Positions 1-64,000 of a stretch of DNA of 64,000 bases are shown piece after piece. This stretch comes from Chitinophagaceae bacterium 26-R-25. Its GTDB lineage: Bacteria; Bacteroidota; Bacteroidia; Chitinophagales; Chitinophagaceae. The stretch lies in assembly GCA_029906195.1 (NCBI GenBank), contig JARWSJ010000002.1:992001-1056000 (forward strand). The letters run 5' to 3'. The notes under the pieces were generated by a model. It was not told where the DNA came from and did not search any database. It was given only the letters and a program-made list of their open reading frames with translations. Positions within the stretch are counted from its first letter, which is position 1. Each line of letters opens with the position of its first letter. A program made the position numbers and the translations under genes.

Positions 1-2120
1 AAATAACAGGAATGGATCTTACAGGACGAAAGATTGGAAAGTTACTTACAAACGGAAATGTTGATTCAAGCTACGCTTCTAATGGAAAGACATTTGTCCA
101 GCTTAGATCGAGTTATGAGGAGCTGCTTGATATGCAACCTGCTCCTGATGGCAAAATGGTTGGAATAGTTAGAGATGAAGGTTTTTATGACTTTTTTCTT
201 TTTCGCCTACAGGCAGATGGATCCAAAGACAGCAGTTTTGGTGATAATGGTGCACGGAAGATAGTTGGACAATATGAGCCCACCACCATCCCGTTTCGCG
301 ACGTTAGCAGTCATTTAGGCAAAATACTCGTCGATAACAAAAAACGGATTCTTACATTTTTCGAAAGAACCGGTTTTCCTGAAGATCATCACCCCATGGA
401 GAAATTCCATGGATTCATAATCGAACGCTTCGTGGAGAATGGAAATTATGATTCTGCATTTGGAAAAAATGGTCGGGTATCGGTCGCCGATTGGAGCGGG
501 TTAGAATATAGGTTCGTGAAAGCCATTGTACAACCTGATAACAAAATTTTGCTTCTGTTTACACAAAGTTCGGGATCTGGTGACATAGCCGTGTATCGTT
601 TAAATGAAGATGGGTCATTTGATCAATCTTTTGGAGTCAATGGAATGGCGGTAATCGACTTCCTTAGCGAGTTTGGAAAAGACGTGTGGTACATTGATGA
701 ACCTCATGACCAAGCCCAAAATATGGTGCTGCTTAGAGACGGGGCAATTGTAGTTGTAGGGAATGTAGATGATAGTTATTCAAAATACGCAGTAAAACTG
801 GACAGGTTTGGAAAACTGATCAAGGGAGGTCCAGATAAAGGAAAGGTTACAATAGGAGGTGGTGACGATTATAACGTGCTTTACATGCAAGAAACCGATG
901 ATGGTAAAATTATGTATGTCTCGACTAATCGAAGTACTCAAAGCAATTGGCAGTGGATCACAGTTAATAGGCTCAACAGAGACCTGACTGCAGATACATC
1001 CTATTTAGCGGGATATCTTTCAAGTTTAGATACGGCAGTCTCTGTTCGTACGTTTCATATAACACATGATGGCACCGTGTTTTTGGGCGGCTATAAAGGC
1101 AGACCAGTTGTTATGAGCTTTCTTCCAAATGGAAAGTTAAACACAACATTGGGAAACAACGGGCTGTACAACTTTTCTGACTGCCTTCCGGATACACTAA
1201 CCAATTCTTATAATTTTAGTAAGGGGTTCGAACATCCTTTAATGTCTATGTTTAAGGACAAAAGAGATCAGTTAATGGTAGGTATTACAGCAGTTCGAAA
1301 TAGGGACCCTGATGTCTTCCTGGCTAATAGAATTATAAATGACACGCCAAAAGTACATTATGGTAGATTGACCTGCTGGTCGAAAAGTTTTTATCCCGGT
1401 AATAATAAAATATTGGTTACAGTAAACGGATGGGTCGATTCATTGACCCGAACATTGTCAGTAGAACCTGAATGCAGCGGAGAAGGATCACTTGTTTATG
1501 TTTTGCCAGTAGGAGATTATCAATTGAAAGCTATATGTGGCGATAGTGTTGTGAGTCAAAGAATATCAATAGTACAAGACAGTTGCGTTAAAAAAGAACT
1601 ATCCTTCTATACGGTACTAGATGGCAATGTTACTTTTTGGACGAGGAGCATGTGCCAGGGATCAAACAAAATAGCAGTTGCAATTAGCAATAAAAAAGAT
1701 TCTTTAACGCATGTATCAACAGCAGAGCCAAACTGCAATGCGGCCAATGCACTAACTTATTCTTTACAACCGGGAACCTATTTTTACAAAGCCTGGTGCG
1801 GTGCTGATTCCATTGAATCTTTGATAACCATAAAACCAGGTGAATGCAAGAAAAAAGAACTTGTATTTGCAAACCAGCCTGAACCGAGTGGTGTGCATGT
1901 ATTTCCTAATCCTGCACACAATACAATTAAAGTTTCGCTTGATGTGAGTGACGTGGGCACGGCTCGCATCTTAGATTTGAATGGCCGGCTGCTCATTCGC
2001 AAACAGTTCAGCGGAAGCCTCATTGAAATTGACATTAGCGGGCTAACTGAAGGATTTTACATAATTGCGATAAACGGAAATAAGACGAATACCGCTGTTA
2101 AGTTTTATAAATCGCGATGA
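1..2120 (+). CDS. Secreted delta-60-repeat protein with T9SS sorting domain (5' partial)
   Basis: The frame is open to the left window edge, so the ATG at 12 is probably internal and the N-terminus and signal peptide lie outside. Counting from that ATG (702 residues), delta-60-type blade motifs of the form DGS-x-D-x-SFG-x-NG recur near residues 70-85, 140-155, 195-213 and 370-388, suggesting a beta-propeller-like region. Two tandem modules of about 80 residues follow (about 451-533 and 537-620), each with three similarly placed cysteines and ending in C-x-KKEL. The last 75 residues start with VFPNPA and read as a type A type IX secretion sorting domain. I infer export through the outer membrane and surface attachment or release. 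The binding target is not visible. A class F hairpin and a bidirectional terminator follow. Confidence 0.85.
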   Translation, partial: ITGMDLTGRKIGKLLTNGNVDSSYASNGKTFVQLRSSYEELLDMQPAPDGKMVGIVRDEGFYDFFLFRLQADGSKDSSFGDNGARKIVGQYEPTTIPFRDVSSHLGKILVDNKKRILTFFERTGFPEDHHPMEKFHGFIIERFVENGNYDSAFGKNGRVSVADWSGLEYRFVKAIVQPDNKILLLFTQSSGSGDIAVYRLNEDGSFDQSFGVNGMAVIDFLSEFGKDVWYIDEPHDQAQNMVLLRDGAIVVVGNVDDSYSKYAVKLDRFGKLIKGGPDKGKVTIGGGDDYNVLYMQETDDGKIMYVSTNRSTQSNWQWITVNRLNRDLTADTSYLAGYLSSLDTAVSVRTFHITHDGTVFLGGYKGRPVVMSFLPNGKLNTTLGNNGLYNFSDCLPDTLTNSYNFSKGFEHPLMSMFKDKRDQLMVGITAVRNRDPDVFLANRIINDTPKVHYGRLTCWSKSFYPGNNKILVTVNGWVDSLTRTLSVEPECSGEGSLVYVLPVGDYQLKAICGDSVVSQRISIVQDSCVKKELSFYTVLDGNVTFWTRSMCQGSNKIAVAISNKKDSLTHVSTAEPNCNAANALTYSLQPGTYFYKAWCGADSIESLITIKPGECKKKELVFANQPEPSGVHVFPNPAHNTIKVSLDVSDVGTARILDLNGRLLIRKQFSGSLIEIDISGLTEGFYIIAINGNKTNTAVKFYKSR

Positions 2121-2132
2121 TCACTGAAAGTT

Positions 2133-2239
2133 TTTTTTAACCGCAAAGAACACAAAGGTTGCGCAAAGAAAAGAAGAGTAGTCGCTTAAATATCCTTCGT
2201 TTCCTTCGCGCCTACTTAGCGCCCTTTGCGGTTAAAAAA
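2133..2239. repeat. Long intergenic hairpin, class F (ACCGCAAAG words)
   Basis: The outer 16 bp are a perfect inverted repeat: TTTTTTAACCGCAAAG at 2133-2148 and its complement at 2224-2239. Inner arms carry further diverged CAAAG/CTTTG words. It lies between convergent genes. A second copy of this class is at 51133-51239. Confidence 0.8.
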
Positions 2240-2267
2240 TCACGAACAGATGGCCTGGTTAAAATAA

Positions 2268-2291
2268 AAAAGAGCCGCATGCGGCTCTTTT
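2268..2291. terminator. Bidirectional intrinsic terminator
   Basis: A perfect palindrome with the half-site AGAGCCGCA (2271-2279) is flanked by A and T runs, so it can act on both strands. It sits between the convergent secreted-protein gene and lolA. Confidence 0.75.
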
Positions 2292-2309
2292 AAAATTATG
2301 TTAGATCAG

Positions 2310-2963
2310 TTATCGAAGATCAACTTCCTCTACTCCCGGATATTTGCTTTTATCGAAAACAAACTGAGAATCGGCGATGGTTGCATTGCCATTCAAATTG
2401 CTTACAGAGTAAGTGAATTTGTTGCCATCTTTCTGCATCACTTTTGTGCTTACAATGGTTTTCGCTGCTTTGTCTACTGTCAGCAATATTTTAAAGAAAG
2501 GTTTGCTTTTATCAGTTGGCGTCAATTCAATTTCCTGCAAAGTTTTTGCACCTACTTTTTTCTCACCGTTCAGTTTGTAAAGAAAATCTTTATCATAAAA
2601 GTTGGTGAATAATTTTTGAGGAGTCAGCGCATTACCAGAAGCATCAACTTTTGAAATGGTTACTTCGTTTGCTGATTTATCGTAGGTCCAGTTTGTTTTT
2701 CCATCACTGAAAATTTCCTGGCCGCCGGGAATGCTTACCCTGTATTTAGAGCCTTTGTAGTATAAAATTCCTTTTTTAGTGCCTTGTGTTTTTCCTTTTG
2801 CATCTTCTATCGACAAAGTGAAATTTGCCTGAACCGCTTTATAGGTCTTAAATTTAGCGCTAACACCATCTAAAATTGTTTTAGCTGCCGGATCATTGGA
2901 TTGTGCGATACTTACTGCTGAAATCCCAATACCTAAGGCGAGCGCCATTAAATATTTCTTCAT
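2310..2963 (-). CDS. lolA: Outer-membrane lipoprotein carrier protein LolA
   Basis: This is a periplasmic chaperone that ferries lipoproteins from the inner-membrane Lol complex to the outer membrane. The 217-residue product starts with a clear signal peptide (MKKYLMALALGIGISA, cleaved after SIAQ) and then has the LolA/LolB-like half-barrel pattern: QANFTL early, the LYYKGSKYRV and WTYDKSANEV strands, and KSKYPGVEEVDLR at the end. I use the ATG at 2963. A longer reading frame to 2990 starts on a TTG that falls inside the promoter box. The gene is downstream of ftsK on the same strand, 107 nt away, with its own promoter box and a small hairpin in the gap; ftsK-lolA adjacency is common in Bacteroidota. 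Confidence 0.92.
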   Translation of the reverse strand: MKKYLMALALGIGISAVSIAQSNDPAAKTILDGVSAKFKTYKAVQANFTLSIEDAKGKTQGTKKGILYYKGSKYRVSIPGGQEIFSDGKTNWTYDKSANEVTISKVDASGNALTPQKLFTNFYDKDFLYKLNGEKKVGAKTLQEIELTPTDKSKPFFKILLTVDKAAKTIVSTKVMQKDGNKFTYSVSNLNGNATIADSQFVFDKSKYPGVEEVDLR

Positions 2964-2987
2964 TTGAGAGTTTTTAAAAAATTTGTG

Positions 2988-2995
2988 CAAATATA
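2988..2995 (-). promoter_or_regulatory. Candidate -7 box of lolA
   Basis: TATATTTG on the minus strand matches the Bacteroidota -7 consensus TAnnTTTG. It leaves a leader of about 20 nt before the ATG at 2963. No clear -33 element was seen. Confidence 0.6.
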
Positions 2996-3015
2996 TTATT
3001 AAACCCGATACTGAG

Positions 3016-3037
3016 ACCTGCGAAAGCCTTCGCAGGT
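3016..3037 (-). terminator. Small hairpin after ftsK
   Basis: ACCTGCGAA at 3016-3024 pairs with 3029-3037 around a 4-nt loop. No T-tract follows on the minus strand, so it is a weak terminator candidate or an mRNA 3' hairpin. Confidence 0.4.
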
Positions 3038-3070
3038 TTAATGAGGAAAATATTCAACAAAAATTTAACC

Positions 3071-5770
3071 TTATATCGTGCCTAAAAGTTCCCTCAGATC
3101 AGCTTCTGTTTTAATCAAAACCTCTCTCGCTTTGCTGCCCTGGTTAGGTCCTACAACGCCAGCGGCTTCCAACTGGTCCATCAGTCTGCCTGCCCGATTA
3201 TAACCTAATTTCATGCGGCGCTGGATAAGAGAAGTTGAGCCCACCTGGTTTTGAACAATAAGCATGGCTGCTTCGTCAAACAATTTGTCCCTGTCGCCAA
3301 GGTCAAAATCCTTTGCGTCCATATCTTTCTCATCCACGTACTCCGGCAAAAGGAATGCCTCGGGATAGCCACGCTGATCGCCGATAAACTCGTTAATGTT
3401 TTCTACCTCAGGCGTGTCTACAAAGGCACACTGCAAACGGGTTAGCTCACCATTGTAGCTGATAAGCATGTCACCTTTACCAATTAACTGCTCTGCGCCA
3501 CCGGCATCCAGAATGGTACGGGAGTCAATTTTAGAAGAAACTTTAAATGCGATACGAGCCGGGAAGTTGGCTTTAATGGTACCGGTAATAATATTTACGG
3601 AAGGTCTTTGCGTAGCAACGATCAGGTGAATACCCACGGCACGGGCAAGCTGGGCCAAACGAGCAATTGGCATCTCGACTTCTTTACCTGCAGTCATGAT
3701 CAGGTCGGCAAACTCATCAATAACCAACACAATGAATGGCAGGAACTGGTGGCCTTTTTGCGGATTCAGTTTGCGTTTGGTGAATTTTTCGTTGTACTCT
3801 TTAATGTTTCTTGTACCCGCTTCTTTCAGGAGATCGTAGCGATTATCCATTTCAATACACAATGCGTTAAGTGTATTGATTACCTTTTTGGTATCGGTAA
3901 TGATCGCCTCTTCTTCGTTAGGAAGTTTAGCGAGGAAATGTCTTTCAATGGAACGGTAAATGCTAAGCTCTACTTTTTTAGGATCCACCAACACAAACTT
4001 CAATTGCGATGGATGTTTCTTGTACAACAGGGAAACAAGAATAGCATTCAAACCAACGGATTTACCCTGGCCCGTAGCACCGGCCATTAGTAAGTGCGGC
4101 ATGGAAGCGAGGTCAACGATAAAGTTTTCGTTGTCGATCTTTTTACCAATCGCAATAGGCAGGGAGAAAGCGTTGTTCTGGAATTTGTCGGAAGATAAAA
4201 GTGTCTTCATGCTCACCACCGTCTTCTTCACATTAGGCACCTCTATACCAATAGTTCCTTTACCCGGAATCGGCGCAATGATACGGATACCAAGCGCGGC
4301 AAGGCTCAGCGCGATATCATCCTCCAGATTTTTAATGCGCGAAATACGGATGCCCGCTGCCGGTACAATCTCGTATAACGTAACGGTTGGACCTACGGTT
4401 GCACTGATTTTTTGGATAGTGATATCGTAGTTCTTAAGCGTATTGATGATCTGGTTTTTGTTTGTTTCCAGCTCATTAGGATCCTGAATGATCTTTTCGC
4501 TACCATGCGTTTCGAGCAAATCAAGCGAGGGATATTTATAATCACGCAAATCAAGCACAGGATCGTATGGCGGAAGGTCCTCTGTTTTTTTCGGCAGCGT
4601 TGGAATGTCTATTTCATCTTCTTCCGGTACAACAGATTTTATTTCCAGCTCCAGTCCACTCGTGTCAGGAACAGTGTTCACTAACGGCGGTTTCGGTGCT
4701 TCTTTTTTAATGATGACAGGAGGTGTTTCTATTTCCTCTTCTTCCTCTTCAGTTTCTTCATACTCCATTTCAACTTCTTCGCCATCTTCGTCTTCCATCT
4801 CTAATTCTTCCTCTTCAAATTCATCAGTATCTTCTTCTTCTTCAACAAACTTTTTGTTTTTATACAAATCATTAATTTCTAAAACCGGGCCGGTTTCCTC
4901 CGCTCTTTCTACCAGTTCCAGCTGATGCCTTGAGGCTTCGTCCATTTCCGCAGGAGGAATGACAATGGTGCCATGTTCGCCTTTAAGATTGTTGCCTTTG
5001 CTTTCTACAAAATGTTCTTCTACATATAATCTGGCATCTTCGGCGTCTTCATCGTCTTCAACATTAATGTTACCAATGGTTGCCGCTTCCGGAACTGCAA
5101 CGGGTTCTGTAACTTTTTGCGGTTTCGGTTTTCTTTCCGGCATTTTAGGCATCTTAGGTACTGTGAATACGGGGTTGAAACGCCAAATGAAATAGGCCAG
5201 GCCGCCCACAAGTAAAATGGCCGCCGTTCCTACATTACCTATAAATTTTACCAGCCAGTCGCTCATCATTTCGCCAACAGCGCCGCCCCACGGAAAACTC
5301 GCATTGCGACTCACAAAACCAAGTGCGATGCTGAAATATACGAGACCGGTAATGATGTATTTAATGTTACGTGCCGGGGAAAATAGTTTTCTTCCAAACA
5401 AAAAGTTGGCTCCGAAAACGAAAAACAACGAGCAAATGAGATAAGATGCCAGGCCAAAACCCTTGTAAAAGAAGAAGTGGGAAATGTAAGCACCAAGCCT
5501 TCCCAGCAGGTTAGAAACTTTTACATCGTCAGCAAAAAGAACATGGGCGCCGTTTTTAAAGACCTTGTCCTGGTCCTCTTTCCACGTAAATAAATAAGAT
5601 GTAAAGGCTACAAAAAGGAAAATTGCGAGTAATAATAATACGGACCCGGCAATTTTGTGGGTTCGTTCATCTTTCACCAATTCTTTTACCTCAACCTGCA
5701 CCTCTTTTTCGGGTTCTAGTTTGTCAGGGCTGGGTACTTCCTTTTTTTTCGATTTCAACTTGTTGGCCAT
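3071..5770 (-). CDS. ftsK: DNA translocase FtsK/SpoIIIE
   Basis: This is a septum-anchored ATPase that pumps DNA and resolves chromosome dimers during division. The 899 residues show four N-terminal membrane segments (about 40-63, 105-125, 137-153, 180-196) and a long acidic linker rich in E and D (about 235-365). The RecA-like motor has Walker A GATGQGKS (about 560) and Walker B LVIDEFADL (about 685). A C-terminal winged-helix gamma domain (about 826-899) has the IQRRMKLGYNRAGRLMDQLE pattern. The linker is short compared with E. coli FtsK but usual for this phylum. The start is supported by a TATCTTTG box 5 nt upstream, which suggests a leaderless mRNA. Confidence 0.95.
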   Translation of the reverse strand: MANKLKSKKKEVPSPDKLEPEKEVQVEVKELVKDERTHKIAGSVLLLLAIFLFVAFTSYLFTWKEDQDKVFKNGAHVLFADDVKVSNLLGRLGAYISHFFFYKGFGLASYLICSLFFVFGANFLFGRKLFSPARNIKYIITGLVYFSIALGFVSRNASFPWGGAVGEMMSDWLVKFIGNVGTAAILLVGGLAYFIWRFNPVFTVPKMPKMPERKPKPQKVTEPVAVPEAATIGNINVEDDEDAEDARLYVEEHFVESKGNNLKGEHGTIVIPPAEMDEASRHQLELVERAEETGPVLEINDLYKNKKFVEEEEDTDEFEEEELEMEDEDGEEVEMEYEETEEEEEEIETPPVIIKKEAPKPPLVNTVPDTSGLELEIKSVVPEEDEIDIPTLPKKTEDLPPYDPVLDLRDYKYPSLDLLETHGSEKIIQDPNELETNKNQIINTLKNYDITIQKISATVGPTVTLYEIVPAAGIRISRIKNLEDDIALSLAALGIRIIAPIPGKGTIGIEVPNVKKTVVSMKTLLSSDKFQNNAFSLPIAIGKKIDNENFIVDLASMPHLLMAGATGQGKSVGLNAILVSLLYKKHPSQLKFVLVDPKKVELSIYRSIERHFLAKLPNEEEAIITDTKKVINTLNALCIEMDNRYDLLKEAGTRNIKEYNEKFTKRKLNPQKGHQFLPFIVLVIDEFADLIMTAGKEVEMPIARLAQLARAVGIHLIVATQRPSVNIITGTIKANFPARIAFKVSSKIDSRTILDAGGAEQLIGKGDMLISYNGELTRLQCAFVDTPEVENINEFIGDQRGYPEAFLLPEYVDEKDMDAKDFDLGDRDKLFDEAAMLIVQNQVGSTSLIQRRMKLGYNRAGRLMDQLEAAGVVGPNQGSKAREVLIKTEADLRELLGTI

Positions 5771-6137
5771 GATGGCAAAGATAAGTATAAGAAAATCTTG
5801 TGAATAGGTCTGTTCATAAATTTAGAGACGCATGTAATTGATGAAATTTATGCACAATCTCTTTTAAATTTATCCAAATTATTTACCCGGTTTTCTGTAA
5901 AATAATCCATTCTTCAAATGTGTTATACTATTGATTGTTGTCAAAAATTACGAAAATGTTACCAAATAGCCGGCATTTCATTACAAATTCGAGTGACAAA
6001 TAGTAAAACCACGAAAAGAAATTGTACTTTCCCTGCTACGGTTATGACTTACCTTGCTAATGGTTGCGGCTATTGGTGAATTTAATTTGATCCCTGATGC
6101 AGGTTTGCCCGGAAACTAACCTTACACCTTTTACTTG
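5771..6137. other. Gene-free divergent region ftsK / sensor kinase
   Basis: This 367-nt AT-rich spacer holds the ftsK -7 box at its left end. Near the kinase, CAGGTTTG at 6100-6107 is one mismatch from TAnnTTTG and about 30 nt before the ATG. No hairpin element, RNA gene or small ORF with support was found. Confidence 0.6.
5776..5783 (-). promoter_or_regulatory. -7 box abutting the ftsK start
   Basis: TATCTTTG lies 5 nt (CCATC) upstream of the ftsK ATG. With transcription starting 4-7 nt after the box, the mRNA would begin at or near the start codon. Confidence 0.6.
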
Positions 6138-8042
6138 ATGGAACAAATACGCCTGCTGTTTTTGTCATTTTTCATTCTTTTCTCTGTTGCGTCGCTTGCG
6201 CAAACGAGCGATTCTACTATTAATGCATCATCAATACGGGCGGCCCACAGAATTTGGAAGGAAACCAAGTTTTATATGGGCGATGAAATTGATTATACCC
6301 CCAGGGAAGTATTTCAATTTAAGTTTCTGGATACGATCCCCTCGCTCTATAGAATGAAAATTCCACCACGGGATGTAAACAAAGATTTCTACTTCAAATT
6401 TCATGTGGCGAACAAAATGGATTCGGCCGGACATTATTATCTTCTGCCGGGGTATTTTATGGACGAAATTGATCTTTACAAGCAAATCGACGGAGACACC
6501 GCCATCCAGACAATTGCCACTGGCAGCCCATTGAAAAACCAATACCAAGGCGTGGTTGATTTTACCATGCAGGCCAACGAAAAGGCTACGATCATTGTGA
6601 AAATGAAGTTTATCAGGGCAACGGTAAATACGCTGGAACCAAGGATCATTCAACCCTACTTTGTTCCCATTTTGCTTACCTCATTACGCAATACAAATAA
6701 GCTCAACCAGGTTATTACTTACATAACAGCCGGAGTGTTGCTGATGATGATTTTCTATTCGCTGGCCGTCTATTTTTTAAATTCCAACAAAGAGTTTATC
6801 CTGTATTGTGGGCATGCATTGTTCCTCTCCATCCTGTTTTTCTTTAAAGCTTATTTATATCACTGGCCGTCAGCCTTCAACTATTTTTTTGAGAGCTATT
6901 TTGATTTTGTCATTCAAAGTACAAGCTTTTATTTTTTCCTTTTCTTCCTGAGAAAATTTACTGAATCCAAAGAGAAATATCCAATAATAGAAAAGATATT
7001 ACTGGCAGACCAGGTATTCACCGTTGTTGGCATACTTGTTTTCAGCTATCTCTATTTTTTCACGGATAGCTTTATTGTTTTTAACCAGGTGGAGATGATT
7101 ATAAAATATAGTTGGTCCATCACTGCGGCCTGCTTTATTGTTTTCGCGATCATTAAAAAACAGCAGCTGCTGAGTCTCATCGCAATGGGCCACTTTCTAC
7201 TGTTGATCTCCGTTCTTTTTTCACTGTATCTCATCAGTTCTGATAACCGTTTTGGCAGCAGGGTGGATCCTTTGCTCAACGATTCTCTGTTTTACTATGA
7301 AATGGGTGTTGTGTGCGAGTTAATCTTTTTCCTGATAGCGCTTGCATTTAAAAACAGGCAGGACATTATTGCTGCGGCAACGGAAAAAGAACGTTTGCTG
7401 CTCGCGCACGAACGAAACCAGTTGGAAAAACAGATTGCCATCATTGAGGCGCAGCAGCAGGAACGCAATCGTATATCCGCCGATATGCATGACGAGCTCG
7501 GTTCTGGCGTAACTGCCATAAGGCTGTTGAGCGAATTGGTAAAAGCGAAAATGAAGGGAGATGCATTGCCGGAGGTAGAAAGAATCTCAAGCTCTGCCAA
7601 CGACTTGATCAACAAAATGAACACCATCATCTGGACGATGAAGAGTTCAAATGACAGTATCGATAATCTTGCTGCTTACATACGATCATATGCATTGGAG
7701 TTTTTAGAAAACACCAGTATTGATTGCTATTTCAAATATCCCCCTGTGATACCTGCCATAGAATTGAGCGGTGAAAAAAGACGCAACATCTTCCTTTGCG
7801 TTAAAGAAACATTGAACAACACTGTAAAGCATGCCGGCGCCACCCAGGTAATCATTACAATGGACGTGAACGAAGTACTTATACTTACGCTTAAGGATAA
7901 CGGCATTGGTTTGAAAAAAGAAGATATGCGCCAGTTTGGAAACGGCATTTTGAACATGCGAAAAAGAATGGAAAGCATCGAAGGTTACTTTGAAATTTTT
8001 GAGGATGATGGAACAGTGACGGTGCTGTCGCTAGCGATATAA
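6138..8042 (+). CDS. 7TMR-DISM sensor histidine kinase (HisKA_3 type)
   Basis: This is a membrane kinase of the NarL/LuxR-partner type. Of its 634 residues, 1-21 form a signal peptide. About 40-165 fit the extracellular 7TMR-DISM extracellular-2 domain and about 180-400 contain seven hydrophobic segments. A coiled coil rich in E and Q leads to the dimerisation helix ERNRISADMHDELGSG near 441-456, with the phospho-accepting His in DMHDELG. The HATPase domain has the N-box KETLNNTVKHAG near 553 and a G-box around DNGIGL. I start at the ATG at 6138 rather than the TTG three bases earlier. No response regulator is adjacent, so the partner is encoded elsewhere. The ligand is unknown. The stop codon lies in a class B hairpin arm. 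Confidence 0.88.
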   Translation: MEQIRLLFLSFFILFSVASLAQTSDSTINASSIRAAHRIWKETKFYMGDEIDYTPREVFQFKFLDTIPSLYRMKIPPRDVNKDFYFKFHVANKMDSAGHYYLLPGYFMDEIDLYKQIDGDTAIQTIATGSPLKNQYQGVVDFTMQANEKATIIVKMKFIRATVNTLEPRIIQPYFVPILLTSLRNTNKLNQVITYITAGVLLMMIFYSLAVYFLNSNKEFILYCGHALFLSILFFFKAYLYHWPSAFNYFFESYFDFVIQSTSFYFFLFFLRKFTESKEKYPIIEKILLADQVFTVVGILVFSYLYFFTDSFIVFNQVEMIIKYSWSITAACFIVFAIIKKQQLLSLIAMGHFLLLISVLFSLYLISSDNRFGSRVDPLLNDSLFYYEMGVVCELIFFLIALAFKNRQDIIAAATEKERLLLAHERNQLEKQIAIIEAQQQERNRISADMHDELGSGVTAIRLLSELVKAKMKGDALPEVERISSSANDLINKMNTIIWTMKSSNDSIDNLAAYIRSYALEFLENTSIDCYFKYPPVIPAIELSGEKRRNIFLCVKETLNNTVKHAGATQVIITMDVNEVLILTLKDNGIGLKKEDMRQFGNGILNMRKRMESIEGYFEIFEDDGTVTVLSLAI

Positions 8043-8146
8043 TAACCGAATAACTGATTAACTGAATAACTGAATGGTTGAAAGTTGTAGTGCAAAAATT
8101 AAAATCAGCCCACTCAGTTATTCGGTTAATCAGTTATTCAGTTATT
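8041..8146. repeat. Long intergenic hairpin, class B (AATAACTGA words)
   Basis: The left arm 8041-8077 and right arm 8110-8146 pair over 37 bp with three mismatches, around a 32-nt loop. Each arm is a string of 8-nt words such as AATAACTG. The left arm begins in the stop codon of the sensor kinase and the right arm contains the stop codon of the convergent Dph6-like gene. Confidence 0.85.
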
Positions 8147-8786
8147 GCTCCCCCCACTGCACAAACCAATAATCCCCATGCTGCACCGTCGAAAACGCCG
8201 GCAGCTCCAACGGTTTATTGTATAGCGGGCAGTTAATCACCAATGTGTGAAACTCGCCATTTTCACCGCAAGGATCAACACCTTTTGCTTCGAGTGCTGT
8301 GACCAATTGCGGGTTAATAATTTTTCCTAAAAAAGTCTCCCCTAAAGTATTGTTGCAGGAAACGATCATTGTTTCAATACCCTGTTGCAGCATTTGCAAC
8401 ACAAGCTCCTTACGATCTTTCTGCCAAAGCGGTAGAAATGCATCCAGTCCTGCTTTCGCGCAAACTTTTTCCTCCCAGTCACGATGTGGCTGCAAGTCGA
8501 TATCACCGAAAACCATTCCGTTTATCTGATATTTTTCTTTCGCTTCGAGTAATGTATTGACAAAATGCATTTCATATTCTTCCCAGCTGGAAGGTTTTGT
8601 AAGCAATGGCAAATTCATTGCATTCGCCTGTTGTTGTAGCAATACGTGCGGTAGTGCATGAGACCTGGAAATTTTTCCATTCTCATTCATCATATTGATC
8701 AAAACTTTGGGCGAGTAACCTTGCTGCACCATTTGCATAAGTGCGAAACAACTGTCTTTGCCGCCGGACCAGGAAACGCCGAGCAT
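8142..8786 (-). CDS. Dph6-like ATP pyrophosphatase (diphthine-ammonia-ligase family)
   Basis: The 214-residue protein belongs to the PP-loop superfamily. The nucleotide-binding motif SGGKDS is at residues 7-12, FGDIDLQPHRDW is in the middle, and the family signature GENGEFHTLV is near 174-184. In eukaryotes and archaea this family amidates diphthine on elongation factor 2. Bacteria lack diphthamide, so the substrate here is unknown; a role in an adenylation-amidation step, for example in cofactor salvage, is possible but unproven. It lies convergent to a sensor kinase and upstream of DUF423 and aroK on the same strand, separated by a class D hairpin. No clear -7 box was found. Confidence 0.82.
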   Translation of the reverse strand: MLGVSWSGGKDSCFALMQMVQQGYSPKVLINMMNENGKISRSHALPHVLLQQQANAMNLPLLTKPSSWEEYEMHFVNTLLEAKEKYQINGMVFGDIDLQPHRDWEEKVCAKAGLDAFLPLWQKDRKELVLQMLQQGIETMIVSCNNTLGETFLGKIINPQLVTALEAKGVDPCGENGEFHTLVINCPLYNKPLELPAFSTVQHGDYWFVQWGEQ

Positions 8787-8788
8787 TG

Positions 8789-8994
8789 TAATTAATAATT
8801 AATAATTAAGAATTAAAAGGTGTTGCAGATTAATTGAGTGTTATCAGACTTGAGATTTTAACCAATAAAGAATAATGATAGCTGTAACTTTATAATTGAA
8901 TTCTGGCTGCTTTTAGAACGACTTGCCAAGAGAGCCTGAATAAAAATAGTTTCGCAGGTGCATCTATTAATTGTTAATTATTAATTATTAATTC
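8789..8994. repeat. Long intergenic hairpin, class D (AATTAAT words)
   Basis: The left arm (about 8789-8816) and right arm 8968-8994 pair over 27 bp with one mismatch across a spacer of about 150 nt. The left arm touches the start of the Dph6-like gene and the right arm includes the DUF423 stop codon. Confidence 0.75.
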
Positions 8995-9377
8995 TTTTTT
9001 CGCAAAGCGAAAAAAAGCATAACCCAGCCAAGTATAAGAAAAACCCCACCAATCGGCGTTACAATCCCAATGCCACTCAAACCCACAGTATTCGTGGCTT
9101 TTAAAGCAGTAAGCAAATACAATGAGCCACTAAATAGAATGATGCCGGTTACAAAAAAACTTGCGGCGAGGCCGAGTTGTTTGCTGGCAAATTTTTCAAA
9201 TAGAATGCCGACGAACAGCAATGCAAAAGTGTGATAAAATTGGTAGCGAACGCCCGTTTCAAATGTAGCAACAGTTTCTGGTGGAACCAGCTGTTTCAAA
9301 CCATGTGCACCAAATGCGCCTAAGGCAACGGATAATGCGCCAAGGATGGCGGCAGTGAGTAATATCTTTTTATTCAC
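8988..9377 (-). CDS. DUF423 small membrane protein
   Basis: The 129-residue protein has four hydrophobic segments and the family pattern LGAFGAHGLK near residues 20-30, followed by YQFYHTFALL. DUF423 (YgdD-like) proteins are inner-membrane proteins of unknown function. The gene lies 11 nt downstream of aroK on the same strand, so the two are probably co-transcribed from the aroK promoter. The last codons and stop lie inside a class D hairpin arm. The lysine-rich tail (RKKN) is therefore partly repeat-encoded. Confidence 0.85.
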   Translation of the reverse strand: MNKKILLTAAILGALSVALGAFGAHGLKQLVPPETVATFETGVRYQFYHTFALLFVGILFEKFASKQLGLAASFFVTGIILFSGSLYLLTALKATNTVGLSGIGIVTPIGGVFLILGWVMLFFALRKKN

Positions 9378-9388
9378 GTTATATTGAA

Positions 9389-9910
9389 TTATGGTTGTTT
9401 GGGTATCTTTTCCTGTATAAGACTGGATAAGGAATCAACTGTAAGCGATTCTTCTGCAACAATGATAGTGGCCTGTTCATAATACAATCTTCTATCCTGG
9501 AGCTTTTTAAGAATAAAAGCCTTCAGGTTCTTGTCATCAATATTCTTGATGAGCGGGCGATGATTTTTTTCCTTCAGTAATCGTTCTACCAAAGTATCGA
9601 TGCATGTATTCAGCCAGACAACGGTGCCGCTATCTTTCATGAAATCAATATTGTTGAAAAAACACGGAGTGCCACCACCACAGGAGAGTATAATGGTTTC
9701 GTGCTCCTCCACAATTTGCTCCATCACCTCTTTCTCTTTGTAGCGAAAATATTCTTCGCCCTTTTCCTGGAAGATCTGGGCAATGGATTTTCCTTCGTCA
9801 TCCACTATTACTTTATCAAGGTCAAAAAATGGTGCGCCTGTTTTTTGCGACAACAATTTCCCCCAATGCGTTTTCCCCGAACCCATAAAACCGATAAGAA
9901 AGATGCGCAT
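9389..9910 (-). CDS. aroK: Shikimate kinase
   Basis: This enzyme phosphorylates shikimate at O3 with ATP in the chorismate pathway. The 173 residues are the usual length. Walker A is GSGKTHWG near residues 10-17. FDLDKVI supplies the substrate-binding Asp, the FRYKE motif carries the shikimate-binding Arg, and CGGGTP is the substrate glycine loop. The lid and adenine-binding Arg region (NHRPLI, then LQDRRLYYEQA) is intact. The start is set by a TACTTTTG box about 20 nt upstream. It leads a two-gene unit with DUF423. Confidence 0.93.
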   Translation of the reverse strand: MRIFLIGFMGSGKTHWGKLLSQKTGAPFFDLDKVIVDDEGKSIAQIFQEKGEEYFRYKEKEVMEQIVEEHETIILSCGGGTPCFFNNIDFMKDSGTVVWLNTCIDTLVERLLKEKNHRPLIKNIDDKNLKAFILKKLQDRRLYYEQATIIVAEESLTVDSLSSLIQEKIPKQP

Positions 9911-9930
9911 AGTTTGCTTGTTTGGAAAGA

Positions 9931-9938
9931 CAAAAGTA
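9931..9938 (-). promoter_or_regulatory. Candidate -7 box of aroK
   Basis: TACTTTTG on the minus strand matches TAnnTTTG and leaves a leader of about 20 nt. It sits between aroK and the adjacent class A hairpin. Confidence 0.6.
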
Positions 9939-9944
9939 GACTTT

Positions 9945-10082
9945 AATTGAAAATTGAAAGTTGAAAATTGAAAATGCTTTCTAAGCGGGGCATAAAAGCT
10001 ATCACTACCAACACTGTTGTTTAAAATAGGAGTGTTTGTAAATAAACCTCATTTTCAACTTTCAATTTTCAACTTTCCATTA
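9945..10082. repeat. Long intergenic hairpin, class A (TTGAAAA words)
   Basis: The left arm 9945-9976 is an exact copy of the 32-nt class A arm. The right arm 10050-10082 is its complement with a few changes and carries the stop codon of the acyl-CoA dehydrogenase gene. The two flanking genes are co-directional. Confidence 0.85.
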
Positions 10083-11258
10083 TTTAAACGCATTAAACCC
10101 TGTTACATCCATACCAGTAATCAGCAGGTGAATGTCATGAGTGCCTTCGTAGGTGATTACGCTTTCAATGTTCATCATGTGGCGCATAATGGAGTATTCG
10201 CCGGTAATGCCCATGCCGCCGAGCATTTGACGGGCATCCCTGGCCGCTTGTTGCGCCACTTCGCATGAATTTCTTTTGGCCATGCTCACCTGGGCAGGTG
10301 TTGCGCGACGTTCATTCATGAGTGTGCCCAGTCGCCAGTTGAGCAATTGTGCCTTGGTGATTTCCGTGATCATCTCTGCGAGTTTCTTTTGCTGCAATTG
10401 AAAAGCACCGATTGGTTTATCAAATTGTGTGCGCTCTTTGCTATACCGCAATGCCGTGTCATAGCAATCCATTGCTGCGCCCAAAGCACCCCAGGCAATA
10501 CCATAGCGGGCCTTGGTCAAACAACTCAGCGGACCCTTCAATCCTTTAACGTTAGGCAAAATATTTTCCTTCGGAACTTTTACATTATCGAAAACCAGTT
10601 CGCCTGTGGCAGAGGCGCGCAGGCTCCATTTGCCATGTGTAGTGGGTGTAGAGAAACCTTCCATGCCGCGTTCTACGATCACTCCACGGATATCGCCGTT
10701 TTCATCTTTCGCCCACACAACAGCCACTTGCGCAAATGGCGCATTACTGATCCACATCTTGCTTCCGTTCAGCAATACATGATCGCCTTTGTCCTTAATG
10801 TTGGTGATCATACTGCTGGGATCGCTGCCGTGATCGGGTTCTGTTAAGCCAAAGCAGCCGAGCCATTCGCCACTCGCCAGTTTGGGTAGATATTTTTTAC
10901 GTTGCTCCTCACTGCCATATTCATAAATTGGAAACATTACCAACGAACCCTGCACAGATGCTGTACTTCTTACACCACTATCACCACGTTCCAGTTCTTG
11001 CATCATCAGCCCGTAGCTGATATAATCAAGCCCACCGCCGCCATATTCTGTTGGCACGGTGGGGCCAAAACACCCGAGCTCACCCATTTCCTTTACAATC
11101 TGTTGGGGAAACTCCGCCTTTTGTGCACACTCTTCTATAATCGGTGAAATGCTTTTTTTCACATACTCCCTCACGCTGGCGCGAATAAGTTTATGCTCTT
11201 CGGTAAACAGGTCGTCCAATAAAAAATAATCGGGAGATTGAAACAGATCATTGGCCAT
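10080..11258 (-). CDS. gcdH: Glutaryl-CoA dehydrogenase-type acyl-CoA dehydrogenase
   Basis: This FAD enzyme oxidises and decarboxylates glutaryl-CoA to crotonyl-CoA in lysine and tryptophan breakdown. The 392 residues carry the subfamily signatures ERGDSGVRSTASVQGSLVM, GCFGLTEPDHGSDP and YEGTHDIHLLITG. The catalytic base is the Glu of YEGT, near residue 370. The N-terminal, beta and C-terminal acyl-CoA dehydrogenase domains are all present. GcdH fits better than short-chain acyl-CoA dehydrogenases because of the SVQGSLVM and IHLLITG stretches. No other lysine-degradation genes are nearby. No promoter box was found upstream. Confidence 0.88.
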   Translation of the reverse strand: MANDLFQSPDYFLLDDLFTEEHKLIRASVREYVKKSISPIIEECAQKAEFPQQIVKEMGELGCFGPTVPTEYGGGGLDYISYGLMMQELERGDSGVRSTASVQGSLVMFPIYEYGSEEQRKKYLPKLASGEWLGCFGLTEPDHGSDPSSMITNIKDKGDHVLLNGSKMWISNAPFAQVAVVWAKDENGDIRGVIVERGMEGFSTPTTHGKWSLRASATGELVFDNVKVPKENILPNVKGLKGPLSCLTKARYGIAWGALGAAMDCYDTALRYSKERTQFDKPIGAFQLQQKKLAEMITEITKAQLLNWRLGTLMNERRATPAQVSMAKRNSCEVAQQAARDARQMLGGMGITGEYSIMRHMMNIESVITYEGTHDIHLLITGMDVTGFNAFK

Positions 11259-11329
11259 GGCATCAGCATTTTGTTATATGCTAATGTAGTAAAAAAATGT
11301 TGGAGGTTAACGCTTGTTAGTTTTTTAGT

Positions 11330-11475
11330 AATTGAAAATTGAAAGTTGAAAATTGAAAATGGGTTGAGAATTGAAAATTGAAAGTTGAAAGTTAAGAATG
11401 ATTAGCCAGTTAAGAATCAGGAGTTAACTCTCAACTCTCTGTCCATTTTCAATTTTCAACTTTCAATTTTCAATT
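11330..11475. repeat. Long intergenic hairpin, class A, perfect 32-bp stem
   Basis: Arms 11330-11361 and 11444-11475 are exact reverse complements. The loop holds a second, shorter arm pair made from related words (about 11364-11399 and 11413-11438). The right arm reaches into the stop codon of the DUF4421 gene. Confidence 0.9.
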
Positions 11476-12598
11476 ATTCCGGCCTCTGCGGTTGCATAGC
11501 GTCTACCGGTATCGGAATGTTTTTCGTAAAATGGTGATCAAACTGATTCAGCTTCTTTCTCAATTTAGGACCTGGCATAATACGATGCGCAAATGTTAAG
11601 CGCAGGTTTCCCGTATTGTATATGTAGTGGTCGGAAGATGACGAACCTTTTGTTATCAGTCTGTTGCCCACAAATGAAATATTGGCATTCCAGAAGTCGG
11701 AATTATAACCAATTGCTCCACGGGTAAAAAATCCAGGCACAATGCTTACGTGGAGTTTGGCAGCATCTTCGTACATGATACGTTCAGTCGCAAATGAAAT
11801 TTTTGGATTAAATGTAAGCGATGCTGTTGCAAAAATGTGTTTGGCAACTACCAGCGTGTACGCATAGCCCACACCGGGACCAAATTCAAAGAAGCGCATC
11901 TGGTTAATATTTTTCTGATTGAATTTTTCAGCCATCAACATAGGAACAAAAGCGCTGTCCGCAGTATGCGAACCATAATAGGCTTCCGCGCCAACAAGCA
12001 GTGTTCCTGCAGATTTTTGTTGGTACTCGTTCTGAACCATCGCTGCCCTGTAAGAAAACTTTTTATAGTTAAATATTTTGTATCCTGCTAAACCGATAAC
12101 AGTAACATGCATATCCGGACGGATATAATATTGCCCCTGCTCCTGGTTTTTGTTATCCTTTTGCAGAAGATAATATCCGGTGTAAAACTGCCCGAGAAGG
12201 TCAAACGCCCATTTACGAACATACAGGTGCGATTGCAGATCAAGATATTTTGTTTTTCCTTTTTCTTTATCCTGATTTAAAAAACTGAAACCATAACCAA
12301 GGTTGATCGTTATTGGCTTGTAGGTAGCACCAATACCCATGTTTAAAGTGGTGTTAGGTACATAACGCAACTTATCAGAGCGGTCGATCCCTTTGATGGT
12401 AGGGTTTGTAAATTTTTGGGAAAAATAAAATCTGCCAACAATGTCCTGGATAAACGAATGATAATACGACGAATCGTAAGTGGCTCGGAGATACTTAAGC
12501 TTCGGTATTTCCCGGGGCACTTCCTGCGCAGTACAATATAAAGCAAATGCTGTGATCAATATGCTCAGTATTACATGCTTTACCTTGTGTTTCATCAT
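11474..12598 (-). CDS. DUF4421 family outer-membrane protein
   Basis: The 374-residue protein has a signal peptide ending at CTAQE and then a series of alternating aromatic strands (for example GIGATYKPITINLGYGFSF and WAFDLLGQFYTGYYL). It ends in an amphipathic strand before a basic tail. This matches DUF4421, a Bacteroidota family predicted to form an outer-membrane beta-barrel with no assigned function. Two ATGs (12598 and 12595) are equally possible. It is divergent from the DnaJ gene with 91 nt between them and no recognisable -7 box. The stop codon overlaps a class A hairpin arm. Confidence 0.78.
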   Translation of the reverse strand: MMKHKVKHVILSILITAFALYCTAQEVPREIPKLKYLRATYDSSYYHSFIQDIVGRFYFSQKFTNPTIKGIDRSDKLRYVPNTTLNMGIGATYKPITINLGYGFSFLNQDKEKGKTKYLDLQSHLYVRKWAFDLLGQFYTGYYLLQKDNKNQEQGQYYIRPDMHVTVIGLAGYKIFNYKKFSYRAAMVQNEYQQKSAGTLLVGAEAYYGSHTADSAFVPMLMAEKFNQKNINQMRFFEFGPGVGYAYTLVVAKHIFATASLTFNPKISFATERIMYEDAAKLHVSIVPGFFTRGAIGYNSDFWNANISFVGNRLITKGSSSSDHYIYNTGNLRLTFAHRIMPGPKLRKKLNQFDHHFTKNIPIPVDAMQPQRPE

Positions 12599-12689
12599 TT
12601 AAATATCATTTTATTTCTTCAATTATCCGCTTGTCGGGGCTTTTTTGATTTTTTAAAACCTAATTTCACCGACCAAATGCTGTTGGTTT

Positions 12690-13340
12690 GTGAAAGACTA
12701 TTATAAAACACTGAATATTCCTGTCAATGCATCGCCTGCAGATATTAAAAAAGCATACCGTGTGCTGGCAATGCGTTTTCACCCTGATAAAAATGCCGGC
12801 GATAAATATGCCGAGGCCTTTTTTAAAGAATTGCAGGAAGCATACAATGTTTTAAGCAAGCCCCATGAACGCAGGGTGTACACGCAAAAGCGTTTTTACA
12901 ATGTTGCGTCTGCTCAAAAATTTGAGGGCAATGCTGCTCTCACCCCAGTTCATTTTTTAGAAGATTGTCAACAACTGGAAACCTATGTTCGTTCACTTGA
13001 CTTTTTCAGGATGGACAAGATTGGTTTGCATGATCATATTGTCAAGTTGTTATCTCCTTCTTCCATTCATATGCTCGAACGCTTTGGGGAAATAGCGACG
13101 AATGACAAAATCGTTGAAGCGATACTCAACAGTATACAACCGCTGCCATTATTCCTGGCAAAAGACATTACCGCGGTCCTCTCCAAAATTCAATCGAAAA
13201 GCACACAAACTTCGGAAAACATTGCTGCCTTCATGAAAAGGAAAAAACACGAAGCCCTTTGGATGAGATATCAGATACCGGTTTTGATTGTAGTCACATT
13301 GTTTATTTGCGTGATCATTTATAAATTAAGCCAGCAGTAG
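12690..13340 (+). CDS. Membrane-anchored J-domain protein
   Basis: The start is GTG, giving MKDYYKTLNIP, the usual opening of a J domain. The J domain spans about residues 1-68, with the HPD motif in RFHPDKNAGD that stimulates DnaK ATPase. There is no zinc finger or substrate-binding domain. The middle is an unassigned helical region. A single C-terminal membrane segment (PVLIVVTLFICVIIYKL, about 195-211) would tether the J domain to the cytoplasmic face. I infer a DnaK recruiter at the membrane; clients are unknown. A short GGGCGAAT palindrome follows the stop. Confidence 0.85.
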   Translation: MKDYYKTLNIPVNASPADIKKAYRVLAMRFHPDKNAGDKYAEAFFKELQEAYNVLSKPHERRVYTQKRFYNVASAQKFEGNAALTPVHFLEDCQQLETYVRSLDFFRMDKIGLHDHIVKLLSPSSIHMLERFGEIATNDKIVEAILNSIQPLPLFLAKDITAVLSKIQSKSTQTSENIAAFMKRKKHEALWMRYQIPVLIVVTLFICVIIYKLSQQ

Positions 13341-13359
13341 GGGCGAATCGCATTCGCCC
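13341..13359. repeat. Short palindrome, GGGCGAAT family
   Basis: GGGCGAAT and its complement flank CGC, giving an 8-bp stem and a 3-nt loop directly after the J-domain stop codon. A near-identical copy is at 31947-31965. It may serve as a 3' hairpin, but no T-tract follows. Confidence 0.65.
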
Positions 13360-13391
13360 GGCACCACATAAATGCTGCACCACAGGTGGGG

Positions 13392-13925
13392 TTACATCAA
13401 AAAACGATCATAAACCGTTTCATGCAATTCTCTGGTAAGCAACTGAAAAGTTTCCACGCTCCCAATTTCCGGTTTCGACATTAACAACAAAGGCAACGGA
13501 TCATCCGTCACACGATAAGGTGGCTGAAAATATTCATAGTGATTGGTGGAAAAACCAAGACGTTCATAAAATGCAATTCGCCTTTGCGAATTATCATCAA
13601 AAGGGTGCTCAACTTCCAGTAGAAAGTGAATTGCCGGGAGCTTTAGCAGCCATCCCATCATTTGTTTTCCATAACTTTTTCCCCTGTTATTTTCCGTTAC
13701 CGCAAAGTGTTCAAGAAACACAAGATTATCCAGTTGCCAATAAAACATTAAGGCTGCAAATCCATTATTAATAACGAACTTTACAGCGTGAAAACGTTTG
13801 TCTGTCAAGACTATTTCTAAAGTGTTGACATTCCTCCTTTCCCTTTCCGGAAACGATCTGGTATAAAGATCAACCACATCGGGCCAGTGTTCGTCACTTG
13901 TAGAAAGAATTCTGATTAACTCCAT
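13392..13925 (-). CDS. GNAT family N-acetyltransferase
   Basis: The 177-residue protein has the GNAT fold pattern. The acetyl-CoA pyrophosphate loop R-G-K-S-Y-G lies in ENNRGKSYGKQMM near residues 97-109, preceded by the strand LVFLEHFAVTE. Motif B is RRIAFYERLGFS near 134-145. The acceptor substrate cannot be predicted. The gene is convergent with the J-domain gene and divergent from the META lipoprotein. Confidence 0.82.
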   Translation of the reverse strand: MELIRILSTSDEHWPDVVDLYTRSFPERERRNVNTLEIVLTDKRFHAVKFVINNGFAALMFYWQLDNLVFLEHFAVTENNRGKSYGKQMMGWLLKLPAIHFLLEVEHPFDDNSQRRIAFYERLGFSTNHYEYFQPPYRVTDDPLPLLLMSKPEIGSVETFQLLTRELHETVYDRFLM

Positions 13926-13999
13926 GCAACCAATAAATTTTTGTGTAAATCTATTTACAACGGCATCATTCTATTGTTTGAATCCTTAAATGATTTATT

Positions 14000-14470
14000 A
14001 TGAAAAAGTTATGGTCATTTGAATTAGTGTTGGCGTTAATTGCGCTGCTGTTTATAGCATTATTAACGCTCATTATTGCCTGCAACTCTAAAAAAGCCAC
14101 TACCACAGTTATGGAAAGCAATCAGCCTCTGAATAATACATATTGGAAGTTGCTTAAAGTTGATGGCTTCAACCAGGACATTCCCAGCTTGCAAAAGGAA
14201 GCTTTTATCAGATTTGATTCTGCCAGTTCAAAATTCAGTGGAACTGCGGGTTGTAACCGCATGATGGGCGGTTTTGTGGCTACAGGGAATACCATTAAAA
14301 TCGGGCCCTCCGCAGTAACCAAAATGATGTGCCCCTCTCCACTAATGGAGCTTGAAGATGCCTTTTCAAAGGCCATTTATAAGGCAGATACATATTCAAT
14401 CTCAGGAAAAAAATTGCAGTTGAAAAACGGCGAAAGCGTGTTGGCAGAATTTGAGGCAGGAGGAAATTAA
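14000..14470 (+). CDS. META-domain (HslJ-like) lipoprotein
   Basis: The 156 residues start with a long hydrophobic signal that ends in a cysteine at LTLIIAC, fitting a lipoprotein signal peptide. The META domain follows: WKLLKVDG, then GCNRMMGGF near residues 90-98 and the conserved TKMMCPSPLMELE. META proteins such as HslJ are envelope proteins linked to heat shock and drug tolerance; the biochemical role is unknown. The stop codon merges with a class B hairpin arm. Confidence 0.83.
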   Translation: MKKLWSFELVLALIALLFIALLTLIIACNSKKATTTVMESNQPLNNTYWKLLKVDGFNQDIPSLQKEAFIRFDSASSKFSGTAGCNRMMGGFVATGNTIKIGPSAVTKMMCPSPLMELEDAFSKAIYKADTYSISGKKLQLKNGESVLAEFEAGGN

Positions 14471-14592
14471 TAACTGAATGGCTGAATAACTGAATAACTG
14501 ATGTTGAAAGTCAAACGTGTATAGAAGACGTCAATTATTCAATAATTCAATGATTCACGTTCTCCAGTTATTCAGTCATTCAGTTATTCAGT
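14469..14592. repeat. Long intergenic hairpin, class B
   Basis: The left arm 14469-14500 and right arm 14565-14592 are made of AATAACTG/CAGTTATT words and pair with a register shift. The right arm can be translated in frame with the downstream ATPase and produces a spurious N-terminal extension. Confidence 0.8.
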
Positions 14593-14600
14593 CCTTTCCC

Positions 14601-14608
14601 TACCTTTG
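14601..14608 (+). promoter_or_regulatory. -7 box abutting the uup start
   Basis: TACCTTTG is separated from the ATG at 14613 by only 4 nt (CGCC), which predicts a leaderless mRNA. It lies just after the class B right arm. Confidence 0.65.
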
Positions 14609-14612
14609 CGCC

Positions 14613-16499
14613 ATGCATTATGTATCAGTAGAAGGTTTGAGCAAATCTTACGGCGTAAAACCATTGTTTCAGAATATTTCCTTTCATATAGAAGAAGGCG
14701 ACAAAATAGCGTTGGTAGCTAAAAACGGAACAGGAAAATCCACATTGTTAAAAATACTTTCCGAAAGGGAAACTGCTGATGAAGGAACGGTTTGGATCAA
14801 CAAGGACATTACAGTTGCGCTTTTCGATCAGGAACCCACTTTTGTGGAAGATGCGACTGTTCGCCAAAACATATTTCACCACAATCACCCGGTTATTCAG
14901 GCGATAGCAGCTTACGAAACTGCTAGCGAGCAGGAAGATGTAAATGCATTGAGCGATGCTATTATTAAAATGGATGATCTGGGCGCATGGGATTTCGATT
15001 CTAAAGTGAAACAGATCTTCGGCAAACTTAATATTCATCACCTCAATCAAAAGGTTAATACATTATCTGGTGGTCAGCGCAAACGGGTAGCACTGGCTAA
15101 AACCCTTATCGATATAGGATTTGAGCACAAACACGTTCTATTGATAGTGGATGAACCCACCAACCACCTTGATGTGGCGATGGTGGAATGGCTGGAACAC
15201 TACCTCAACCAGGAAAAAGTAACGCTGTTGATGGTTACGCACGACCGCTATTTTCTTGATGCCGTGTGCGAAGAAATTTGGGAGCTCGATACCAGCAGCC
15301 TTTACGTGTACAAAGGCGACTACGAAAATTTCCTTGAGAAAAAAGCGGCTCGCATTGAAAGCGATTCTGCAAGCATAGATAAAGCGAAAAACCTTTACCG
15401 GAAAGAATTGGAATGGATGCGCAAGCAACCAAAGGCCCGCACCACAAAATCTAAAAGCCGCCAGGATAATTTTTATGAGGTAGAAGCAAAGGCAAAACAA
15501 AAAATGGAAGATAGCCAGTTACAACTGCAAATGAAAATGAGCAGGCTGGGAGGAAAGATTGCCGAACTTAAAAAATTGAACAAGGCTTACGGCGAAAAAA
15601 CGATACTCAAAGGCTTTGATTATACATTTAAAAAAGGTGACCGCATTGGAGTTGTTGGAAAAAATGGGGTTGGTAAATCAACCTTTCTCAACATTCTTCA
15701 GGGCATAGAACAGCCCGATAGCGGCAAGGTGAACATTGGCGACACGGTTGTATTTGGTAACTACTCACAACAGGGACTAATAGTGAAGGAAGATGTGCGG
15801 GTGATAGAGTATGTAAAAAATATTGCAGAGAGTTTTCCATTGGCATCCGGCGGATCATTGACCGCATCGCAGTTTTTGAATTTGTTTTTATTTCCACCCG
15901 AACAGCAATACACTTACATCTCCAAACTGAGCGGCGGAGAAAAAAGAAGATTGCATTTGTTGTCCATCCTGTTCCGCAATCCGAACTTCCTCATATTGGA
16001 TGAACCTACGAACGATTTAGATCTGCAAACATTGGGCGTGCTCGAAAACTTCTTGAGTGAGTTTGGCGGTTGTATCGTAATCGTGAGTCACGACCGTTAC
16101 TTCATGGATCGTTTGGTAGACCACTTGTTTGTATTTGAAGGTGGCGGTGAAATAAGAGATTTTCCAGGCAACTACACGCAATATAGAATTTGGGAGAAGG
16201 ACAAGGAAAAAGAGGAAGAGGTTAAAACAACGGTTGTTACTACGGTTGCGGAAAGTGTTAAGCCTCAGGCTGCTCCGGCAAAAAAGAAACTGAGCTTTAA
16301 CGAAAAGCGTGAGTTTGAAATGCTCGAAAAGGAAATTGCAACGCTGGAAAAAGAAAAACACACAATAGCAGAAAAATTGGGCGACCCTTCCATTGCTTTT
16401 GAAGAGTTGCAAAATCTATCTGAAAGAATAGGCGTCATTTCCCAGATGATTGAAGACAAAGAATTTCGCTGGCTGGAATTGAGTGAGCTGGCAGGCTAG
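14613..16499 (+). CDS. uup: ABC-F family ATPase, Uup type
   Basis: This soluble tandem ABC ATPase acts on ribosomes or DNA structures rather than as a transporter. I start at the ATG at 14613 (628 residues). The first ABC domain has Walker A KNGTGKST, signature LSGGQRKR and Walker B LLIVDEPTNHLD. The second has KNGVGKST, LSGGEKRR and LILDEPTNDLD. The linker contains KARTTKSKSR, typical of Uup, and the last 80 residues form the basic-acidic coiled coil of the Uup C-terminal domain. Uup binds Holliday junctions and suppresses transposon excision in E. coli. An upstream frame to 14517 only translates a hairpin arm. Confidence 0.9.
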   Translation: MHYVSVEGLSKSYGVKPLFQNISFHIEEGDKIALVAKNGTGKSTLLKILSERETADEGTVWINKDITVALFDQEPTFVEDATVRQNIFHHNHPVIQAIAAYETASEQEDVNALSDAIIKMDDLGAWDFDSKVKQIFGKLNIHHLNQKVNTLSGGQRKRVALAKTLIDIGFEHKHVLLIVDEPTNHLDVAMVEWLEHYLNQEKVTLLMVTHDRYFLDAVCEEIWELDTSSLYVYKGDYENFLEKKAARIESDSASIDKAKNLYRKELEWMRKQPKARTTKSKSRQDNFYEVEAKAKQKMEDSQLQLQMKMSRLGGKIAELKKLNKAYGEKTILKGFDYTFKKGDRIGVVGKNGVGKSTFLNILQGIEQPDSGKVNIGDTVVFGNYSQQGLIVKEDVRVIEYVKNIAESFPLASGGSLTASQFLNLFLFPPEQQYTYISKLSGGEKRRLHLLSILFRNPNFLILDEPTNDLDLQTLGVLENFLSEFGGCIVIVSHDRYFMDRLVDHLFVFEGGGEIRDFPGNYTQYRIWEKDKEKEEEVKTTVVTTVAESVKPQAAPAKKKLSFNEKREFEMLEKEIATLEKEKHTIAEKLGDPSIAFEELQNLSERIGVISQMIEDKEFRWLELSELAG

Positions 16500-16502
16500 G
16501 CG

Positions 16503-16637
16503 AATTAATAATTAATAATTAAAAATTAATAGAGCGGCATTCATTTTCGAATGCCGCTCTATTAATTTTTGAACGTTTTGTGGTAACCCTTTTACATGTA
16601 TGTTACCCTATTAATTATTCTTTATTAATTATTAATT
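16503..16637. repeat. Long intergenic hairpin, class D, enclosing a terminator
   Basis: Left arm 16503-16530 and right arm 16610-16637 consist of AATTAAT words. A 22-bp terminator hairpin lies nested at 16521-16570. The flanking genes are convergent. Confidence 0.75.
16521..16570. terminator. Bidirectional terminator, 22-bp perfect stem
   Basis: The stem 16521-16542 pairs exactly with 16549-16570 around the loop ATTTTC. It is GC-rich in the core (GAGCGGCATTC) and ends in A and T runs on both sides, so it serves uup and the convergent kinase gene. Confidence 0.85.
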
Positions 16638-16645
16638 AGAATTCA

Positions 16646-17728
16646 TTACGCTTCAAACTCTATATGTACTCTGCAACCCTTACCAGGTGCGGAGTATACA
16701 CTGCAGCGACCATTGAAAAGATCCACTCGGTTGCGGATATTTTTTAAGCCAAGACCATTTTGATAAGAAGCATTTGTATTAAATCCCTTTCCGTTATCTT
16801 CCACGATCAATTCGACCACGGGTCCTCGGTTTCTGATGTTGACAGATATTTTTGAGCACTCCGCATGCTTTAAAATATTGTTGAATTGCTCCTGTAAAAT
16901 TCTATAGATCATCAGTTTTTTCTCTTTGCTTATATTGCTTTCATCAAAGCCAGCGTGAATAATTTCCACCGCAATGCCGGATAGTTTTTCGGTGTCCTGG
17001 AATAGATTGACAATGTTATTTACCAGGCTTGTATTTTCAACAGAAGGAGGGGTGAGCCTTTTAGAAAGATTTCTCAATTCGTTGATCACCTGCACTACAT
17101 GTATGGAACTTCTTTCGAGGAGTTCATTTAATTGCCCTGGTTTTGCAGATCTGGCTGAATCGATGTATAGTTTGGTGGTAGCAAGAAGCTGGTTGATATT
17201 ATCGTGCAATTCTTCTGCAAGAAAAGCCCTTTCTTTTTCCTGTGCCTTTAATATGGTGGTAGCTATGCTTTGTTGATAGGAAATCCTTTCTTCATACAAA
17301 TGCTGCTGTAAGACCTGTTCTTCTGCAAAACGATCGAAAATGCAGAGGAAATATTGTGCATTTCCTTCGTCATCTTTTATGTGCTGCATATTTAGGTGAC
17401 AGGGAACGACCTCGCCATTTTTTGAAGTAAGATCCACCCAGCCATGATAAAAAGGAAGATCGCCGGAGCGCATTAGCTCCTGCCAGTAGTGATAACCTGA
17501 ATTTGTTTCGCTTTTGTAAAAATCGAGGTAACTTCTGCTTATCGCTTCGGCTGGAGAAAGATCAAGGAACCGGGCAAGTTTTTCATTTACGTACAAAAGT
17601 GTGCCGTCAAAGGCCATCTTGCAAACACCAACCGGCGCCTTATTAACCATATCCTCAAATTCTCTATCTGTCTTAATAACAGATAAAAGGGAGGATGATT
17701 GGTCGTTTAATGGCTGGTTTAAATTCAT
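16646..17728 (-). CDS. PAS-domain sensor histidine kinase (HisKA_3)
   Basis: The 360-residue protein has no membrane segment or signal peptide and is probably cytoplasmic. A PAS domain spans about 21-140 (APVGVCKMAFDGTLLYVNEKLARFL and the PAC-like VPCHLNMQHIKDDEG). The HisKA_3 helix EKERAFLAEELHDNINQLL has its His near residue 175. The HATPase carries FNNILKHAE, VEDNGKGFN near 308-316 and GLGLKNIRNRV. The partner is expected to be a LuxR-type response regulator, none of which is in the window. A TATCTTTG box lies about 35 nt upstream of the start. Confidence 0.88.
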   Translation of the reverse strand: MNLNQPLNDQSSSLLSVIKTDREFEDMVNKAPVGVCKMAFDGTLLYVNEKLARFLDLSPAEAISRSYLDFYKSETNSGYHYWQELMRSGDLPFYHGWVDLTSKNGEVVPCHLNMQHIKDDEGNAQYFLCIFDRFAEEQVLQQHLYEERISYQQSIATTILKAQEKERAFLAEELHDNINQLLATTKLYIDSARSAKPGQLNELLERSSIHVVQVINELRNLSKRLTPPSVENTSLVNNIVNLFQDTEKLSGIAVEIIHAGFDESNISKEKKLMIYRILQEQFNNILKHAECSKISVNIRNRGPVVELIVEDNGKGFNTNASYQNGLGLKNIRNRVDLFNGRCSVYSAPGKGCRVHIEFEA

Positions 17729-17762
17729 AAGTATTCTGGACTCTTTTGGTAAAGGATTGAAT

Positions 17763-17770
17763 CAAAGATA
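17763..17770 (-). promoter_or_regulatory. Candidate -7 box of the PAS kinase
   Basis: TATCTTTG on the minus strand, about 34 nt before the ATG at 17728. A TTTG at 17786-17789 (minus strand) is a possible -33 element with 15-nt spacing. Confidence 0.55.
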
Positions 17771-17847
17771 AGAACTACCTAAACACAAAAAAACTATAAT
17801 ATTTGTATCGGGTCACCATTCAACCCCATAAAAGCGTGCCAACCTTT

Positions 17848-17878
17848 CAAAAAAAATGCAGCACAATTTGTGCTGCAT
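17848..17878 (-). terminator. Intrinsic terminator of the DUF4197 gene
   Basis: ATGCAGCAC (17856-17864) pairs with 17870-17878 around a 5-nt loop. On the minus strand the hairpin is followed by a run of eight T. Confidence 0.75.
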
Positions 17879-17908
17879 GATATTATTTTAAATGATATGT
17901 ATAAGCGC

Positions 17909-18646
17909 TTACTTTTTTCCGAAAACCTGCTTCAGGATGTCGGTAACCTGAGCGGTAGGATTGGTGCGGATTTTCTTCTCTTCTTCTCCCACATAATAAA
18001 AAATACCATTTAAAGCTTTGGTAGTTACATAGTTAGTTAAATCTGGATCTACCTTTTTAAAAGATACTTTATTGTAGGCTGTGAAAACTTCGCTCCAATA
18101 TTTGGTTGCGTTTGTTTTTTGTAAAGATTGTTCAATTACAGGCTTGAATGAACCAGTAAGATCTGTATTCGTGGTTTTGCGTAAATATGATGTTGCTGCA
18201 GTGTCTGTGCCCTGCAATATGCCAAGTGCATCCTTTACGCTCATGCTTTTAATGGCATTCAGGAAAATTGGAGCTGCAGTTTTTGATGCATCTTCAGCAG
18301 CACGGTTCACGCTCAAAATCGCATCGTCCACCAATTTCCCCATGCCCATCGAGCGTAGTGTAGATTCCACCTTTTTTGCTTCATCCGGCATTAAAATCTT
18401 TACCGCAGCATCTTTAAAAAAACCGTCAGCAGCGGAAAGCTTTGACGTGCTGTTTTGCGCGCCTACATTCAAGGCTTCTTTTAATCCTTGGACGATCTGG
18501 TCGGTAGAAAGGGAAGAACCGGAAGTACTATTGGTGCCGGATACCGTTGAACTTGCTTTTTTAAATAAGCCATTCAATCCACCGGTTTGAGCAAAAATGA
18601 GGCTATAGCTAAAAGACAGGGCGGTTAACAGGACAAGTTTTTTCAT
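17909..18646 (-). CDS. DUF4197 family secreted protein
   Basis: The 245 residues start with a signal peptide (MKKLVLLTALSFSYSLIFAQ). The DUF4197 pattern follows a Ser/Thr/Gly-rich linker: GLKEALNVGAQNS, FFKDAAVKILMP, NRAAEDASKTAAPIF and YVGEEEKKIRTNPTAQ near the end. The family is predicted to be periplasmic and has no known function. It has its own terminator and is divergent from the FKBP gene. Confidence 0.85.
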   Translation of the reverse strand: MKKLVLLTALSFSYSLIFAQTGGLNGLFKKASSTVSGTNSTSGSSLSTDQIVQGLKEALNVGAQNSTSKLSAADGFFKDAAVKILMPDEAKKVESTLRSMGMGKLVDDAILSVNRAAEDASKTAAPIFLNAIKSMSVKDALGILQGTDTAATSYLRKTTNTDLTGSFKPVIEQSLQKTNATKYWSEVFTAYNKVSFKKVDPDLTNYVTTKALNGIFYYVGEEEKKIRTNPTAQVTDILKQVFGKK

Positions 18647-18790
18647 GTCGGAATTTGTTTTTTAATAATTATTAGGCCGTAAGCCGTTTTATAGACTGTA
18701 TTTAATTCAAAAAGTTTAGTCCAAAAACGGATTGCCAATATATGACGTTTTGAAAACGTAAAACCTGCGTCCGGTATTATTATTTTACAA

Positions 18791-18798
18791 TATTTTTG
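18791..18798 (+). promoter_or_regulatory. Candidate -7 box of the secreted FKBP gene
   Basis: TATTTTTG lies about 21 nt before the ATG at 18820. A longer frame starting on a TTG at 18796 falls inside this box and is rejected. Confidence 0.6.
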
Positions 18799-18819
18799 CC
18801 CTTCAACATTAATATACAG

Positions 18820-19599
18820 ATGAAAAAAGTCTTCTTAGTATTAGTTTCTACGTCTCTTATCGGAGGTGCAATGGCACAGCAGCAAAAAGCAAAAACGACT
18901 GCGAAGCCTGCGGCAAAAGCAACAACGGCAAAACCGGCAGCTGGAAAAAGCACGGTGGTAATGAAAAACGCGCTTGATTCTGTTAGTTATGCTATCGGTT
19001 TGAACGTGGCACAATTCTATAAACAACAAGGGATCGATAATATCAATACAACCTGTGTGCAAAAAGGCATGTCGGATGCATTGGCTGGCAAACCTGCTTT
19101 AACTGAAGATCAGATGAATGCAGCCGTAGGCATGTACATGCAAAAATTAAGATCTAAAAAAGCGGAAGCCAACAAAGTAGCGGGTGCTGCTTTCCTTGCC
19201 GCCAACGCCAAAAAACCGGGTGTAGTTACATTGCCAAGCGGTTTGCAATATCAAATTATTACTGCGGGCACGGGTCCTAAACCAGGTATTAATGACAAAG
19301 TAAAATGTCATTACCATGGCACATTGATTGATGGAACAGTATTCGATAGTTCAGTAGAGCGTGGTCAGCCCGTTGATTTCCCTGTCGGCGGCGTAATCAA
19401 AGGTTGGATAGAAGCATTGCAATTAATGCCTGTAGGAAGCAAATGGAAACTTTTCATTCCTTCTGACCTTGCATACGGCGACAGAGAAGCTGGTCCAAAA
19501 ATCGGCCCGGGTTCAACATTGATATTTGATGTGGAACTACTTTCCATTGAAAAAGATGAACCAGCTGCTGCTGCGGACTCAACAATGCCAAAGCAGTAA
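18820..19599 (+). CDS. Secreted FKBP-type peptidyl-prolyl isomerase (FkpA/Mip type)
   Basis: This is a periplasmic or surface foldase with 259 residues from the ATG at 18820. A signal peptide (MKKVFLVLVSTSLIGGAMAQ) precedes a K/A-rich low-complexity stretch. An FKBP N-terminal dimerisation domain contains SYAIGLNVAQFYKQQGIDNIN. The catalytic FKBP domain runs from about residue 140 (LPSGLQYQII, YHGTLIDGTVFDSS, GVIKGWIEALQLMPVGSKWKL, GPGSTLIFDVELL). The next gene encodes a close copy of the C-terminal part without the signal peptide, separated by 110 nt. Confidence 0.9.
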   Translation: MKKVFLVLVSTSLIGGAMAQQQKAKTTAKPAAKATTAKPAAGKSTVVMKNALDSVSYAIGLNVAQFYKQQGIDNINTTCVQKGMSDALAGKPALTEDQMNAAVGMYMQKLRSKKAEANKVAGAAFLAANAKKPGVVTLPSGLQYQIITAGTGPKPGINDKVKCHYHGTLIDGTVFDSSVERGQPVDFPVGGVIKGWIEALQLMPVGSKWKLFIPSDLAYGDREAGPKIGPGSTLIFDVELLSIEKDEPAAAADSTMPKQ

Positions 19600-19671
19600 A
19601 AGGTATTGAGTTGTGAGTAATAAGTTTTGAGTGGTATCCTATGTGATGCTTACCCCATCGTTTGCGAGCCA

Positions 19672-19702
19672 TTCTTAATTCTTAATTGTTAATTCTTAAT
19701 TT
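19672..19702. repeat. Solitary class D hairpin arm
   Basis: A run of AATTCTT/AATTGTT words precedes the second FKBP start. The matching left arm is missing. Instead a different word family (TTGAGTTGTGAGTAAT-like) follows the first FKBP stop, so the two halves belong to different classes. Confidence 0.6.
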
Positions 19703-19709
19703 TTTCACC

Positions 19710-20144
19710 ATGGGTATCTCAGATCATTTACAAAAAATGAAAGCAGAACGATTAGAGGCGAACAAAAGTGCCGGTGCTGCTTTTCTTGCAGAAAACAAAA
19801 AAAAAGAAGGTGTTGTAGAACTGCCAAGTGGTTTGCAATACCAGGTAATAGTTGAAGGCACAGGTGCTAAGCCTGATCTTAGAAATAAAGTGAAATGTCA
19901 CTACCACGGCACGCTGATCGATGGAACAATATTCGATAGTTCTGTACAACGCGGCAGACCAATCGATTTTCCTGTAAGCGGCGTTATCAAAGGTTGGGTG
20001 GAAGCATTGCAACTAATGCCGGCAGGTAGCAAATGGAAACTCTTCATTCCTTCTGACCTTGCTTACGGTGATGCACAAGTGAGTGCACAGATCGGGCCGG
20101 GCTCTACGTTGATTTTTGATGTAGAGTTGATCGAGGTGATGTAG
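19710..20144 (+). CDS. Cytosolic FKBP-type peptidyl-prolyl isomerase
   Basis: From the ATG at 19710 the product is 144 residues: a short helix (MGISDHLQKMKAERLEANK) and one FKBP domain. The catalytic domain matches the upstream secreted FKBP over about 125 residues with most positions identical (shared VKCHYHGTLIDGT and GSKWKLFIPSDLAYGD). It has no signal peptide and no FKBP N-terminal dimerisation domain. I infer a local duplication followed by relocation to the cytoplasm. A reading frame from a TTG at 19686 would translate a hairpin arm and is rejected. Confidence 0.87.
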   Translation: MGISDHLQKMKAERLEANKSAGAAFLAENKKKEGVVELPSGLQYQVIVEGTGAKPDLRNKVKCHYHGTLIDGTIFDSSVQRGRPIDFPVSGVIKGWVEALQLMPAGSKWKLFIPSDLAYGDAQVSAQIGPGSTLIFDVELIEVM

Positions 20145-20147
20145 GGA

Positions 20148-20316
20148 AATTGAAAATTGAAAGTTGAAAATTGAAAATGAGGGAGGAAGCTTTTACAATT
20201 AAACATAATGGATTCAATTCCCCAAAAAAAAGAAGCCTTCAAATCGTTTGAAGGCTTCTTTTTTTATGCAAACTCTTATCTCCCCATTTTCAATTTTCAA
20301 CTTTCAATTTTCAATT
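20148..20316. repeat. Long intergenic hairpin, class A, perfect 32-bp stem around a terminator
   Basis: Arms 20148-20179 and 20285-20316 are exact complements. The right arm encodes the last two codons and stop of the convergent phosphorylase gene. A strong terminator sits in the loop. Confidence 0.9.
20224..20266. terminator. Bidirectional terminator between FKBP and glucan phosphorylase
   Basis: GAAGCCTTCAAA pairs with TTTGAAGGCTTC around TCG, flanked by a run of A upstream and T downstream (stem about 20224-20243 with 20247-20266). Confidence 0.85.
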
Positions 20317-21966
20317 ATTATAAAGTAGCTCATAGTACTCATCCGCCATTCTGTTCGACTCAAATCCATTCATAACGTCGTTCATTCCGTTATAAACAAT
20401 TTGCTTCCAGGCGTCTCGGTTATTGTAATAGGCAGGCAGAATTTTATTTTTCAAAATATCATAAAGCGCTACAAGGTCGTGCTCATCCTGTTCGTAGATG
20501 GATGTATTCAGATCTGCAGGAGGCACCACAAATGAGTTGACGCCATCTTTTTCAAATTCAGGGATCCAACCATCGTTGGTGCTGAAGTTTACGGCGCCAT
20601 TCATCGCAGCAGTCATACCGCTTGTGCCGGATGCTTCGCGGGGTACGCGTGGATTGTTCAGCCACAAGTCTGCACCTTGTTTCAATCTTTTTGACAGGAA
20701 CAATTCATAGCCAATCAGCACCGCAACGTTCTTATAACCTCTGCTGAGATTTACAAGATGGTTGAAATCATTGATCGCCGGATAATCCATTGGATATGGT
20801 TTTCCCGCCCAGATTATTTGTACCGGATATTGGGTGTTGCTGGTTAGTTCATTGAACCATTCCAGCTTTCTTGTAATAAGATCGGCCCTTTTATAACCCG
20901 CAAATCTGCGCGCCCAAACAATGGTGAATATATTCGGATCAAAAAGTTTTCCGGTTTGATCGGCAACAATATCAAAGGTCCTTTTTTTGAGATAAGTTTT
21001 TCTCTCGTCGAATTTACTGTTGTCGTTGTTGTTTTTGGCTTCATACAAATGTTTGTCGGCCCAGTATTTTCCGTTTTGAGAATTGGTAATGGAAATGATG
21101 GGACAAACACCTGGATACTTTTTCCACATGGCCCTTGCCACTTCACCATGCAATTTCGAAACACCGTTGGCCAGCCTTGCAAAACGAAGGGCTACAAGCG
21201 AATGATCAAAAAGGTTGTCCTGCAAGCCTGTTAGTGCACGAACTTCATCCAAGCTTAGATCTCCGAAATAGCTCATTTTTTGACAAAGGAAAATATCGTG
21301 TTTTTCATTGCCCGCTTCTTCCGGTGTGTGCGTCGTGAATACCAGTTTTTTGCGAACCTCATCGACACTGTTTCCGAATTTTTTGTAGAGATAAAATGCC
21401 GAGCTGATACCGTGTGCTTCATTCAGGTGATAGACATCAGGGTTGAAATTCAATTCATCGATCAATTTTGCACCGCCAACGCCCAGTAATATAAACTGCG
21501 CGACTTTGGTAGCAACATTCGCATCGTATAATCTGTGTGTAATGGTTTGTGAAACGTAGTCGTTCTCAGGAATATCTGTACTTAGTAAAAAGATAGGAGC
21601 AGACTTAAATGTTTCTGGTTTCAGGTAAAATGCTTTTACCCAAACCGGAGCATCATGTACGGTGATCTGAAACTTAATTCCCGTGTCCTCAAGGAAGCTG
21701 TAATCCTTTGCCATCCAACCCACTTGCAAGGTTTGATCCATATTGCGCCCCTGGTCATAATAGCCGTACTTCCACAGAATACCAACGCCAATAAGGTTTT
21801 GTTGCAATTCGTATGCGCTGCGCATGTGCGAACCTGACAAAAATCCCAATCCACCGCTATAAATTTTTAAAGGTTGATGAATGGCAAACTCCATGCTGAA
21901 ATACGCCACTTTCTTCGAATACTTTGCATCTCCGCTGTAAGGAACCTTGTAATTTCTAAAATCCAT
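20311..21966 (-). CDS. glgP: Short alpha-glucan phosphorylase-family protein lacking the PLP lysine
   Basis: The 551-residue protein follows the short glycogen/alpha-glucan phosphorylase family: AYFSMEFAIH near the start, GGLGFLSGSH, HLNEAHG, FTTHTPEEAGNEKHD, ARRFAGYKRADL and LNNPRVPREASGTSGM. In true GT35 phosphorylases the next residue after EASGTSGM is the lysine that binds pyridoxal phosphate. Here it is Thr (ACT), giving SGMTAAMNG. I therefore cannot support phosphorylase activity; a glucan-binding or transferase role is possible. No glycogen synthase or branching enzyme is adjacent. The frame is intact. The gene symbol follows the family name only. Confidence 0.78.
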   Translation of the reverse strand: MDFRNYKVPYSGDAKYSKKVAYFSMEFAIHQPLKIYSGGLGFLSGSHMRSAYELQQNLIGVGILWKYGYYDQGRNMDQTLQVGWMAKDYSFLEDTGIKFQITVHDAPVWVKAFYLKPETFKSAPIFLLSTDIPENDYVSQTITHRLYDANVATKVAQFILLGVGGAKLIDELNFNPDVYHLNEAHGISSAFYLYKKFGNSVDEVRKKLVFTTHTPEEAGNEKHDIFLCQKMSYFGDLSLDEVRALTGLQDNLFDHSLVALRFARLANGVSKLHGEVARAMWKKYPGVCPIISITNSQNGKYWADKHLYEAKNNNDNSKFDERKTYLKKRTFDIVADQTGKLFDPNIFTIVWARRFAGYKRADLITRKLEWFNELTSNTQYPVQIIWAGKPYPMDYPAINDFNHLVNLSRGYKNVAVLIGYELFLSKRLKQGADLWLNNPRVPREASGTSGMTAAMNGAVNFSTNDGWIPEFEKDGVNSFVVPPADLNTSIYEQDEHDLVALYDILKNKILPAYYNNRDAWKQIVYNGMNDVMNGFESNRMADEYYELLYNN

Positions 21967-22178
21967 TTGAATTAATTTTTGTTTTTCGATTCATACATAA
22001 TGGCAAGATATCCTAAAATTGGGCCAAAAAGGTTATTTGATAAGCCGGGAAAGCTATAAGGGCAATCGCGAGACAAAGATCGTTAAACCGTCACTCGTGA
22101 AACATGAATAGCCTCTGTGAAATGTTTGAGTTTCGTCATGAATATTTGATTGTAAAAACATTCATCGCTCGCAACCCG

Positions 22179-23141
22179 TTATTTCTTCCCTTTCACCGAT
22201 TTCTTCACTGGCACCGCTTTTTTCGTAAACGAACCCTCAAAAAAACATTTAATATCCCGATACGAACCACAGCCACCAACTTCTTTCATGGTAACATTTT
22301 TACCGGAAAAAGTGAAGTCTATCACGCAAGGGCTGCCGGTTTCGCTAAAGCGTATAAGTTTATCAGAAACAATTTTTGCTTCACCTTTTAGCTCGCCTTT
22401 GCATGTGCCGTCGTCTTTTTCAAAATGCACAAAGAACAACATGCGTGAAGCATTTCGTCCATCGCGAAAAGAAATGAAATTCTTTTTATTCTGTACATAA
22501 TCACCGGCAAGCTTATGCTTAGCAGGCAGTGTATCGATTGGATTAAAAATTTCCTCCTCTTTTTTCTGCGCGCCGTTGGACTCCGTTAAGATCAATGTAA
22601 ATCCACCTGAACCATTGTAAATAAAAACATCTCTTTTGTACAATGCTTCTCTGTCGGGCTGGCTCTGCTGGTTAAAAGTTGTCAGCGTGTATTTTGTATC
22701 CATTGTGGCATAGGCAGAAGTGGACTTGTCATTATCCGCAATGATCAATGGTTTAGCGGCTGCAAATTTTTTCTTTTCATCGAAAACAGTCACATACACC
22801 ACTTTTTTTGCAGCGGTAATGGCTTTGCTAAATAGGTATGTTTCTCCACTTTTTACCGTCACCCTGGAAAGTGGAATAAATAAAGGTTTTGATTTGTGAA
22901 AGAGAGGTGCGATGGCAGAATCCGGTACAAATTGCACAAAGATGCTGAAAGGAATGGTGTCAGCATTTTTGTGCTGAAACACACTATCGGCAATGGTTAA
23001 GGGCAATTTTGCCTCTTCATAAAGACCAAGAAAATCAGCTATCTCCACCTTTTCCCCTTCTACCAATTTTGTCTTTTTCGATTTACAATTGGCGAAAAGA
23101 CCAACGAGGCAGATAAGTACAACGTACAGTGAATTCTTCAT
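22179..23141 (-). CDS. Uncharacterised lipoprotein
   Basis: I start at the ATG at 23141 (320 residues), giving a signal with a cysteine at GLFANCKSKK, consistent with a lipoprotein. The longer frame to 23174 adds an unlikely N-terminus. No domain is recognised. The protein has an N-terminal region with paired hydrophobic strands, a central YKRDVFIYNGSGGFTLIL strand and a C-terminal region with four spaced cysteines (GTCKG, SPCVID, GGCGSY, IKCFFEG). It ends in a Lys-rich tail. It is probably exposed in the periplasm or at the outer membrane. A near-consensus -7 box (TACTTTAG) lies upstream. Confidence 0.75.
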   Translation of the reverse strand: MKNSLYVVLICLVGLFANCKSKKTKLVEGEKVEIADFLGLYEEAKLPLTIADSVFQHKNADTIPFSIFVQFVPDSAIAPLFHKSKPLFIPLSRVTVKSGETYLFSKAITAAKKVVYVTVFDEKKKFAAAKPLIIADNDKSTSAYATMDTKYTLTTFNQQSQPDREALYKRDVFIYNGSGGFTLILTESNGAQKKEEEIFNPIDTLPAKHKLAGDYVQNKKNFISFRDGRNASRMLFFVHFEKDDGTCKGELKGEAKIVSDKLIRFSETGSPCVIDFTFSGKNVTMKEVGGCGSYRDIKCFFEGSFTKKAVPVKKSVKGKK

Positions 23142-23238
23142 ATTCGGGCTTGTTCTGGGGGCTAAAGTAACCATTTTGTTGTTATGTATGCATTAACTAA
23201 CAAAGCTTTTGGGCTGATGATTTCAAAACTGTGCCCTA

Positions 23239-23364
23239 TTTGAAAATTTGAAAATATGGGAATTTGAAAATTCTTTCTGAGCAACTTTTCAGTTTCATAT
23301 TAACTCGCCAAATACCCCATCCAAAGCATTTTCAAATTTTCAAATCCTCAAATTTTCAAATTTG
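23239..23364. repeat. Long intergenic hairpin, class G (AATTTGAAA words), divergent site
   Basis: Left arm about 23239-23273, right arm about 23327-23364, built of AAATTTG/CAAATTT words. It lies between divergent genes, upstream of the mntR promoter. The right arm is the exact complement of the left arm of the copy at 27429, and the start of the loop resembles that of the copy at 47361. Confidence 0.75.
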
Positions 23365-23372
23365 TGGATGCT

Positions 23373-23413
23373 TTTGGTTATCTGGGTTAAAAAATTTAGA
23401 TTTACCTAAATTT
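23373..23413 (+). promoter_or_regulatory. mntR-mntH promoter with candidate MntR operator
   Basis: A TTTG at 23373-23376 and TAGATTTA at 23397-23404 (one mismatch to TAnnTTTG) are 20 nt apart. A perfect inverted repeat, AAATTTAG-N6-CTAAATTT at 23392-23413, covers the -7 box and resembles DtxR/MntR-type operators (TTAGG...CCTAA-like half-sites). Autorepression by manganese-loaded MntR is inferred. Confidence 0.6.
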
Positions 23414-23434
23414 ATTTTTAGATCGTTTTAAAAA

Positions 23435-24097
23435 ATGAAATATTCTTCCAGTAAAGAGAACTATATAAAAGCCATTTTTCACTTGCAACGATCAAGTGAG
23501 AATGTTTCTACAAATGCATTGGCAAATGCCTTGCAAACAAAACCTGCTTCGGTAACGGACATGCTTAAAAAGCTTAAGGAGCAAAAGATCTTGCAATATG
23601 AGCGCTACAAAGGAGTACGTTTAACCGCAGAAGGGAAAAAGATCGCGTTGCTGATCATAAGAAAGCACCGTTTGTGGGAATATTTCCTGGTGGAAAAATT
23701 GCAATTTGGCTGGGAAGAAGTGCATGAAATTGCAGAAGAGCTTGAGCACATCAGCAGCAAAAAATTAATAGACAGACTCGATGATTTTCTCGGTAATCCA
23801 AGAAAAGATCCGCACGGCGATCCCATTCCGGATGCCAACGGCAAAATGCCCGTTTTGCAACAAATATCACTGGATGCCATCGAATTAAATAAACCAATGG
23901 AAATAACGGGCATTGGTAACCAGACGCCAGAATTGATGGAGCTTTTGCAGCGAACCAATATCAAAATAGGTTCAAAGCTGGAAGTAAAAAAGAAATTTAG
24001 TTTTGATAACTCCCTCGAAATAAAAATGCGGAATGCGGCACCATTTATTATCAGCCAATTTTTAGCCAAAAACTTATTAGTCAACGATGAGGAATAA
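23435..24097 (+). CDS. mntR: DtxR/MntR-family metal-dependent repressor
   Basis: The 220 residues have an N-terminal winged helix (SKENYIKAIFHLQ through LANALQTKPASVTDMLKKLKEQ, recognition helix near 37-50) and a metal-binding and dimerisation domain with KHRLWEYFLVEKL, HEIAEELEHISS and the DPHGDPIP motif near 128-135. A C-terminal FeoA/SH3-like domain (about 150-220) follows. MntR proteins repress manganese importers when Mn(II) is high. The gene overlaps mntH by 11 nt, so translation is coupled, and an inverted repeat covers the promoter. Confidence 0.9.
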   Translation: MKYSSSKENYIKAIFHLQRSSENVSTNALANALQTKPASVTDMLKKLKEQKILQYERYKGVRLTAEGKKIALLIIRKHRLWEYFLVEKLQFGWEEVHEIAEELEHISSKKLIDRLDDFLGNPRKDPHGDPIPDANGKMPVLQQISLDAIELNKPMEITGIGNQTPELMELLQRTNIKIGSKLEVKKKFSFDNSLEIKMRNAAPFIISQFLAKNLLVNDEE

Positions 24098-25970
24098 CAC
24101 CGACAATCATTATGCTTCACTGCTTGATGTACATGAATCAATAGATACAACACAACCTAAAAAGCGTTGGAAGAGACTGGCGGCTTTTATTGGTCCGGCA
24201 TACTTGGTAAGCGTTGGCTACATGGATCCGGGAAACTGGGCGACTGACCTGCAGGGTGGTAGCAAGTTCGGGTACAAACTCATTTGGGTATTGCTCATGA
24301 GTAACCTGATGGCATTGTTGCTGCAAAGCCTTGCGGCAAGACTCGGGATTGTTCGTCGCCGCGACCTCGCACAGGCTAACAGGGAGGCATATCCTAAAAG
24401 CATCAATCTCATTTTATACGTGCTGGCAGAAATTGCCATAGCGGCTACCGATCTTGCAGAAGTGCTGGGAATGGCGATTGGTCTGCATTTGCTTACAGGT
24501 ATTCCCATTTTGTGGGGCGTATTGATCACTGTATTGGATACTTTTTTGCTGCTCATTTTACAGCGGTTGGGCATGCGGAAAATGGAAGCTTTCATTGTGA
24601 TGCTGATCGCCATTATTGGGATTTCTTTTTTAATAGAAATAATTTTCGCGCAGCCCAATTTTCACGAGATCGCAAGAGGCTTTGTTCCTACCATACCCAA
24701 TAGTGAGGCCTTGTACATATCGATTGGGATTATTGGCGCAACTGTAATGCCGCATAATCTATATCTACATTCTGCGCTGGTGCAAACAAGGAAGATTACG
24801 AGAGACGAACCGAGTATTCGCAGGGCAATACGGTTCAATATTTTTGATAGCGCAATAGCGCTCAATCTTGCGTTTTTTGTGAATGCGGCGATACTGATTT
24901 TGGCCGCTGCTGTATTTTTTAAAACAGGCAGAACGGATGTGGCAGAAATCAAAGAGGCCCACAAAATGCTGGAACCAATGTTGGGCACCTCCCTTGCACC
25001 AATTTTGTTTGCGGTAGCTCTGATAGCCGCCGGACAAAGTTCTACAGTAACTGGTACCCTTGCGGGACAAATCGTGATGGAGGGCTATTTGCGACTGCGT
25101 ATCAATCCATGGCTGAGACGTGTGATCACAAGGCTTTTGGCTATTATTCCTGCAGTGATCGTTATTTTAATCTATGGCGAAAATGAACTGGATGATCTTC
25201 TGGTGTTCAGCCAGGTAATATTGAGCATTCAGTTGGGCTTTGCCATTATTCCTTTGATACATTTTGTGAGTGACAAAGAAAAAATGGGTGTGTTCGTCAT
25301 TCCACTCTATGTGAAAATATTAGCGTGGCTCGTAACGATTATTTTGCTAACACTGAATCTTAAAATGGTGTTCGAGCAATCCATTGAATATTTGCAAAGC
25401 AGCCACAATGCTGTTTCCAATTTCTTTGTAATCGCAGGTCTGGTGGTGTTGATATCTTTGCTGGCAACTGTTTTGTTGTTTCCATTTATTCGCCGCCGCA
25501 TGGAAAAACCAATTACTATCCACGCGCAAAACACAGGCTTCAAAAAAATCGATGTGCCGGCATTTAAAAGAATTGCAGTCGCACTGGATTTTGGCGCACA
25601 TGATTCGAAGATCTTGTCATTTGCCATGGCACAAGGCAATCCAAATACAACGTTCATATTGATTCACGTAGTAGAAAGCGTGTCTGCCCAAATGCTGGGA
25701 GAGGGCAGTGCCGACTATGAAAGCTTAACCGACCAGGAACAACTTGATCTGTACGTTGCTCAAATAAAAGAGAATGGATTTAATGCAATAGCACAACTCG
25801 GCTTCGAAAGACGCACCAAAGAAATTGTTCGCATTGTAAAAGAACAGTCCGCCGATCTTTTGGTAATGGGCGCCCACGGCCACACGGGCTTTAAAGACTG
25901 GCTCTATGGCGAAACGATCAATAATGTGAGGCATGAGTTGAAGATACCGGTGTTGTTGATTAATGTTTGA
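24087..25970 (+). CDS. mntH: Nramp manganese/divalent metal transporter fused to a universal stress protein domain
   Basis: This is a proton-coupled Mn(II) importer in the inner membrane. Of its 627 residues, about 1-470 contain eleven or so membrane helices with the Nramp metal-binding motifs DPGN (in YMDPGNWATD, near 46-50) and MPHN (near 221). From about residue 490 a universal stress protein domain follows: FKRIAVALDFGAHDSKIL, FILIHVVES and the ATP-binding GAHGHTGFKDWLYGE motif. The USP part would be cytoplasmic and may sense ATP or stress to tune transport; that is inference. It shares an overlapping operon with mntR. Confidence 0.9.
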   Translation: MRNNTDNHYASLLDVHESIDTTQPKKRWKRLAAFIGPAYLVSVGYMDPGNWATDLQGGSKFGYKLIWVLLMSNLMALLLQSLAARLGIVRRRDLAQANREAYPKSINLILYVLAEIAIAATDLAEVLGMAIGLHLLTGIPILWGVLITVLDTFLLLILQRLGMRKMEAFIVMLIAIIGISFLIEIIFAQPNFHEIARGFVPTIPNSEALYISIGIIGATVMPHNLYLHSALVQTRKITRDEPSIRRAIRFNIFDSAIALNLAFFVNAAILILAAAVFFKTGRTDVAEIKEAHKMLEPMLGTSLAPILFAVALIAAGQSSTVTGTLAGQIVMEGYLRLRINPWLRRVITRLLAIIPAVIVILIYGENELDDLLVFSQVILSIQLGFAIIPLIHFVSDKEKMGVFVIPLYVKILAWLVTIILLTLNLKMVFEQSIEYLQSSHNAVSNFFVIAGLVVLISLLATVLLFPFIRRRMEKPITIHAQNTGFKKIDVPAFKRIAVALDFGAHDSKILSFAMAQGNPNTTFILIHVVESVSAQMLGEGSADYESLTDQEQLDLYVAQIKENGFNAIAQLGFERRTKEIVRIVKEQSADLLVMGAHGHTGFKDWLYGETINNVRHELKIPVLLINV

Positions 25971-26011
25971 TAGGAGTTCCCTGAATAACTATATCATTCA
26001 CTAATTTCATT

Positions 26012-26156
26012 AATTAAGAATTAGGAATTAAGAATTAAGAATTCGTTAGGTCGAACTTGGTTTTTGAATGTATGCTCGCTGCAAAGCAGCGACTAATGAT
26101 TTTCGCGTGATGTTACACAGAAAGCATTCTTAATTCTTAATTCCTAATTCTTAATT
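26012..26156. repeat. Long intergenic hairpin, class D variant (AATTAAG words), perfect 31-bp stem
   Basis: Left arm 26012-26042 and right arm 26126-26156 are exact complements. It lies between the convergent mntH and Crp-like genes, and the right arm touches the stop codon of the latter. Confidence 0.85.
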
Positions 26157-26764
26157 TACTTCTTCGTTTTCAGCAAATGCTTCAACCTGCTAAAAGTCTC
26201 AGGTTTAATATTCAGATAAGACGCTAAGTATTTCTGCGGAACGCGTTGCAGCATGTCCGGGTGGTTTTGAAGGTATTCGAGAAAGCGCTCCCTCGTGCTT
26301 AGTAATGATTGTGAATAGTAGCGCTTATTTTTTTTCACGTACATATCACTGATAAGCAGACGTGCAAGATGTTCGAATTGAGGATGCGCTTCCAGCAATG
26401 CATTCATGCTTTCGTGTGAAATAGAAACGAGCGTTGTGGGTTCAAGCGTTTCTACGATCATATCCGAAGGAGTTCTTTGTATAAAAGAAATTTCGGAGTG
26501 AATGAAATGCCCTTCCGTTGCCAGTTGTAGCGTGATTTCCTTTTTGCCGAGACTGAAATATTTTCTTACAAGCCCCTTAATAACAATGTTGAAGTGGTTG
26601 TCCACCTCACCTTTGTTCAATACGATTTGCTTTTTATCAAAGGTTCTTACTTCAAGGTATGATTGAATAATTTCCAGCTGTTCGGGGCTGATGTTATCAA
26701 TGCGCCGGAGGTAGTGGAAGAGCTGGATTTTGAACTGGGTATGGTTATTACTATTTGGAGGCAA
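26156..26764 (-). CDS. Crp/Fnr-family regulator, second of a tandem pair
   Basis: The cyclic-nucleotide-binding-type domain contains FDKKQIVLNKGEVDNHFNIV and EGHFIHSEISF. The C-terminal helix-turn-helix is VPQKYLASYLNIKPETFSR. It is a paralogue of the gene directly upstream. The start is uncertain: there is no ATG before mid-protein. The open frame runs back to 26839 inside the upstream gene; I chose the TTG at 26764, 8 nt after the upstream stop, because it aligns with the paralogue (202 against 192 residues). TTG initiation or translational coupling is implied. Effector and targets are unknown. Confidence 0.75.
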   Translation of the reverse strand: MPPNSNNHTQFKIQLFHYLRRIDNISPEQLEIIQSYLEVRTFDKKQIVLNKGEVDNHFNIVIKGLVRKYFSLGKKEITLQLATEGHFIHSEISFIQRTPSDMIVETLEPTTLVSISHESMNALLEAHPQFEHLARLLISDMYVKKNKRYYSQSLLSTRERFLEYLQNHPDMLQRVPQKYLASYLNIKPETFSRLKHLLKTKK

Positions 26765-26771
26765 GGTCGGT

Positions 26772-27350
26772 TCAGTTACTGTTTGATGAATATTTATATC
26801 GGCTGAATGTTTCTGGTTTGATGTCAAGAAAAGAAGCAATCAGCTTCTGGGGAACTCTTTTTAAAAGCTCAGGATTTTCGTTAATGAATTTTGTAAAACG
26901 TTGTCGCGGAGTTAAGCTGATGCGTTCATACTCCCAGATCTCTGTTTGCAACAACCAATCCGTGAACAGTAATCTACCCAGTTTTTCAAAACGTGGGCTG
27001 TGACGATAAAGGGTCTCAAAAACATCTTTGCTAATAGAGAGTAGCATACAGGGTTCAAGGGCTTCGATACAATATTGCGAGGGTGCAGAAGACATAAAAG
27101 AAACTGCAGATGCAATCGTATCGTTTTCTTTTGCCAATTGTCTTACAACCTCCTCATTGCCGCGCATGAAATATTTTATGGCAACTCCTTTTTCCACAAA
27201 GCTAAGATGCGTTTCTTTTTCGCCTGCGTTTAGTATCATTTCGCCGGCATTGAAACGCCTCACCTCGAGCTTTTCGATTATAAGCGAAAGCTCTTCACCA
27301 GAGAGTGTGATGAACTGGTTGAGGTATTGGAATAGCCTATGCTGTTGCAT
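26772..27350 (-). CDS. Crp/Fnr-family regulator, first of a tandem pair
   Basis: The 192-residue protein begins MQQHRLFQYLNQFITLSGEE. It has a cNMP-binding-like domain (FNAGEMILNAGEKETHLSFV, ANDTIASAV-type segment) and a C-terminal helix-turn-helix (VPQKLIASFLDIKPETFSR). Residues that contact cAMP in Crp are not clearly conserved, so the ligand is unknown; this short class is frequent in Bacteroidota. It is co-directional with its paralogue and divergent from icd. A class G hairpin lies in the shared upstream region. Confidence 0.85.
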   Translation of the reverse strand: MQQHRLFQYLNQFITLSGEELSLIIEKLEVRRFNAGEMILNAGEKETHLSFVEKGVAIKYFMRGNEEVVRQLAKENDTIASAVSFMSSAPSQYCIEALEPCMLLSISKDVFETLYRHSPRFEKLGRLLFTDWLLQTEIWEYERISLTPRQRFTKFINENPELLKRVPQKLIASFLDIKPETFSRYKYSSNSN

Positions 27351-27428
27351 ATCCGTAGCTTGGTTGTAAAAGAGGTTAATAACGTTGTAAAGTACGAAGA
27401 ATATTCAACTTTTGAAAAGATAAAAGGC

Positions 27429-27580
27429 AATTTGAAAATTTGAGGATTTGAAAATTTGAAAATGAGGCATCTGCATATTTTAGAATTTGTTATTGCTTCG
27501 GGATCGGCGATCAAATGTTAGAAAAAGAAGGCTGCATTTAAAGAATTTTCAGATTATCATATTTTCAAATTTTCAAATTC
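27429..27580. repeat. Long intergenic hairpin, class G, divergent site
   Basis: The left arm (about 27428-27463) consists of AATTTGAAA and AGGATTTG words and equals the complement of the right arm at 23329-23364. Its own right arm (about 27560-27580) is shorter. Confidence 0.7.
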
Positions 27581-27634
27581 GCACCCAAAATATCATTACC
27601 TCCAAATTAAATGACTTCAAAATATTATCAAGCT

Positions 27635-27666
27635 TTTGTGTAATTCGTTCAATTCTTGTAGGTTTG
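27635..27666 (+). promoter_or_regulatory. icd promoter with both Bacteroidota elements
   Basis: TTTG at 27635-27638 and TAGGTTTG at 27659-27666, spaced by 20 nt, match the -33/-7 consensus. The leader is about 30 nt. This is the best two-box promoter in the window. Confidence 0.7.
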
Positions 27667-27699
27667 CCTACTTTTTTGGATACTTAAAACTAGAATCTA

Positions 27700-28935
27700 A
27701 TGGCGAAAAAAATAAAAGTTGCAAATCCCGTTGTGGAACTCGACGGAGACGAGATGACGCGAATCATCTGGAAGTTTATTAAGGATAAATTGATCCTGCC
27801 TTACCTTGAAATAGACATTAAATATTATGACCTTGGTGTTGAGCACCGTGATGCGACAAACGACCAGGTTACTATAGATGCTGCAAACGCTATCAAACAA
27901 TACGGTGTAGGTATCAAATGTGCTACCATCACGCCGGATGAGGCTCGTGTAGAAGAGTTTAAGTTGAAACAAATGTGGAAGAGCCCTAATGGTACAATCC
28001 GTAACATTCTGGATGGTACTGTGTTCCGTGAGCCAATCGTAATCAACAATATTCCAAGACTGGTTACAAACTGGACAGCGCCAATCATTGTTGGCCGTCA
28101 CGCTTTTGGTGACCAATATCGCGCAACCGATACAGTTATAAAAGGTAAAGGTAAGCTTACCATGACTTTCACTCCGGAAGATGGCGGTGAACCTCAGACT
28201 TTTGAAGTATTCAATTTTAAAGGTGATGGCGTTGCAATGTCAATGTACAACACCGACGAGTCTATCAAAGGTTTTGCACGCAGCTGCTTTAACATGGCGC
28301 TTAGCAAAAAATGGCCTTTGTACCTGTCTACAAAAAATACAATTCTTAAAAAATACGACGGTCGTTTCAAAGACATCTTTGAAGATATCTTCCAAAAAGA
28401 ATTCAAGGCTCAGTTCGATGCAGCAGGTATCGTTTACGAACACCGCCTGATCGATGACATGGTTGCCAGCGCTCTTAAATGGAACGGTAACTTTGTTTGG
28501 GCTTGTAAAAACTACGATGGCGACGTTCAAAGTGATACAGTAGCACAAGGTTTCGGTTCACTTGGTTTGATGACTTCTGTGTTGATCACTCCTGATGGCA
28601 AAACAATGGAAGCAGAAGCGGCGCACGGTACAGTAACACGTCACTACCGCGAGCACCAAAAAGGCAAACCAACTTCTACCAACCCAATCGCTTCTATTTT
28701 CGCATGGACAAGAGGTTTGGCATTCCGCGGTAAACTGGATAACAACCAGGAGCTGATCGATTTCGCAAATGCTTTGGAAGCAGTTTGTATCGAAACAGTT
28801 GAAAGCGGCAAAATGACTAAAGACCTTGCTGTTTGCGTAAGCGGCAACAAAGTAGAACACGGAAAAGATTTCTTGTACACAGAGGAATTCCTGAACGCAA
28901 TCGACGAAAACCTGAAAAAGAAATTGGCGATATAA
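27700..28935 (+). CDS. icd: NADP-dependent isocitrate dehydrogenase
   Basis: This enzyme oxidatively decarboxylates isocitrate to 2-oxoglutarate, giving NADPH, in the TCA cycle. The 411 residues match the eukaryote-like homodimeric type II enzyme: [14 protein letters not shown] at the start, [20 protein letters not shown] near 94-113, [23 protein letters not shown] and [17 protein letters not shown]. Substrate Arg, Lys and Asp residues are in place. It has its own two-box promoter. The stop codon is joined to a class G hairpin arm, and a terminator-like stem lies just downstream. Confidence 0.95.
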
Positions 28936-28963
28936 TTTGAAATGTGCTGATTTGAAAATTTGA

Positions 28964-29008
28964 AAATGCCTGGTGCTACTTCTTTAATGAATGTAACACC
29001 AGGCATTT
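28964..29008. terminator. Terminator-like hairpin after icd
   Basis: AAATGCCTGGTG (28964-28975) pairs with CACCAGGCATTT (28997-29008) around a 21-nt loop, at a convergent junction. No strong T-tract follows. Confidence 0.55.
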
Positions 29009-29072
29009 CTGATTTGGCATATAAATGTTGACCGGTTAATACAGGTTGAGAACATTGTTTCTGTGCAAAAGG

Positions 29073-29128
29073 CTTCGACAAGCTCAGCCTGACAGCGCTA
29101 GCGGAGTGTCAGGCTGAGCTTGTCGAAG
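29073..29128. repeat. Class M hairpin (CTTCGACAAGCTCAG), perfect 22-bp stem
   Basis: Arms 29073-29094 and 29107-29128 are exact complements around a 12-nt loop. A second copy with two changes is at 40657-40712. I recognise this as a dispersed palindrome type seen in many bacterial genomes. Confidence 0.85.
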
Positions 29129-29218
29129 TCTTCTCACCATTATCGCTGCTCGGTAAAAAGTTTTAATGCAGCACCTCTCATTTTCAAATTAGCACATCTT
29201 CAAATTTTCAAATTACCG

Positions 29219-29878
29219 CTAGCGGCTCTCCTCAATATTCGCTCCCAGCGTTCCCCTAAAACGTTTCCAGAAACTTTCTCTTTTGGTGATACTTATAAAG
29301 TCGGGCTTGTAGGCTTTTGCCGAATCGATTGCCGGCGTAATCATGTAAGGCTCCATAGCTTTCAGCGTATCGAATACAAAAGGTATCAACACGATATCCC
29401 TGCTTACTTTTCTTCGCGCAAACTTGGAGATCATTTTTGTTTGATATGGGTCAGAAGCAATGGCTATTTTTTCGAACCCCATTTTTTTTGCCATCTGGTA
29501 GGAGTAATAGATGTTTTCAGTAGTATGCTCCGCAGTAGTTTCCGTGAAAATATGTTCCTGCGGAATGCCTAAAGCATGGGCGTATAAAGCCATGATTTCT
29601 GACTCGTAATATGGAGTATAAACTGCCGCTCCGGAATAAATAATGTTTTTGGTAATACCCCGATCATACAGATATTTTGACCAGTATACGCGCCCTTTCA
29701 TGGTGTGGCTCCAGCCATCTTGTTCAAAAGGAATTCCCGGTACAATGATTACATCAAACTGCTCCGTTTTGGCTTTCGCAAAAAGTTTGTGGGATTCTCG
29801 ACTGGTGTAAAAGCAAGAACTGAGGGTAGTAATGGTCAGCAATACCGCTGCTGGAATCAGGATTGTCAGTTTTGTCAT
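29219..29878 (-). CDS. YdcF/SanA-like DUF218 lipoprotein
   Basis: The 219-residue protein starts with a signal ending in LTITTLSSC, a lipobox. The DUF218 fold follows: FDVIIVPGIPFE near 40-51, IIYSGAAVYTPYYES, TTAEHTTENIYYSY and FEKIAIASDPYQTKM. SanA/YdcF proteins act in envelope permeability or bind S-adenosylmethionine, but the reaction is not established. No partner genes are adjacent. The gene is convergent with icd. Confidence 0.8.
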   Translation of the reverse strand: MTKLTILIPAAVLLTITTLSSCFYTSRESHKLFAKAKTEQFDVIIVPGIPFEQDGWSHTMKGRVYWSKYLYDRGITKNIIYSGAAVYTPYYESEIMALYAHALGIPQEHIFTETTAEHTTENIYYSYQMAKKMGFEKIAIASDPYQTKMISKFARRKVSRDIVLIPFVFDTLKAMEPYMITPAIDSAKAYKPDFISITKRESFWKRFRGTLGANIEESR

Positions 29879-30029
29879 ACGGGATCGATATTAATGGTTC
29901 ACGTCTACAGCCATTCATAACGAACTAAAACAAATAAAGTTCACTTTTCGTTGCTTTGCAGTGTGTTACAAAACATATTAAATAATACTGCAAACATTAA
30001 ACCATTGAAAACCGGTCGCATAAAAGCGT

Positions 30030-30054
30030 AAAAAAAACCGGCAGCGAGCCGGTT
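30030..30054 (-). terminator. Intrinsic terminator after the 30-kb regulatory-domain gene
   Basis: AACCGGC pairs with GCCGGTT (30048-30054) around AGCGA. On the minus strand a T-tract follows the stem. Confidence 0.7.
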
Positions 30055-30067
30055 CTAAATAATTTTA

Positions 30068-30709
30068 CTAGTTTTTGTTCCGAAAATCTCCCCGTTTCCA
30101 GGCCTTTATGAATTCTCCCCAGGCCATCGGGTTGAAGATATTCATTGGAGGAACCTGTCCGGAATAATATCGTTTGGTAGCGTCTTGTTTTAAACTGTAG
30201 TTGGCATTTTCTCCACCATCCCGCGGCATGGTCCTCGCAAGGGCTTCTCTTTTTTGTTCGTCGGTATTCTGTCGGGCAATTTCAAGCGCATCGGCTTTTA
30301 CATCGGTATTTACGAAGTCCCGCTCAAATTGCTCCCTTGTGGGCCGCGGTCGAATGATCGTTGCCGGTAAGTACGTTGTGTCGGTCACCATCAACTGGAT
30401 TACGCTGTGTTGGTTACCTACCAGGTCTCTTCTGATTTTTACGGTAACCGGCTTGAATCCAATACTCGTAAACTCAATTTCGTCACCTTTTAAAACCACA
30501 ATGGAGAACACGCCATCTTCACTACTCATCGTACCCTGAACACGTCCTTTAACCATAACACTCACTGCTGGTATAGGTCTCAGGCTGTCTGCAGTCATAA
30601 TAACACCGTACAATTGTACCACTGAGTCTTTTATCGACTCGAATTGGGCAGAAGCTTGCTGGCGCATAGCAATCACCCCAATAAAAAGAAGTAGTAAAAA
30701 TTTCTTCAT
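30068..30709 (-). CDS. Carboxypeptidase-like regulatory-domain protein
   Basis: I start at the ATG at 30709 (213 residues), where a signal peptide (MKKFLLLLFIGVIAMRQQASA) begins. A carboxypeptidase-D regulatory-like beta-sandwich spans about 30-110 (LYGVIMTADSLRPIPAVSVMVKG, GVFSIVVLKGDEIEFTSIGF). The C-terminal 100 residues are polar with no recognised domain and end in a basic tail. Such proteins are common in Bacteroidota envelopes. The reading frame to 30823 would run through the promoter and is rejected. TATATTTG lies 5 nt upstream of the ATG. Confidence 0.8.
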   Translation of the reverse strand: MKKFLLLLFIGVIAMRQQASAQFESIKDSVVQLYGVIMTADSLRPIPAVSVMVKGRVQGTMSSEDGVFSIVVLKGDEIEFTSIGFKPVTVKIRRDLVGNQHSVIQLMVTDTTYLPATIIRPRPTREQFERDFVNTDVKADALEIARQNTDEQKREALARTMPRDGGENANYSLKQDATKRYYSGQVPPMNIFNPMAWGEFIKAWKRGDFRNKN

Positions 30710-30714
30710 CGCCT

Positions 30715-30722
30715 CAAATATA
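30715..30722 (-). promoter_or_regulatory. -7 box abutting the regulatory-domain gene
   Basis: TATATTTG is followed by AGGCG and the ATG at 30709, a 5-nt gap that predicts a leaderless mRNA. Confidence 0.6.
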
Positions 30723-30769
30723 ACAACTTCAATTATTATAAACAGCAACTTATTACGCTTAGTATTGGT

Positions 30770-30777
30770 TAATTTTG
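30770..30777 (+). promoter_or_regulatory. Candidate -7 box of mrp
   Basis: TAATTTTG lies about 31 nt before the mrp ATG, in the divergent region shared with the 30.7-kb gene. Confidence 0.6.
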
Positions 30778-30808
30778 CACCAATTATTCTTTTTTTAACA
30801 AATAAATC

Positions 30809-31912
30809 ATGACGCAGGAGCAAATACTAAAAGCATTGAGCAATGTGCAAGAACCTGACTTAGGAAAGGATATTGTAACGCTCAATATGGTTAAAGATAT
30901 AGAGATCAATAACAACGACGTTTCTTTTACCGTAGTCCTCACTACACCGGCTTGTCCTTTGAAGGACCTGATAAAAAATGCCTGTGTAAACGCTGTGCAA
31001 ATTCTTGTAAATAAGGAGGCTAAAGTAAAAGTGAATTTCACCTCTAACACGAGCAGTAATCGCCAGGACACCCAGGCTGTTTTACCCAAAGTTAAAAACA
31101 TCATCGCGGTAGTAAGTGGTAAAGGTGGCGTTGGAAAAAGTACCGTTTCTGCCAACCTTGCAATTGCACTCGCACAAGGCGGCGCTCAGGTAGGTTTGAT
31201 GGATGCGGACATTTACGGTCCAAGCGTGCCTATTATGTTTGGCGTACGCGGCGAACGCCCTATGATGATGCAGATTGAAGGTGCCGATAAAGGCATGATC
31301 GTTCCTTTGGAGAAATATGGTATCAAACTGATGAGCATCGGTTTACTGGTAGATGAAAAAAATGCGGTGGTTTGGCGCGGTCCAATGGCCAGCAGCGCCA
31401 TCCGTCAGTTTGTAACAGATGTTTACTGGGACGAACTTGATTATCTTATCATCGACATGCCTCCGGGAACAGGCGACATTCATTTGACGCTCATGCAAAC
31501 CGTTCCTGTTACAGGCGTTATTGTTGTAACCACACCGCAAGACGTTGCACTGGCAGATGCTAAAAAAGGTATCGCTATGTTTGGCCAGGCGCAAATTAAA
31601 GTGCCGATCATCGGGTTGGTGGAAAACATGAGTTACTTTACTCCTGCTGAACTGCCAAATAACAAATACTACATCTTCGGAAAAGAAGGTGGTAAGAGAT
31701 TGGCTGAAGAATATGACATTCCTCTCATTGGACAAATTCCACTTGTACAAAGCATTCGCGAAGGCGGCGACAATGGCGAACCTATCATGGCAAGCAACGA
31801 CGAAATCACGAAAAAAGCTTTCGAAGAATTTGCCGGTGCCGCAGCAAGAAGTATTGCCATGCGCAACGCAAACCTCGAGGCTACCAAGGTGATTGAAATA
31901 GTAGAAGGTTAA
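30809..31912 (+). CDS. mrp: Mrp/ApbC/NBP35-family P-loop ATPase
   Basis: This is an iron-sulfur cluster carrier or scaffold of the ParA/MinD superfamily. The 367 residues have an N-terminal MIP18/DUF59 domain (about 1-85, with TTPACPLKDLI) and the ATPase domain: deviant Walker A SGKGGVGKST near 103-112, DADIYGPSVP, and IIDMPPGTGDIHLTLMQ. In many Mrp proteins a C-terminal CxxC after ENMSYF binds the cluster. Here the segment is ENMSYFTPAELPNNKYYIFG with no cysteine, so cluster handling must use other residues. The stop codon overlaps a class A arm. Confidence 0.92.
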   Translation: MTQEQILKALSNVQEPDLGKDIVTLNMVKDIEINNNDVSFTVVLTTPACPLKDLIKNACVNAVQILVNKEAKVKVNFTSNTSSNRQDTQAVLPKVKNIIAVVSGKGGVGKSTVSANLAIALAQGGAQVGLMDADIYGPSVPIMFGVRGERPMMMQIEGADKGMIVPLEKYGIKLMSIGLLVDEKNAVVWRGPMASSAIRQFVTDVYWDELDYLIIDMPPGTGDIHLTLMQTVPVTGVIVVTTPQDVALADAKKGIAMFGQAQIKVPIIGLVENMSYFTPAELPNNKYYIFGKEGGKRLAEEYDIPLIGQIPLVQSIREGGDNGEPIMASNDEITKKAFEEFAGAAARSIAMRNANLEATKVIEIVEG

Positions 31913-32142
31913 TTGAAAATTGAAAGTTGAAAATTGAAAATGGTAGGGGCGAATTGCATTCGCCCTCGAAATAGAAAATGGGGAGTACGTCGAAAGATGC
32001 ATTCCCCATTTTCTATTTAATAAAGGAATAATCGAGTAATTGGATACAGATGCACCATAACTTCAGTTATTCAATTATTCAGTTACTCAGTTATTTGTAC
32101 ATTAGCCAATCATTTTCAATTTTCAACTTTCAATTTTCAATT
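31911..32142. repeat. Composite class A hairpin with three nested inner hairpins
   Basis: The outer arms 31911-31942 and 32111-32142 are exact 32-nt complements. The interior holds a GGGCGAAT palindrome (31947-31965), a perfect 16-bp stem (31969-31984 with 32003-32018, core AGAAAATGGGGA) and class B words (about 32021-32097, mostly the right arm). The left arm starts inside the mrp stop codon and the right arm ends 8 nt before the next gene. Confidence 0.9.
31947..31965. repeat. Short palindrome, GGGCGAAT family
   Basis: GGGCGAAT and its complement around TGC, nested in the class A element. It matches the copy at 13341-13359 apart from one loop base. Confidence 0.7.
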
Positions 32143-32149
32143 ACCCAAA

Positions 32150-32791
32150 GTGTACAGTTTCCCTTACTATAAAACCAAGGATCACGAAAAAGTGCTGCAG
32201 TTTATGCAGGCCCATCCGTTTGCGATGTTAACAGGTTGCGATGAGCAGCATTGTCCAGTTGCTACACAGGTGCCGATCTTAATGTCGGAAAGAGATGGCC
32301 GGTTGTTCCTGGAAGGACATGTGATGCGCAATACAGATCATCAAAAAGCATTTGCGGCAAACAATAATGTACTCGCCATTTTCACGGGGCCGCATACATA
32401 TGTGAGCGCAAGCTGGTACGCAAATCCTCAGCAAGCCTCCACATGGAATTACATGGCCGTGCATGCGAAAGGACAACTTACTTTCCTGCCGGATGAACGA
32501 TTGATCGATATTCTCAAAAGAACGACTGATCAATTTGAAAACAATCCTGCCTCTGAAGCGTCGTTTGATAAATTGCCACAAGAGTATGTGAGTAGATTAG
32601 CAAAAGCAATCGTAGCTTTTGAAATTGAAGTGACAGCCCTCGATCACACATTTAAGCTGAGTCAAAACAGAGATGAGGAAAGTTATAAAAACATTACCCA
32701 TCGATTGTCTGTTAGTGATAATGCGGATGCCAATGCAATCGCTAAGATGATGGAGGCGGGACATGACGATGTGTACAATAAAGAAAAGTAA
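32150..32791 (+). CDS. PaiB-like FMN-binding negative transcriptional regulator
   Basis: The 213 residues start at a GTG (MYSFPYYKTKD) and follow the PaiB family. It is a split-barrel flavin-binding fold with HPFAMLTGCDEQHCPVATQVP, VMRNTDHQKAF, IFTGPHTYVSASWY near 82-95 and WNYMAVHAKG. The C-terminal helix carries FKLSQNRDEESY. Bacillus PaiB affects protease and sporulation genes, though the family may be simple flavin reductases. The class A right arm ends just upstream. The start is uncertain because there is no ATG nearby. Confidence 0.82.
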   Translation: MYSFPYYKTKDHEKVLQFMQAHPFAMLTGCDEQHCPVATQVPILMSERDGRLFLEGHVMRNTDHQKAFAANNNVLAIFTGPHTYVSASWYANPQQASTWNYMAVHAKGQLTFLPDERLIDILKRTTDQFENNPASEASFDKLPQEYVSRLAKAIVAFEIEVTALDHTFKLSQNRDEESYKNITHRLSVSDNADANAIAKMMEAGHDDVYNKEK

Positions 32792-32861
32792 AAAGTAGAA
32801 AGTCAAAAATTCGTAACACTGTTGCGCCAGCTTTTGACTTTTGATTTTTTATTTTTGACTT
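32787..32861. repeat. Long intergenic hairpin, class K (AAGTAAAAAGTAGAAAGTC words)
   Basis: The left arm (32787-32809) begins over the PaiB-like stop codon. The right arm (32831-32861) is its imperfect complement and contains a TATTTTTG box (32850-32857) that could serve the next gene. Confidence 0.65.
32850..32857 (+). promoter_or_regulatory. Candidate -7 box of the GDPD gene inside a repeat arm
   Basis: TATTTTTG matches TAnnTTTG, lies about 28 nt before the ATG at 32886 and is part of the class K right arm. Confidence 0.5.
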
Positions 32862-32885
32862 ATCACTGACCTAAAAACAACACCA

Positions 32886-33806
32886 ATGCTGAAACCCCTG
32901 TGCGCATGCATTTGCGCGGTTCTGGTTTTGACAACTTCTTCTTTCCAAATAAAAAAAGGAAAACATCATCAGATGAGCACTGATACATTGCCTGCATTTG
33001 ACCTGGAAGGACACCGCGGTGGTCGCGGACTGATGCCTGAGAATACTATTCCTGCAATGCTCCATGCAATTGATCTTGGAGTAAACACGCTTGAAATGGA
33101 CGTTGTTTTTACAAAAGACATGCAACCCATTTTGTCCCATGAGCCATTCTTCAATCACGATATCACTACAAAACCCGACGGCAGTTTTGTAACACAAGCA
33201 GAAGAACGTTCCCTGAATATTTACACAATGACCTATGATTCTGTAAAACGCTATGACGTAGGAATGAAGCCGCATCCAAAATTTCCCGAACAAAAGAAAA
33301 TTGCTGCTGTAAAACCGTTGCTTGCTGACGTTATCGACCGTGTGGAATCGTATTTGAAGAAGAGCAAAAAGAAGAATGTTTTTTATAACATAGAAACAAA
33401 AACGAACAAGGCAACTGACAACATTTATCATCCCGAGCCTGCTGTATTTGTGGATGCGCTGATGAAAGTATTGATACAAAAGAAAATTACTTCCAGGGTC
33501 ATCATTCAATCATTTGATTTTCGAACGCTGCAATACATAAAGGAACATTATCCTTACATGAAAACCTCGATGCTGATTGAAGATTTTGACAAGCGATCCT
33601 TTGAAGAGCAACTCGCAATGGCCGGTTTCAAGCCCACCATTTACAGCCCTGCATACAAGCTCGTAACCAGGAAGCTGGTAGAAGATTGCCACAGCAAAAA
33701 CATAAAAGTAATTCCTTGGACAGTAAACGATAAAACAGTCTACGATTCATTGATCGCAAAGAAGGTAGATGGCGTTATTACGGATTACCCGGACAGAATT
33801 AGGTAA
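32886..33806 (+). CDS. Glycerophosphodiester phosphodiesterase
   Basis: The enzyme hydrolyses glycerophosphodiesters to glycerol-3-phosphate and an alcohol. The 306 residues start with a signal sequence with cysteines at 6, 8 and 10, so it is exported or lipid-anchored. The GDPD TIM barrel carries the catalytic pair His43 (EGHRGGRG) and His85 (SHEPF), with metal ligands Glu52 (PENT), Glu70 and Asp72 (LEMDV). The barrel closes with PWTVNDKTVYDSLIAKKVDGVITDYP. It is likely a phospholipid salvage enzyme in the periplasm. Confidence 0.9.
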   Translation: MLKPLCACICAVLVLTTSSFQIKKGKHHQMSTDTLPAFDLEGHRGGRGLMPENTIPAMLHAIDLGVNTLEMDVVFTKDMQPILSHEPFFNHDITTKPDGSFVTQAEERSLNIYTMTYDSVKRYDVGMKPHPKFPEQKKIAAVKPLLADVIDRVESYLKKSKKKNVFYNIETKTNKATDNIYHPEPAVFVDALMKVLIQKKITSRVIIQSFDFRTLQYIKEHYPYMKTSMLIEDFDKRSFEEQLAMAGFKPTIYSPAYKLVTRKLVEDCHSKNIKVIPWTVNDKTVYDSLIAKKVDGVITDYPDRIR

Positions 33807-33812
33807 AATACA

Positions 33813-33931
33813 GGAACGCAGATTTTCATGATTGTCATGATTTTAATGATTCTTAAATTGGATGTTTTGTAACTATCCATATCGTTAGAAAAAATCTTTG
33901 TAATCATGAAAATCTTGACAATCTGCGTTCC
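33813..33931. repeat. Long intergenic hairpin, class C (TCATGATT 9-mers), permuted arms
   Basis: The left arm 33813-33852 reads GGAACGCAGATT followed by 9-mers TTCATGATT, GTCATGATT, TTAATGATT. The complement of the right arm (33902-33931) has GTCAAGATT then TTCATGATT. The end blocks pair perfectly but the inner words are in a different order. Confidence 0.8.
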
Positions 33932-33951
33932 TTCTCTCAAAAAATCACATC

Positions 33952-34737
33952 ATGAATACATCACTCACAGGAAAAAACGCTGTTGTTTGCGGAAGCACTC
34001 AAGGCATCGGTTTGGCCATTGCGGAAGAGCTGGCGCTACTGGGCGCGACATGTATTTTGTTCGCAAGAAATGAACCCGCCTTAAAGGAAGCCGTTATAAG
34101 ATTGCATTCAGATGAACAGCAAAATCACAGTTATCATGTGGCAGATTTTTCGAAGCCGGAAGAAGTAAAAACGGCGATTGAAGAAGTTGTTGCCAAAACC
34201 AATGTGCATATTTTGATCAACAATTCCGGTGGCCCAAAAGCCGGTGCTATCATTGATGCACATGAAGAAGATTTTGTTAAAGGATTTAGCCAGCATATCG
34301 TTTGCAACCAGATATTGACGAAAGCAGTTGTTCCCGGAATGAAGAAAGAAGGCTATGGCAGAATCATCAATATCATTTCTACATCTGTAAAAATTCCGCT
34401 GAACAATTTGGGTGTTTCCAACACAATCCGGGCGGCTGTGGCTTCGTGGGCCAAAACGATGTCGAACGAGTTGGGACAATTCAATATAACAGTAAACAAT
34501 ATTTTGCCGGGCTACACTAAAACTGCCAGGCTTGACAGCATAATCGAGGGTGTTGTAAAAGCCAAAAATAGCGACGCAGAAACAGTTGTAAGGGAGATGG
34601 AAAAAGACATCCCCATGAAGCGTTTTGGCGAGGCATCAGAAATTGCTGCAGTGGCTGCTTTCCTGGCAACGCCTGCAGCCAGCTATGTAACAGGCACAAG
34701 CATTCGCGTGGATGGTGGCAGAACGGGTTCTATTTAA
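33952..34737 (+). CDS. SDR-fold oxidoreductase without the YxxxK motif
   Basis: The 261-residue protein has the Rossmann dinucleotide motif as GSTQGIG near 14-20, the structural NNSGG near 92-96 and the C-terminal SYVTGTSIRVDGG. After the expected catalytic Ser (IISTSVKIPL) the usual Y-x-x-x-K is replaced by GVSNTIRAAV, with no Tyr and Arg instead of Lys. A subgroup of SDRs annotated as ketoacyl reductases shares this L/VSN-x-x-R pattern, so activity may rest on other residues. The substrate is unknown. It lies 12 nt upstream of pyrF. Confidence 0.83.
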   Translation: MNTSLTGKNAVVCGSTQGIGLAIAEELALLGATCILFARNEPALKEAVIRLHSDEQQNHSYHVADFSKPEEVKTAIEEVVAKTNVHILINNSGGPKAGAIIDAHEEDFVKGFSQHIVCNQILTKAVVPGMKKEGYGRIINIISTSVKIPLNNLGVSNTIRAAVASWAKTMSNELGQFNITVNNILPGYTKTARLDSIIEGVVKAKNSDAETVVREMEKDIPMKRFGEASEIAAVAAFLATPAASYVTGTSIRVDGGRTGSI

Positions 34738-34745
34738 TATCTTCG
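34738..34745 (+). promoter_or_regulatory. Degenerate -7 box abutting pyrF
   Basis: TATCTTCG (one change from TAnnTTTG) lies 4 nt (CGGC) before the pyrF ATG and just after the SDR stop codon. Read-through from the SDR gene is equally plausible. Confidence 0.35.
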
Positions 34746-34749
34746 CGGC

Positions 34750-35565
34750 ATGACACGTCAGCAACTGGTTGAGCAAATCAAGAAAAAGAAATCGTATCTG
34801 TGTGTAGGTCTAGACACAGATATCTCCAAGATTCCTGCTCATTTACAATCGCATCCTGATGCTATTTTCGAGTTCAATAAAGCGATCATTGATGCAACAA
34901 AAGACCTTTGCGTAAGCTATAAGATCAACACCGCTTTCTACGAAGCGCACGGACTGAAAGGCTGGGAGGCTATGCAGAAAACAGTGGAATATATCCCCAA
35001 AGATATTTTTACAATTGCCGATGCAAAACGCGGCGACATAGGAAACACTTCTACACAATACGCCAAAGCTTTTTTTGAAGCACTTCCTTTCGACTCAATC
35101 ACGGTAGCTCCGTACATGGGTGAAGACAGTGTGGCGCCCTTTCTGGAATACAACGGCAAATGGGCCATCGTTCTTGGATTGACTTCCAACAAAGGCGCAT
35201 CCGATTTTGAGTTGCAAAAAACAGGTGACAGTTATTTGTATGAAAAAGTATTGAGCACCGTTTCAAAATGGGGAAGTCCGGAAAACCTAATGTTTGTAAT
35301 TGGCGCAACACAGGCAGACGAATTTACCAACATAAGAAAAATCACTCCTAATCATTTTTACCTTGTTCCCGGTGTAGGCGCACAAGGTGGTAGCTTAAAA
35401 GATATTTCCGAAAAAGCAATGAATAAAGATTGCGGACTGCTGGTAAATGCAAGCCGCGCAATCATCTACGCATCAGGAAAAGAAGACTTTGCTGAAGCAG
35501 CGAAAAAAGTAGCCCAGGAATATCAGCAGGAAATGGCGGGATATCTCGAGAGACTGAATAACTGA
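34750..35565 (+). CDS. pyrF: Orotidine 5'-phosphate decarboxylase (type 2)
   Basis: This enzyme converts OMP to UMP, the last step of pyrimidine synthesis. The 271 residues match the longer type 2 family: [14 protein letters not shown] near the start, [12 protein letters not shown], the catalytic [10 protein letters not shown] near 90-99, [13 protein letters not shown], and the phosphate-binding [10 protein letters not shown] near 205-214. [10 protein letters not shown] near the end is typical. No other pyr genes are nearby. The stop codon lies inside a class B hairpin arm. Confidence 0.95.
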
Positions 35566-35708
35566 GTAAATGAATAACTGAATTTGGCTTAACGCTAAAT
35601 GCCGAATGCTGAACGCAGGATCCCTATTTGGGCTTAGCGTTTTGCATTCGGCATTTTCAGTTATTCAGTTACTCAGTTATTCAGTTACTCAGTTATTCAG
35701 TTATTCGG
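35553..35708. repeat. Class B hairpin enclosing a class J hairpin
   Basis: The outer left arm 35553-35583 and the longer right arm 35658-35708 are strings of CAGTTATT/AATAACTG words; they contain the stop codons of pyrF and rluD. Nested inside is a class J stem (about 35598-35616 with 35634-35654, core AATGCCGAATGC). Confidence 0.85.
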
Positions 35709-36758
35709 CTCTTTCCTCACATACCTTCTCCACTTCTCAATCACTGCCTGCATATCATCTGCAAGGTCGCTGTTGAAGAAAACTTCTTCCTTTGAAGTTG
35801 GGTGTATGAAGCCAAGTGTCTTTGCATGTAGCGCATGTCGTGGGCAAAGCGCAAAACAGTTGTCAACAAACTGCTTGTACTTGGTGAAAACAGTTCCTTT
35901 CACAATGCGATCGCCACCGTAAGTATCATCGTTAAACAATGGATGTCCGATGTGTTGCATGTGCACGCGGATCTGGTGCGTACGGCCCGTTTCCAGGCTG
36001 CATTGTACCAACGTGACATAGCCAAAACGTTCAAGCACCTTAAAGTGTGTAATCGCATCTTTACCGTAGTCGCCTTCAGGATAAGCATCAAAAAGTTTGC
36101 GGAATCGTTGGTGACGGCCAACATGCGCAACGACCGTTCCTTCATCCTGCTCCACATCGCCCCAAACAAGCGCTATGTAGTGACGTTTTACCGTGTGATC
36201 AAAAAATTGTTTCGCCAAAGAACTTACTGCTATTTCAGTTTTTGCCAAAACCATTAGGCCACTTGTGTTTTTATCTATGCGGTGAACCAAACCAAATCGC
36301 GGCAAGGTTTCTTCGGTAATGTCTTTATTTTTTTGTTGCAAATAATACGCAACACCATTGATCAATGTTCCGTTATAGTTTCCCGAACCCGGATGCACCA
36401 CCAATCCTGCAGGCTTGTTGATGATCATAATATCATCGTCTTCATAAAAAATATTCAGCGGAATATTTTCCGGAACGATCTCTTCGCCCTGTACTTCCTT
36501 ATTGGAGTAGACAACAATTTCGTCTGTTGGCTTTATTTTATAATTGGAGCTGACTTGCTTGTTGTTAACCATTACCAATCCGGAGTCGATTGATTTTTGC
36601 ACTTTGTTGCGCGTCGCATTTTCTATGCGTGCCACCAAAAATTTATCGATGCGAAGCGGTTCCTGGCCCTTATCCACTTTTATGGTAAAACGCTCGTAAA
36701 GCTCGTCGCTGGTCTCTTCATTTGACAATAATTCATCCTGATCTTCAAATTCGGCCAT
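35697..36758 (-). CDS. rluD: Ribosomal large-subunit pseudouridine synthase, RluD family
   Basis: The enzyme isomerises uridines in helix 69 of 23S rRNA in the family's founding members. Of 353 residues, an acidic N-terminus is followed by an S4 RNA-binding domain (about 35-95, RIDKFLVARIENATRNKVQ) and the RluA-type catalytic domain with INKPAGLVVHPG and HRIDKNTSGLMV, where the Asp near 161 is the catalytic residue. GRTHQIRVHM and RHALHAKTLGF complete the signature. A TATTTTTG box lies 17 nt upstream. The last codons are repeat-encoded. Confidence 0.92.
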   Translation of the reverse strand: MAEFEDQDELLSNEETSDELYERFTIKVDKGQEPLRIDKFLVARIENATRNKVQKSIDSGLVMVNNKQVSSNYKIKPTDEIVVYSNKEVQGEEIVPENIPLNIFYEDDDIMIINKPAGLVVHPGSGNYNGTLINGVAYYLQQKNKDITEETLPRFGLVHRIDKNTSGLMVLAKTEIAVSSLAKQFFDHTVKRHYIALVWGDVEQDEGTVVAHVGRHQRFRKLFDAYPEGDYGKDAITHFKVLERFGYVTLVQCSLETGRTHQIRVHMQHIGHPLFNDDTYGGDRIVKGTVFTKYKQFVDNCFALCPRHALHAKTLGFIHPTSKEEVFFNSDLADDMQAVIEKWRRYVRKEPNN

Positions 36759-36774
36759 GTAGTTGAAATTTGTG

Positions 36775-36782
36775 CAAAAATA
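36775..36782 (-). promoter_or_regulatory. Candidate -7 box of rluD
   Basis: TATTTTTG on the minus strand, 16 nt before the ATG at 36758. Confidence 0.55.
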
Positions 36783-36822
36783 GGGAGGAGGGGCCCAAGT
36801 AACAAGAAGAGAAGCAATCTAT

Positions 36823-36905
36823 GCTTAATGCCAAATGCTTAACGCTGAACGCTCGTTGCTCTCAGCGCGTTATGCGTTAGGCCTTAAGCGTTTAGCGTTC
36901 AACGA
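36823..36905. repeat. Long intergenic hairpin, class J (AACGC words), divergent site
   Basis: Left arm about 36823-36852 (AATGCTTAACGCTGAACGC-like) and right arm about 36868-36905 (GCGTTATGCGTTAGG and following words). A lone class A-like stretch (36906-36937) separates it from the lipB promoter. Confidence 0.65.
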
Positions 36906-36938
36906 CTCTCAACTTTCAATTTTCAACTCTCAACTCCC

Positions 36939-36946
36939 TAACTTTG
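36939..36946 (+). promoter_or_regulatory. -7 box abutting lipB
   Basis: TAACTTTG is followed by CCCC and the lipB ATG, a 4-nt gap that predicts a leaderless mRNA. Confidence 0.65.
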
Positions 36947-36950
36947 CCCC

Positions 36951-37655
36951 ATGCAGGATGTAATTTTCAAGGATCTCGAAAACATGCCCTACCAGACTGC
37001 CTGGGATCTCCAGGAAGAAGTTTTACAGAAAAATGTGAAGCTTAAGCAGGAAGCCCACCAAGGCGGCGATGGCATTCCCAATACAGAACATCATTTATTT
37101 TTTGTGGAACATCCGCCCGTTTATACCCTGGGTAAGAGCGGACATATTGAAAATGTGCTGATTAGCGACGAGCAACGCGAGCAAAGGGGCATCGAATTCT
37201 TTAAAACAAACCGTGGCGGAGACATTACCTTTCATGGTCCCCAGCAAATAGTTGGGTACCCTATTCTCGATCTCGAAAAATTCACTACAGATATTGGTAA
37301 ATACCTGCGCAATCTTGAAGAAGTAATCATTCTTACACTTGCAGATTATGGATTGCACGGCGACCGTTCAGCGGGTGAAACAGGTGTTTGGCTCGACCCG
37401 GGTGTGAAGGGCAAAGAAAGAAAAATATGCGCAATGGGTGTCCGTTGCAGCCGATGGATCACCATGCATGGCTTTGCACTAAATGTAAATACAGATCTTT
37501 CCTACTTTGATTTCATTATTCCCTGCGGTATTCAAAACAAACAAGTTACATCTATCGCCAAAGAGCTTGGAAGAGAAGTGGATTTCGAAGAAGCGAAAGG
37601 TTTTGTGAAGAAAAATTTCGAGAAAGTATTTGGAGTGAAGTTGGTTGTTAGTTGA
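36951..37655 (+). CDS. lipB: Octanoyl-[acyl-carrier-protein]:protein octanoyltransferase
   Basis: The enzyme moves octanoate from ACP to lipoyl domains, the first step of lipoate synthesis. The 234 residues carry the LipB signature RGGDITFHGPQQIVGYPI near 85-102, the catalytic Lys in RKICAMGVRCSRW near 157 and the catalytic Cys in IPCGI near 193. HGFALNV is also conserved. There is an insert of about 20 residues near position 40 (QEAHQGGDGIPNTE), often seen in Bacteroidota LipB. lipA is not in the window. Confidence 0.93.
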   Translation: MQDVIFKDLENMPYQTAWDLQEEVLQKNVKLKQEAHQGGDGIPNTEHHLFFVEHPPVYTLGKSGHIENVLISDEQREQRGIEFFKTNRGGDITFHGPQQIVGYPILDLEKFTTDIGKYLRNLEEVIILTLADYGLHGDRSAGETGVWLDPGVKGKERKICAMGVRCSRWITMHGFALNVNTDLSYFDFIIPCGIQNKQVTSIAKELGREVDFEEAKGFVKKNFEKVFGVKLVVS

Positions 37656-37672
37656 CAGTTGTGGCCGGGCCA

Positions 37673-37786
37673 GTTACCTGTAGCCGGTATTTCTGTGTAG
37701 CCGGCCTTTGAATATTTTTATTTCCCCAATTGTTAAAAAATGTTGCGCATAAAATACTCGCATCCGGTCACCGGCTACCGGCAACT
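37673..37786. repeat. Long intergenic hairpin, class L (GTAGCCGGTA words)
   Basis: The left part (37673-37706) has two GTAGCCGG words. The right part (37765-37786) has CCGGTCACCGGCTACCGG. Pairing is partial. The flanking genes are convergent. Confidence 0.6.
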
Positions 37787-37789
37787 TTC

Positions 37790-38665
37790 CTAAAAATCCT
37801 TCGGTATATACAATTTCTGCTTTTCCTTCAGGTGCCCGTCTTCATACAGTTCAAAACGGAACCAGCCTGCATGAATGAAGTTGGATTTATCGAGCATCAG
37901 TACGGGTTCAGCAACCTTTTTAATTTCAAACAGGAAAGTGCTGTCTTCTTCGTAAAATTTAACGCTGTACTTTTTATCCGTTGCGTCCGGCAATGAGATT
38001 TTTACACGCCCCTCTTTCTCTGTGAACACATATTTTGACACACGGAAAACTTCCTTCGGTACAAAGGGCCTGATCATTAAAGTGTCGTTCGTTTCAAGAT
38101 AAATAGTGTCTCTCGTTTTGTAATTGAGGGAATCTTTGTAGCGTTTAAATTGGCGCTCAGGCACGAATGCCACCACGCTATCAGCTTTTTTAATAACTAT
38201 AATTCTTTCCGGAGGAGCAGGCTGGATTATTCTTGCATTGGGCGTTTCTCGCGTCGGCCGGGTCGTCGTTACAGCTGGTTCATATTTTTTGTCATCAACA
38301 TTAGCCACGGCTTTAGTCGTATCGGGCACTGGCCTTTTTGCCTTGCTGAATTCATATTTGCCACTATCCATTTGCACGTACATTCTGTAGTACATGCTGT
38401 CATTTGGAGCCTGTGTATCCATGAAGCCGTTTTGTGGCGTACTTGGGTCAGGCATGGTGATAATTGTCTTGAATAGCTTTTTGCTATCGTAGGAACGCTG
38501 GATGCTCAATTGCTTCACCGCGTCTTTCTTGTAAGGGTTGATCCAGCTTATTAAAATTTTACTCTTGGATTTTTTAACCACGGAAATAGAAGGCAAAGTG
38601 TCTTGCCCATAAATGAGAATAGAAGAAAAAAGAATAAAAAAGGTAAAAAGTACGGCCCTCAGCAT
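37790..38665 (-). CDS. Uncharacterised exported protein
   Basis: From the ATG at 38665 the product is 291 residues with a signal peptide (MLRAVLFTFFILFSSILIYG, then QDTLP). An Ig/fibronectin-like segment follows (ILISWINPYKKDAVKQLSIQ and YYRMYVQMDSGKYEFS), then a Pro/Thr-rich linker (about 115-160). The C-terminal beta-rich part includes YVFTEKEGRVKISLP and WFRFELYEDGHLKEKQKLYIP. No enzyme motif is visible. It is probably a periplasmic or surface protein. The upstream TTG frame to 38692 is rejected in favour of the signal peptide start. Confidence 0.78.
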   Translation of the reverse strand: MLRAVLFTFFILFSSILIYGQDTLPSISVVKKSKSKILISWINPYKKDAVKQLSIQRSYDSKKLFKTIITMPDPSTPQNGFMDTQAPNDSMYYRMYVQMDSGKYEFSKAKRPVPDTTKAVANVDDKKYEPAVTTTRPTRETPNARIIQPAPPERIIVIKKADSVVAFVPERQFKRYKDSLNYKTRDTIYLETNDTLMIRPFVPKEVFRVSKYVFTEKEGRVKISLPDATDKKYSVKFYEEDSTFLFEIKKVAEPVLMLDKSNFIHAGWFRFELYEDGHLKEKQKLYIPKDF

Positions 38666-38696
38666 GTAAATCAACTGTAATTTTTGAAACAATACG

Positions 38697-38704
38697 CAAA
38701 TATA
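38697..38704 (-). promoter_or_regulatory. Candidate -7 box of the 38-kb exported protein
   Basis: TATATTTG on the minus strand, 31 nt before the ATG at 38665. Confidence 0.6.
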
Positions 38705-38749
38705 ATGGACATGGTTGTAGCAGCCGGTTAAAAAATGGATTTGATCAGA

Positions 38750-39673
38750 TTAAAATCTCAACATTCCCACCGGCAATGATCTGTTTCCTTGAATTCCCCC
38801 ACAGTGAATGACAACCAACGAGCTGTTTTGTGGAAAATAATTCTCTTTAATCAATTCATTTACAGCAAACAGAAGCTTGCCGGAGTAAACGAAGTCTGTT
38901 GGAATGCCGGTTTTTTGATGAAATTTATTCATGAAATCAATCAGCGCCGGTGATTTTTTCGCGTAGCCCCCATGATGATAGTTGAAGTTTATTTCAAAAG
39001 AAGCGTGTGGCAACTGCTGAAATGAAGCAACTACAGGAGTTAGTTCATCGGCTCCCTTGAGTGCACTAATGCCAATTACCTGCTGTTGCGGTAAGGCTGA
39101 ACGCACAATGCCCGCCATCATTGTACCCGTGCCCACTGCACATAAAATATGGGTGTATCCGGCAAGATCAGGCACATGTTGTAAAATATCTGCAGCGCCT
39201 TTTACACCAGTTTCACCAAAACCACCTTCCTCTATTACAATGCTCGCGTTTCTGTCAACATTAAGTTTATTTAAAATATCGTCTCGGTTTTTATAGTTTT
39301 CACGAGACACAAAGACCAGGCGCATGCCATAGTCGGCCGCGTCTTGCAAAGTAGGAGAGTATGTTGCAGGTTCTTCGCCGCGTACAATACCAATACTTTC
39401 AATGTTCATCATTTTAGCCGCAAAAGCAGCGGCTACAAGATGGTTGGAAAAGGCTCCGCCAAAGGTTATTATACGCTGCTTGCCCTTTGCGTTTTCCAGG
39501 TAGTATTTTAATTTATACCATTTGTTGCCCGAGATAACGTTGTGTATTTTGTCTAATCGTAATATGTCTATGCTGGCCACATTTTTGCTATCAAATGCGT
39601 TTGAAATATTTTCAATAGCCGCGCTTTCGTAATTGATTAAATTGTTTACGCTCACGTTCGGGTGTATTTTCAT
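38750..39673 (-). CDS. PLP-dependent ACC deaminase / D-cysteine desulfhydrase family protein
   Basis: The 307-residue protein belongs to the tryptophan-synthase-beta fold type II PLP enzymes. The cofactor lysine is Lys51 in SGNKWYKLKY. The substrate-binding loop is GGAFSNHLVAAA (72-83), and the phosphate-binding glycine stretch is AVGTGTMMAG. The substrate may be D-cysteine, another D-amino acid or aminocyclopropane carboxylate. The family is often mis-assigned, so I do not choose. It is divergent from the nucleotidyltransferase with a 44-nt gap. Confidence 0.83.
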   Translation of the reverse strand: MKIHPNVSVNNLINYESAAIENISNAFDSKNVASIDILRLDKIHNVISGNKWYKLKYYLENAKGKQRIITFGGAFSNHLVAAAFAAKMMNIESIGIVRGEEPATYSPTLQDAADYGMRLVFVSRENYKNRDDILNKLNVDRNASIVIEEGGFGETGVKGAADILQHVPDLAGYTHILCAVGTGTMMAGIVRSALPQQQVIGISALKGADELTPVVASFQQLPHASFEINFNYHHGGYAKKSPALIDFMNKFHQKTGIPTDFVYSGKLLFAVNELIKENYFPQNSSLVVIHCGGIQGNRSLPVGMLRF

Positions 39674-39717
39674 TTAAAACTAATATTATCTTAGCGGCCG
39701 AAACAAAAACAACAGTA

Positions 39718-40623
39718 ATGCAGCAACCAACCTTATTGATCCTGGCAGCCGGTATGGCCTCTAGATATGGAAGTATGAAGCAAATCCAGCCGTTTGGCCC
39801 CAGCGGCGAAACTATAATGGATTATTCAATTTACGATGCAATCCGTGCCGGTTTTAAAAAAGTTGTATTCATCATAAGGAAAGATTTTGCAGAAGATTTC
39901 AAAGCAATATTTGAACCTAAACTGAAAGGTAAAATAGAAACGGATTACGTGTACCAGGAATTGAACACAGGCACCGAAGGTTACAATATTCCTGAGGACA
40001 GGAAAAAACCATGGGGAACAGCACATGCCATTCTTTGTGCATTTGATAAAGTGAAAGAGCCATTTGCAGTGATCAATGCAGATGATTTTTATGGACAGGA
40101 CGCATACCAGAAAGCGTATAAATTTTTGACCACAGATGTTTCCGATAACAAGTACGCAGTGATCGCATACGAATTGGCAAACACATTGAGTGAAAATGGG
40201 AGTGTGAGCAGAGGTGTTATCGCTACGAACGAAAAGAAAGAAATGGTGGGTATCACGGAAAGAACAAAGATCTACAGAGACAACGGCCAGATTGTATTTG
40301 AAGAAGAAACAGGAAAAGAAGAATTGGCAGAAAACACCATTGTGGGAATGAATTTCTTTTGCTTCGCGCCTAATTTCATTGAGCTTTGTAAAAACAAATT
40401 TGGACAATTCCTCGATCACAATATTTCCAATCCAAAATCAGAATATTTGATGCCGGCGATGGCCGATAAATTCATTACGGATGGCTACGGCGTTATCGAT
40501 GTAATCACTACTTCTTCAAAATGGTTTGGTGTAACTTATAAAGAAGATGCTCCCGGCGTTCAATCAAGCATTGACAAACTGGTGAAAGCGGGCGAGTATC
40601 CGACAAGCCTTTGGAATAGCTAA
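39718..40623 (+). CDS. Sugar-phosphate nucleotidyltransferase
   Basis: The 301-residue protein has the nucleotidyltransferase loop LAAGMASRYGSMKQIQPFGP near 9-28, in which the G-x-x-x-R and the Lys bind the NTP. The metal-binding INADDFYG is near 119-126. The middle and C-terminus (GMNFFCFAPNFIELC, SEYLMPAMADKFI, WFGVTYKEDAPGV) resemble Bacteroidota proteins annotated only as NTP transferases. The sugar is unknown. No left-handed helix domain is present. A class M hairpin and a terminator follow. Confidence 0.85.
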   Translation: MQQPTLLILAAGMASRYGSMKQIQPFGPSGETIMDYSIYDAIRAGFKKVVFIIRKDFAEDFKAIFEPKLKGKIETDYVYQELNTGTEGYNIPEDRKKPWGTAHAILCAFDKVKEPFAVINADDFYGQDAYQKAYKFLTTDVSDNKYAVIAYELANTLSENGSVSRGVIATNEKKEMVGITERTKIYRDNGQIVFEEETGKEELAENTIVGMNFFCFAPNFIELCKNKFGQFLDHNISNPKSEYLMPAMADKFITDGYGVIDVITTSSKWFGVTYKEDAPGVQSSIDKLVKAGEYPTSLWNS

Positions 40624-40656
40624 TCTAATAATCGGACGGCACATTTGTGCAACAAG

Positions 40657-40712
40657 CTTCGACAAGCTCAGCTTGACAGTGTGAGCGGAGTGTCAGGCTG
40701 AGCCTGTCGAAG
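40657..40712. repeat. Class M hairpin, second copy
   Basis: Arms 40657-40678 and 40691-40712 pair over 22 bp with two mismatches around a 12-nt loop. It is the same family as 29073-29128, and both loops end in GAGCGGAG or GCGGAG. Confidence 0.8.
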
Positions 40713-40720
40713 CCAAATGA

Positions 40721-40746
40721 AAAAGCTCTCAGTTACGAGAGCTTTT
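40721..40746. terminator. Bidirectional intrinsic terminator
   Basis: AAAAGCTCTC (40721-40730) pairs with GAGAGCTTTT (40737-40746), between convergent genes. Confidence 0.75.
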
Positions 40747-40786
40747 CTTATATACCTTAGGGATTAAAGAGACTTGCTAAAAAAAA

Positions 40787-41875
40787 TTAGTAGCTCAACA
40801 CATTAAAAATGCAATCCTCAATTTTCTTAATCTGCTGTTTACGATCCATATTTTTTATACTGGAAGCGTAATTCAATTTGATATTATTCGTGCTGTCAGC
40901 CTTTTTAGCTTCTTCCAATATCTTGATAATATTTTTTGCTTTACTGCTAAATACAACGCCTTCTGCAGTTGTTTGCTTGCCACTCAAAACACCTATTACT
41001 TCGCCGGATTCGTTGAAAATTGGTCCGCCGGAGTTACCTGGGTTCACGGAAATAGTAATCTGGTAAGCAGATGAATCTCCTTTGTAGCCCGTCTTTGCAC
41101 TCAAATAACCCTGGTTATACACCATGTCAGTTCTTGGGAAGCCCAGTGTGAAAATAGATTCGCCCAGATCAGAACTTCCTTTGTGGATGGAGTAAGGCAG
41201 GTTTTTATAAGGCTGGAAACGTCCGTCGATGATCTTTAAGATCGCGATATCGGTGTTTTCGTCAGCTATTACAATCGCTGCTTTGTAGTAATTGTCTTTG
41301 CTTAGAACATAAACAGAGTCGGATTTTGCCACGACGTGCGCACTGGTTACAAGGTAACCCTTACCATCGATAAGAAATCCGGTACCTCCAAACCCGCTTG
41401 CCGGCGGTCTGAAAGATCCATTCTTAAAGCTGTTGATCTCGTTCTGGGTTTGTTTTTGAGAAACTTTTACAGAGTATAATTCCCTTTTCAGTTGCTCAAT
41501 TTCGTTGACTGTTCTTTTTGGTGTTAAGTAAGCTACCAGGCCACTGATTGATAAAGCTATGATACCTGCAATAGAAGCGGCGGCTGCCAATACCTTGCGG
41601 TATTTTTTCAAGAAGCTAACCACTTTTGCTTTTGGTTGTATTTCTTGAATGTCACCGTCCTGCAACAGTTGCTGGTGAATATTTTGAAGATTGTGTTTCA
41701 GTGATTTGTTTTCACCAAAACCAGAAAGCTGATGCAGGAACATTGTGTGCTGCACCACCATTTGATCTACGCTTGGGTCATTTTTACGGAGTTGCTCAAA
41801 GTTTGTCACTTCATCCGGGGTCATTTCTCCGGAGAGATACCTTTCAACAGCTTCCAATAATTGGAGTTCTTCCAT
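40787..41875 (-). CDS. Anti-sigma-like membrane protein fused to a trypsin-like serine protease
   Basis: The 362 residues combine three parts. Residues 1-85 resemble Bacteroidota anti-sigma N-termini (LLEAVERYLSGEMTPDEVTNFEQLRK). One membrane segment lies near 94-116 (VLAAAASIAGIIALSISGLV), followed by a short coiled coil. From about 160 a trypsin-like protease domain of the DegP type carries the triad His (TSAHVV, near 178), Asp (NTDIAIL, near 208) and Ser (NPGNSGGPI, near 282). There is no PDZ domain. It begins 2 nt after the ECF sigma stop codon. I infer a sigma regulator whose periplasmic half is itself a protease; the substrate could be itself or an envelope protein. Confidence 0.83.
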   Translation of the reverse strand: MEELQLLEAVERYLSGEMTPDEVTNFEQLRKNDPSVDQMVVQHTMFLHQLSGFGENKSLKHNLQNIHQQLLQDGDIQEIQPKAKVVSFLKKYRKVLAAAASIAGIIALSISGLVAYLTPKRTVNEIEQLKRELYSVKVSQKQTQNEINSFKNGSFRPPASGFGGTGFLIDGKGYLVTSAHVVAKSDSVYVLSKDNYYKAAIVIADENTDIAILKIIDGRFQPYKNLPYSIHKGSSDLGESIFTLGFPRTDMVYNQGYLSAKTGYKGDSSAYQITISVNPGNSGGPIFNESGEVIGVLSGKQTTAEGVVFSSKAKNIIKILEEAKKADSTNNIKLNYASSIKNMDRKQQIKKIEDCIFNVLSY

Positions 41876-41877
41876 TA

Positions 41878-42444
41878 TTAGTCCTCGTTTTTATATTGTG
41901 CAAAAAATATCTTTTTCAAACGCATCAGGCATTTATACTTCTGATTTTTTGCATTGTTTGCATTTGTGTATCCAAAGTTTCCTGCTATTTCCTCCATATT
42001 TCTCTTTTGCAGATAATATGCTTCGAGTAAACTTTTGCAGGGTTCGCCAAGGCTGCTCAGCGCCTTTTCCATCATTTCAAATTCCTGTGCCTTCTGATTG
42101 TGTCTATCCAGTTCATCTTCCACAGGAACCACTTCTGCCAGGTGGTTGATCTCACCGCTGAATCTTTGTTGTGACTGCAGTCTTTTTAGCCAGAGACGCC
42201 TTGTAACAGAATATAAATAGGTCTTTATCTGGCAACTAAGTTCAAAATCGCCCCTTTTTGCCTTTTCATACAATACTATAATGGCTTCCTGAAAAAGGTC
42301 CCTTGCGTCATCCACGGAACCGTTATTGTTCAGTATAAAAGACTGAATAGTATTATAGTTCTGTTTATAAATCGTTTCAATGGCCGTTTTGTCGTCTTTC
42401 GCCAGTCCTTCAAGCAATAATTTTTCGTTGGAATCTGTAATCAC
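41878..42444 (-). CDS. ECF-type RNA polymerase sigma factor
   Basis: The 188-residue protein starts at GTG (MITDSNEKLL). Region 2 includes IYKQNYNTIQSFIL and VDDARDLFQEAIIVLYEKA, which bind the -10 element and core polymerase. Region 4 includes LGEPCKSLLEAYYLQKRNMEEIAGNFGYTNANNAKNQKYKCLMRL, the -35 recognition helix-turn-helix. It forms a two-gene operon with the anti-sigma/protease fusion, 2 nt apart. No primary-type -7 box is visible upstream. A candidate ECF promoter faces the other way in the shared intergenic region. Confidence 0.9.
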   Translation of the reverse strand: MITDSNEKLLLEGLAKDDKTAIETIYKQNYNTIQSFILNNNGSVDDARDLFQEAIIVLYEKAKRGDFELSCQIKTYLYSVTRRLWLKRLQSQQRFSGEINHLAEVVPVEDELDRHNQKAQEFEMMEKALSSLGEPCKSLLEAYYLQKRNMEEIAGNFGYTNANNAKNQKYKCLMRLKKIFFAQYKNED

Positions 42445-42522
42445 ACGCTTAACTCAATTTTAATACTCAAAATAACAAATAGTCACCCACAAAAAATTAT
42501 AAAAAAATATTTTTCGGCTTGG

Positions 42523-42550
42523 GGTTACCTTTTTCAAATCTGCGTATAAA
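42523..42550 (+). promoter_or_regulatory. Candidate ECF-type promoter of the small lipoprotein
   Basis: GGTTACCTTTTT (42523-42534) and GCGTATAAA (42542-42550) have the spacing of an ECF -35/-10 pair, and there is no TAnnTTTG box. Control by the adjacent sigma factor is inferred from position only. Confidence 0.35.
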
Positions 42551-42587
42551 TATGAAATCATTCATTAAACAAAACAAAGAAACTCAC

Positions 42588-42797
42588 ATGAAAAAGTTAT
42601 TCGTAGTTTTAGCTATCGGCGCATTCGCAGCTTGTAACAACTCTGCTTCTACAGAAACTAAATCTGCTGATTCAACAGTAAAAGCTACTGATTCTGCAGT
42701 AACTGCAGTTGCTGACAGCGCAAAAGCTACTATCGACTCTACTGCTAAAGCTGTAGTTGATTCAGCTAAAGCTAAAGTTGATTCTTTGAAAAAATAG
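42588..42797 (+). CDS. Small LEA-like lipoprotein with DSAKA repeats
   Basis: From the ATG at 42588 the product is 69 residues. A lipoprotein signal ends at AFAAC. The mature part is a continuous series of DS-A-K/V-A words (ATDSAVTAVADSAKATIDST, then AKAVVDSAKAKVDSLKK) with a spacing of about 11, predicting one long amphipathic helix like LEA or apolipoprotein repeats. I infer a stress-related envelope spacer or stabiliser. It lies divergent from the ECF sigma operon and has its own hairpin terminator. The longer frame from 42519 is rejected. Confidence 0.75.
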   Translation: MKKLFVVLAIGAFAACNNSASTETKSADSTVKATDSAVTAVADSAKATIDSTAKAVVDSAKAKVDSLKK

Positions 42798-42829
42798 TAT
42801 CTATTTTTTATAAGGCAAGCAATCGTTAG

Positions 42830-42857
42830 AGGCCATTCTGCTTAGGTAGAATGGCCT
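42830..42857 (+). terminator. Hairpin terminator of the small lipoprotein gene
   Basis: AGGCCATTCT pairs with AGAATGGCCT around an 8-nt loop. The following T-tract is weak. Confidence 0.55.
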
Positions 42858-42892
42858 TCTCAATTGAAAGCTCCTTAAAATAGTGTTGCTAA

Positions 42893-42997
42893 AGGCTTAA
42901 CGCAGAACGCCTAACGCAAAACGCAGGTGCCTGATAATGTGAACTGTCTTCACTATCAAGCACCTGCGTTTTGCGTTAGGCATTAAGCGTTTAGCCT
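42893..42997. repeat. Long intergenic hairpin, class J (AACGC words)
   Basis: Left arm 42893-42930 and right arm 42960-42997 pair over 38 bp with few mismatches; the 24 bp next to the loop (GCCTAACGCAAAACGCAGG core) are perfect. The right arm reaches the mgtE stop codon. The flanking genes are convergent. Confidence 0.85.
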
Positions 42998-44387
42998 ATA
43001 AAAGCACTCCTTTTAAAACCATGAAGGCTACGGAGAAATAGATAACAATACCGGTAACGTCTACCAGGGTGGCAACGAACGGTGCCGACGACGTGGCGGG
43101 GTCAAGCTTACATTTCTTAAGAACGATCGGCAACATGGATCCCATCAAACTCCCCCATAGTACAATACCTATCAATGAGAAGAAAATAGTAATAGCCACA
43201 AGGTGCCAGTGAATGCCATAATCGAAGACGTGAAGATTTTGCCATAATATAATACGCAGATAACCAATGCTTCCGAGCACTACACCGAGTAAAAGTCCCG
43301 AAATGATTTCCCTTCGCATTACCCGCCACCAATCTCCAATGTGAATTTCCCCCAGGGCCATTGCCTGGATGATCAAAGTAGAAGCCTGGGATCCGCTATT
43401 GCCCCCGCTACTCATGATTAGGGGGATAAACAGTGACAAAACAAGCGCCTTGCTGATTTCGTCCTGGAAATGCTGCATGGCGGTTGCGGTCAGCATTTCA
43501 CCGAGGAAAAGGATGATTAACCAGCCGGCCCGTTTCTTTACCAGTTTTATAATTGGAATATCCAGATAAGGTTCGTCCAGGGCTTCGGTACCCCCGATTT
43601 TTTGGATGTCCTCGCTATATTCTTCGTTGGCTACCCAAAGCATATCATCGATCGTTACGATGCCGAGCAACACATTATTGTCGTCAACCACGGGAAGCGC
43701 CACACGGTTGTTCATTTTAAACACCTGGCTCGCATGCTCCTGGTCGTCGGTCGCCTTAAGCGCTACCACGCGCCCGTCCAATATGTCGTTTACACGTTGG
43801 TCGGGAGTTGCAAGAATGATGTCTCGAATCCTGATATCATCAATCAGTTCTCCTTTTTCATTGATCACATAAATGACATCAACGGTTTCACTGTTTTTGC
43901 CATGTTTCCTGATGGTTGCAAGTACCTGCTCTACCGTAAAATATTCGTAAATGTAGACGTAGTCCGGCGTCATCAGCCTTCCCACGCTATCTTCCGGATA
44001 ACCCAGTAACGAGAGGGTGATTTTGATTTCTTCCGGATCAAGTAGTTTGATGAGGTCGCGGATGGCGCTTTTGGGAAGTTCTTCCAAAAAGTCAGTACGG
44101 TCATCGGCGGGTAACTCGTTCAGTAGTTCGGCGGTTTTGGAGGGAGGAAGTTCTTTGATGATCGTCTTTTGCACACCAAGGTCCAGAATTTTAAAAACGC
44201 TGGCTGCCCTGTGCACACTCATGCCCCCAATAATTTTTTCCGCATAGTCCTCATATTCATATACCAGATCAGCTACATCACTAATTTTTTGCTTATTCAG
44301 GAAGTCTTTGATCTGCAGTTTATCTTCAGTTTGAATAATTTGCTCAAACTGTTCGCGGATGCTTTGTGTTTCTAACTCTAAAGACAT
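42996..44387 (-). CDS. mgtE: Magnesium transporter MgtE
   Basis: This is a homodimeric Mg(II) channel of the inner membrane gated by cytoplasmic Mg(II). The 463 residues show the N domain (PPSKTAELLNELPADDRTDFLEEL), two CBS domains (about 140-260, SVGRLMTPDYVYIYEYFTVEQ and VALPVVDDNNVLLGIVTIDD) and five membrane helices. These carry the pore signature GGNSGSQASTLIIQA and the selectivity Asp in FVATLVDVTGIVIYF. It is divergent from the SET gene. Two small hairpins occupy the upstream region. Confidence 0.95.
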   Translation of the reverse strand: MSLELETQSIREQFEQIIQTEDKLQIKDFLNKQKISDVADLVYEYEDYAEKIIGGMSVHRAASVFKILDLGVQKTIIKELPPSKTAELLNELPADDRTDFLEELPKSAIRDLIKLLDPEEIKITLSLLGYPEDSVGRLMTPDYVYIYEYFTVEQVLATIRKHGKNSETVDVIYVINEKGELIDDIRIRDIILATPDQRVNDILDGRVVALKATDDQEHASQVFKMNNRVALPVVDDNNVLLGIVTIDDMLWVANEEYSEDIQKIGGTEALDEPYLDIPIIKLVKKRAGWLIILFLGEMLTATAMQHFQDEISKALVLSLFIPLIMSSGGNSGSQASTLIIQAMALGEIHIGDWWRVMRREIISGLLLGVVLGSIGYLRIILWQNLHVFDYGIHWHLVAITIFFSLIGIVLWGSLMGSMLPIVLKKCKLDPATSSAPFVATLVDVTGIVIYFSVAFMVLKGVLL

Positions 44388-44420
44388 GCTACTGCTGGTT
44401 TATCGTTCTCTAATTGCTAG

Positions 44421-44470
44421 GCCCGTACATTTCTTCGGAAAAATACGGGCAAATTTCTGCAAATTGCAGC
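44421..44470 (-). promoter_or_regulatory. Hairpins in the mgtE leader region
   Basis: GCCCGTA (44421-44427) pairs with TACGGGC (44444-44450), and CTGC-AAATT-GCAG lies at 44458-44470. If transcribed they would form the mgtE 5' leader. They do not match a known Mg riboswitch by eye. Confidence 0.3.
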
Positions 44471-44494
44471 AGAAAAAATATTTTAATTACAATC

Positions 44495-44878
44495 ATGATC
44501 CTGCCTTGTTTATTTATCTCTCTAACTGAAAATATGGGGAAAGGTGTTTTTACCTCGGAGCGGCTGGAAGCGAAAACTGTTATCGAGGTGGCACCTGTGA
44601 TTGTGATGGATGCAAACGACAGAAAACTGTTGGATCAAACCATGCTGCACGACTATATTTTTGAATGGGGCACAGAAAGAAATCAATGTTGCATGGCGCT
44701 GGGCTACGTGCCGATGTATAACCACAGTTTTGTAAGCAATTGCGAATACGAAATGGATTTCGACGAGCACCTCATTTACATAAAAACCGTTCGCGACATA
44801 GAACCGGGGGAGGAATTTTTCATTAATTACAATGGTGATTGGAATGATGAGAAGCCGCTATGGTTTGAAGCTACGTAG
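44495..44878 (+). CDS. SET-domain protein (putative lysine methyltransferase)
   Basis: The ATG at 44495 gives 127 residues consisting almost only of a SET domain: GKGVFTSERLEAKTVIEVAP at the start, MYNHSFVSNCEYEMD near 72-86 (the NHS-x-x-x-N cofactor motif) and IEPGEEFFINYNGDW at the end, with the catalytic-type Tyr in INYNG. Such compact SET proteins bind S-adenosylmethionine and methylate lysine. The bacterial target is unknown. A longer upstream frame to 44414 runs through the mgtE leader and is rejected. Confidence 0.82.
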   Translation: MILPCLFISLTENMGKGVFTSERLEAKTVIEVAPVIVMDANDRKLLDQTMLHDYIFEWGTERNQCCMALGYVPMYNHSFVSNCEYEMDFDEHLIYIKTVRDIEPGEEFFINYNGDWNDEKPLWFEAT

Positions 44879-44880
44879 GG

Positions 44881-45048
44881 AGAACGCAGATTTTCATGAT
44901 TGTCATGATTTTTTAAGATTTTTAAAACTTTATGTTCATCAAATTCAATAATGCTGTTGTTGATGGTACACTATTATTAAGAATGTAATCCTTTGAGGGA
45001 AAGAATAAGATCATAACAAATCATGACAATCATGAAAATCTGCGTTCC
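44881..45048. repeat. Long intergenic hairpin, class C
   Basis: The left arm 44881-44920 and right arm 45019-45048 match over about 29 nt with one change, in order: the AACGCAGATT block, then TTCATGATT and GTCATGATT. It lies between the convergent SET and fmt genes. Confidence 0.85.
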
Positions 45049-45052
45049 ATTC

Positions 45053-45970
45053 TCATCTGTAACCTCTCAAAAAATCTTCCACACTCATTCTCTTCTTTCC
45101 TTCCAACTGAATTTCCTGAACAGAAATGTAGCCGTCTGAAGTGGCGAATTTCAGGAATGTTTTTTTGTCGGTGCTGATGGTGCCGGGAGTGTCGGGGTGT
45201 TTGCTATGTTCTTTGCTGGCAGCATATATCTTTAATGTTTTGCCGTCCAGTTGTGTGAATGCAGCTGGGTAGGGGGAGAGGCCACGAATTTGATTGTGCA
45301 CGGCATCCGTAGATTTCGACCAATCGATTTTACATGTTTCTGTGAATATTTTCGGGGCGTGTTTCAGTTCAGTTGTTGTGTCCTGCTCAATTTCTTTGAG
45401 GCTGTTACTTACAAGGCCATCAACCGTTTTTACCAAAAGCTTGGCACCAACTTCTTTCATGCGATCGTGAACTTCACCAGCGGTGTCATTTTCTGCAATG
45501 GGAAAACGATCCTGCAAAAGAATATTGCCGGTATCGATTTCGTGCTGCAGCTTAAAAGTAGTAACGCCGGTTTCTTTTTCACCATTGATCACTGCCCAGT
45601 TGATAGGCGCTGCACCACGGTATTGAGGCAACAAAGAGCCATGTACATTTATAGTGCCCATTGGCGGCATGTTCCAAACGATTTCGGGCAACATACGAAA
45701 AGCCACAACGACTTGCAGGTCCGCGTTTAACGAACGCAGTTGTTCAAGAAATTCAGGGTTTTTCAGCTTTTCGGGTTGAAGGATATGCAAGCCTTTTTCC
45801 ACTGCATATTTTTTTACAGCACTCTCAGTCAACTTCATGCCGCGCCCGGCGGGCTTATCAGGTGCCGTAACAACGCCCACAATATCATAACCGGCACCTA
45901 CAAGCGCATCCAAAGATGCGACCGCAAACTCCGGAGTACCCATGAAAACGATTCGTATGTTTTTCTGCAT
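45053..45970 (-). CDS. fmt: Methionyl-tRNA formyltransferase
   Basis: The enzyme formylates initiator Met-tRNA using 10-formyl-tetrahydrofolate. The 305 residues have the catalytic domain with MGTPEFAVASLDAL, the NVHGSLLPQYRGAAPINWA motif near 108-126 (catalytic Asn and His) and DTGNILLQ near 147 (catalytic Asp). The C-terminal domain runs from about 208. The stop is 4 nt past a class C hairpin. TACTTTTG lies 4 nt upstream of the ATG. def is not adjacent. Confidence 0.94.
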   Translation of the reverse strand: MQKNIRIVFMGTPEFAVASLDALVGAGYDIVGVVTAPDKPAGRGMKLTESAVKKYAVEKGLHILQPEKLKNPEFLEQLRSLNADLQVVVAFRMLPEIVWNMPPMGTINVHGSLLPQYRGAAPINWAVINGEKETGVTTFKLQHEIDTGNILLQDRFPIAENDTAGEVHDRMKEVGAKLLVKTVDGLVSNSLKEIEQDTTTELKHAPKIFTETCKIDWSKSTDAVHNQIRGLSPYPAAFTQLDGKTLKIYAASKEHSKHPDTPGTISTDKKTFLKFATSDGYISVQEIQLEGKKRMSVEDFLRGYR

Positions 45971-45974
45971 GAGG

Positions 45975-45982
45975 CAAAAGTA
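45975..45982 (-). promoter_or_regulatory. -7 box abutting fmt
   Basis: TACTTTTG is followed by CCTC and the fmt ATG, predicting a leaderless mRNA for a gene of the initiation machinery. Confidence 0.65.
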
Positions 45983-45988
45983 AATTAT

Positions 45989-46140
45989 AATTGAAAATTG
46001 AAAGTTGAAAGTTGAAAATGAGAGGGAACGCAGATTTTCATGATCGTCATGATTTGATATGATTTTTTAATAGGTGATCTTAGCAAGTCATCAAAATCAC
46101 GGAAACCTGCGCTCCCATTTTCAACTTTCAATTTTCAATT
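45989..46140. repeat. Class A hairpin enclosing a decayed class C pair
   Basis: The left arm 45989-46020 and right arm 46116-46140 are class A (the right is shorter by one 7-mer). Inside, AACGCAGATTTTCATGATCG (from about 46026) and AGTCATCAAAATCACGG... words (to 46114) are a diverged class C pair. The right arm ends in the namZ stop codon. Confidence 0.8.
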
Positions 46141-47335
46141 ATTCGCTGTACAGCAAGTACTTTTTTCTTATGGACTTAAACTTGGTCAAGTCTCCTTGCC
46201 AGCTGTCGCGGATTTGTTTTTCGGTTTTGCCGTCTTTGATTTGTTGCATCAAAATGTCGTTGCCGGCAAGTTTGTTGAAGAAATTATTGCTGAGGAAAAA
46301 CTTGTCTTTTTCTTTGTACAATGAGTAGGCTTTCAGTAACCATTTCAATTGAAGTTTATCATCAATTTCTTTTACTGCGTCAATTTTGCTAAGATCGTAG
46401 CCATAACATTTTTGATTTAGCAGCGGTGGATTTTTTGCGCCCTCTACGCTTTGCGGTGTAAATGAGAAAAGATCAGTTGGAAATTCCGGGCTGCCAAAAA
46501 TCTGGAAAGGCTTGTCTGTACCGCGTCCCAGGCTTACTTGTGTGCCTTCAAAAAAACAAAGAGAAGGATAGAGATAGATGGATTGTGCGTTAGGTAAATT
46601 GGGTGATGGCTTTACGGGCAATGTGTAATGACTTTTATGCGTGTAATTTTTACAAGAGATCACGGAAAGTTTGAAGGAAGACATCTTCTGGTTAACAGTG
46701 GCATCAAACCATTTTTCTCCTACCAACATTTTTGCATATTCACCGATGGTCATTCCGTATACTATCGGAACGGATTGCATGCCCACAAATGATTTGAACT
46801 TTTTATCAAGCAGGGGTCCGTCAACATAAAAGCCATTTGGGTTCGGCCTGTCCAGTACGATCAAAGGTTTGTTAAACATGATTGCACTTTCCATAAGATC
46901 CTGCAATGAGGAAATGAACGTGTAAAATCTTACCCCAACATCCTGTATGTCGAATACAATGATGTCCACATCCTGCAACTGCTCCGCAGTGGGTTTTGTT
47001 TTGCTGCCGTACAATGAAATAACAGGAAGCCCGGTTTGCTGGTCAACTGAATTTTGCACTTTTTCTCCCGCGTCTGCGTTGCCACGAAAGCCATGTTCCG
47101 GTGCAAATATTTTCCTGATAACCACGCCTTTTGATAACAAGGTGTCAATCAGGTGGGTGTGCCCAACAATGGACGTTTGATTAGCAAAGATGGCGACAGA
47201 CTTGCCTTTCAGCATCGGCAGATATTCCTGCATTCTTTCCGCACCGGTAATAATGCTTGTTTTTTGCGCTGCAATGGAAAGCGTTAAGGCCAGAAAAAAT
47301 AAAAAGAGGGGAATTTTTGCAAATGGTTTTCTCAT
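46139..47335 (-). CDS. namZ: DUF1343 exo-beta-N-acetylmuramidase NamZ
   Basis: NamZ removes terminal MurNAc from peptidoglycan fragments for cell-wall recycling. From the ATG at 47335 the protein has 398 residues with a signal peptide (IPLFLFFLALTLSIAAQ). The family motifs are VAIFANQTSIVG, IFAPEHGFRGNADAGE near 80-95, FDIQDVGVRFYTFISSL, LDRPNPNG and VPIVYGMTIGEYA. FFEGTQVSLGRGTDKPFQ marks the C-terminal part. It is probably periplasmic. A TTG frame to 47362 is rejected. Confidence 0.9.
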   Translation of the reverse strand: MRKPFAKIPLFLFFLALTLSIAAQKTSIITGAERMQEYLPMLKGKSVAIFANQTSIVGHTHLIDTLLSKGVVIRKIFAPEHGFRGNADAGEKVQNSVDQQTGLPVISLYGSKTKPTAEQLQDVDIIVFDIQDVGVRFYTFISSLQDLMESAIMFNKPLIVLDRPNPNGFYVDGPLLDKKFKSFVGMQSVPIVYGMTIGEYAKMLVGEKWFDATVNQKMSSFKLSVISCKNYTHKSHYTLPVKPSPNLPNAQSIYLYPSLCFFEGTQVSLGRGTDKPFQIFGSPEFPTDLFSFTPQSVEGAKNPPLLNQKCYGYDLSKIDAVKEIDDKLQLKWLLKAYSLYKEKDKFFLSNNFFNKLAGNDILMQQIKDGKTEKQIRDSWQGDLTKFKSIRKKYLLYSE

Positions 47336-47676
47336 AATATTTATTGAAAGTGATGTCTTCAATTTGAAAATTTGAAAGTATGAAAAAATGAAAATTCTTT
47401 CTGTGAAACTTTCATTTTTTGAATTAACGCGCTAAATGTCCGGGAACAGACGATAAAATCAGAAATGACACACATAAAGAATTTTTCAAATTTTCAAATC
47501 CTCAAATTTTCAAATTGGACATAAAGGCCTTACCTTGCCGGTATTTCGCATCCTTTTGTTCTTCACTGTTTCGCTGTGTCAGCTCATGAATCTGGAACTT
47601 TCCTTTTACGGGCGCATCGCTATGACGTTGAGAAGAAATGAGAAGCTGATAACGTTAATTTTTTAAAAAATATTTT
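47336..47676. other. Gene-free divergent region namZ / slyD-like
   Basis: This 341-nt spacer holds a class G hairpin (47361-47516). The remaining 160 nt before the slyD-like ATG have only near-matches to a -7 box and a TTTTTTAAAAAA run close to the start. No ORF or RNA gene was seen. Confidence 0.55.
47361..47516. repeat. Long intergenic hairpin, class G, divergent site
   Basis: Left arm 47361-47394 and right arm about 47481-47516 (CAAATTTT, CAAATCCTCAAATTTT words). The right arm is identical over about 34 nt to that at 23331-23364, and the loop starts with the same AAAATTCTTTCTG as that copy. Confidence 0.75.
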
Positions 47677-48132
47677 ATGCAACAAGTGAAAAGCGGCGAT
47701 ACAGTTAAAGTACATTATCATGGCCGCCTTACAGACGGAACAACTTTCGACAGCTCAGAAGGACGCGAACCTTTGGAGTTTGAAGTAGGAAGCGGAATGG
47801 TGATCAAAGGCTTTGATGATGGTGTGACCGGTATGGCTGTGGGCGAGAAAAAAACAATCAACATCCCTGTTGACAATGCATATGGTCCAAAAAATGCAGA
47901 GATGATCATTGAGTTCCCACGCAATCAATTCCCTGAAGGAATGACGCCTGAAAAAGGTATGCGCCTGAACCTGAATAATGCTGAAGGACATGTGTTTCCT
48001 GTAGTGATTTCAGAAGTAAAAGAAGATGTTGTGATCCTTGATGCTAACCATCCTTTGGCAGGTGAAGATCTTATCTTCGACCTTGAACTGGTGGAGATTG
48101 TGGGTAGCAAGTCCCGCATTATTATGCCTTAA
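47677..48132 (+). CDS. slyD: SlyD-like FKBP peptidyl-prolyl isomerase
   Basis: The 151-residue cytosolic protein has the SlyD layout. A split FKBP domain (VKSGDTVKVHYHGRLTDGTTFDSS) is interrupted by the insert-in-flap chaperone domain (about 70-125, VDNAYGPKNAEMIIEFPRNQFPEGM). It closes with HPLAGEDLIFDLELVEI. The His-rich metal-binding tail of E. coli SlyD is absent. It acts in protein folding. It is separate in sequence from the FKBP pair at 18.8-20.1 kb. A clear intrinsic terminator follows. Confidence 0.92.
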   Translation: MQQVKSGDTVKVHYHGRLTDGTTFDSSEGREPLEFEVGSGMVIKGFDDGVTGMAVGEKKTINIPVDNAYGPKNAEMIIEFPRNQFPEGMTPEKGMRLNLNNAEGHVFPVVISEVKEDVVILDANHPLAGEDLIFDLELVEIVGSKSRIIMP

Positions 48133-48158
48133 TTCTGTTTGAACAGATAGATAAAATA

Positions 48159-48208
48159 CTGCTGAAAGTCGAGTGTTAATACTATACTCTTCTTTCAGCA
48201 GTTTTTTT
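48159..48208 (+). terminator. Intrinsic terminator of slyD
   Basis: CTGCTGAAAG (48159-48168) pairs with CTTTCAGCAG (48192-48201), followed by seven T. Confidence 0.85.
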
Positions 48209-48231
48209 ATTTTGTGTTCAAATTCGATCCG

Positions 48232-48849
48232 ATGAAAACAGTATTTACCCGAGTATTCGTTCTTCTGTTACTATTCCCTCTCTTTTCAAAAGCGCAGGAA
48301 ATTGACAGTGCATTTATCAAACAAAGAGCTGCTTATTTCGCAGACAGCCTCGACAAAGCTTATCAAAACAAATTATGGGATCAGTATGTGTCGCTTACAC
48401 AGCCCGGACTTATCAAGTTCTTAGGCGGTAAAGCCGGCGTTATTGATTACGCAGAACGCCTGTGGATGGTGCTTAACCAGGATATTGGCGAGAAAGTTTC
48501 TACCCAGCATGTCTTGCAAATTGTTGCGAAGGACAATGCATGGCAATGTGTAGTTGAAAAAGTAAAAGAAGTTTACTACGACGAACGCAAAGCGTGGGTT
48601 ACAACATATGTGGTGGGCAAATCTGAAGATGACGGTAATTCCTGGAAGTTTGTAGAAATTTCCGAGGGGATGCTGATCAACGCAAGAGAAGTAATGCGTG
48701 ATATTTCTGACGAATTGATTATCCCCAAGCGCACCGTTGTTTACGCCGATGACCTGAAAAAACAACAGGATGCGGAAGCTGCGGCGGCTGCAGCAGCGGC
48801 GAAAAAACAGCAGCAACAGCAGTCGAAGAAACGAGTTGCGAAAAAATAA
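48232..48849 (+). CDS. Uncharacterised exported protein with Ala/Gln/Lys tail
   Basis: From the ATG at 48232 the product has 205 residues with a signal peptide (VFTRVFVLLLLFPLFSKAQ). A compact domain of about 150 residues follows (SLTQPGLIKFLGGKAGVIDY, WQCVVEKVKEVYYDERKAWV, YVVGKSEDDGNSWKFVEIS). Its pattern fits a small alpha-beta sandwich of the NTF2 type, but I would not assign it. The tail is low complexity: a run of Ala, then Gln, then KKRVAKK, encoded by GCN and CAG repeats. Such tails vary in length between strains. Confidence 0.75.
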   Translation: MKTVFTRVFVLLLLFPLFSKAQEIDSAFIKQRAAYFADSLDKAYQNKLWDQYVSLTQPGLIKFLGGKAGVIDYAERLWMVLNQDIGEKVSTQHVLQIVAKDNAWQCVVEKVKEVYYDERKAWVTTYVVGKSEDDGNSWKFVEISEGMLINAREVMRDISDELIIPKRTVVYADDLKKQQDAEAAAAAAAAKKQQQQQSKKRVAKK

Positions 48850-48858
48850 TTTGGGGTT

Positions 48859-48950
48859 TTGAGTAGTGAGTTATGAGTGATGAATTGTTTGTTTTTAGTT
48901 TATAGTTGTTAGCAATTTCAGCCACCCATAACTCATTACTCATTACTCAA
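48859..48950. repeat. Long intergenic hairpin, class I (TGAGTAATGAGT words)
   Basis: Left arm 48859-48881 and right arm 48928-48950 pair over 23 bp with about three mismatches. The right arm includes the CPBP stop codon. The flanking genes are convergent. Confidence 0.75.
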
Positions 48951-49841
48951 CACTTTCTCTGTTTTAGAAACATACAACCACTCTAGTAAGACCGCTGTGA
49001 TCAGCGTCATCACTGTACAAAGTGTAGAGCCTTCAAATCCGAATTTTCCTCCCGTTAACAATGAAGGGCCCTGCAAATCTTGTTCTAAAACGCTACCAAA
49101 AGCCTTACCGCTGACTTTATAACCCAACACCGGTCCCTGGAAAAAGTTCCATGCAAAATGAAAGGCTATGCCGAACCACAGGTTTCGCGTATGGCTGTAA
49201 TTTACTCCCAGCACCAATCCCGCAAGAAAGACATTTATCAACGGTAAAATATTCGCGCCGGGACTTCCCATGTGAAAAGTTGCAAACAACAATGCACTGG
49301 TGAGTAAAGCAACGCGTCTTTTTTGTGATTGCATCAAATTGTTGAGCACGTAGCCTCTGAAAATAAGTTCTTCTCCAAACGCTACCAGGAGCATTAAGAC
49401 GACATTGATAAAAAACAACGATCCATCAAAATGAATGTCTGTCCACGTAAGGTATTTTGAATAAGATAGGATTAGTGTGCCAATGCCGAGCAAAATAAAC
49501 GGCAGTGAAAACCCAACGCCAGCCTGGCTTGCGTAGCCTTTCCATTGAAATCCCAGTGAATAAACGGAACGTTTGTCAAAGAATCTGGTAAAGAGCCAAA
49601 CCAACCCGAAGCCAACAATTGTAATGACCAGCAGGAAAAGTGGGCGGAACAACGGCCCGGACAAAGCATCCTCCACATTAAAGGTTTTATTTTTTATTTC
49701 CTCTAAATGTTGAGAGGCCAAATAGACCGAAAACAAGAGCCCAACAACTATATACATCAATAAAAAAGCAGCCAGTAAACCAATGGCTCTAACCCAGCCC
49801 TGCTTAAAGAAACTCCTCTTTTGTTGATTGACAGATTCCAT
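48936..49841 (-). CDS. CPBP-family intramembrane metalloprotease (CAAX protease-like)
   Basis: From the ATG at 49841 the product has 301 residues with about eight membrane helices. The catalytic motifs of the Abi/CPBP family are present: EELIFRGYV (Glu-Glu and Arg) near 155-163, FATFHMG (His) near 188-194 and IAFHFAWNFFQG (His and Asn) near 226-237. In bacteria these proteases are linked to bacteriocin self-immunity or unknown processing. The frame upstream to a TTG at 49871 would overlap the pepT leader and is rejected. Confidence 0.85.
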   Translation of the reverse strand: MESVNQQKRSFFKQGWVRAIGLLAAFLLMYIVVGLLFSVYLASQHLEEIKNKTFNVEDALSGPLFRPLFLLVITIVGFGLVWLFTRFFDKRSVYSLGFQWKGYASQAGVGFSLPFILLGIGTLILSYSKYLTWTDIHFDGSLFFINVVLMLLVAFGEELIFRGYVLNNLMQSQKRRVALLTSALLFATFHMGSPGANILPLINVFLAGLVLGVNYSHTRNLWFGIAFHFAWNFFQGPVLGYKVSGKAFGSVLEQDLQGPSLLTGGKFGFEGSTLCTVMTLITAVLLEWLYVSKTEKVLSNE

Positions 49842-49873
49842 AGATGCGTTAATTTGGTCAAAAATATTCAATT

Positions 49874-51121
49874 ATGTTCCAAAATTATCAATATACGGTT
49901 ACGGAAAGATTTTTACAATATGTGCAAATAGACACCCAGAGCGATCCGCATTCTAAAACTCAACCCTCATCGGAAAAGCAGAAAGATCTTAGCCGTATAT
50001 TGGTAACGGAGTTAAAAGCTATTGGCGTTACAGATGCACATCTTGATGAGTTTGGATATGTGTACGCAACCATTCCTTCGAATACAGACAAAAAAGTGCC
50101 TGTTATTTGTTTCTGCTCACATGTAGATACAGCGCCGGATTGCAGCGGCAAAGATGTAAAGCCGATCGTGCACAAAAATTATGATGGCAGCGATATTATT
50201 TTGCCCGACGACAATACACAGGTGATCACCACGAAAGAACATCCTTATTTGAAAACCAAAATAGGAGACGACATCATTACCGCATCTGGAAATACTTTGC
50301 TGGGCGCAGATGATAAAGCTGGTGTGGCCATCATTATGGATTTGGCGAATTTCCTGATTGCTCATCCTGAAATAAAACATGGTGACATTAAAATTTTATT
50401 TACACCGGATGAAGAGATCGGTCGTGGCGTGGATAAAGTAGATATGAAAAAACTTGGCGCTGATTTTGGCTACACGCTCGATGGAGGCGAATTGGGATCA
50501 TTGGAAGATGAGAACTTTTCTGCTGATGGCGTTACGATCAATATCTACGGCATTATTGCGCATCCGGGAACGGCGAAAAATAAACTGGTAAATGCTTTGA
50601 AAGTAGCAGCTAGCTTTTTGGATTCACTGCCCAAGGATGCTTTGTCGCCGGAGACTACTGACGGCCGATTAGGATTTGTTCATCCAATACATATTGAAGG
50701 GATTGCGGAAAAAGTAACCGTGAGTTTCATCATCCGCGATTTCGTGACTGCAAAATTGAAAGAGTACGAAAGCTTTTTGCAACAACAACTGGAAGCTACA
50801 CTGAAAAAATTCCCCGGCGCAAAAGCTGATATTGTAGTGAAAGAGCAATACAGAAATATGAAGGAAGTGTTGGATCAAAACCCACAGGTGACACAGTTTG
50901 CAGAGGAAGCAATTAAAAGAGCGGGAATTGATTTTGCAAAACTAATTATACGTGGCGGTACAGATGGCTCGCGCCTTTCATACATGGGTTTGCCTTGCCC
51001 AAATTTATTTACGGGTGAAATGGCGTTGCACAGCAAACACGAATACGTAAGCATTCAAGACATGCAAAAAAGTGTAGAAACGCTGGTGCATTTGGCGAGG
51101 TTGTGGGAGGAGAGGAGCTAG
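49874..51121 (+). CDS. pepT: Peptidase T (tripeptide aminopeptidase)
   Basis: PepT is a cytosolic di-zinc M20B peptidase that removes N-terminal residues from tripeptides. The 415 residues have the zinc ligand His in SHVDTAPD near 82 and the bridging Asp in LGADDKAGVA near 145. DEEIGRG near 179 gives the catalytic Glu pair, and the dimerisation domain is about 215-330. The late His ligand is in ALHSKHEYVS near 383-392. Only 32 nt separate it from the divergent CPBP gene, so the two share a very compact promoter region. Confidence 0.95.
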   Translation: MFQNYQYTVTERFLQYVQIDTQSDPHSKTQPSSEKQKDLSRILVTELKAIGVTDAHLDEFGYVYATIPSNTDKKVPVICFCSHVDTAPDCSGKDVKPIVHKNYDGSDIILPDDNTQVITTKEHPYLKTKIGDDIITASGNTLLGADDKAGVAIIMDLANFLIAHPEIKHGDIKILFTPDEEIGRGVDKVDMKKLGADFGYTLDGGELGSLEDENFSADGVTINIYGIIAHPGTAKNKLVNALKVAASFLDSLPKDALSPETTDGRLGFVHPIHIEGIAEKVTVSFIIRDFVTAKLKEYESFLQQQLEATLKKFPGAKADIVVKEQYRNMKEVLDQNPQVTQFAEEAIKRAGIDFAKLIIRGGTDGSRLSYMGLPCPNLFTGEMALHSKHEYVSIQDMQKSVETLVHLARLWEERS

Positions 51122-51132
51122 TAAGATTCGCT

Positions 51133-51239
51133 TTTTTTTAACCGCAAAGGGAACAAAGAAAGCGCAAAGGAAACGAAGACTGACAACAATAAATATCTTC
51201 GTTTTCTTTGCGCAAAACTTTGAGTTCTTTGCGGTTAAA
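51133..51239. repeat. Long intergenic hairpin, class F, second copy
   Basis: The inner stem 51162-51179 with 51196-51213 (core GCGCAAAGGAAACGAAGA) is 18 bp with one G-U-compatible mismatch. Outer arms carry AACCGCAAAG and CTTTGCGGTT. Same class as 2133-2239. The flanking genes are convergent. Confidence 0.85.
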
Positions 51240-51242
51240 TAG

Positions 51243-52238
51243 CTATGCATTTGAATCTTCCAGCTTACTATTCTTCACCACAATATCCTTCACTATTTTC
51301 TCCGCATGTACCCTCGAGTTTTCGATGAACCACACATGTGTATTCATTCCGCCGCACACTACGCCTGCGAGATAAATGCCGGGTAAATTTGTTTCCATTG
51401 TATCCGGGTTGTAAGCCGGGCACAAGTCCGCATCATTTGACAATTCGATGCCGATGTTTTTCAAAAAATCAAAGTTTGGTTGGTAGCCTGTCATTGCAAT
51501 TACATAATCATTCGGAACAGTTACGATCCCATCAGGTGTTTGAACGTCCACGTCCTTCCCGCGAATAGCCGTAACCGTTGAATTGAAATAAGCTTTGATG
51601 CTGCCTTCCTTGATCCTGTTTTCGACATCTGGTTTTACCCAATATTTTACCCTTTCACCAATTTCCGGACCCTTAATCACCATTGTCACTTCAGCACCTT
51701 TGCGGAAGGTTTCCAGGGCCGCATCTACAGCAGAGTTTGCCGCCCCTACGACCAACACTTTTTGCATCGCATAAAAATGAGGGTCCTTGTAGTAATGGGC
51801 GACTTTAGGTAAATCTTCACCCGGCACGTTCATCAGGTTGGGAATGTCGTAAAATCCTGTTGCGATGATCACATTGCGGGCGTAGTAGAAATTCTTTGAG
51901 GTAACAGCTTCGTAGTTATGATCTGCGGTTTGTTTCACCCTTTCGACCTTTTCCTGCAGGTTGATTTTTAAGTGATTGGACGTTGCCACACGTCTGTAGT
52001 ATTCGAGTGCTTCAGGTCTCGTAGGCTTTATATTGTTGGATACAAAAGGGATTTCGCCAATTTCAATTTTCTCTGAAGTAGAGAAAAAGGTCATGTTCAT
52101 GGGATAGTTATACAGCGAATTTACCAGGCAACCTTTTTCAATGATAAGGTAATCAAGTCCTGCCTTTTTCGCCTCCAATGCACATGCAAGCCCGATGGGG
52201 CCGCCGCCAATAATTATGATATTATAATGATTGTTCAT
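51243..52238 (-). CDS. ypdA: YpdA-type bacillithiol disulfide reductase
   Basis: This flavoprotein of the thioredoxin-reductase-like group is proposed to reduce oxidised bacillithiol with NADPH. The 331 residues carry the FAD-binding IIIIGGGPIGLACALEA near 8-24, NYPMNMTFFSTSE near 45-57, ATGFYD, the NADPH-binding VVGAANSAVDAAL near 163-175, and LPGIYLAGVVCGGMNTH near the end with the FAD-contacting stretch. No CxxC redox pair is present, as expected for YpdA. TAAATTTG lies 4 nt upstream of the ATG. Confidence 0.9.
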   Translation of the reverse strand: MNNHYNIIIIGGGPIGLACALEAKKAGLDYLIIEKGCLVNSLYNYPMNMTFFSTSEKIEIGEIPFVSNNIKPTRPEALEYYRRVATSNHLKINLQEKVERVKQTADHNYEAVTSKNFYYARNVIIATGFYDIPNLMNVPGEDLPKVAHYYKDPHFYAMQKVLVVGAANSAVDAALETFRKGAEVTMVIKGPEIGERVKYWVKPDVENRIKEGSIKAYFNSTVTAIRGKDVDVQTPDGIVTVPNDYVIAMTGYQPNFDFLKNIGIELSNDADLCPAYNPDTMETNLPGIYLAGVVCGGMNTHVWFIENSRVHAEKIVKDIVVKNSKLEDSNA

Positions 52239-52242
52239 TTTT

Positions 52243-52250
52243 CAAATTTA
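52243..52250 (-). promoter_or_regulatory. -7 box abutting ypdA
   Basis: TAAATTTG is followed by AAAA and the ypdA ATG, predicting a leaderless mRNA. Confidence 0.6.
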
Positions 52251-52252
52251 AC

Positions 52253-52399
52253 ACGTGAATCGTGAATGGTGAAACGTGAATCGTGAAAGGTGAATGGTGA
52301 AACGTGAATCTGGACACCTGTAGCTTCTTTCTTTCGAAGAAAAGCACTGCCAGATTTTGTTTCACTGCTGCATTCACGATTGACGATTCACCATTCACC
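52253..52399. repeat. Long intergenic hairpin, class H (CGTGAATGGTGAAA words), divergent site
   Basis: The left side (52253-52310) has seven tandem words of the CGTGAAT/GGTGAAA type. The right side (52371-52399) has the complementary ATTCACGATTG and ATTCACC words and is half as long. The element separates ypdA and the SPFH gene. Confidence 0.75.
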
Positions 52400-52434
52400 A
52401 TAAAGCTGTATTTTCAATTTTAAAATTCTAAATC

Positions 52435-53364
52435 ATGCTCTCAACCCCCTTAATTATTTTGGCCATTATCCTATTGGTTATTCTAATGGGCCTTAAAACG
52501 ATTGCTCAGGGAACGGTTGGTGTAGTTACCCGCTTTGGCAAATATCGGCGTGTATTACATCCCGGTCTCAACGTCATTTTTCCTTTCCTTGATCAGATAT
52601 CCAGACGAGTTTCCATACAAAACCGTTCCGTGGAAATGGAGTTTCAGGCGGTAACTGCCGATCAGGCGAATGTTTATTTTAAAAGCATGTTGCTCTATGC
52701 TGTTCAAAACGAACAAGACGAAACAATTAAGAAGGTAGCTTTTAAATTTATCAGTGAAAGGGATCTGATGCAGGCACTTTCCAGAACCATCGAAGGAACT
52801 ATCCGTTCTTTTGTGGCTACGAAAAGGCAGGCAGAGATCCTTGCGTTGAGAAGAGAAATCGTGGAATATGTAAAAGAACAGATCGATCTTTTGTTGGAAG
52901 AGTGGGGTTATCACCTGATCGATTTGCAGATAAACGACATCACATTTGATAAAGCTATTCTCGAAAGCATGAGCAAAGTGGTGGCCAGTAACAACCTGAA
53001 AGCTGCGGCTGAAAATGAAGGCCTGGCAATGTTGATCACAAAAACCAAAGCTGCAGAAGCAGAAGGTAATGCGATTAAAATTGCTGCAGAAGCAGAACGC
53101 GAAGCCGCAAGATTGCGCGGACAGGGTGTTGCGCTTTTCCGCGAAGAAGTGGCAAAGGGTATGAGCCAGGCTGCTGCTGAAATGAAACAGGCAAACCTCG
53201 ATACAAACGTTATTTTGTTCAGTATGTGGACGGAAGCCGTTAAAAACTTTGCTGAATACGGCAAAGGAAACGTCATCTTCCTGGATGGTAGTGCAGACGG
53301 AATGGAGAAAACGATGAAGCAGATACAGGCGATGATGTTGAAGCAAGCGGGAACGGGTAGTTAG
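52435..53364 (+). CDS. SPFH/Band-7 (stomatin-like) membrane protein
   Basis: The 309 residues have one N-terminal membrane segment (LIILAIILLVILMGLKTIA) and the SPFH domain (VGVVTRFGKYRRVLHPGLNVIFPFLD through LINDITFDKAILES). A long coiled coil rich in Ala and Glu (TKAAEAEGNAIKIAAEAERE) follows, then a helical tail. Stomatin-like proteins form rings or clusters in membrane microdomains and often regulate proteases. No NfeD partner is adjacent, so the partner is unknown. The stop codon is built into a class E arm. Confidence 0.88.
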   Translation: MLSTPLIILAIILLVILMGLKTIAQGTVGVVTRFGKYRRVLHPGLNVIFPFLDQISRRVSIQNRSVEMEFQAVTADQANVYFKSMLLYAVQNEQDETIKKVAFKFISERDLMQALSRTIEGTIRSFVATKRQAEILALRREIVEYVKEQIDLLLEEWGYHLIDLQINDITFDKAILESMSKVVASNNLKAAAENEGLAMLITKTKAAEAEGNAIKIAAEAEREAARLRGQGVALFREEVAKGMSQAAAEMKQANLDTNVILFSMWTEAVKNFAEYGKGNVIFLDGSADGMEKTMKQIQAMMLKQAGTGS

Positions 53365-53518
53365 GAATTAGGAATTAGAAGTTAGGAATTAGGAATTAGG
53401 GGTGCTTCACTTTATGTATTTGGCAGACTAACTTTTTTTAGAAGTGTTCGGAAAGTCTGCGAAGGTTTAAAAAATCAAATAGCCTTAATTCCTAATTCCT
53501 AACTTCTAATTCCTAAAT
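53361..53518. repeat. Long intergenic hairpin, class E (GGAATTA words)
   Basis: The left arm (53361-53400) contains a 31-nt stretch at 53368-53398 that is the exact complement of the right arm at about 53488-53518, including the shared off-word AGAAGTT. The left arm begins on the SPFH stop codon. Confidence 0.85.
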
Positions 53519-53611
53519 TGTTAACACTCTGCCAATACATACTTTTATCAACAATTATTGGTGTTTTTTCACGTTGAGCATAGAATTGGAGCATCGTTTG
53601 CTTAGTTCTTT

Positions 53612-53619
53612 TATTTTTG
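53612..53619 (+). promoter_or_regulatory. Candidate -7 box of exbB-exbD
   Basis: TATTTTTG lies 19 nt before the exbB ATG. A TTTG at 53597-53600 is too close to be a normal -33 element. Confidence 0.55.
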
Positions 53620-53638
53620 TTCAAATAAACAGCCTTAC

Positions 53639-54346
53639 ATGACTATTTTCTTATTGCAGATCACCGATTCCGCAAAACGATTGATTGATTCTACACACAC
53701 AGCAACAACAGCAGCTACTCCCGCACCTCAAATGAATTTATGGGGCTTGCTAATGCAGGGAGGTGTTTTGATGATTCCGCTGTTTTTACTTTTGGTACTG
53801 GCTATTTATTTCTTCTTCGAAAGATGGATCGCTATTAATAAAGCAAGCAAAGTGGATCCTAATTTCATTTACATTATTCGTGATAATATTTTAGCGGGCA
53901 ATATTTCTTCTGCAAGGGCGCTGGCGAAAAACACCAACAACCCTGTAGCGAGAATGATCGATAAAGGCTTACAGCGCATAGGTAAACCAATCGACGCTAT
54001 TGAAAAAAGCATGGAAAATGTTGGCAAACTTGAAATGTACAAAATGGAGAAAAACCTATCTGCGTTGTCTTTGATCGCAGGTATCGCCCCAATGTTCGGA
54101 TTTTTGGGAACGATCGTAGGTATGGTGCAGCTGTTTTATGGAATTTCTTCTACAGGTGAGTACACTTTGAGCACTATTGCTGGTGGTATTTATGTGAAAA
54201 TGATCACTTCTGCAAGCGGCCTTATCATCGGTTTGATCGCTTATGTAGGCTACAGCTTTTTGAATGCACAGATCGATAAGAATGCCAACAAAATGGAAGC
54301 GGCAAGTGCAGAATTTATCGACATTTTGCAGGAACCGACACGGTAA
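53639..54346 (+). CDS. exbB: MotA/TolQ/ExbB proton channel protein
   Basis: This is the inner-membrane proton channel that powers TonB- or Tol-type energy transfer. The 235 residues have a periplasmic N-terminal stretch, one helix (VLMIPLFLLLVLAIYFFFERW, about 43-63), a cytoplasmic loop with ARALAKNTNNPVARMIDKGL, and two C-terminal helices (about 140-165, 183-205) with LIAGIAPMFGFLGTIVGMVQLF. The gene pairs with exbD, 84 nt downstream, with a GAGACGCG palindrome between. No tonB gene is in the window. Confidence 0.9.
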   Translation: MTIFLLQITDSAKRLIDSTHTATTAATPAPQMNLWGLLMQGGVLMIPLFLLLVLAIYFFFERWIAINKASKVDPNFIYIIRDNILAGNISSARALAKNTNNPVARMIDKGLQRIGKPIDAIEKSMENVGKLEMYKMEKNLSALSLIAGIAPMFGFLGTIVGMVQLFYGISSTGEYTLSTIAGGIYVKMITSASGLIIGLIAYVGYSFLNAQIDKNANKMEAASAEFIDILQEPTR

Positions 54347-54356
54347 TGATGCTGTA

Positions 54357-54377
54357 GAGACGCGTTGCACGCGTCTC
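54357..54377. repeat. Short palindrome GAGACGCG between exbB and exbD
   Basis: GAGACGCG (54357-54364) pairs with CGCGTCTC (54370-54377) around TTGCA. It resembles a dispersed GAGACGC palindrome common in many genomes. In this position it may set the exbB:exbD ratio. Confidence 0.65.
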
Positions 54378-54430
54378 CCTGAATTATGAAAATTGGGTGG
54401 GGTGTAGGATTACTATTCAAAATCTGAATA

Positions 54431-54832
54431 ATGAATTTAAAAAGAAGATTAAGATCGCATGCAGAGGTGCACACAGGTGCGCTTAACGATATATTGTTCA
54501 TCCTCTTGCTGTTTTTCCTTATCGTGTCAACATTGGCCAATCCCAATGTGATCAAGCTTTCGCAGCCGAAGGCAAAAAGCGATACAAAGGCAAAGCAAAC
54601 GGTGGTTGTGTCTATTGACGTAAACAATAACTTTTACGTAGGTACAACTAAGGTGACACTGGAGGAGTTAAAACAAAAATTGCAACCAATACTAGCCAAA
54701 GAAACTGATCAACCTTCAATAGTGATCAATGCCGACAAAGTGGTGCCTGTAGAAAATGTAGTAGCCGTAATGCGTGTAGCGCGTGAACTAGGTGCGAGGA
54801 CGGTGCTGGCAGTGGATAAAGCAGGCCAATAA
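54431..54832 (+). CDS. exbD: ExbD/TolR biopolymer transport protein
   Basis: The 133 residues have a short basic cytoplasmic N-terminus, one membrane helix with the functional Asp (GALNDILFILLLFFLIVSTL, Asp near residue 20) and a periplasmic domain (VVVSIDVNNNFYVGTTKVTLEEL, PSIVINADKVVPVENVVAVM, GARTVLAVDKAG). It works with ExbB as the proton-coupled stator. The usual second exbD or tonB copy seen in many Bacteroidota operons is absent here. The stop codon merges with a class A arm. Confidence 0.9.
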   Translation: MNLKRRLRSHAEVHTGALNDILFILLLFFLIVSTLANPNVIKLSQPKAKSDTKAKQTVVVSIDVNNNFYVGTTKVTLEELKQKLQPILAKETDQPSIVINADKVVPVENVVAVMRVARELGARTVLAVDKAGQ

Positions 54833-54840
54833 TTGAAATT

Positions 54841-55004
54841 AATTGAAAATTGAAAGTTGAAAATTGAAAATTGAAAGTTGAAAATTGAAAATGAGGGCCT
54901 CTAAAATTTAGACTTCACCTCAGTTTATAAAATGCGAAAGGTCGAACATCATAACAAATGTTCGACCTTTCGCATTTTCAATTTTCAACTTTCAATTTTC
55001 AATT
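54841..55004. repeat. Class A hairpin with a doubled left arm and nested terminator
   Basis: The left arm 54841-54893 holds almost two copies of the class A arm; the copy at 54862-54893 is the exact complement of the right arm 54973-55004. A 21-bp terminator stem lies inside. The flanking genes are convergent. Confidence 0.9.
54929..54978. terminator. Bidirectional terminator, 21-bp perfect stem
   Basis: Stem 54929-54949 pairs exactly with 54958-54978 (core GCGAAAGGTCGAACAT) around an 8-nt loop, with A and T runs at its base. Its base overlaps the class A right arm by six nucleotides. Confidence 0.85.
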
Positions 55005-55007
55005 GGC

Positions 55008-55616
55008 TTACCCCTTCCGTTTTATCACACACCCAACTGACCTCGTTTCTTTCACCGTAACGGGCTTGCCTGCCACCGTTTCATTTATGGCTTCTTGCAG
55101 GTGATGACGGCTTACTTTGGTTTCGTCTGAAGGATTGTCGTCGATGGCACCGTGATAAACCAGTTTGCCAGTTTTGTCGAACAAAAAACATTCAGGCGTT
55201 CGGTTGGCGCCAAATGCATCTGCGAGATCATTATTGCTGTCAACCGCATAGAACCACTTATAGTTCTGTGCTTTTGCGTATTCTTTCATGGATGCAAAAG
55301 AGTCGTCAGTTGTTCTGTTCCCTTCATTTGCATTCAAAATAATGACACCAATATTTTGGCTTTTGGAGTATTCGCAGATATTTTTTGTGCGTTGCTGATT
55401 TTTGATAACGTATGGACAGGTATTGCAGCTAAACATTACAAGCAATCCGTTTGATTCTTTTGCATCGTTAAGACAAACAACCTTGCCTGATACGTCCTTC
55501 ATTTTGATAGTCGCTTTTGGCATAGCCGATCCTATTGCCAGGCCATTTTGCGCATGGACCGACGACGAGCTTAGGGCAAATATCCCTAGCAACAGGGTGA
55601 TCAATTTTGTTTTCAT
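55008..55616 (-). CDS. Exported thioredoxin-like/AhpC-TSA family protein
   Basis: The 202 residues start with a signal peptide (LITLLLGIFALSSSSVHAQ). The thioredoxin fold has the redox motif CNTC at 64-67 (VMFSCNTCPYV), then IGVIILNANEGNR, FYAVDSNNDLADAFGANRTPECFLFD with the cis-Pro in RTPE, and KLVYHGAIDDNP. It is likely a periplasmic disulfide reductase or peroxiredoxin-like protein. The C-terminal part has another Cys (VGCVIKRKG). TAATTTTG lies about 32 nt upstream. Confidence 0.87.
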   Translation of the reverse strand: MKTKLITLLLGIFALSSSSVHAQNGLAIGSAMPKATIKMKDVSGKVVCLNDAKESNGLLVMFSCNTCPYVIKNQQRTKNICEYSKSQNIGVIILNANEGNRTTDDSFASMKEYAKAQNYKWFYAVDSNNDLADAFGANRTPECFLFDKTGKLVYHGAIDDNPSDETKVSRHHLQEAINETVAGKPVTVKETRSVGCVIKRKG

Positions 55617-55648
55617 ATAAGTGAATTTTAAGGCTTAATAAAGTTATA

Positions 55649-55656
55649 CAAAATTA
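55649..55656 (-). promoter_or_regulatory. Candidate -7 box of the thioredoxin-like gene
   Basis: TAATTTTG on the minus strand, 32 nt before the ATG at 55616. Confidence 0.55.
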
Positions 55657-55795
55657 GAATATAAGTCTCGATGTGGGTTTAAATGGCATGCTGTAAATAT
55701 TTAAAAATCAACGTATAAGGGTAAACGCTTATTACATTACTAAGACCGCAAAAAGCATAGAAAGGCTGCATGTAGGCTGTGTGGATTGCAAAAGA

Positions 55796-55865
55796 AGTAA
55801 AAAGTCAAAAGTAGAAAGTAAAAAAGTCTCTGTTGGGAGATCGTTTTTTACTTTTTACTTATAAG
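55796..55865. repeat. Long intergenic hairpin, class K, compact copy
   Basis: The left arm (about 55796-55826) and right arm 55844-55865 consist of AAGTAAAAAGTC/TTTTTTACTTTTTAC words around a loop with a small TCTC/GAGA stem. The right arm encodes the last two Lys codons and stop of the YihY gene. Confidence 0.7.
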
Positions 55866-56825
55866 TTCCTGTTCATGCTCTTGTTTTCTGTTCGCAGCTA
55901 TGATTTTTAGTGTTTGGATGCTCACGTTTAATTCATAGCCGATCAATAGCACAAGGGAGTTCAGGAAAATAAGCACCATCAGGATAATGATGGTACCAAT
56001 GGAACCATAAATTTTGTTGTAGTTGCCGAACTTGTTAACCCAGTATGAGAAAGCGAGTGTAAGCAAAACCGTTAGGAAGGTTGCTAAAATGCTGCCCGGT
56101 GTATTTAATTTCTGCCTGCTTTTTACAGCGGGAGCATATTTGTACATAAAAGAAATACCATAGAAGAACAACGCCACGATAATAATAAAACGGATGAATT
56201 TTATAAAAAACATGGTCCAGGCATCCGTTCTGTGCAAATGCATTGCTTTCAAAATCCATTTCAGTGCAGCGCCTTGCGTTACCAACAACATCACAGTGGC
56301 AATGATAAGGAAGATAAGCAGCACAGTAAGTTTCAACGCTACCCATCTTTTCTGAAAAAAGTTACGCTTTGTGGAATGCATCAGGGACCTGTTGAAAGAT
56401 CGCATAACACCGATCATAGCATTGGAAGAAGTAAACATTACCAACAGAAAACCCAGTGAGAGCAAGCCTTCCCGGGGTGTATCCAAAAAGTCAACCAGGA
56501 AATCTTTTACCAGTAAATAGGTGTTCAGGTTAGGTGTAATATCTCTTGTCAGAAGCAGCAACTCACGCGTAATCAGTTTTGACACCGGCATGTAAGGAAT
56601 AAGCGTGCAAAGGAAAATAGTTGCTGCCGGAATAGCCATTAACAAATTAAAAGAGATGGCTGCTGCTCTTTCACTCAGCCCAACTTCTTTAACGCGTGTG
56701 CCAAAAAAAGCCACCACATCATACAAACACAGTCCCTGAAAGCCAGGCAGTTCCCATACCTTGCTCTTCTCTATTAAATAATTAATAGGACCTGTTGAAA
56801 TGATGATGCGTTGAAATTTTGTCAT
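55848..56825 (-). CDS. YihY/BrkB-family inner-membrane protein
   Basis: The 325-residue protein has six membrane helices and the YihY signature: RAAAISFNLLMAIPAATIFL, SSNAMIGVMRSFNRSL, RRFIIIVALFFYGISFMYKYAPAV-type segment and NKIYGSIGTIIILMVLIF, LIGYELNVSIQ. The family was first called ribonuclease BN by error; its role is unknown and may be in envelope integrity. A class A hairpin lies directly upstream and a class K arm forms the 3' end. It is upstream of mltG on the same strand (81 nt). Confidence 0.88.
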   Translation of the reverse strand: MTKFQRIIISTGPINYLIEKSKVWELPGFQGLCLYDVVAFFGTRVKEVGLSERAAAISFNLLMAIPAATIFLCTLIPYMPVSKLITRELLLLTRDITPNLNTYLLVKDFLVDFLDTPREGLLSLGFLLVMFTSSNAMIGVMRSFNRSLMHSTKRNFFQKRWVALKLTVLLIFLIIATVMLLVTQGAALKWILKAMHLHRTDAWTMFFIKFIRFIIIVALFFYGISFMYKYAPAVKSRQKLNTPGSILATFLTVLLTLAFSYWVNKFGNYNKIYGSIGTIIILMVLIFLNSLVLLIGYELNVSIQTLKIIAANRKQEHEQELISKK

Positions 56826-56834
56826 GCGTTTATT

Positions 56835-56912
56835 AATTGAAAATTGAAAGTTGAAAGTTGAAAATGGAGTAGCGAAATTTCATTTTCCATTTTCAACTTT
56901 CAATTTTCAATT
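56835..56912. repeat. Compact class A hairpin
   Basis: The left arm 56835-56868 and right arm 56886-56912 are class A words around a 17-nt loop. The right arm contains the mltG stop codon, and the right arm is one 7-mer shorter. Confidence 0.85.
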
Positions 56913-57950
56913 GGTTTCCAGGCTGTCCTTCGCAGCCTTTTTCTCCATCCACTTATCTAGTGCCTGTTGATATTCTTTTGCATATTTTAAATGCTCCTCG
57001 TAAGTAGCTGCAAAGTTATGATGACCTGAGAAATCACTTTTGGCTACAAAGAACATATAATCCGTTTTGGGAGCGTCCAAAACCGCGTCGATCGTAACTT
57101 CGGAAGGCGTGCAGATCGGTCCCGGAGGCAAGCCATACACACGATAGGTGTTATATGGTGACTCTACCGCCAGATGCTTATTGTAAATTCTCTTCAGCGA
57201 GAAATCCTTCAAGGCAAACTTAACGGTTGGGTCGGCTCCGAGTCGCATGCCTTTTGCCATTCTGTTAAGGTACACGCTGGCTATATTTCCTTTTTCGTCG
57301 TTTTTATTGGTTTCTTCCTCCACTATGGAAGCAAGAATCGTTGCTTTTTGCGGGTCGAGACCTTTTTGTTCGGCTTTTCGCTTTCTTTCAGCAGTCCAGA
57401 AACTAGAATAGCTGTCGAATATTTTTGAAAACACTTTTGCGGGCGTAATGTTCCAGAAATAGGTATAAGTGTTTGGTAAAACAGCCGTCATGATGGTGTT
57501 TGTGTCCAGGCCATATTTTTTCAACGAATCCTGGTTGTTCAAAAAGCCAATGAAAGCGGCAGAATCACATTCGAATTTTCTACCTACCAAACCTGCAAAA
57601 TCTTCTTTGGTTCTCAGTTTGGTAATTACAAGATTAACAGGAGACTGCCTTCCGTTTTTCAGCATTCTTAATATGGTAAAAACGCTCATGCCTTTTTTAA
57701 TCTCGTAACGTCCTGCTTTTACTTTTTGTGGGTAGCCTATTCTTTTTGCGAGAAAATTGAACGTAGCAGGCGAGGTGATTATCTTTTCTGTTTCTATTTG
57801 TTTTAAGACTGCAGAGTAATCACTGAAGCTTTTGATATTCAGAAAATATTTTTTTTCTGTGAAAGATGTAGCCGGCCCAAATATTAGCCAGGCAGCGATA
57901 GCACCTATAAATACGATAGCTCCAAGGGTGATGAATAAAGTTTTGCGCAT
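56907..57950 (-). CDS. mltG: Endolytic murein transglycosylase MltG
   Basis: MltG cleaves nascent glycan strands and sets their length at the inner membrane. The 347 residues have one N-terminal membrane anchor (LFITLGAIVFIGAIAAWLIF), a LysM-like subdomain (YEIKKGMSVFTILRML) and the YceG catalytic domain. This carries the Glu in ASIVEEETNKNDEK near 210-223, RLGADPTVKFAL and YNTYRVYGLPPGPICTPS. An AAGGAG sequence 11 nt before the ATG is unusual for this phylum. An intrinsic terminator separates it from secG. Confidence 0.93.
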   Translation of the reverse strand: MRKTLFITLGAIVFIGAIAAWLIFGPATSFTEKKYFLNIKSFSDYSAVLKQIETEKIITSPATFNFLAKRIGYPQKVKAGRYEIKKGMSVFTILRMLKNGRQSPVNLVITKLRTKEDFAGLVGRKFECDSAAFIGFLNNQDSLKKYGLDTNTIMTAVLPNTYTYFWNITPAKVFSKIFDSYSSFWTAERKRKAEQKGLDPQKATILASIVEEETNKNDEKGNIASVYLNRMAKGMRLGADPTVKFALKDFSLKRIYNKHLAVESPYNTYRVYGLPPGPICTPSEVTIDAVLDAPKTDYMFFVAKSDFSGHHNFAATYEEHLKYAKEYQQALDKWMEKKAAKDSLETN

Positions 57951-57961
57951 TGGTGTAAAAT

Positions 57962-57967
57962 CTCCTT
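57962..57967 (-). promoter_or_regulatory. Shine-Dalgarno-like AAGGAG before mltG
   Basis: AAGGAG lies 11 nt upstream of the mltG ATG. Most genes here lack such a site, and the spacing is longer than ideal. Confidence 0.4.
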
Positions 57968-57975
57968 AAATTAAA

Positions 57976-58013
57976 TAAAAAACCCTGTTCATTAAACAAA
58001 TTAAGGAACAGGG
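57976..58013 (-). terminator. Intrinsic terminator of the lptE-TPR-secG unit
   Basis: CCCTGTTC (57983-57990) pairs with GAACAGGG (58006-58013). On the minus strand it is followed by a T-tract, so it ends transcription after secG and before mltG. Confidence 0.75.
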
Positions 58014-58037
58014 AAGTATCTGAAATTTAAATAAATG

Positions 58038-58373
58038 CTATTTAGTCGGAGCAGGGGTCGTAGGTTGTGGTAACGGCTGTGCCGGAGCTTGTTGTGCCGG
58101 TGCAGACGTGTTCAATTCATTCATCAAACCTTTGCTTTTTACAGTAGTTGAAGGAATGAATACTGCAGAGAAAATGCACAATAAAGCGATAACGGTAGCG
58201 AAGATCCATGTACCTTTTTCCAATACGTCGGTTGTTTGTTTAACGCCCATGAATTGGTTGCCGATACCGCCGATGTTTCCGGCAAGACCACCGCCTTTAG
58301 GATTTTGTACCAATACCACGAAACCTAGCACCACACATGCAATAATGATCAGTATAACGAAAAGAATAACCAT
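58038..58373 (-). CDS. secG: Preprotein translocase subunit SecG
   Basis: SecG is a small accessory subunit of the SecYEG channel. The 111 residues have two membrane helices (about 2-21 and 52-70) with the family signature VLVQNPKGGGLAGNIGG between them, then a low-complexity Pro/Gln/Ala tail. It starts 1 nt after the stop codon of the TPR gene (TAA-T-ATG), so the two are translationally coupled. The tail is longer than usual. Confidence 0.93.
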   Translation of the reverse strand: MVILFVILIIIACVVLGFVVLVQNPKGGGLAGNIGGIGNQFMGVKQTTDVLEKGTWIFATVIALLCIFSAVFIPSTTVKSKGLMNELNTSAPAQQAPAQPLPQPTTPAPTK

Positions 58374-58374
58374 A

Positions 58375-59241
58375 TTAATTTTGTTTTAAAGCTTCTATTT
58401 TGGCTGCAAAATAATGGGATTTGTCGGGATTCAGCAAACTTAATTTATTGTACATTTCGATTGCTGTTTCTTTTTTTCCCTGTTTCAACAGAACCTCAGC
58501 CATTGATTCAGTTAAAGTTTCTTTTTCTTTTATGGAAACCTCTGCCATGGCCTCCACCCGGGCATCCGGCATTGGTTGATGTTCTTCAGCTTCCTGTGCA
58601 GCTATAGTGCTGTCTGGCAAGCGTTTGAGCGTTTTCAGCCATTCGGTAAAGCTTTTCAATTGCTTGCCAAGCTTATCGTTTACCGGCACATTTTTGCCAA
58701 CTTTTATACCCAAAGACGCGAAATAGTCAATTGTATGATAAGGTTCAAAAATGACACTGTCTTCCTGTGCAGCGGTTTTTTCTTCCTTTGCCACAGGTTC
58801 TAGCTTAATCGCTTCATTACTGTGGGCATTAATTACCTCGCTGTCGTCATTTACAGCCTCTTTTTGCAACACTTCCTCTTCCTGAACAGTAATCGCGATC
58901 TGCGGTTGATGATCAATAACCGGTGCCGTCGCAACAACTTCAGGTTGTGCTGCGGGAACATGGACAGCGTGAGCGTGTTCTCGTTTTATTTCTGTAACAG
59001 GCTCATTAATAACCGGTTGCAAAAGGTATTGCAGCCACAATGGGTTGCCGAAATAGAGAACAGTTTTGTGTAATTGGCTTTCAAACCCGGGATCAGCCGT
59101 TTGCTGCAATTTTTTTAATAGCAGGAAATGTCCCGGAGCAAAATAAGGTTCATCAGTGATAAGCGTTTGAAGCTGTTCTAAAGAAACATCCTCTAACCTT
59201 CTCTGGTGAAAAATTTCTTGTATGATACTAGATATATTCAT
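58375..59241 (-). CDS. Uncharacterised TPR-like protein
   Basis: The 288 residues have no signal peptide. The N-terminal region (LEDVSLEQLQTLITDEPYFAPGHFLLLKKL) looks like a helical repeat. The middle (about 75-185) is acidic and low complexity. The C-terminus has one clear TPR-like helix pair (LTESMAEVLLKQGKKETAIEMYNKLSLLNP, then YFAAKIEALK). It lies between lptE and secG in an operon, 26 nt after lptE, with the start codon of secG 1 nt after its stop. I suggest a cytoplasmic scaffold linked to export or LPS assembly, from context only. Confidence 0.8.
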   Translation of the reverse strand: MNISSIIQEIFHQRRLEDVSLEQLQTLITDEPYFAPGHFLLLKKLQQTADPGFESQLHKTVLYFGNPLWLQYLLQPVINEPVTEIKREHAHAVHVPAAQPEVVATAPVIDHQPQIAITVQEEEVLQKEAVNDDSEVINAHSNEAIKLEPVAKEEKTAAQEDSVIFEPYHTIDYFASLGIKVGKNVPVNDKLGKQLKSFTEWLKTLKRLPDSTIAAQEAEEHQPMPDARVEAMAEVSIKEKETLTESMAEVLLKQGKKETAIEMYNKLSLLNPDKSHYFAAKIEALKQN

Positions 59242-59267
59242 TTCTGGATTAGCAAGATAAAGGCATT

Positions 59268-59795
59268 TTACCAGTTTGAAAAAATACGGTTGAAAATTTC
59301 GTCGGTAAGGTTTTTGAGAATGTCTGGCATCAATTGAGTTTCAGCTTGTTGCAAACTAAGGCTGGCATTGAAGTCGAAGTTGCGCGTTACATCCGCTTCG
59401 AAGTTCTTTTTTTCGTCCTTCCTGTTTTTAAATATGATGTGAACAGAGACGTTCAAGCGGTTACTGGCAGCCTGCTGATTGGAGATACCGGAAGTAGTTA
59501 CACTGTAATCACTAATGAAACCGCTGATATCATAATCAGCTTCGTCGCTGGTTATAAGCGTAAGCCTTGTTTGGTTGTTAATCTTTTGACGCAATGCATC
59601 CGTTAGCTGTGGACTCATTTGCGGATTTATATAGCGGGCATGGTTATCCAAATAATTTATACGTGCAGTTTTTATTTCAGGCGGAATGGAAATGTCTTTG
59701 AATGTATAACATGCACTAAACAAGAAGGCGCATACCAACAAAGAAGTAAGTACAAAGCCTGCTCGTTTCAATATTCCTGCAAAAGATTTATTCAT
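59268..59795 (-). CDS. lptE: LPS-assembly lipoprotein LptE
   Basis: LptE plugs the LptD barrel that inserts LPS in the outer membrane. The 175 residues start with a lipoprotein signal ending at AFLFSAC. The mature protein opens YTFKDISIPPEIKTARINYLDN and continues with LTDALRQKINNQTRLTLI and the ISGFISDYSVT strand, the pattern of Bacteroidota LptE. lptD is not in the window. The gene starts the lptE-TPR-secG unit or follows the sigma-54 activator by 151 nt that include a class A hairpin. Confidence 0.88.
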   Translation of the reverse strand: MNKSFAGILKRAGFVLTSLLVCAFLFSACYTFKDISIPPEIKTARINYLDNHARYINPQMSPQLTDALRQKINNQTRLTLITSDEADYDISGFISDYSVTTSGISNQQAASNRLNVSVHIIFKNRKDEKKNFEADVTRNFDFNASLSLQQAETQLMPDILKNLTDEIFNRIFSNW

Positions 59796-59850
59796 GTGTG
59801 AGATTCGATAGTGAGGTAAAAGTATGAAAATAGTTGAGAGTGGGGAGGGG

Positions 59851-59949
59851 AGAATTGAAAATTGAAAGTTGAAAATTGAGGGCTATTCAGATTTAACATT
59901 TTGCCTACAATCATTAACTCTCAATTCTCAACTCTCCATTCTCAATTTA
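59851..59949. repeat. Class A hairpin, diverged, inside an otherwise conserved operon
   Basis: The left arm (59851-59880) has AATTGAAA words. The right arm (about 59914-59949) has CTCAATTCTCAAC words and contains the stop codon of the sigma-54 activator. Pairing is imperfect. Confidence 0.65.
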
Positions 59950-61224
59950 GTCATCAATATCATACTCTTTTAACTTTCTGTACAAAGTTCTTTCGCTGAT
60001 GCCCAGATCGAGGGCTGCGTCTTTACGTTTGCCTTTGTGTTTTTTCAAAGCCTTTATGATCAGCTCTTTTTCCTTGTCCATTATGTTCAAAGATTCTTCC
60101 ACTTCTTCATGTTCGTGGATGTCATCATGTTCCATAATAACGGGTTGTGCAGTGTGCGCGGGCGGCGCCTGCACCTGCATGTAAGGCTGGGCCTGGATGG
60201 GAGTGTTTGGTTGCAATTCTCCGATAGGAGTATAGTCATTCATCAGGTTGTCGTGCGCGTAAGCCGCAGCAACAGCAGCATTGGAAGGATTTTTGATGAT
60301 TTCTGCAAACATCTTTTTCAATTCCGTAACGTCTTTTTTCATGTCGAAAAACAGCTTGTACAGAATTTCTCTTTCGTTCGAGAATTCATTGCCATTTGCG
60401 TTGGTGTTGGATGAAACCAACATTGGCAGGCGGTTGCTGTTATTATTTTGCGGGAGAAATATTTGCAGCTCTCTGCCGGTAATATTTTTATCAATTGAAA
60501 GAACCGAGATCTGCTCGGCAATATTTTTTAATTCACGTACATTGCCTGGCCAGCCATAGCTTACCAATACATTTCTTGCGTCGTCATCCAATTGAACAGG
60601 AGCGGTTTTATAGCGCTCCGCAAAATCCACGCTGAATTTTCTGAACAATAAAGGGATGTCTTCTTTTCTGTCACGCAATGCCGGAACACGAATGGGCACT
60701 GTGTTTAAGCGATAATACAAGTCTTCCCTGAATTTTCCTTTGTAAGTAAATTCCAGCAGGTCTTTATTGGTGGCCGCAATTACACGCACATCAGTTTTTT
60801 GCACTTTGGAAGAGCCTACACGAATGTATTCGCCTGTTTCCAAAACGCGCAACAATCTTGCCTGCGTGCCAAGTGGCATTTCACCTATCTCATCAAGAAA
60901 AATGGTTCCACCATTCACTGTTTCAAAATAGCCCTTGCGACTATCAACTGCACCGGTGAATGAACCTTTTTCGTGACCAAACAATTCAGAATCGATCGTG
61001 CCTTCAGGAATGGCACCGCAGTTTACTGCAATAAAAGGGTTGTGTTTTCTTGCAGACAATGCATGAATGATTTGCGAAAAAACCTCTTTACCCACACCAC
61101 TTTCTCCGTTGATCAATACGCTCAAATCGGTATTCGCCACCTGCACAGCCACGTTCAACGCATGGTTAAGTGCCGGTGAATTACCAATGATACCAAACCT
61201 GTTTTTTATGCTTTGTGTGTCCAT
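59947..61224 (-). CDS. Sigma-54-dependent transcriptional activator without receiver domain
   Basis: From the ATG at 61224 the product has 425 residues. The AAA+ domain has Walker A GESGVGKE (40-47), the sigma-54 contact loop as GSFTGA (87-92) instead of GAFTGA, Walker B GGTIFLDEIGE (105-115) and the PWPGNVRELKN-like GWPGNVRELKN. A low-complexity linker (about 300-375) leads to a Fis-type helix-turn-helix (KGKRKDAALDLGISERTLYR). There is no sensory domain at the N-terminus. It sits between miaB and lptE, an order I recall as frequent in Bacteroidota. An upstream frame to 61335 only translates a class A arm. Confidence 0.9.
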   Translation of the reverse strand: MDTQSIKNRFGIIGNSPALNHALNVAVQVANTDLSVLINGESGVGKEVFSQIIHALSARKHNPFIAVNCGAIPEGTIDSELFGHEKGSFTGAVDSRKGYFETVNGGTIFLDEIGEMPLGTQARLLRVLETGEYIRVGSSKVQKTDVRVIAATNKDLLEFTYKGKFREDLYYRLNTVPIRVPALRDRKEDIPLLFRKFSVDFAERYKTAPVQLDDDARNVLVSYGWPGNVRELKNIAEQISVLSIDKNITGRELQIFLPQNNNSNRLPMLVSSNTNANGNEFSNEREILYKLFFDMKKDVTELKKMFAEIIKNPSNAAVAAAYAHDNLMNDYTPIGELQPNTPIQAQPYMQVQAPPAHTAQPVIMEHDDIHEHEEVEESLNIMDKEKELIIKALKKHKGKRKDAALDLGISERTLYRKLKEYDIDD

Positions 61225-61232
61225 TCGGTTGT

Positions 61233-61373
61233 AATTGAAAATTGAAAGTTGAAAATTGAAAATGGGTTGAGAATTGAAAGTTGAAAATGATGTGATGCCA
61301 TTATGGAAGTCTATTTTCCGTAAACAAACTTGCACCTAAAGAATTTTCAACTTTCAACTTTCAATTTTCAATT
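61233..61373. repeat. Class A hairpin with an inner repeat of arm words
   Basis: The left arm 61233-61264 is the exact 32-nt class A arm, followed by a second shorter arm (about 61266-61290). The right arm 61343-61373 ends in the miaB stop codon. Confidence 0.85.
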
Positions 61374-62796
61374 ATTCAATGATTTGCCCAATCAGCGTGC
61401 CTCCGGTTGACTCAACTACTTTCACCATCACGTAATCGCCCGGTTTGCATTGACTGGTTCCTTTGGGAACAACAACTACTTTGCTTTGGCTGTTCCGCCC
61501 AGCCCAGTCTTTCTCGCTGCGTTTGCTATTTCCTTCGATTAATATTTTGAAAGTCTTGCCAACATCTGCAGCATTGGACTCTTCAGAAAGACGTCTTTGT
61601 ACTGCAACTATTTCCGCAAGTCTTCTTTTCTTTATGTCTTCAGGGATATCGTCTTCGTATCTTCTTGCCGCCAATGTGCCTGGCCTCTCACTGTAGTAAA
61701 ACATGTAAGCAAAATCATACTTGCTGTACTTCATCATGTCTATTGTATCCAGGTGATCTTCTTCTGTTTCTGTACAAAAGCCTGCGATGATGTCAGCGGT
61801 GATTGCGCAATCAGGCATTACTTCCCTGATACGGGCAACTTTGGCTTTGTACCACTCACGTGTGTAAGTTCGGTTCATGAGCTGCAACACACGGTTAGAG
61901 CCACTTTGAATAGGAAGGTGAATGGATTTGCAAATGTTTTCGTGCTTAGCCATCGTCTGCAAAACATCCTCTGTAATATCTTTCGGATGTGACGAACTAA
62001 AGCGTACCCGAAGGTCAGGTGAAATAAGCGCCACCATTTCCAACAAGTGGGCAAATGTTACCACGTTATTCGAACTGATATCTGATGTGTAGTAGTAAGA
62101 ATCTACGTTTTGTCCCAGCAGCGTTACTTCTTTAAAACCCCTTTCAAAAAGGTCGCGACACTCGGCAATAACGCTTGCGGCATCGCGGCTTCTTTCACGG
62201 CCGCGTGTAAACGGCACCACGCAAAAGGAACACATGTTGTTGCAACCACGCATAATGCTCACGTAAGCCATTACGCCGTTGCTGTTAAGGCGGATAGGGG
62301 AGATGTCTGCATAAGTTTCATCGCGGCTCAGCAACACGTTTACAGCTTTCTGTCCGCCGTCTGCTTCTTCGATCAAAGCAGGAAGGCTTCTGTAGGCGTC
62401 AGGTCCCACGACAATATCAACAAGCTTTTCTTCTTCCAGCAATTTAGCTTTCAGTCGCTCGGCCATACATCCAAGCACTCCAACCAATGTGCCTGGTCTT
62501 GCCTGCTTCAATTTGCGAAATTCAGTAAGACGTTTTCTTACCGTCTGCTCCGCTTTTTCGCGGATTGAACAGGTGTTCAGGAAAATAAGATCGGCGTCCT
62601 CACAATTGCTGGTAGCACCAAAACCATCCTTGTTTAAAATGGAAGCCACAATTTCGCTATCTGCAAAGTTCATGGCGCAGCCATAGCTTTCTATGTAGAA
62701 TTTCTTCTTGTATTGATTGGGGTCGTTGGCAAACGGAGCATATGCTTCTCCCTGCCTCGCTTCATCATGCGCTTTTTCTGCTACAACATCCAGCAT
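61372..62796 (-). CDS. miaB: tRNA-2-methylthio-N6-dimethylallyladenosine synthase MiaB
   Basis: MiaB adds a methylthio group to i6A37 of tRNAs. The 474 residues have the UPF0004 domain with three cluster-binding cysteines ([34 protein letters not shown]) and the radical-SAM motif CNNMCSFC near 182-189 followed by [13 protein letters not shown]-terminal TRAM domain (about 405-474, [14 protein letters not shown] through GGTLIGQII) binds RNA. A TATTTTTG box lies about 22 nt upstream. It precedes the sigma-54 activator. Confidence 0.95.
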
Positions 62797-62818
62797 TTTT
62801 CAGTTTTTTGTAAGTGTG

Positions 62819-62826
62819 CAAAAATA
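62819..62826 (-). promoter_or_regulatory. Candidate -7 box of miaB
   Basis: TATTTTTG on the minus strand, 22 nt before the ATG at 62796. Confidence 0.55.
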
Positions 62827-62870
62827 GCTAAAAAGAGGGAAATAAATGACAGGATGGCAGATTTAGTTGG

Positions 62871-63074
62871 AATTGAAAATTGAAAGTTGAAAGTTGAAAA
62901 TGGATGAGGGAACGCAGATTCTCATGATTGTCAAGATTATAAATGATTTTAAGGATAAAGATTTGAAGATTGCTAAAATTTCCAAATCTCAAATCAAAAT
63001 ATCTTAGCAGATCATGACAATCATGAGAATCTGCGTTCCACTGATTTTCAATTTTCAACTTTCAATTTTCAATT
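62871..63074. repeat. Class A hairpin enclosing an intact class C hairpin
   Basis: The outer arms 62871-62902 and 63044-63074 are class A. The inner arms 62909-62937 and 63011-63039 are class C and pair over 29 bp with one mismatch. The outer right arm reaches the stop codon of the CNNM gene. Confidence 0.9.
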
Positions 63075-64000
63075 ATTCTTCCGGTACTTCAGAAGCCGGC
63101 GTCTCTGGTGCAGTTACCAGGATCTTATCTATACGTAGAGCGTCCATGTCTATGATCTCGAACTTAAAGCCTTGCCAGTCAACGGTTTCTCCTGTATGCG
63201 GAATATGTTCCAGTATGTGAAGGATAAATCCGGCGAGTGTGTTGAATTCCTGTTCGCCTTCATTCATCTGGTCGGTCTTGTCGAAACGGTGAAGGAAGTC
63301 GTAGAAAGGAATTTGCCCGTCCACGAGATAAGTTCCGTCACCGCGGTCGGTGATTTCATAGTCTTCCATGTCCGGTTGTGGCATGTCACCAACGATGGCC
63401 TCCAGAATATCGTTTAAAGTGATCATTCCCTGAACGCTCCCGTATTCGTCCACAATAAAACAGCTATGGTTCTTTGATTGCTTGAATTTCTCCAATACTT
63501 TATACGCGGAGTTGTTTTCCGGAACAAACATTGCGGGCTGCATTATGTGCTTGAAAAGCACTTTATCATTCGATGTATACAGGTCCTTTATGGAAACAAT
63601 GCCTTTCATATTATCCAGTTCGCCTTCGCAAATGGGATAAACCGAATGCGGCTCTCTCAATATTTTTTCTTTTATAGATTCTTCATTATCATTGAGATCG
63701 AACCAGATGATATCACTTCTGTGTGTCATCAGGGAAGTGATGCTTCTGTCGCCAAGGTGGAAAACCCTTTCGATGATTTCCTGTTCAGCCTCGTCAATGG
63801 TGCCCTGCTCAGTTCCTTCACTGATGATCGCTTTGATTTCTTCCTCTGTTACCTGGCTGTCAGTTGATTGAAGATTGAAAATTTTCGTAATAAAGTTGGT
63901 GGATTTCGACAATAACCAAATAAATGGATGCGTAATGATGCCCACCGCCCTCATGGGACGTGCCACCAGTTTGGCAATCCTTTCCGGATTTGCCATACCA
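63073..64000 (-). CDS. CNNM/HlyC-CorC transporter-associated protein (5' partial)
   Basis: The frame is open to the right window edge, so the ATG at 63996 is probably internal and the N-terminal DUF21 membrane domain lies outside. The visible 307 residues begin at the end of DUF21 (NPERIAKLVARPMRAVGIITHPFIWLL). Two CBS domains follow (about 90-215, MTHRSDIIWFDLNDNEES and SCFIVDEYGSVQGMITLNDILEAIVGD), then the CorC_HlyC C-terminal domain (GTYLVDGQIPFYDFLHRF, NTLAGFILHILEHIPHTGE). The family exports Mg(II) or other divalent ions. The tail ends in a class A arm. Confidence 0.9.
   Translation of the reverse strand, partial: GMANPERIAKLVARPMRAVGIITHPFIWLLSKSTNFITKIFNLQSTDSQVTEEEIKAIISEGTEQGTIDEAEQEIIERVFHLGDRSITSLMTHRSDIIWFDLNDNEESIKEKILREPHSVYPICEGELDNMKGIVSIKDLYTSNDKVLFKHIMQPAMFVPENNSAYKVLEKFKQSKNHSCFIVDEYGSVQGMITLNDILEAIVGDMPQPDMEDYEITDRGDGTYLVDGQIPFYDFLHRFDKTDQMNEGEQEFNTLAGFILHILEHIPHTGETVDWQGFKFEIIDMDALRIDKILVTAPETPASEVPEE

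Follow-up and report, generated by a model that had tools for sequence, protein, structure and literature searches.

What are the long inverted repeats that lie between the genes of the soil bacterium Chitinophagaceae bacterium 26-R-25, and how did they come to share one plan? A sequence-only reading of the window (the whole 64,000-nucleotide stretch analysed here) had placed them in more than 30 intergenic regions, described their arms as strings of short tandem words in classes that share a design but no sequence, and proposed either that one arm is copied from the other or that an RNA stem is selected regardless of its sequence.

Inverted repeats between genes

An inverted-repeat finder (match +1, mismatch -2) reached a score of 18 or more in 23 of the window's 51 intergenic regions of at least 40 bp, and 13-17 in 8 more of the remaining ones. 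The figure of more than 30 regions therefore stands if the 8 weak repeats are included, but not on the 23 strong ones alone. The 57,288 coding bases of the window (gene ends trimmed by 30 nt) contained no element. Inverted-repeat pairs of at least 18 nt, no more than 200 apart, number 91 in the window, and the longest 25 include the loci at 8041, 11329, 20148, 23238, 26012, 31907, 44882, 53368 and 54862. Table 1 lists the elements, with remarks on the same sites in two Pinibacter congeners, G001 and G002.

Table 1. Inverted-repeat elements of the window, with the evidence for each or a remark on it
Position	Element	Evidence or remark
2133..2239	weak class F (ACCGCAAAG words)	inverted-repeat finder
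8041..8146 (arms 8041-8077 / 8110-8146)	class B (AATAACTG words)	convergent genes; DNA fold z -8.8
8790..8993	class D (AATTAAT words)	inverted-repeat finder
9947..10072	class A (TTGAAAR words)	inverted-repeat finder
11329..11476	class A, perfect 34-nt arms	G001, G002: class A arms, class C words in spacer
14469..14588	class B	inverted-repeat finder
16503..16637	class D arms and inner perfect 22-nt hairpin (16521-16570)	inverted-repeat finder
20148..20316	class A, convergent genes	spacer hairpin with T-run
23238..23361	class G (ATTTGAAR words), divergent genes	DNA fold z -4.3
26012..26156	class E, perfect 31-nt arms, convergent	finder and DNA fold
27429..27579	class G	spacer inverted relative to G001 in a smaller first comparison, not in the larger one
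29069..29132	palindrome AAGGCTTCGACAAGCTCAGCC..., no tandem-word class	inverted-repeat finder
31910..32143	class A, perfect 33-nt arms	same site: class A in G001, class G arms in G002
32784..32856	weak class K (AAAAGTM words)	inverted-repeat finder
33812..33932	class C	same site: class G in G001, class C in G002
35556..35682	class B	spacer direct in G001, scored inverted in G002; spacer itself partly palindromic
42893..42997	class J (AACGC words)	inverted-repeat finder
44882..45047	class C, between SET-domain and formyl transferase genes	class G in G001, G-like word in G002
45987..46142	class A, class C words nested in spacer	inverted-repeat finder
47362..47499	weak class G	inverted-repeat finder
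52262..52398	class H (GTGAATSGTGAA words), divergent	inverted-repeat finder
53368..53516	class E, perfect 31-nt arms	inverted-repeat finder
54841..55004 (arms 54862-54893 / 54973-55004)	class A with extra left arm	DNA fold z -15.7 (54862-55004); spacer holds a hairpin resembling a terminator; G001: class G arms
56835..56912	class A, 14-nt spacer	inverted-repeat finder
61232..61374	class A	same site: class B in G001, class A in G002
62871..63074	class A, class C words nested in spacer (~62909-63039)	inverted-repeat finder

Across 456 kb of this genome, 93 of 276 intergenic regions reached a score of 20 and 121 reached 14. Dinucleotide shuffles of the same 276 regions (three per region) averaged 0.33 at a score of at least 14 and none at 16 or more, so that the repeats are real and lie far above the level of shuffled intergenic sequence. 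DNA folds of five chosen elements had z values of -4.3 to -15.7. Genes were called with a simple caller of my own, and start sites are therefore rough. A typical element is 100-150 bp long: a spacer, whose length is typical of the family, lies between two arms of about 20-45 nt that face inward.

Word classes, polarity and spread

Tandem words (self-match of at least 0.6) make up 304 of 415 arms, against 54 of 415 when shuffled, in a non-random sample of six genera, three of them chosen because word arms had already been detected there. The word period is 7 in 190 of these arms, 8 in 100, 9 in 13 and 5 in one. Single linkage gave 23 arm clusters from regions of up to 2500 bp free of N; several clusters from the same regions are ordinary palindromes without tandem words, and a separate cluster of 12 palindromes contains GTAG. 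Many word classes on one intergenic architecture are thus borne out (the earlier classes I and L aside). The idea that the classes share no sequence holds only in part: A (TTGAAAR), M (TTGAGAR) and G (ATTTGAAR) have a common core. Furthermore, class C words are nested inside class A elements.

Within a class the words keep one direction. Arm pairs across loci, in the set used for clustering, had the same polarity in 6170 cases and the opposite in 22, and neighbouring arms face inward in 72/81 cases for class A, 53/55 for B, 48/48 for C, 51/54 for G, 36/39 for E and 47/72 for D. For longer units with the same ends, such as a related full-length transposon would be, neighbouring class A arms 300-5000 nt apart were counted in 2.03 Mb (class A only); 2 of 28 pairs face inward. 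From one locus to another, spacers of one class mostly show no relation, yet some are homologous across loci of one family: at a score of at least 50, matches were found in 36 of 1373 same-class pairs, 6 of 10210 pairs between classes and 0 of 3465 shuffled pairs. On inspection of the list, 10 of the 36 reflect nested class C words and 2 a common GTAG palindrome, which leaves 24. One hairpin-bearing spacer recurs at 5 loci of this genome and 4 places in the congeners, between class A arms in seven cases, class G arms in one and no detected arms in one.

Could simple 7-8 nt repeats have expanded independently by slippage and paired by chance? One survey (Mrazek et al. 2007, as quoted in PMC4679880) ranked heptamers first in abundance among the long simple repeats of most genomes. 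This speaks for slippage, which may be how the words themselves arose. As an account of the elements it is very improbable, given the strict inward polarity and pairing, the class-typical spacer lengths and the shared spacers.

Class A arm matches number 533 in this genome, 211 in G001 and 203 in G002; for class C the counts are 281, 177 and 162, and for class B, with overlapping matches, 758, 821 and 315. In 36 other genomes of the order there were at most 5 class A matches each and none of class B or C. Other members of the Bacteroidota, as well as MAGs of Clostridia and Lentisphaeria, carry the exact 30-nt arm of class A, on at least 44 non-Pinibacter stretches (33 of the 44 listed individually); figures from the scan of genome contigs are lower bounds, and the window's own genome may be absent from it. 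Because the 30-mer is low in complexity, it may have arisen there by convergence. A 32-nt class A arm, at no more than one mismatch, was present in this genome only among 395 sampled from the phylum (the congeners being outside the sample), so that the wider occurrence is patchy. Plasmids gave one match (29/33 nt, on a Parabacteroides plasmid) and viral contigs one. Neighbouring class A arms less than 1.5 kb apart outside Pinibacter face inward in 18 of 37 pairs. Three or more further genera of the family show the same plan with other words: of 20 relatives, with up to 20 kb each, 12 had no inverted repeat of 18 or more and three (G005, G017, G022) had word-like arms.

Gene ends, stop codons and RNA stems

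The sampled families, dispersed in hundreds of copies and of strict polarity in the genus, have their outer edges at stop codons. The arm starts within 15 nt of the stop codon for 350 of 505 stop-facing arms, and equally close to the start codon for 39 of 355 start-facing arms. Each of the three frames meets a stop in 54% of 740 arms read inward, compared with 13% read outward and 16% of shuffled arms read inward. By class, the inward figures are 95% (A), 99% (B), 82% (G), 88% (E) and 94% (D); outward they are 0% for A, B and G, 86% for E and 82% for D. Classes C, K, S, R, Q, P and N have no three-frame stops inward, and the TCGAAAR relative of class A in G017 lacks class A's stop.

A precedent for one word exists. 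TAACTGA repeats are described from intergenic DNA of some Bacteroidetes and Cyanobacteria (MacGregor 2015, PMC4679880), where most are direct and precede start codons; the BOGUAY genome has one indirect repeat. The class B word is this heptamer plus one base, and a forward array of either word places a stop in each of the three frames (PMC4679880 for TAACTGA). Unlike TAACTGA repeats, the elements here are inverted pairs and mostly follow stop codons.

A rival explanation is functional 3'-end hairpins, namely terminators or mRNA stabilisers whose stem is selected whatever its sequence. Elements scoring at least 20 occupy 27/50 convergent, 55/176 co-directional and 11/50 divergent regions, their folds are stable, and a site occupied in one species tends to be occupied in another despite changes of content (odds ratios, one for each orientation and species pair, run from 3.9 to 47.6, with seven of the nine at 6-22). 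However, divergent regions hold elements too, and sequence-specific families are not expected from stem selection alone. Mismatches show no G.U bias on the transcribed strand at co-directional loci (125 against 118 of A.C type) or convergent loci (50 against 53); the divergent loci, for which no transcribed strand is defined, gave 46 against 25 (p 0.017). Hairpins with a T-run are no commoner beside an element, at 9/55 convergent regions with one and 7/32 without, and 10/108 and 30/204 for co-directional regions. The whole element is a long, mostly AT-rich stem, not the short GC-rich stem and T-run of an intrinsic terminator, and no Rfam family reached its gathering score anywhere in the window. 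I consider this explanation unlikely, and the earlier suggestion of RNA-stem selection regardless of sequence finds no support in the mismatch types.

The same sites in the congeners

Although the sites were not found empty in the congeners, their content can differ. None of 251 element-by-species comparisons with alignable flanks had a gap of 15 nt or less (16-60 nt in 12, more in 239), and 201 had an inverted repeat at the site; the species comparisons have loci in common and are not independent. No target duplication was noticed in the congener alignments inspected, so the clean insertion typical of a MITE, with an empty relative site and a target duplication, was not seen. A further 176 comparisons had an inverted repeat in one species only (70 without any arm trace in the other) and 479 in neither; occupancy is thus strongly shared but not fixed.

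Where both species were occupied, a strict recount found two different word classes in 58 of 255 comparisons, 30 with related words (A/M, A/G, D/E, C/S) and 28 with unrelated ones. An arm-similarity threshold gave 103 of 255, which is an upper bound: beyond the 58, 42 have a palindrome, terminator or unclassified repeat on one side and 3 are of the same class after all. Some exchanges, with A against G arms around a similar spacer, look like replacement of arms rather than of whole units. One possible but doubtful reading is that gene-end sites are lasting "sockets", hardly ever empty and refilled with other fold-back families by targeted replacement, through hairpin cleavage and capture or through one element homing into another. 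Interchangeable stop-and-hairpin cassettes, hundreds of them, would then pass between genomes, and some of the families would have crossed phyla.

Spacers are found inverted between species. In 152 same-class orthologous comparisons the spacer was direct in 73, unrelated in 61 and inverted in 16 (10.5%; about 14 loci, about 9 without direct similarity), whereas non-orthologous same-class pairs gave 14/552 inverted (2.5%). Invertons are phase-variable invertible promoters in which short inverted repeats bound DNA that flips. The elements here differ in lying mostly at gene ends and in showing inversions only between species.

Do such flips mean that one arm is copied from the other? Slippage would make the first arm and fold-back of the nascent strand the second, the shared design being a by-product. 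With arms located by class consensus rather than complementarity and loci permuted 2000 times, within-locus and permuted identities were 0.914 and 0.902 for class A (reached by none of the permutations), 0.859 and 0.849 for B (36), 0.876 and 0.874 for C (712), 0.875 and 0.869 for G (323), 0.888 and 0.848 for E (none) and 0.896 and 0.837 for D (none). The within-locus excess is moderate in D and E, whose arms are clearly more alike within than between loci, but small or nil in A, B, C and G. Comparison between species of elements with fully aligned arms, and with 65% identity or more in arms and spacer, gave 33 changes coupled across the two arms against 10.3 expected, and 27 are still paired. 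These, and the excess of spacer inversions over the control, fit copying; the near equality within and between loci in four of six classes, the strict polarity of each class across many loci and the same exact 30-mer in unrelated taxa argue against it as main origin, for which it is quite improbable. On the arm comparisons, templated copying is rejected as sole origin; a secondary arm-to-arm correction, to which the coupled changes and spacer flips point, is likely.

The reading I tentatively prefer, and would put a little short of an even chance, is that the elements are MITE-like fold-back families kept at gene ends and remodelled by template switching. Like bacterial MITEs, of which PMC3733652 names NEMIS, RUP and ERIC, they are short, non-coding, dispersed, intergenic and in many copies, with terminal inverted repeats; being so short, they are without coding capacity. 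Unlike MITEs, they have tandem-word arms, come in many families at once and have spacers mostly unrelated between copies, sometimes inverted. In Drosophila Foldback elements, a variable middle lies between terminal inverted repeats that are themselves made of short tandem repeats. Their design is alike, but the elements here are bacterial, small, and have no known enzyme. BrickBuilt, an intergenic MITE of Porphyromonas gingivalis and so also of Bacteroidota, combines tandem repeats with small inverted ends, but according to PMC4596501 its 23-nt repeats lie in the middle, not in the arms, and it has 19 copies.

Under the preferred reading, an enzyme working in trans would move the families as units, in a fold-back life style, and they would persist at gene ends because, in the commonest of them (A, B, D, E, G), the arms may present stops in all three frames to a ribosome arriving from the flanking gene. 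Once an element is in place, template switching during replication could invert the spacer and sometimes use one arm to correct its partner. New copies might enter or replace old ones, giving class turnover at a site without an empty state. My searches of open-licence PMC papers listed no description of this architecture. Roughly one in three of the intergenic regions examined in this genome has such an element. If the elements move, they form a large and apparently undescribed class of bacterial repeats whose filled but changing sites make turnover of intergenic DNA directly testable; if they are functional gene-end cassettes, structure would be kept while sequence is replaced.

Could the enzyme be a Y1 transposase (RAYT/TIRYT), making these elements REPs/REPINs or TIRtrons? 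As presented in PMC3733652, REP/BIME/REPIN and TIRtron families likewise have high copy numbers, lie downstream of genes and between convergent genes, form inverted pairs and occur as several families per genome. Y1 genes are present in the genus, one of them flanked by its own 47-nt terminal repeats. However, inspection of the word arms shows no GTAG/CGTC tag, and a single arm is no palindrome and forms no hairpin alone. The 47-nt repeat belongs to no word class and its core is absent from the 2.03 Mb examined. At the 10 of 12 Y1 match places inspected, no transposase carried word arms and no RAYT/TIRYT gene was linked to the same repeats. A Y1 gene in G001 (L253) lies between two class G elements, but a counterpart in G002 (L249), equal to it in length and score, has none around it. 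A REP or TIRtron origin seems quite improbable. Four reverse-transcriptase matches were also recorded.

Occurrence and anatomy of the elements

The sequence-only reading described a family of long intergenic inverted repeats, and these are real: a purpose-written finder (+1 per match, -2 per mismatch) places an element scoring at least 18 in 23 of the window's 51 intergenic regions of at least 40 bp and a weaker one in 8 more, and finds none in the window's coding DNA. A built-in inverted-repeat finder returned 91 inverted pairs in the window. In 456 kb of the same genome, 93 of 276 intergenic regions hold an element scoring at least 20, against an average in dinucleotide shuffles (three per region) of 0.33 at 14 or more and 0 at 16 or more. 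Elements are present in 27 of the 50 regions between convergent genes, in 55 of the 176 between co-directional genes and in 11 of the 50 between divergent genes. Folded as single-stranded DNA, five chosen elements gave z values of -4.3 to -15.7.

I surveyed anatomy in 1293 intergenic regions from four stretches (this genome, 856 kb with the window included; its congeners Pinibacter aurantiacus MAH-26, 578 kb, and P. soli MAH-24, 600 kb), leaving out regions longer than 2500 bp or containing N. Of 430 elements scoring at least 18, 398 fall into 23 clusters of at least two, some of which are palindromes rather than word classes, and 32 are singletons. Arms of at least 20 nt are tandem in 304 of 415 cases (period 7 in 190, 8 in 100, 9 in 13, 5 in one), as opposed to 54 of 415 after shuffling. 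Their polarity is uniform, similar arm pairs running the same way 6170 times and oppositely 22 times; all 15 opposite pairs listed of these 22 are self-palindromic types. Each class has its own typical spacer length: often ~80 in A (words TTGAAAR) and G (ATTTGAAR), often 27 or 37 in B, 22-28 in N and 11-12 in Q.

Among 505 stop-facing arms, 136 overlap or touch the stop codon and 214 more begin no more than 15 nt away; 39 of 355 start-facing arms lie that close to the start codon. Convergent elements (n = 129) occupy a median 90% of the intergenic DNA. Of 740 arms, 54% offer a stop in every frame within 27 nt when read inward from the flanking gene, compared with 13% when read outward and 16% in shuffles. 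The inward figure is 95% for A, 99% for B and 82% for G, with 0% outward for all three; E and D stop all frames in both directions, and C, K, S, R, Q, P and N lack inward three-frame stops. The stop passes through all frames with 7- and 8-nt words, not with 9-nt words. Three-frame stops may favour the survival of elements beside stop codons.

Located features, by window position unless a locus label is given
Feature	Location
Palindrome AAGGCTTCGACAAGCTCAGCC	29069-29132
Palindrome AAGGCTTCGACAAGCTCAGCC	40656-40713
Gene for bacterial SET-domain protein (Pfam PF00856)	44414-44878
Class C words nested inside class A element	45987-46142
Hairpin GGTCGAAC...GTTCGACC	~54940-54967
Class C words nested inside class A element	62871-63074
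Y1-transposase-like gene	L143 1177-1866 (G000 C1 ~2605 kb)
Y1-like gene between class G elements	L253 (P. aurantiacus, C10 ~57 kb)

The tabulated GGTCGAAC...GTTCGACC hairpin recurs in 8 other places, inside spacers, across the three species; class A arms flank it in 7 of the 9.

Comparison of orthologous sites and origin of the arms

Coding DNA flanking the elements is ~91% identical to this genome in P. aurantiacus and ~87% in P. soli. Across three species pairs, 910 comparisons of orthologous sites without N gave an inverted repeat in both species in 255, in one only in 176 (70 with no arm trace in the other species) and in neither in 479. Presence is correlated: in co-directional regions of this genome and P. 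aurantiacus, 120 had none, 17 had an element in P. aurantiacus only, 22 in this genome only and 48 in both. Where both were occupied, 152 were of the same class, with the spacer direct in 73, inverted in 16, both ways in 2 and unrelated in 61, and in 103 the arms were dissimilar. Under a stricter recount, 58 of the 103 set distinct word classes against each other (related words in 30, unrelated in 28); in 42, one of the two sides is a palindrome, a terminator or an unclassified repeat, and 3 prove to be of the same class. The 16 inversions represent ~14 loci, ~9 of them without direct similarity. By the same rule, 552 non-orthologous same-class pairs gave 14 inverted, 6 direct and 3 both, an inversion rate of 2.5% against 10.5% at orthologous sites.

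I tried 628 element-by-species comparisons from 177 elements, and both 30-nt flanks were alignable in 251. None of the 251 was an empty site (gap of at most 15 nt); the gap was 16-60 nt in 12 and longer in 239. It held an inverted repeat of at least 16 in 201, its median length was 0.99 that of the element, and it fell below half in 11. One non-word palindrome, lacking alignable flanks, is clearly missing from P. aurantiacus. It is conceivable, if unlikely, that the sites are sockets whose content is swapped without passing through an empty state.

Two origins had been suggested from the sequence alone: templated copying of one arm from the other, or selection for an RNA stem. With arms located by class consensus, independently of complementarity, similarity between loci nearly equals that within loci in four classes, A, B, C and G, of which A and B show a small but significant within-locus excess; D and E arms are moderately more alike within a locus than between loci. 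This comparison disfavours copying as the main route. Arms are draws from a class pool. Where the spacer could be aligned (75 comparisons), identity was 92.0% in arms and 78.8% in spacers, and 33 coupled arm changes were observed versus 10.3 expected, with pairing kept in 27. Selection on a transcribed stem predicts more G.U than A.C mismatches in the transcribed strand. No G.U bias appeared at co-directional (125 versus 118, p 0.7) or convergent loci (50 versus 53), and these mismatch counts lend no support to an RNA-level cause.

Distribution beyond Pinibacter

Among 39 related genomes, class A, B and C words are present in the three of the genus Pinibacter; outside it, imperfect class A matches came from just two genomes, 5 in one and 2 in the other. 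Among 395 genomes sampled across the phylum, a set that included neither congener, only the window's own genome has the 32-nt class A arm with at most one mismatch. The same architectural plan exists in other genera. Inverted repeats of at least 18, of any kind, occur in 11 of 44 intergenic regions in G022, 5 of 53 in G017, 6 of 57 in G006, 3 of 48 in G005, 2 of 14 in G023 and 1 of 43 in G016 (all related genomes outside the genus), word-like arms being clear in G022, G017 and G005 only. An earlier sample of 20 relatives, covering up to 20 kb, had word-like arms in 3 and no inverted repeat of at least 18 in 12. One G022 locus (L129) has 89-nt arms of GGATGAC words round a 175-nt spacer.

Exact copies of the 30-nt class A arm are also found in scattered Bacteroidales, Flavobacteriales, Clostridia (several at 60-66% G+C) and Lentisphaeria records, those from other phyla being mostly MAGs, with misbinning possible. 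Outside Pinibacter only 18 of 37 neighbouring class A arm pairs less than 1.5 kb apart face inward, so arm pairing is much weaker there. Class A arms also stand at four gene junctions of one IMG/VR contig piece; the three elements resolved there have similar spacers, one inverted as judged by eye. In Oscillospiraceae RGIG6852 (62-66% G+C; loci L176, L181, L189, L197), class A arms are followed by the hairpin GTTTTCAAATTGCSATTTGAAAAC or a near variant.

Identity of the elements, and neighbouring palindromes and Y1-like genes

I did not file the elements as MITEs proper because clean insertion was sought and no alignable site was empty, nor as REPs or TIRtrons because inspection of the word arms showed no tag and ten of the twelve Y1 match places showed no transposase link. 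Searches of the open PMC literature turned up no paper describing this architecture among the results listed. The best-fitting reading, plausible but tentative, sees several families of MITE-like fold-back elements that form one group and undergo hairpin-driven remodelling: they resemble a fold-back transposon family in mode of working, and the hairpin would remodel elements once in place.

The AAGGCTTCGACAAGCTCAGCC palindromes, with a loop of ~12 nt and no tandem words, number 7 in this genome's stretches and one in P. soli; one site in P. aurantiacus lacks the palindrome. A cluster of 12 palindromes from this genome and its congeners contains GTAGAGACGC and resembles the GTAG-tagged REP superfamily described in PMC3733652. 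The Y1-transposase-like gene at L143, found also at L251 and in P. soli, has its own 47-nt terminal inverted repeats and looks like a TIRtron. Unlike its P. soli counterpart (L249), which has no class G elements around it, the Y1-like gene at L253 is flanked by them on both sides.
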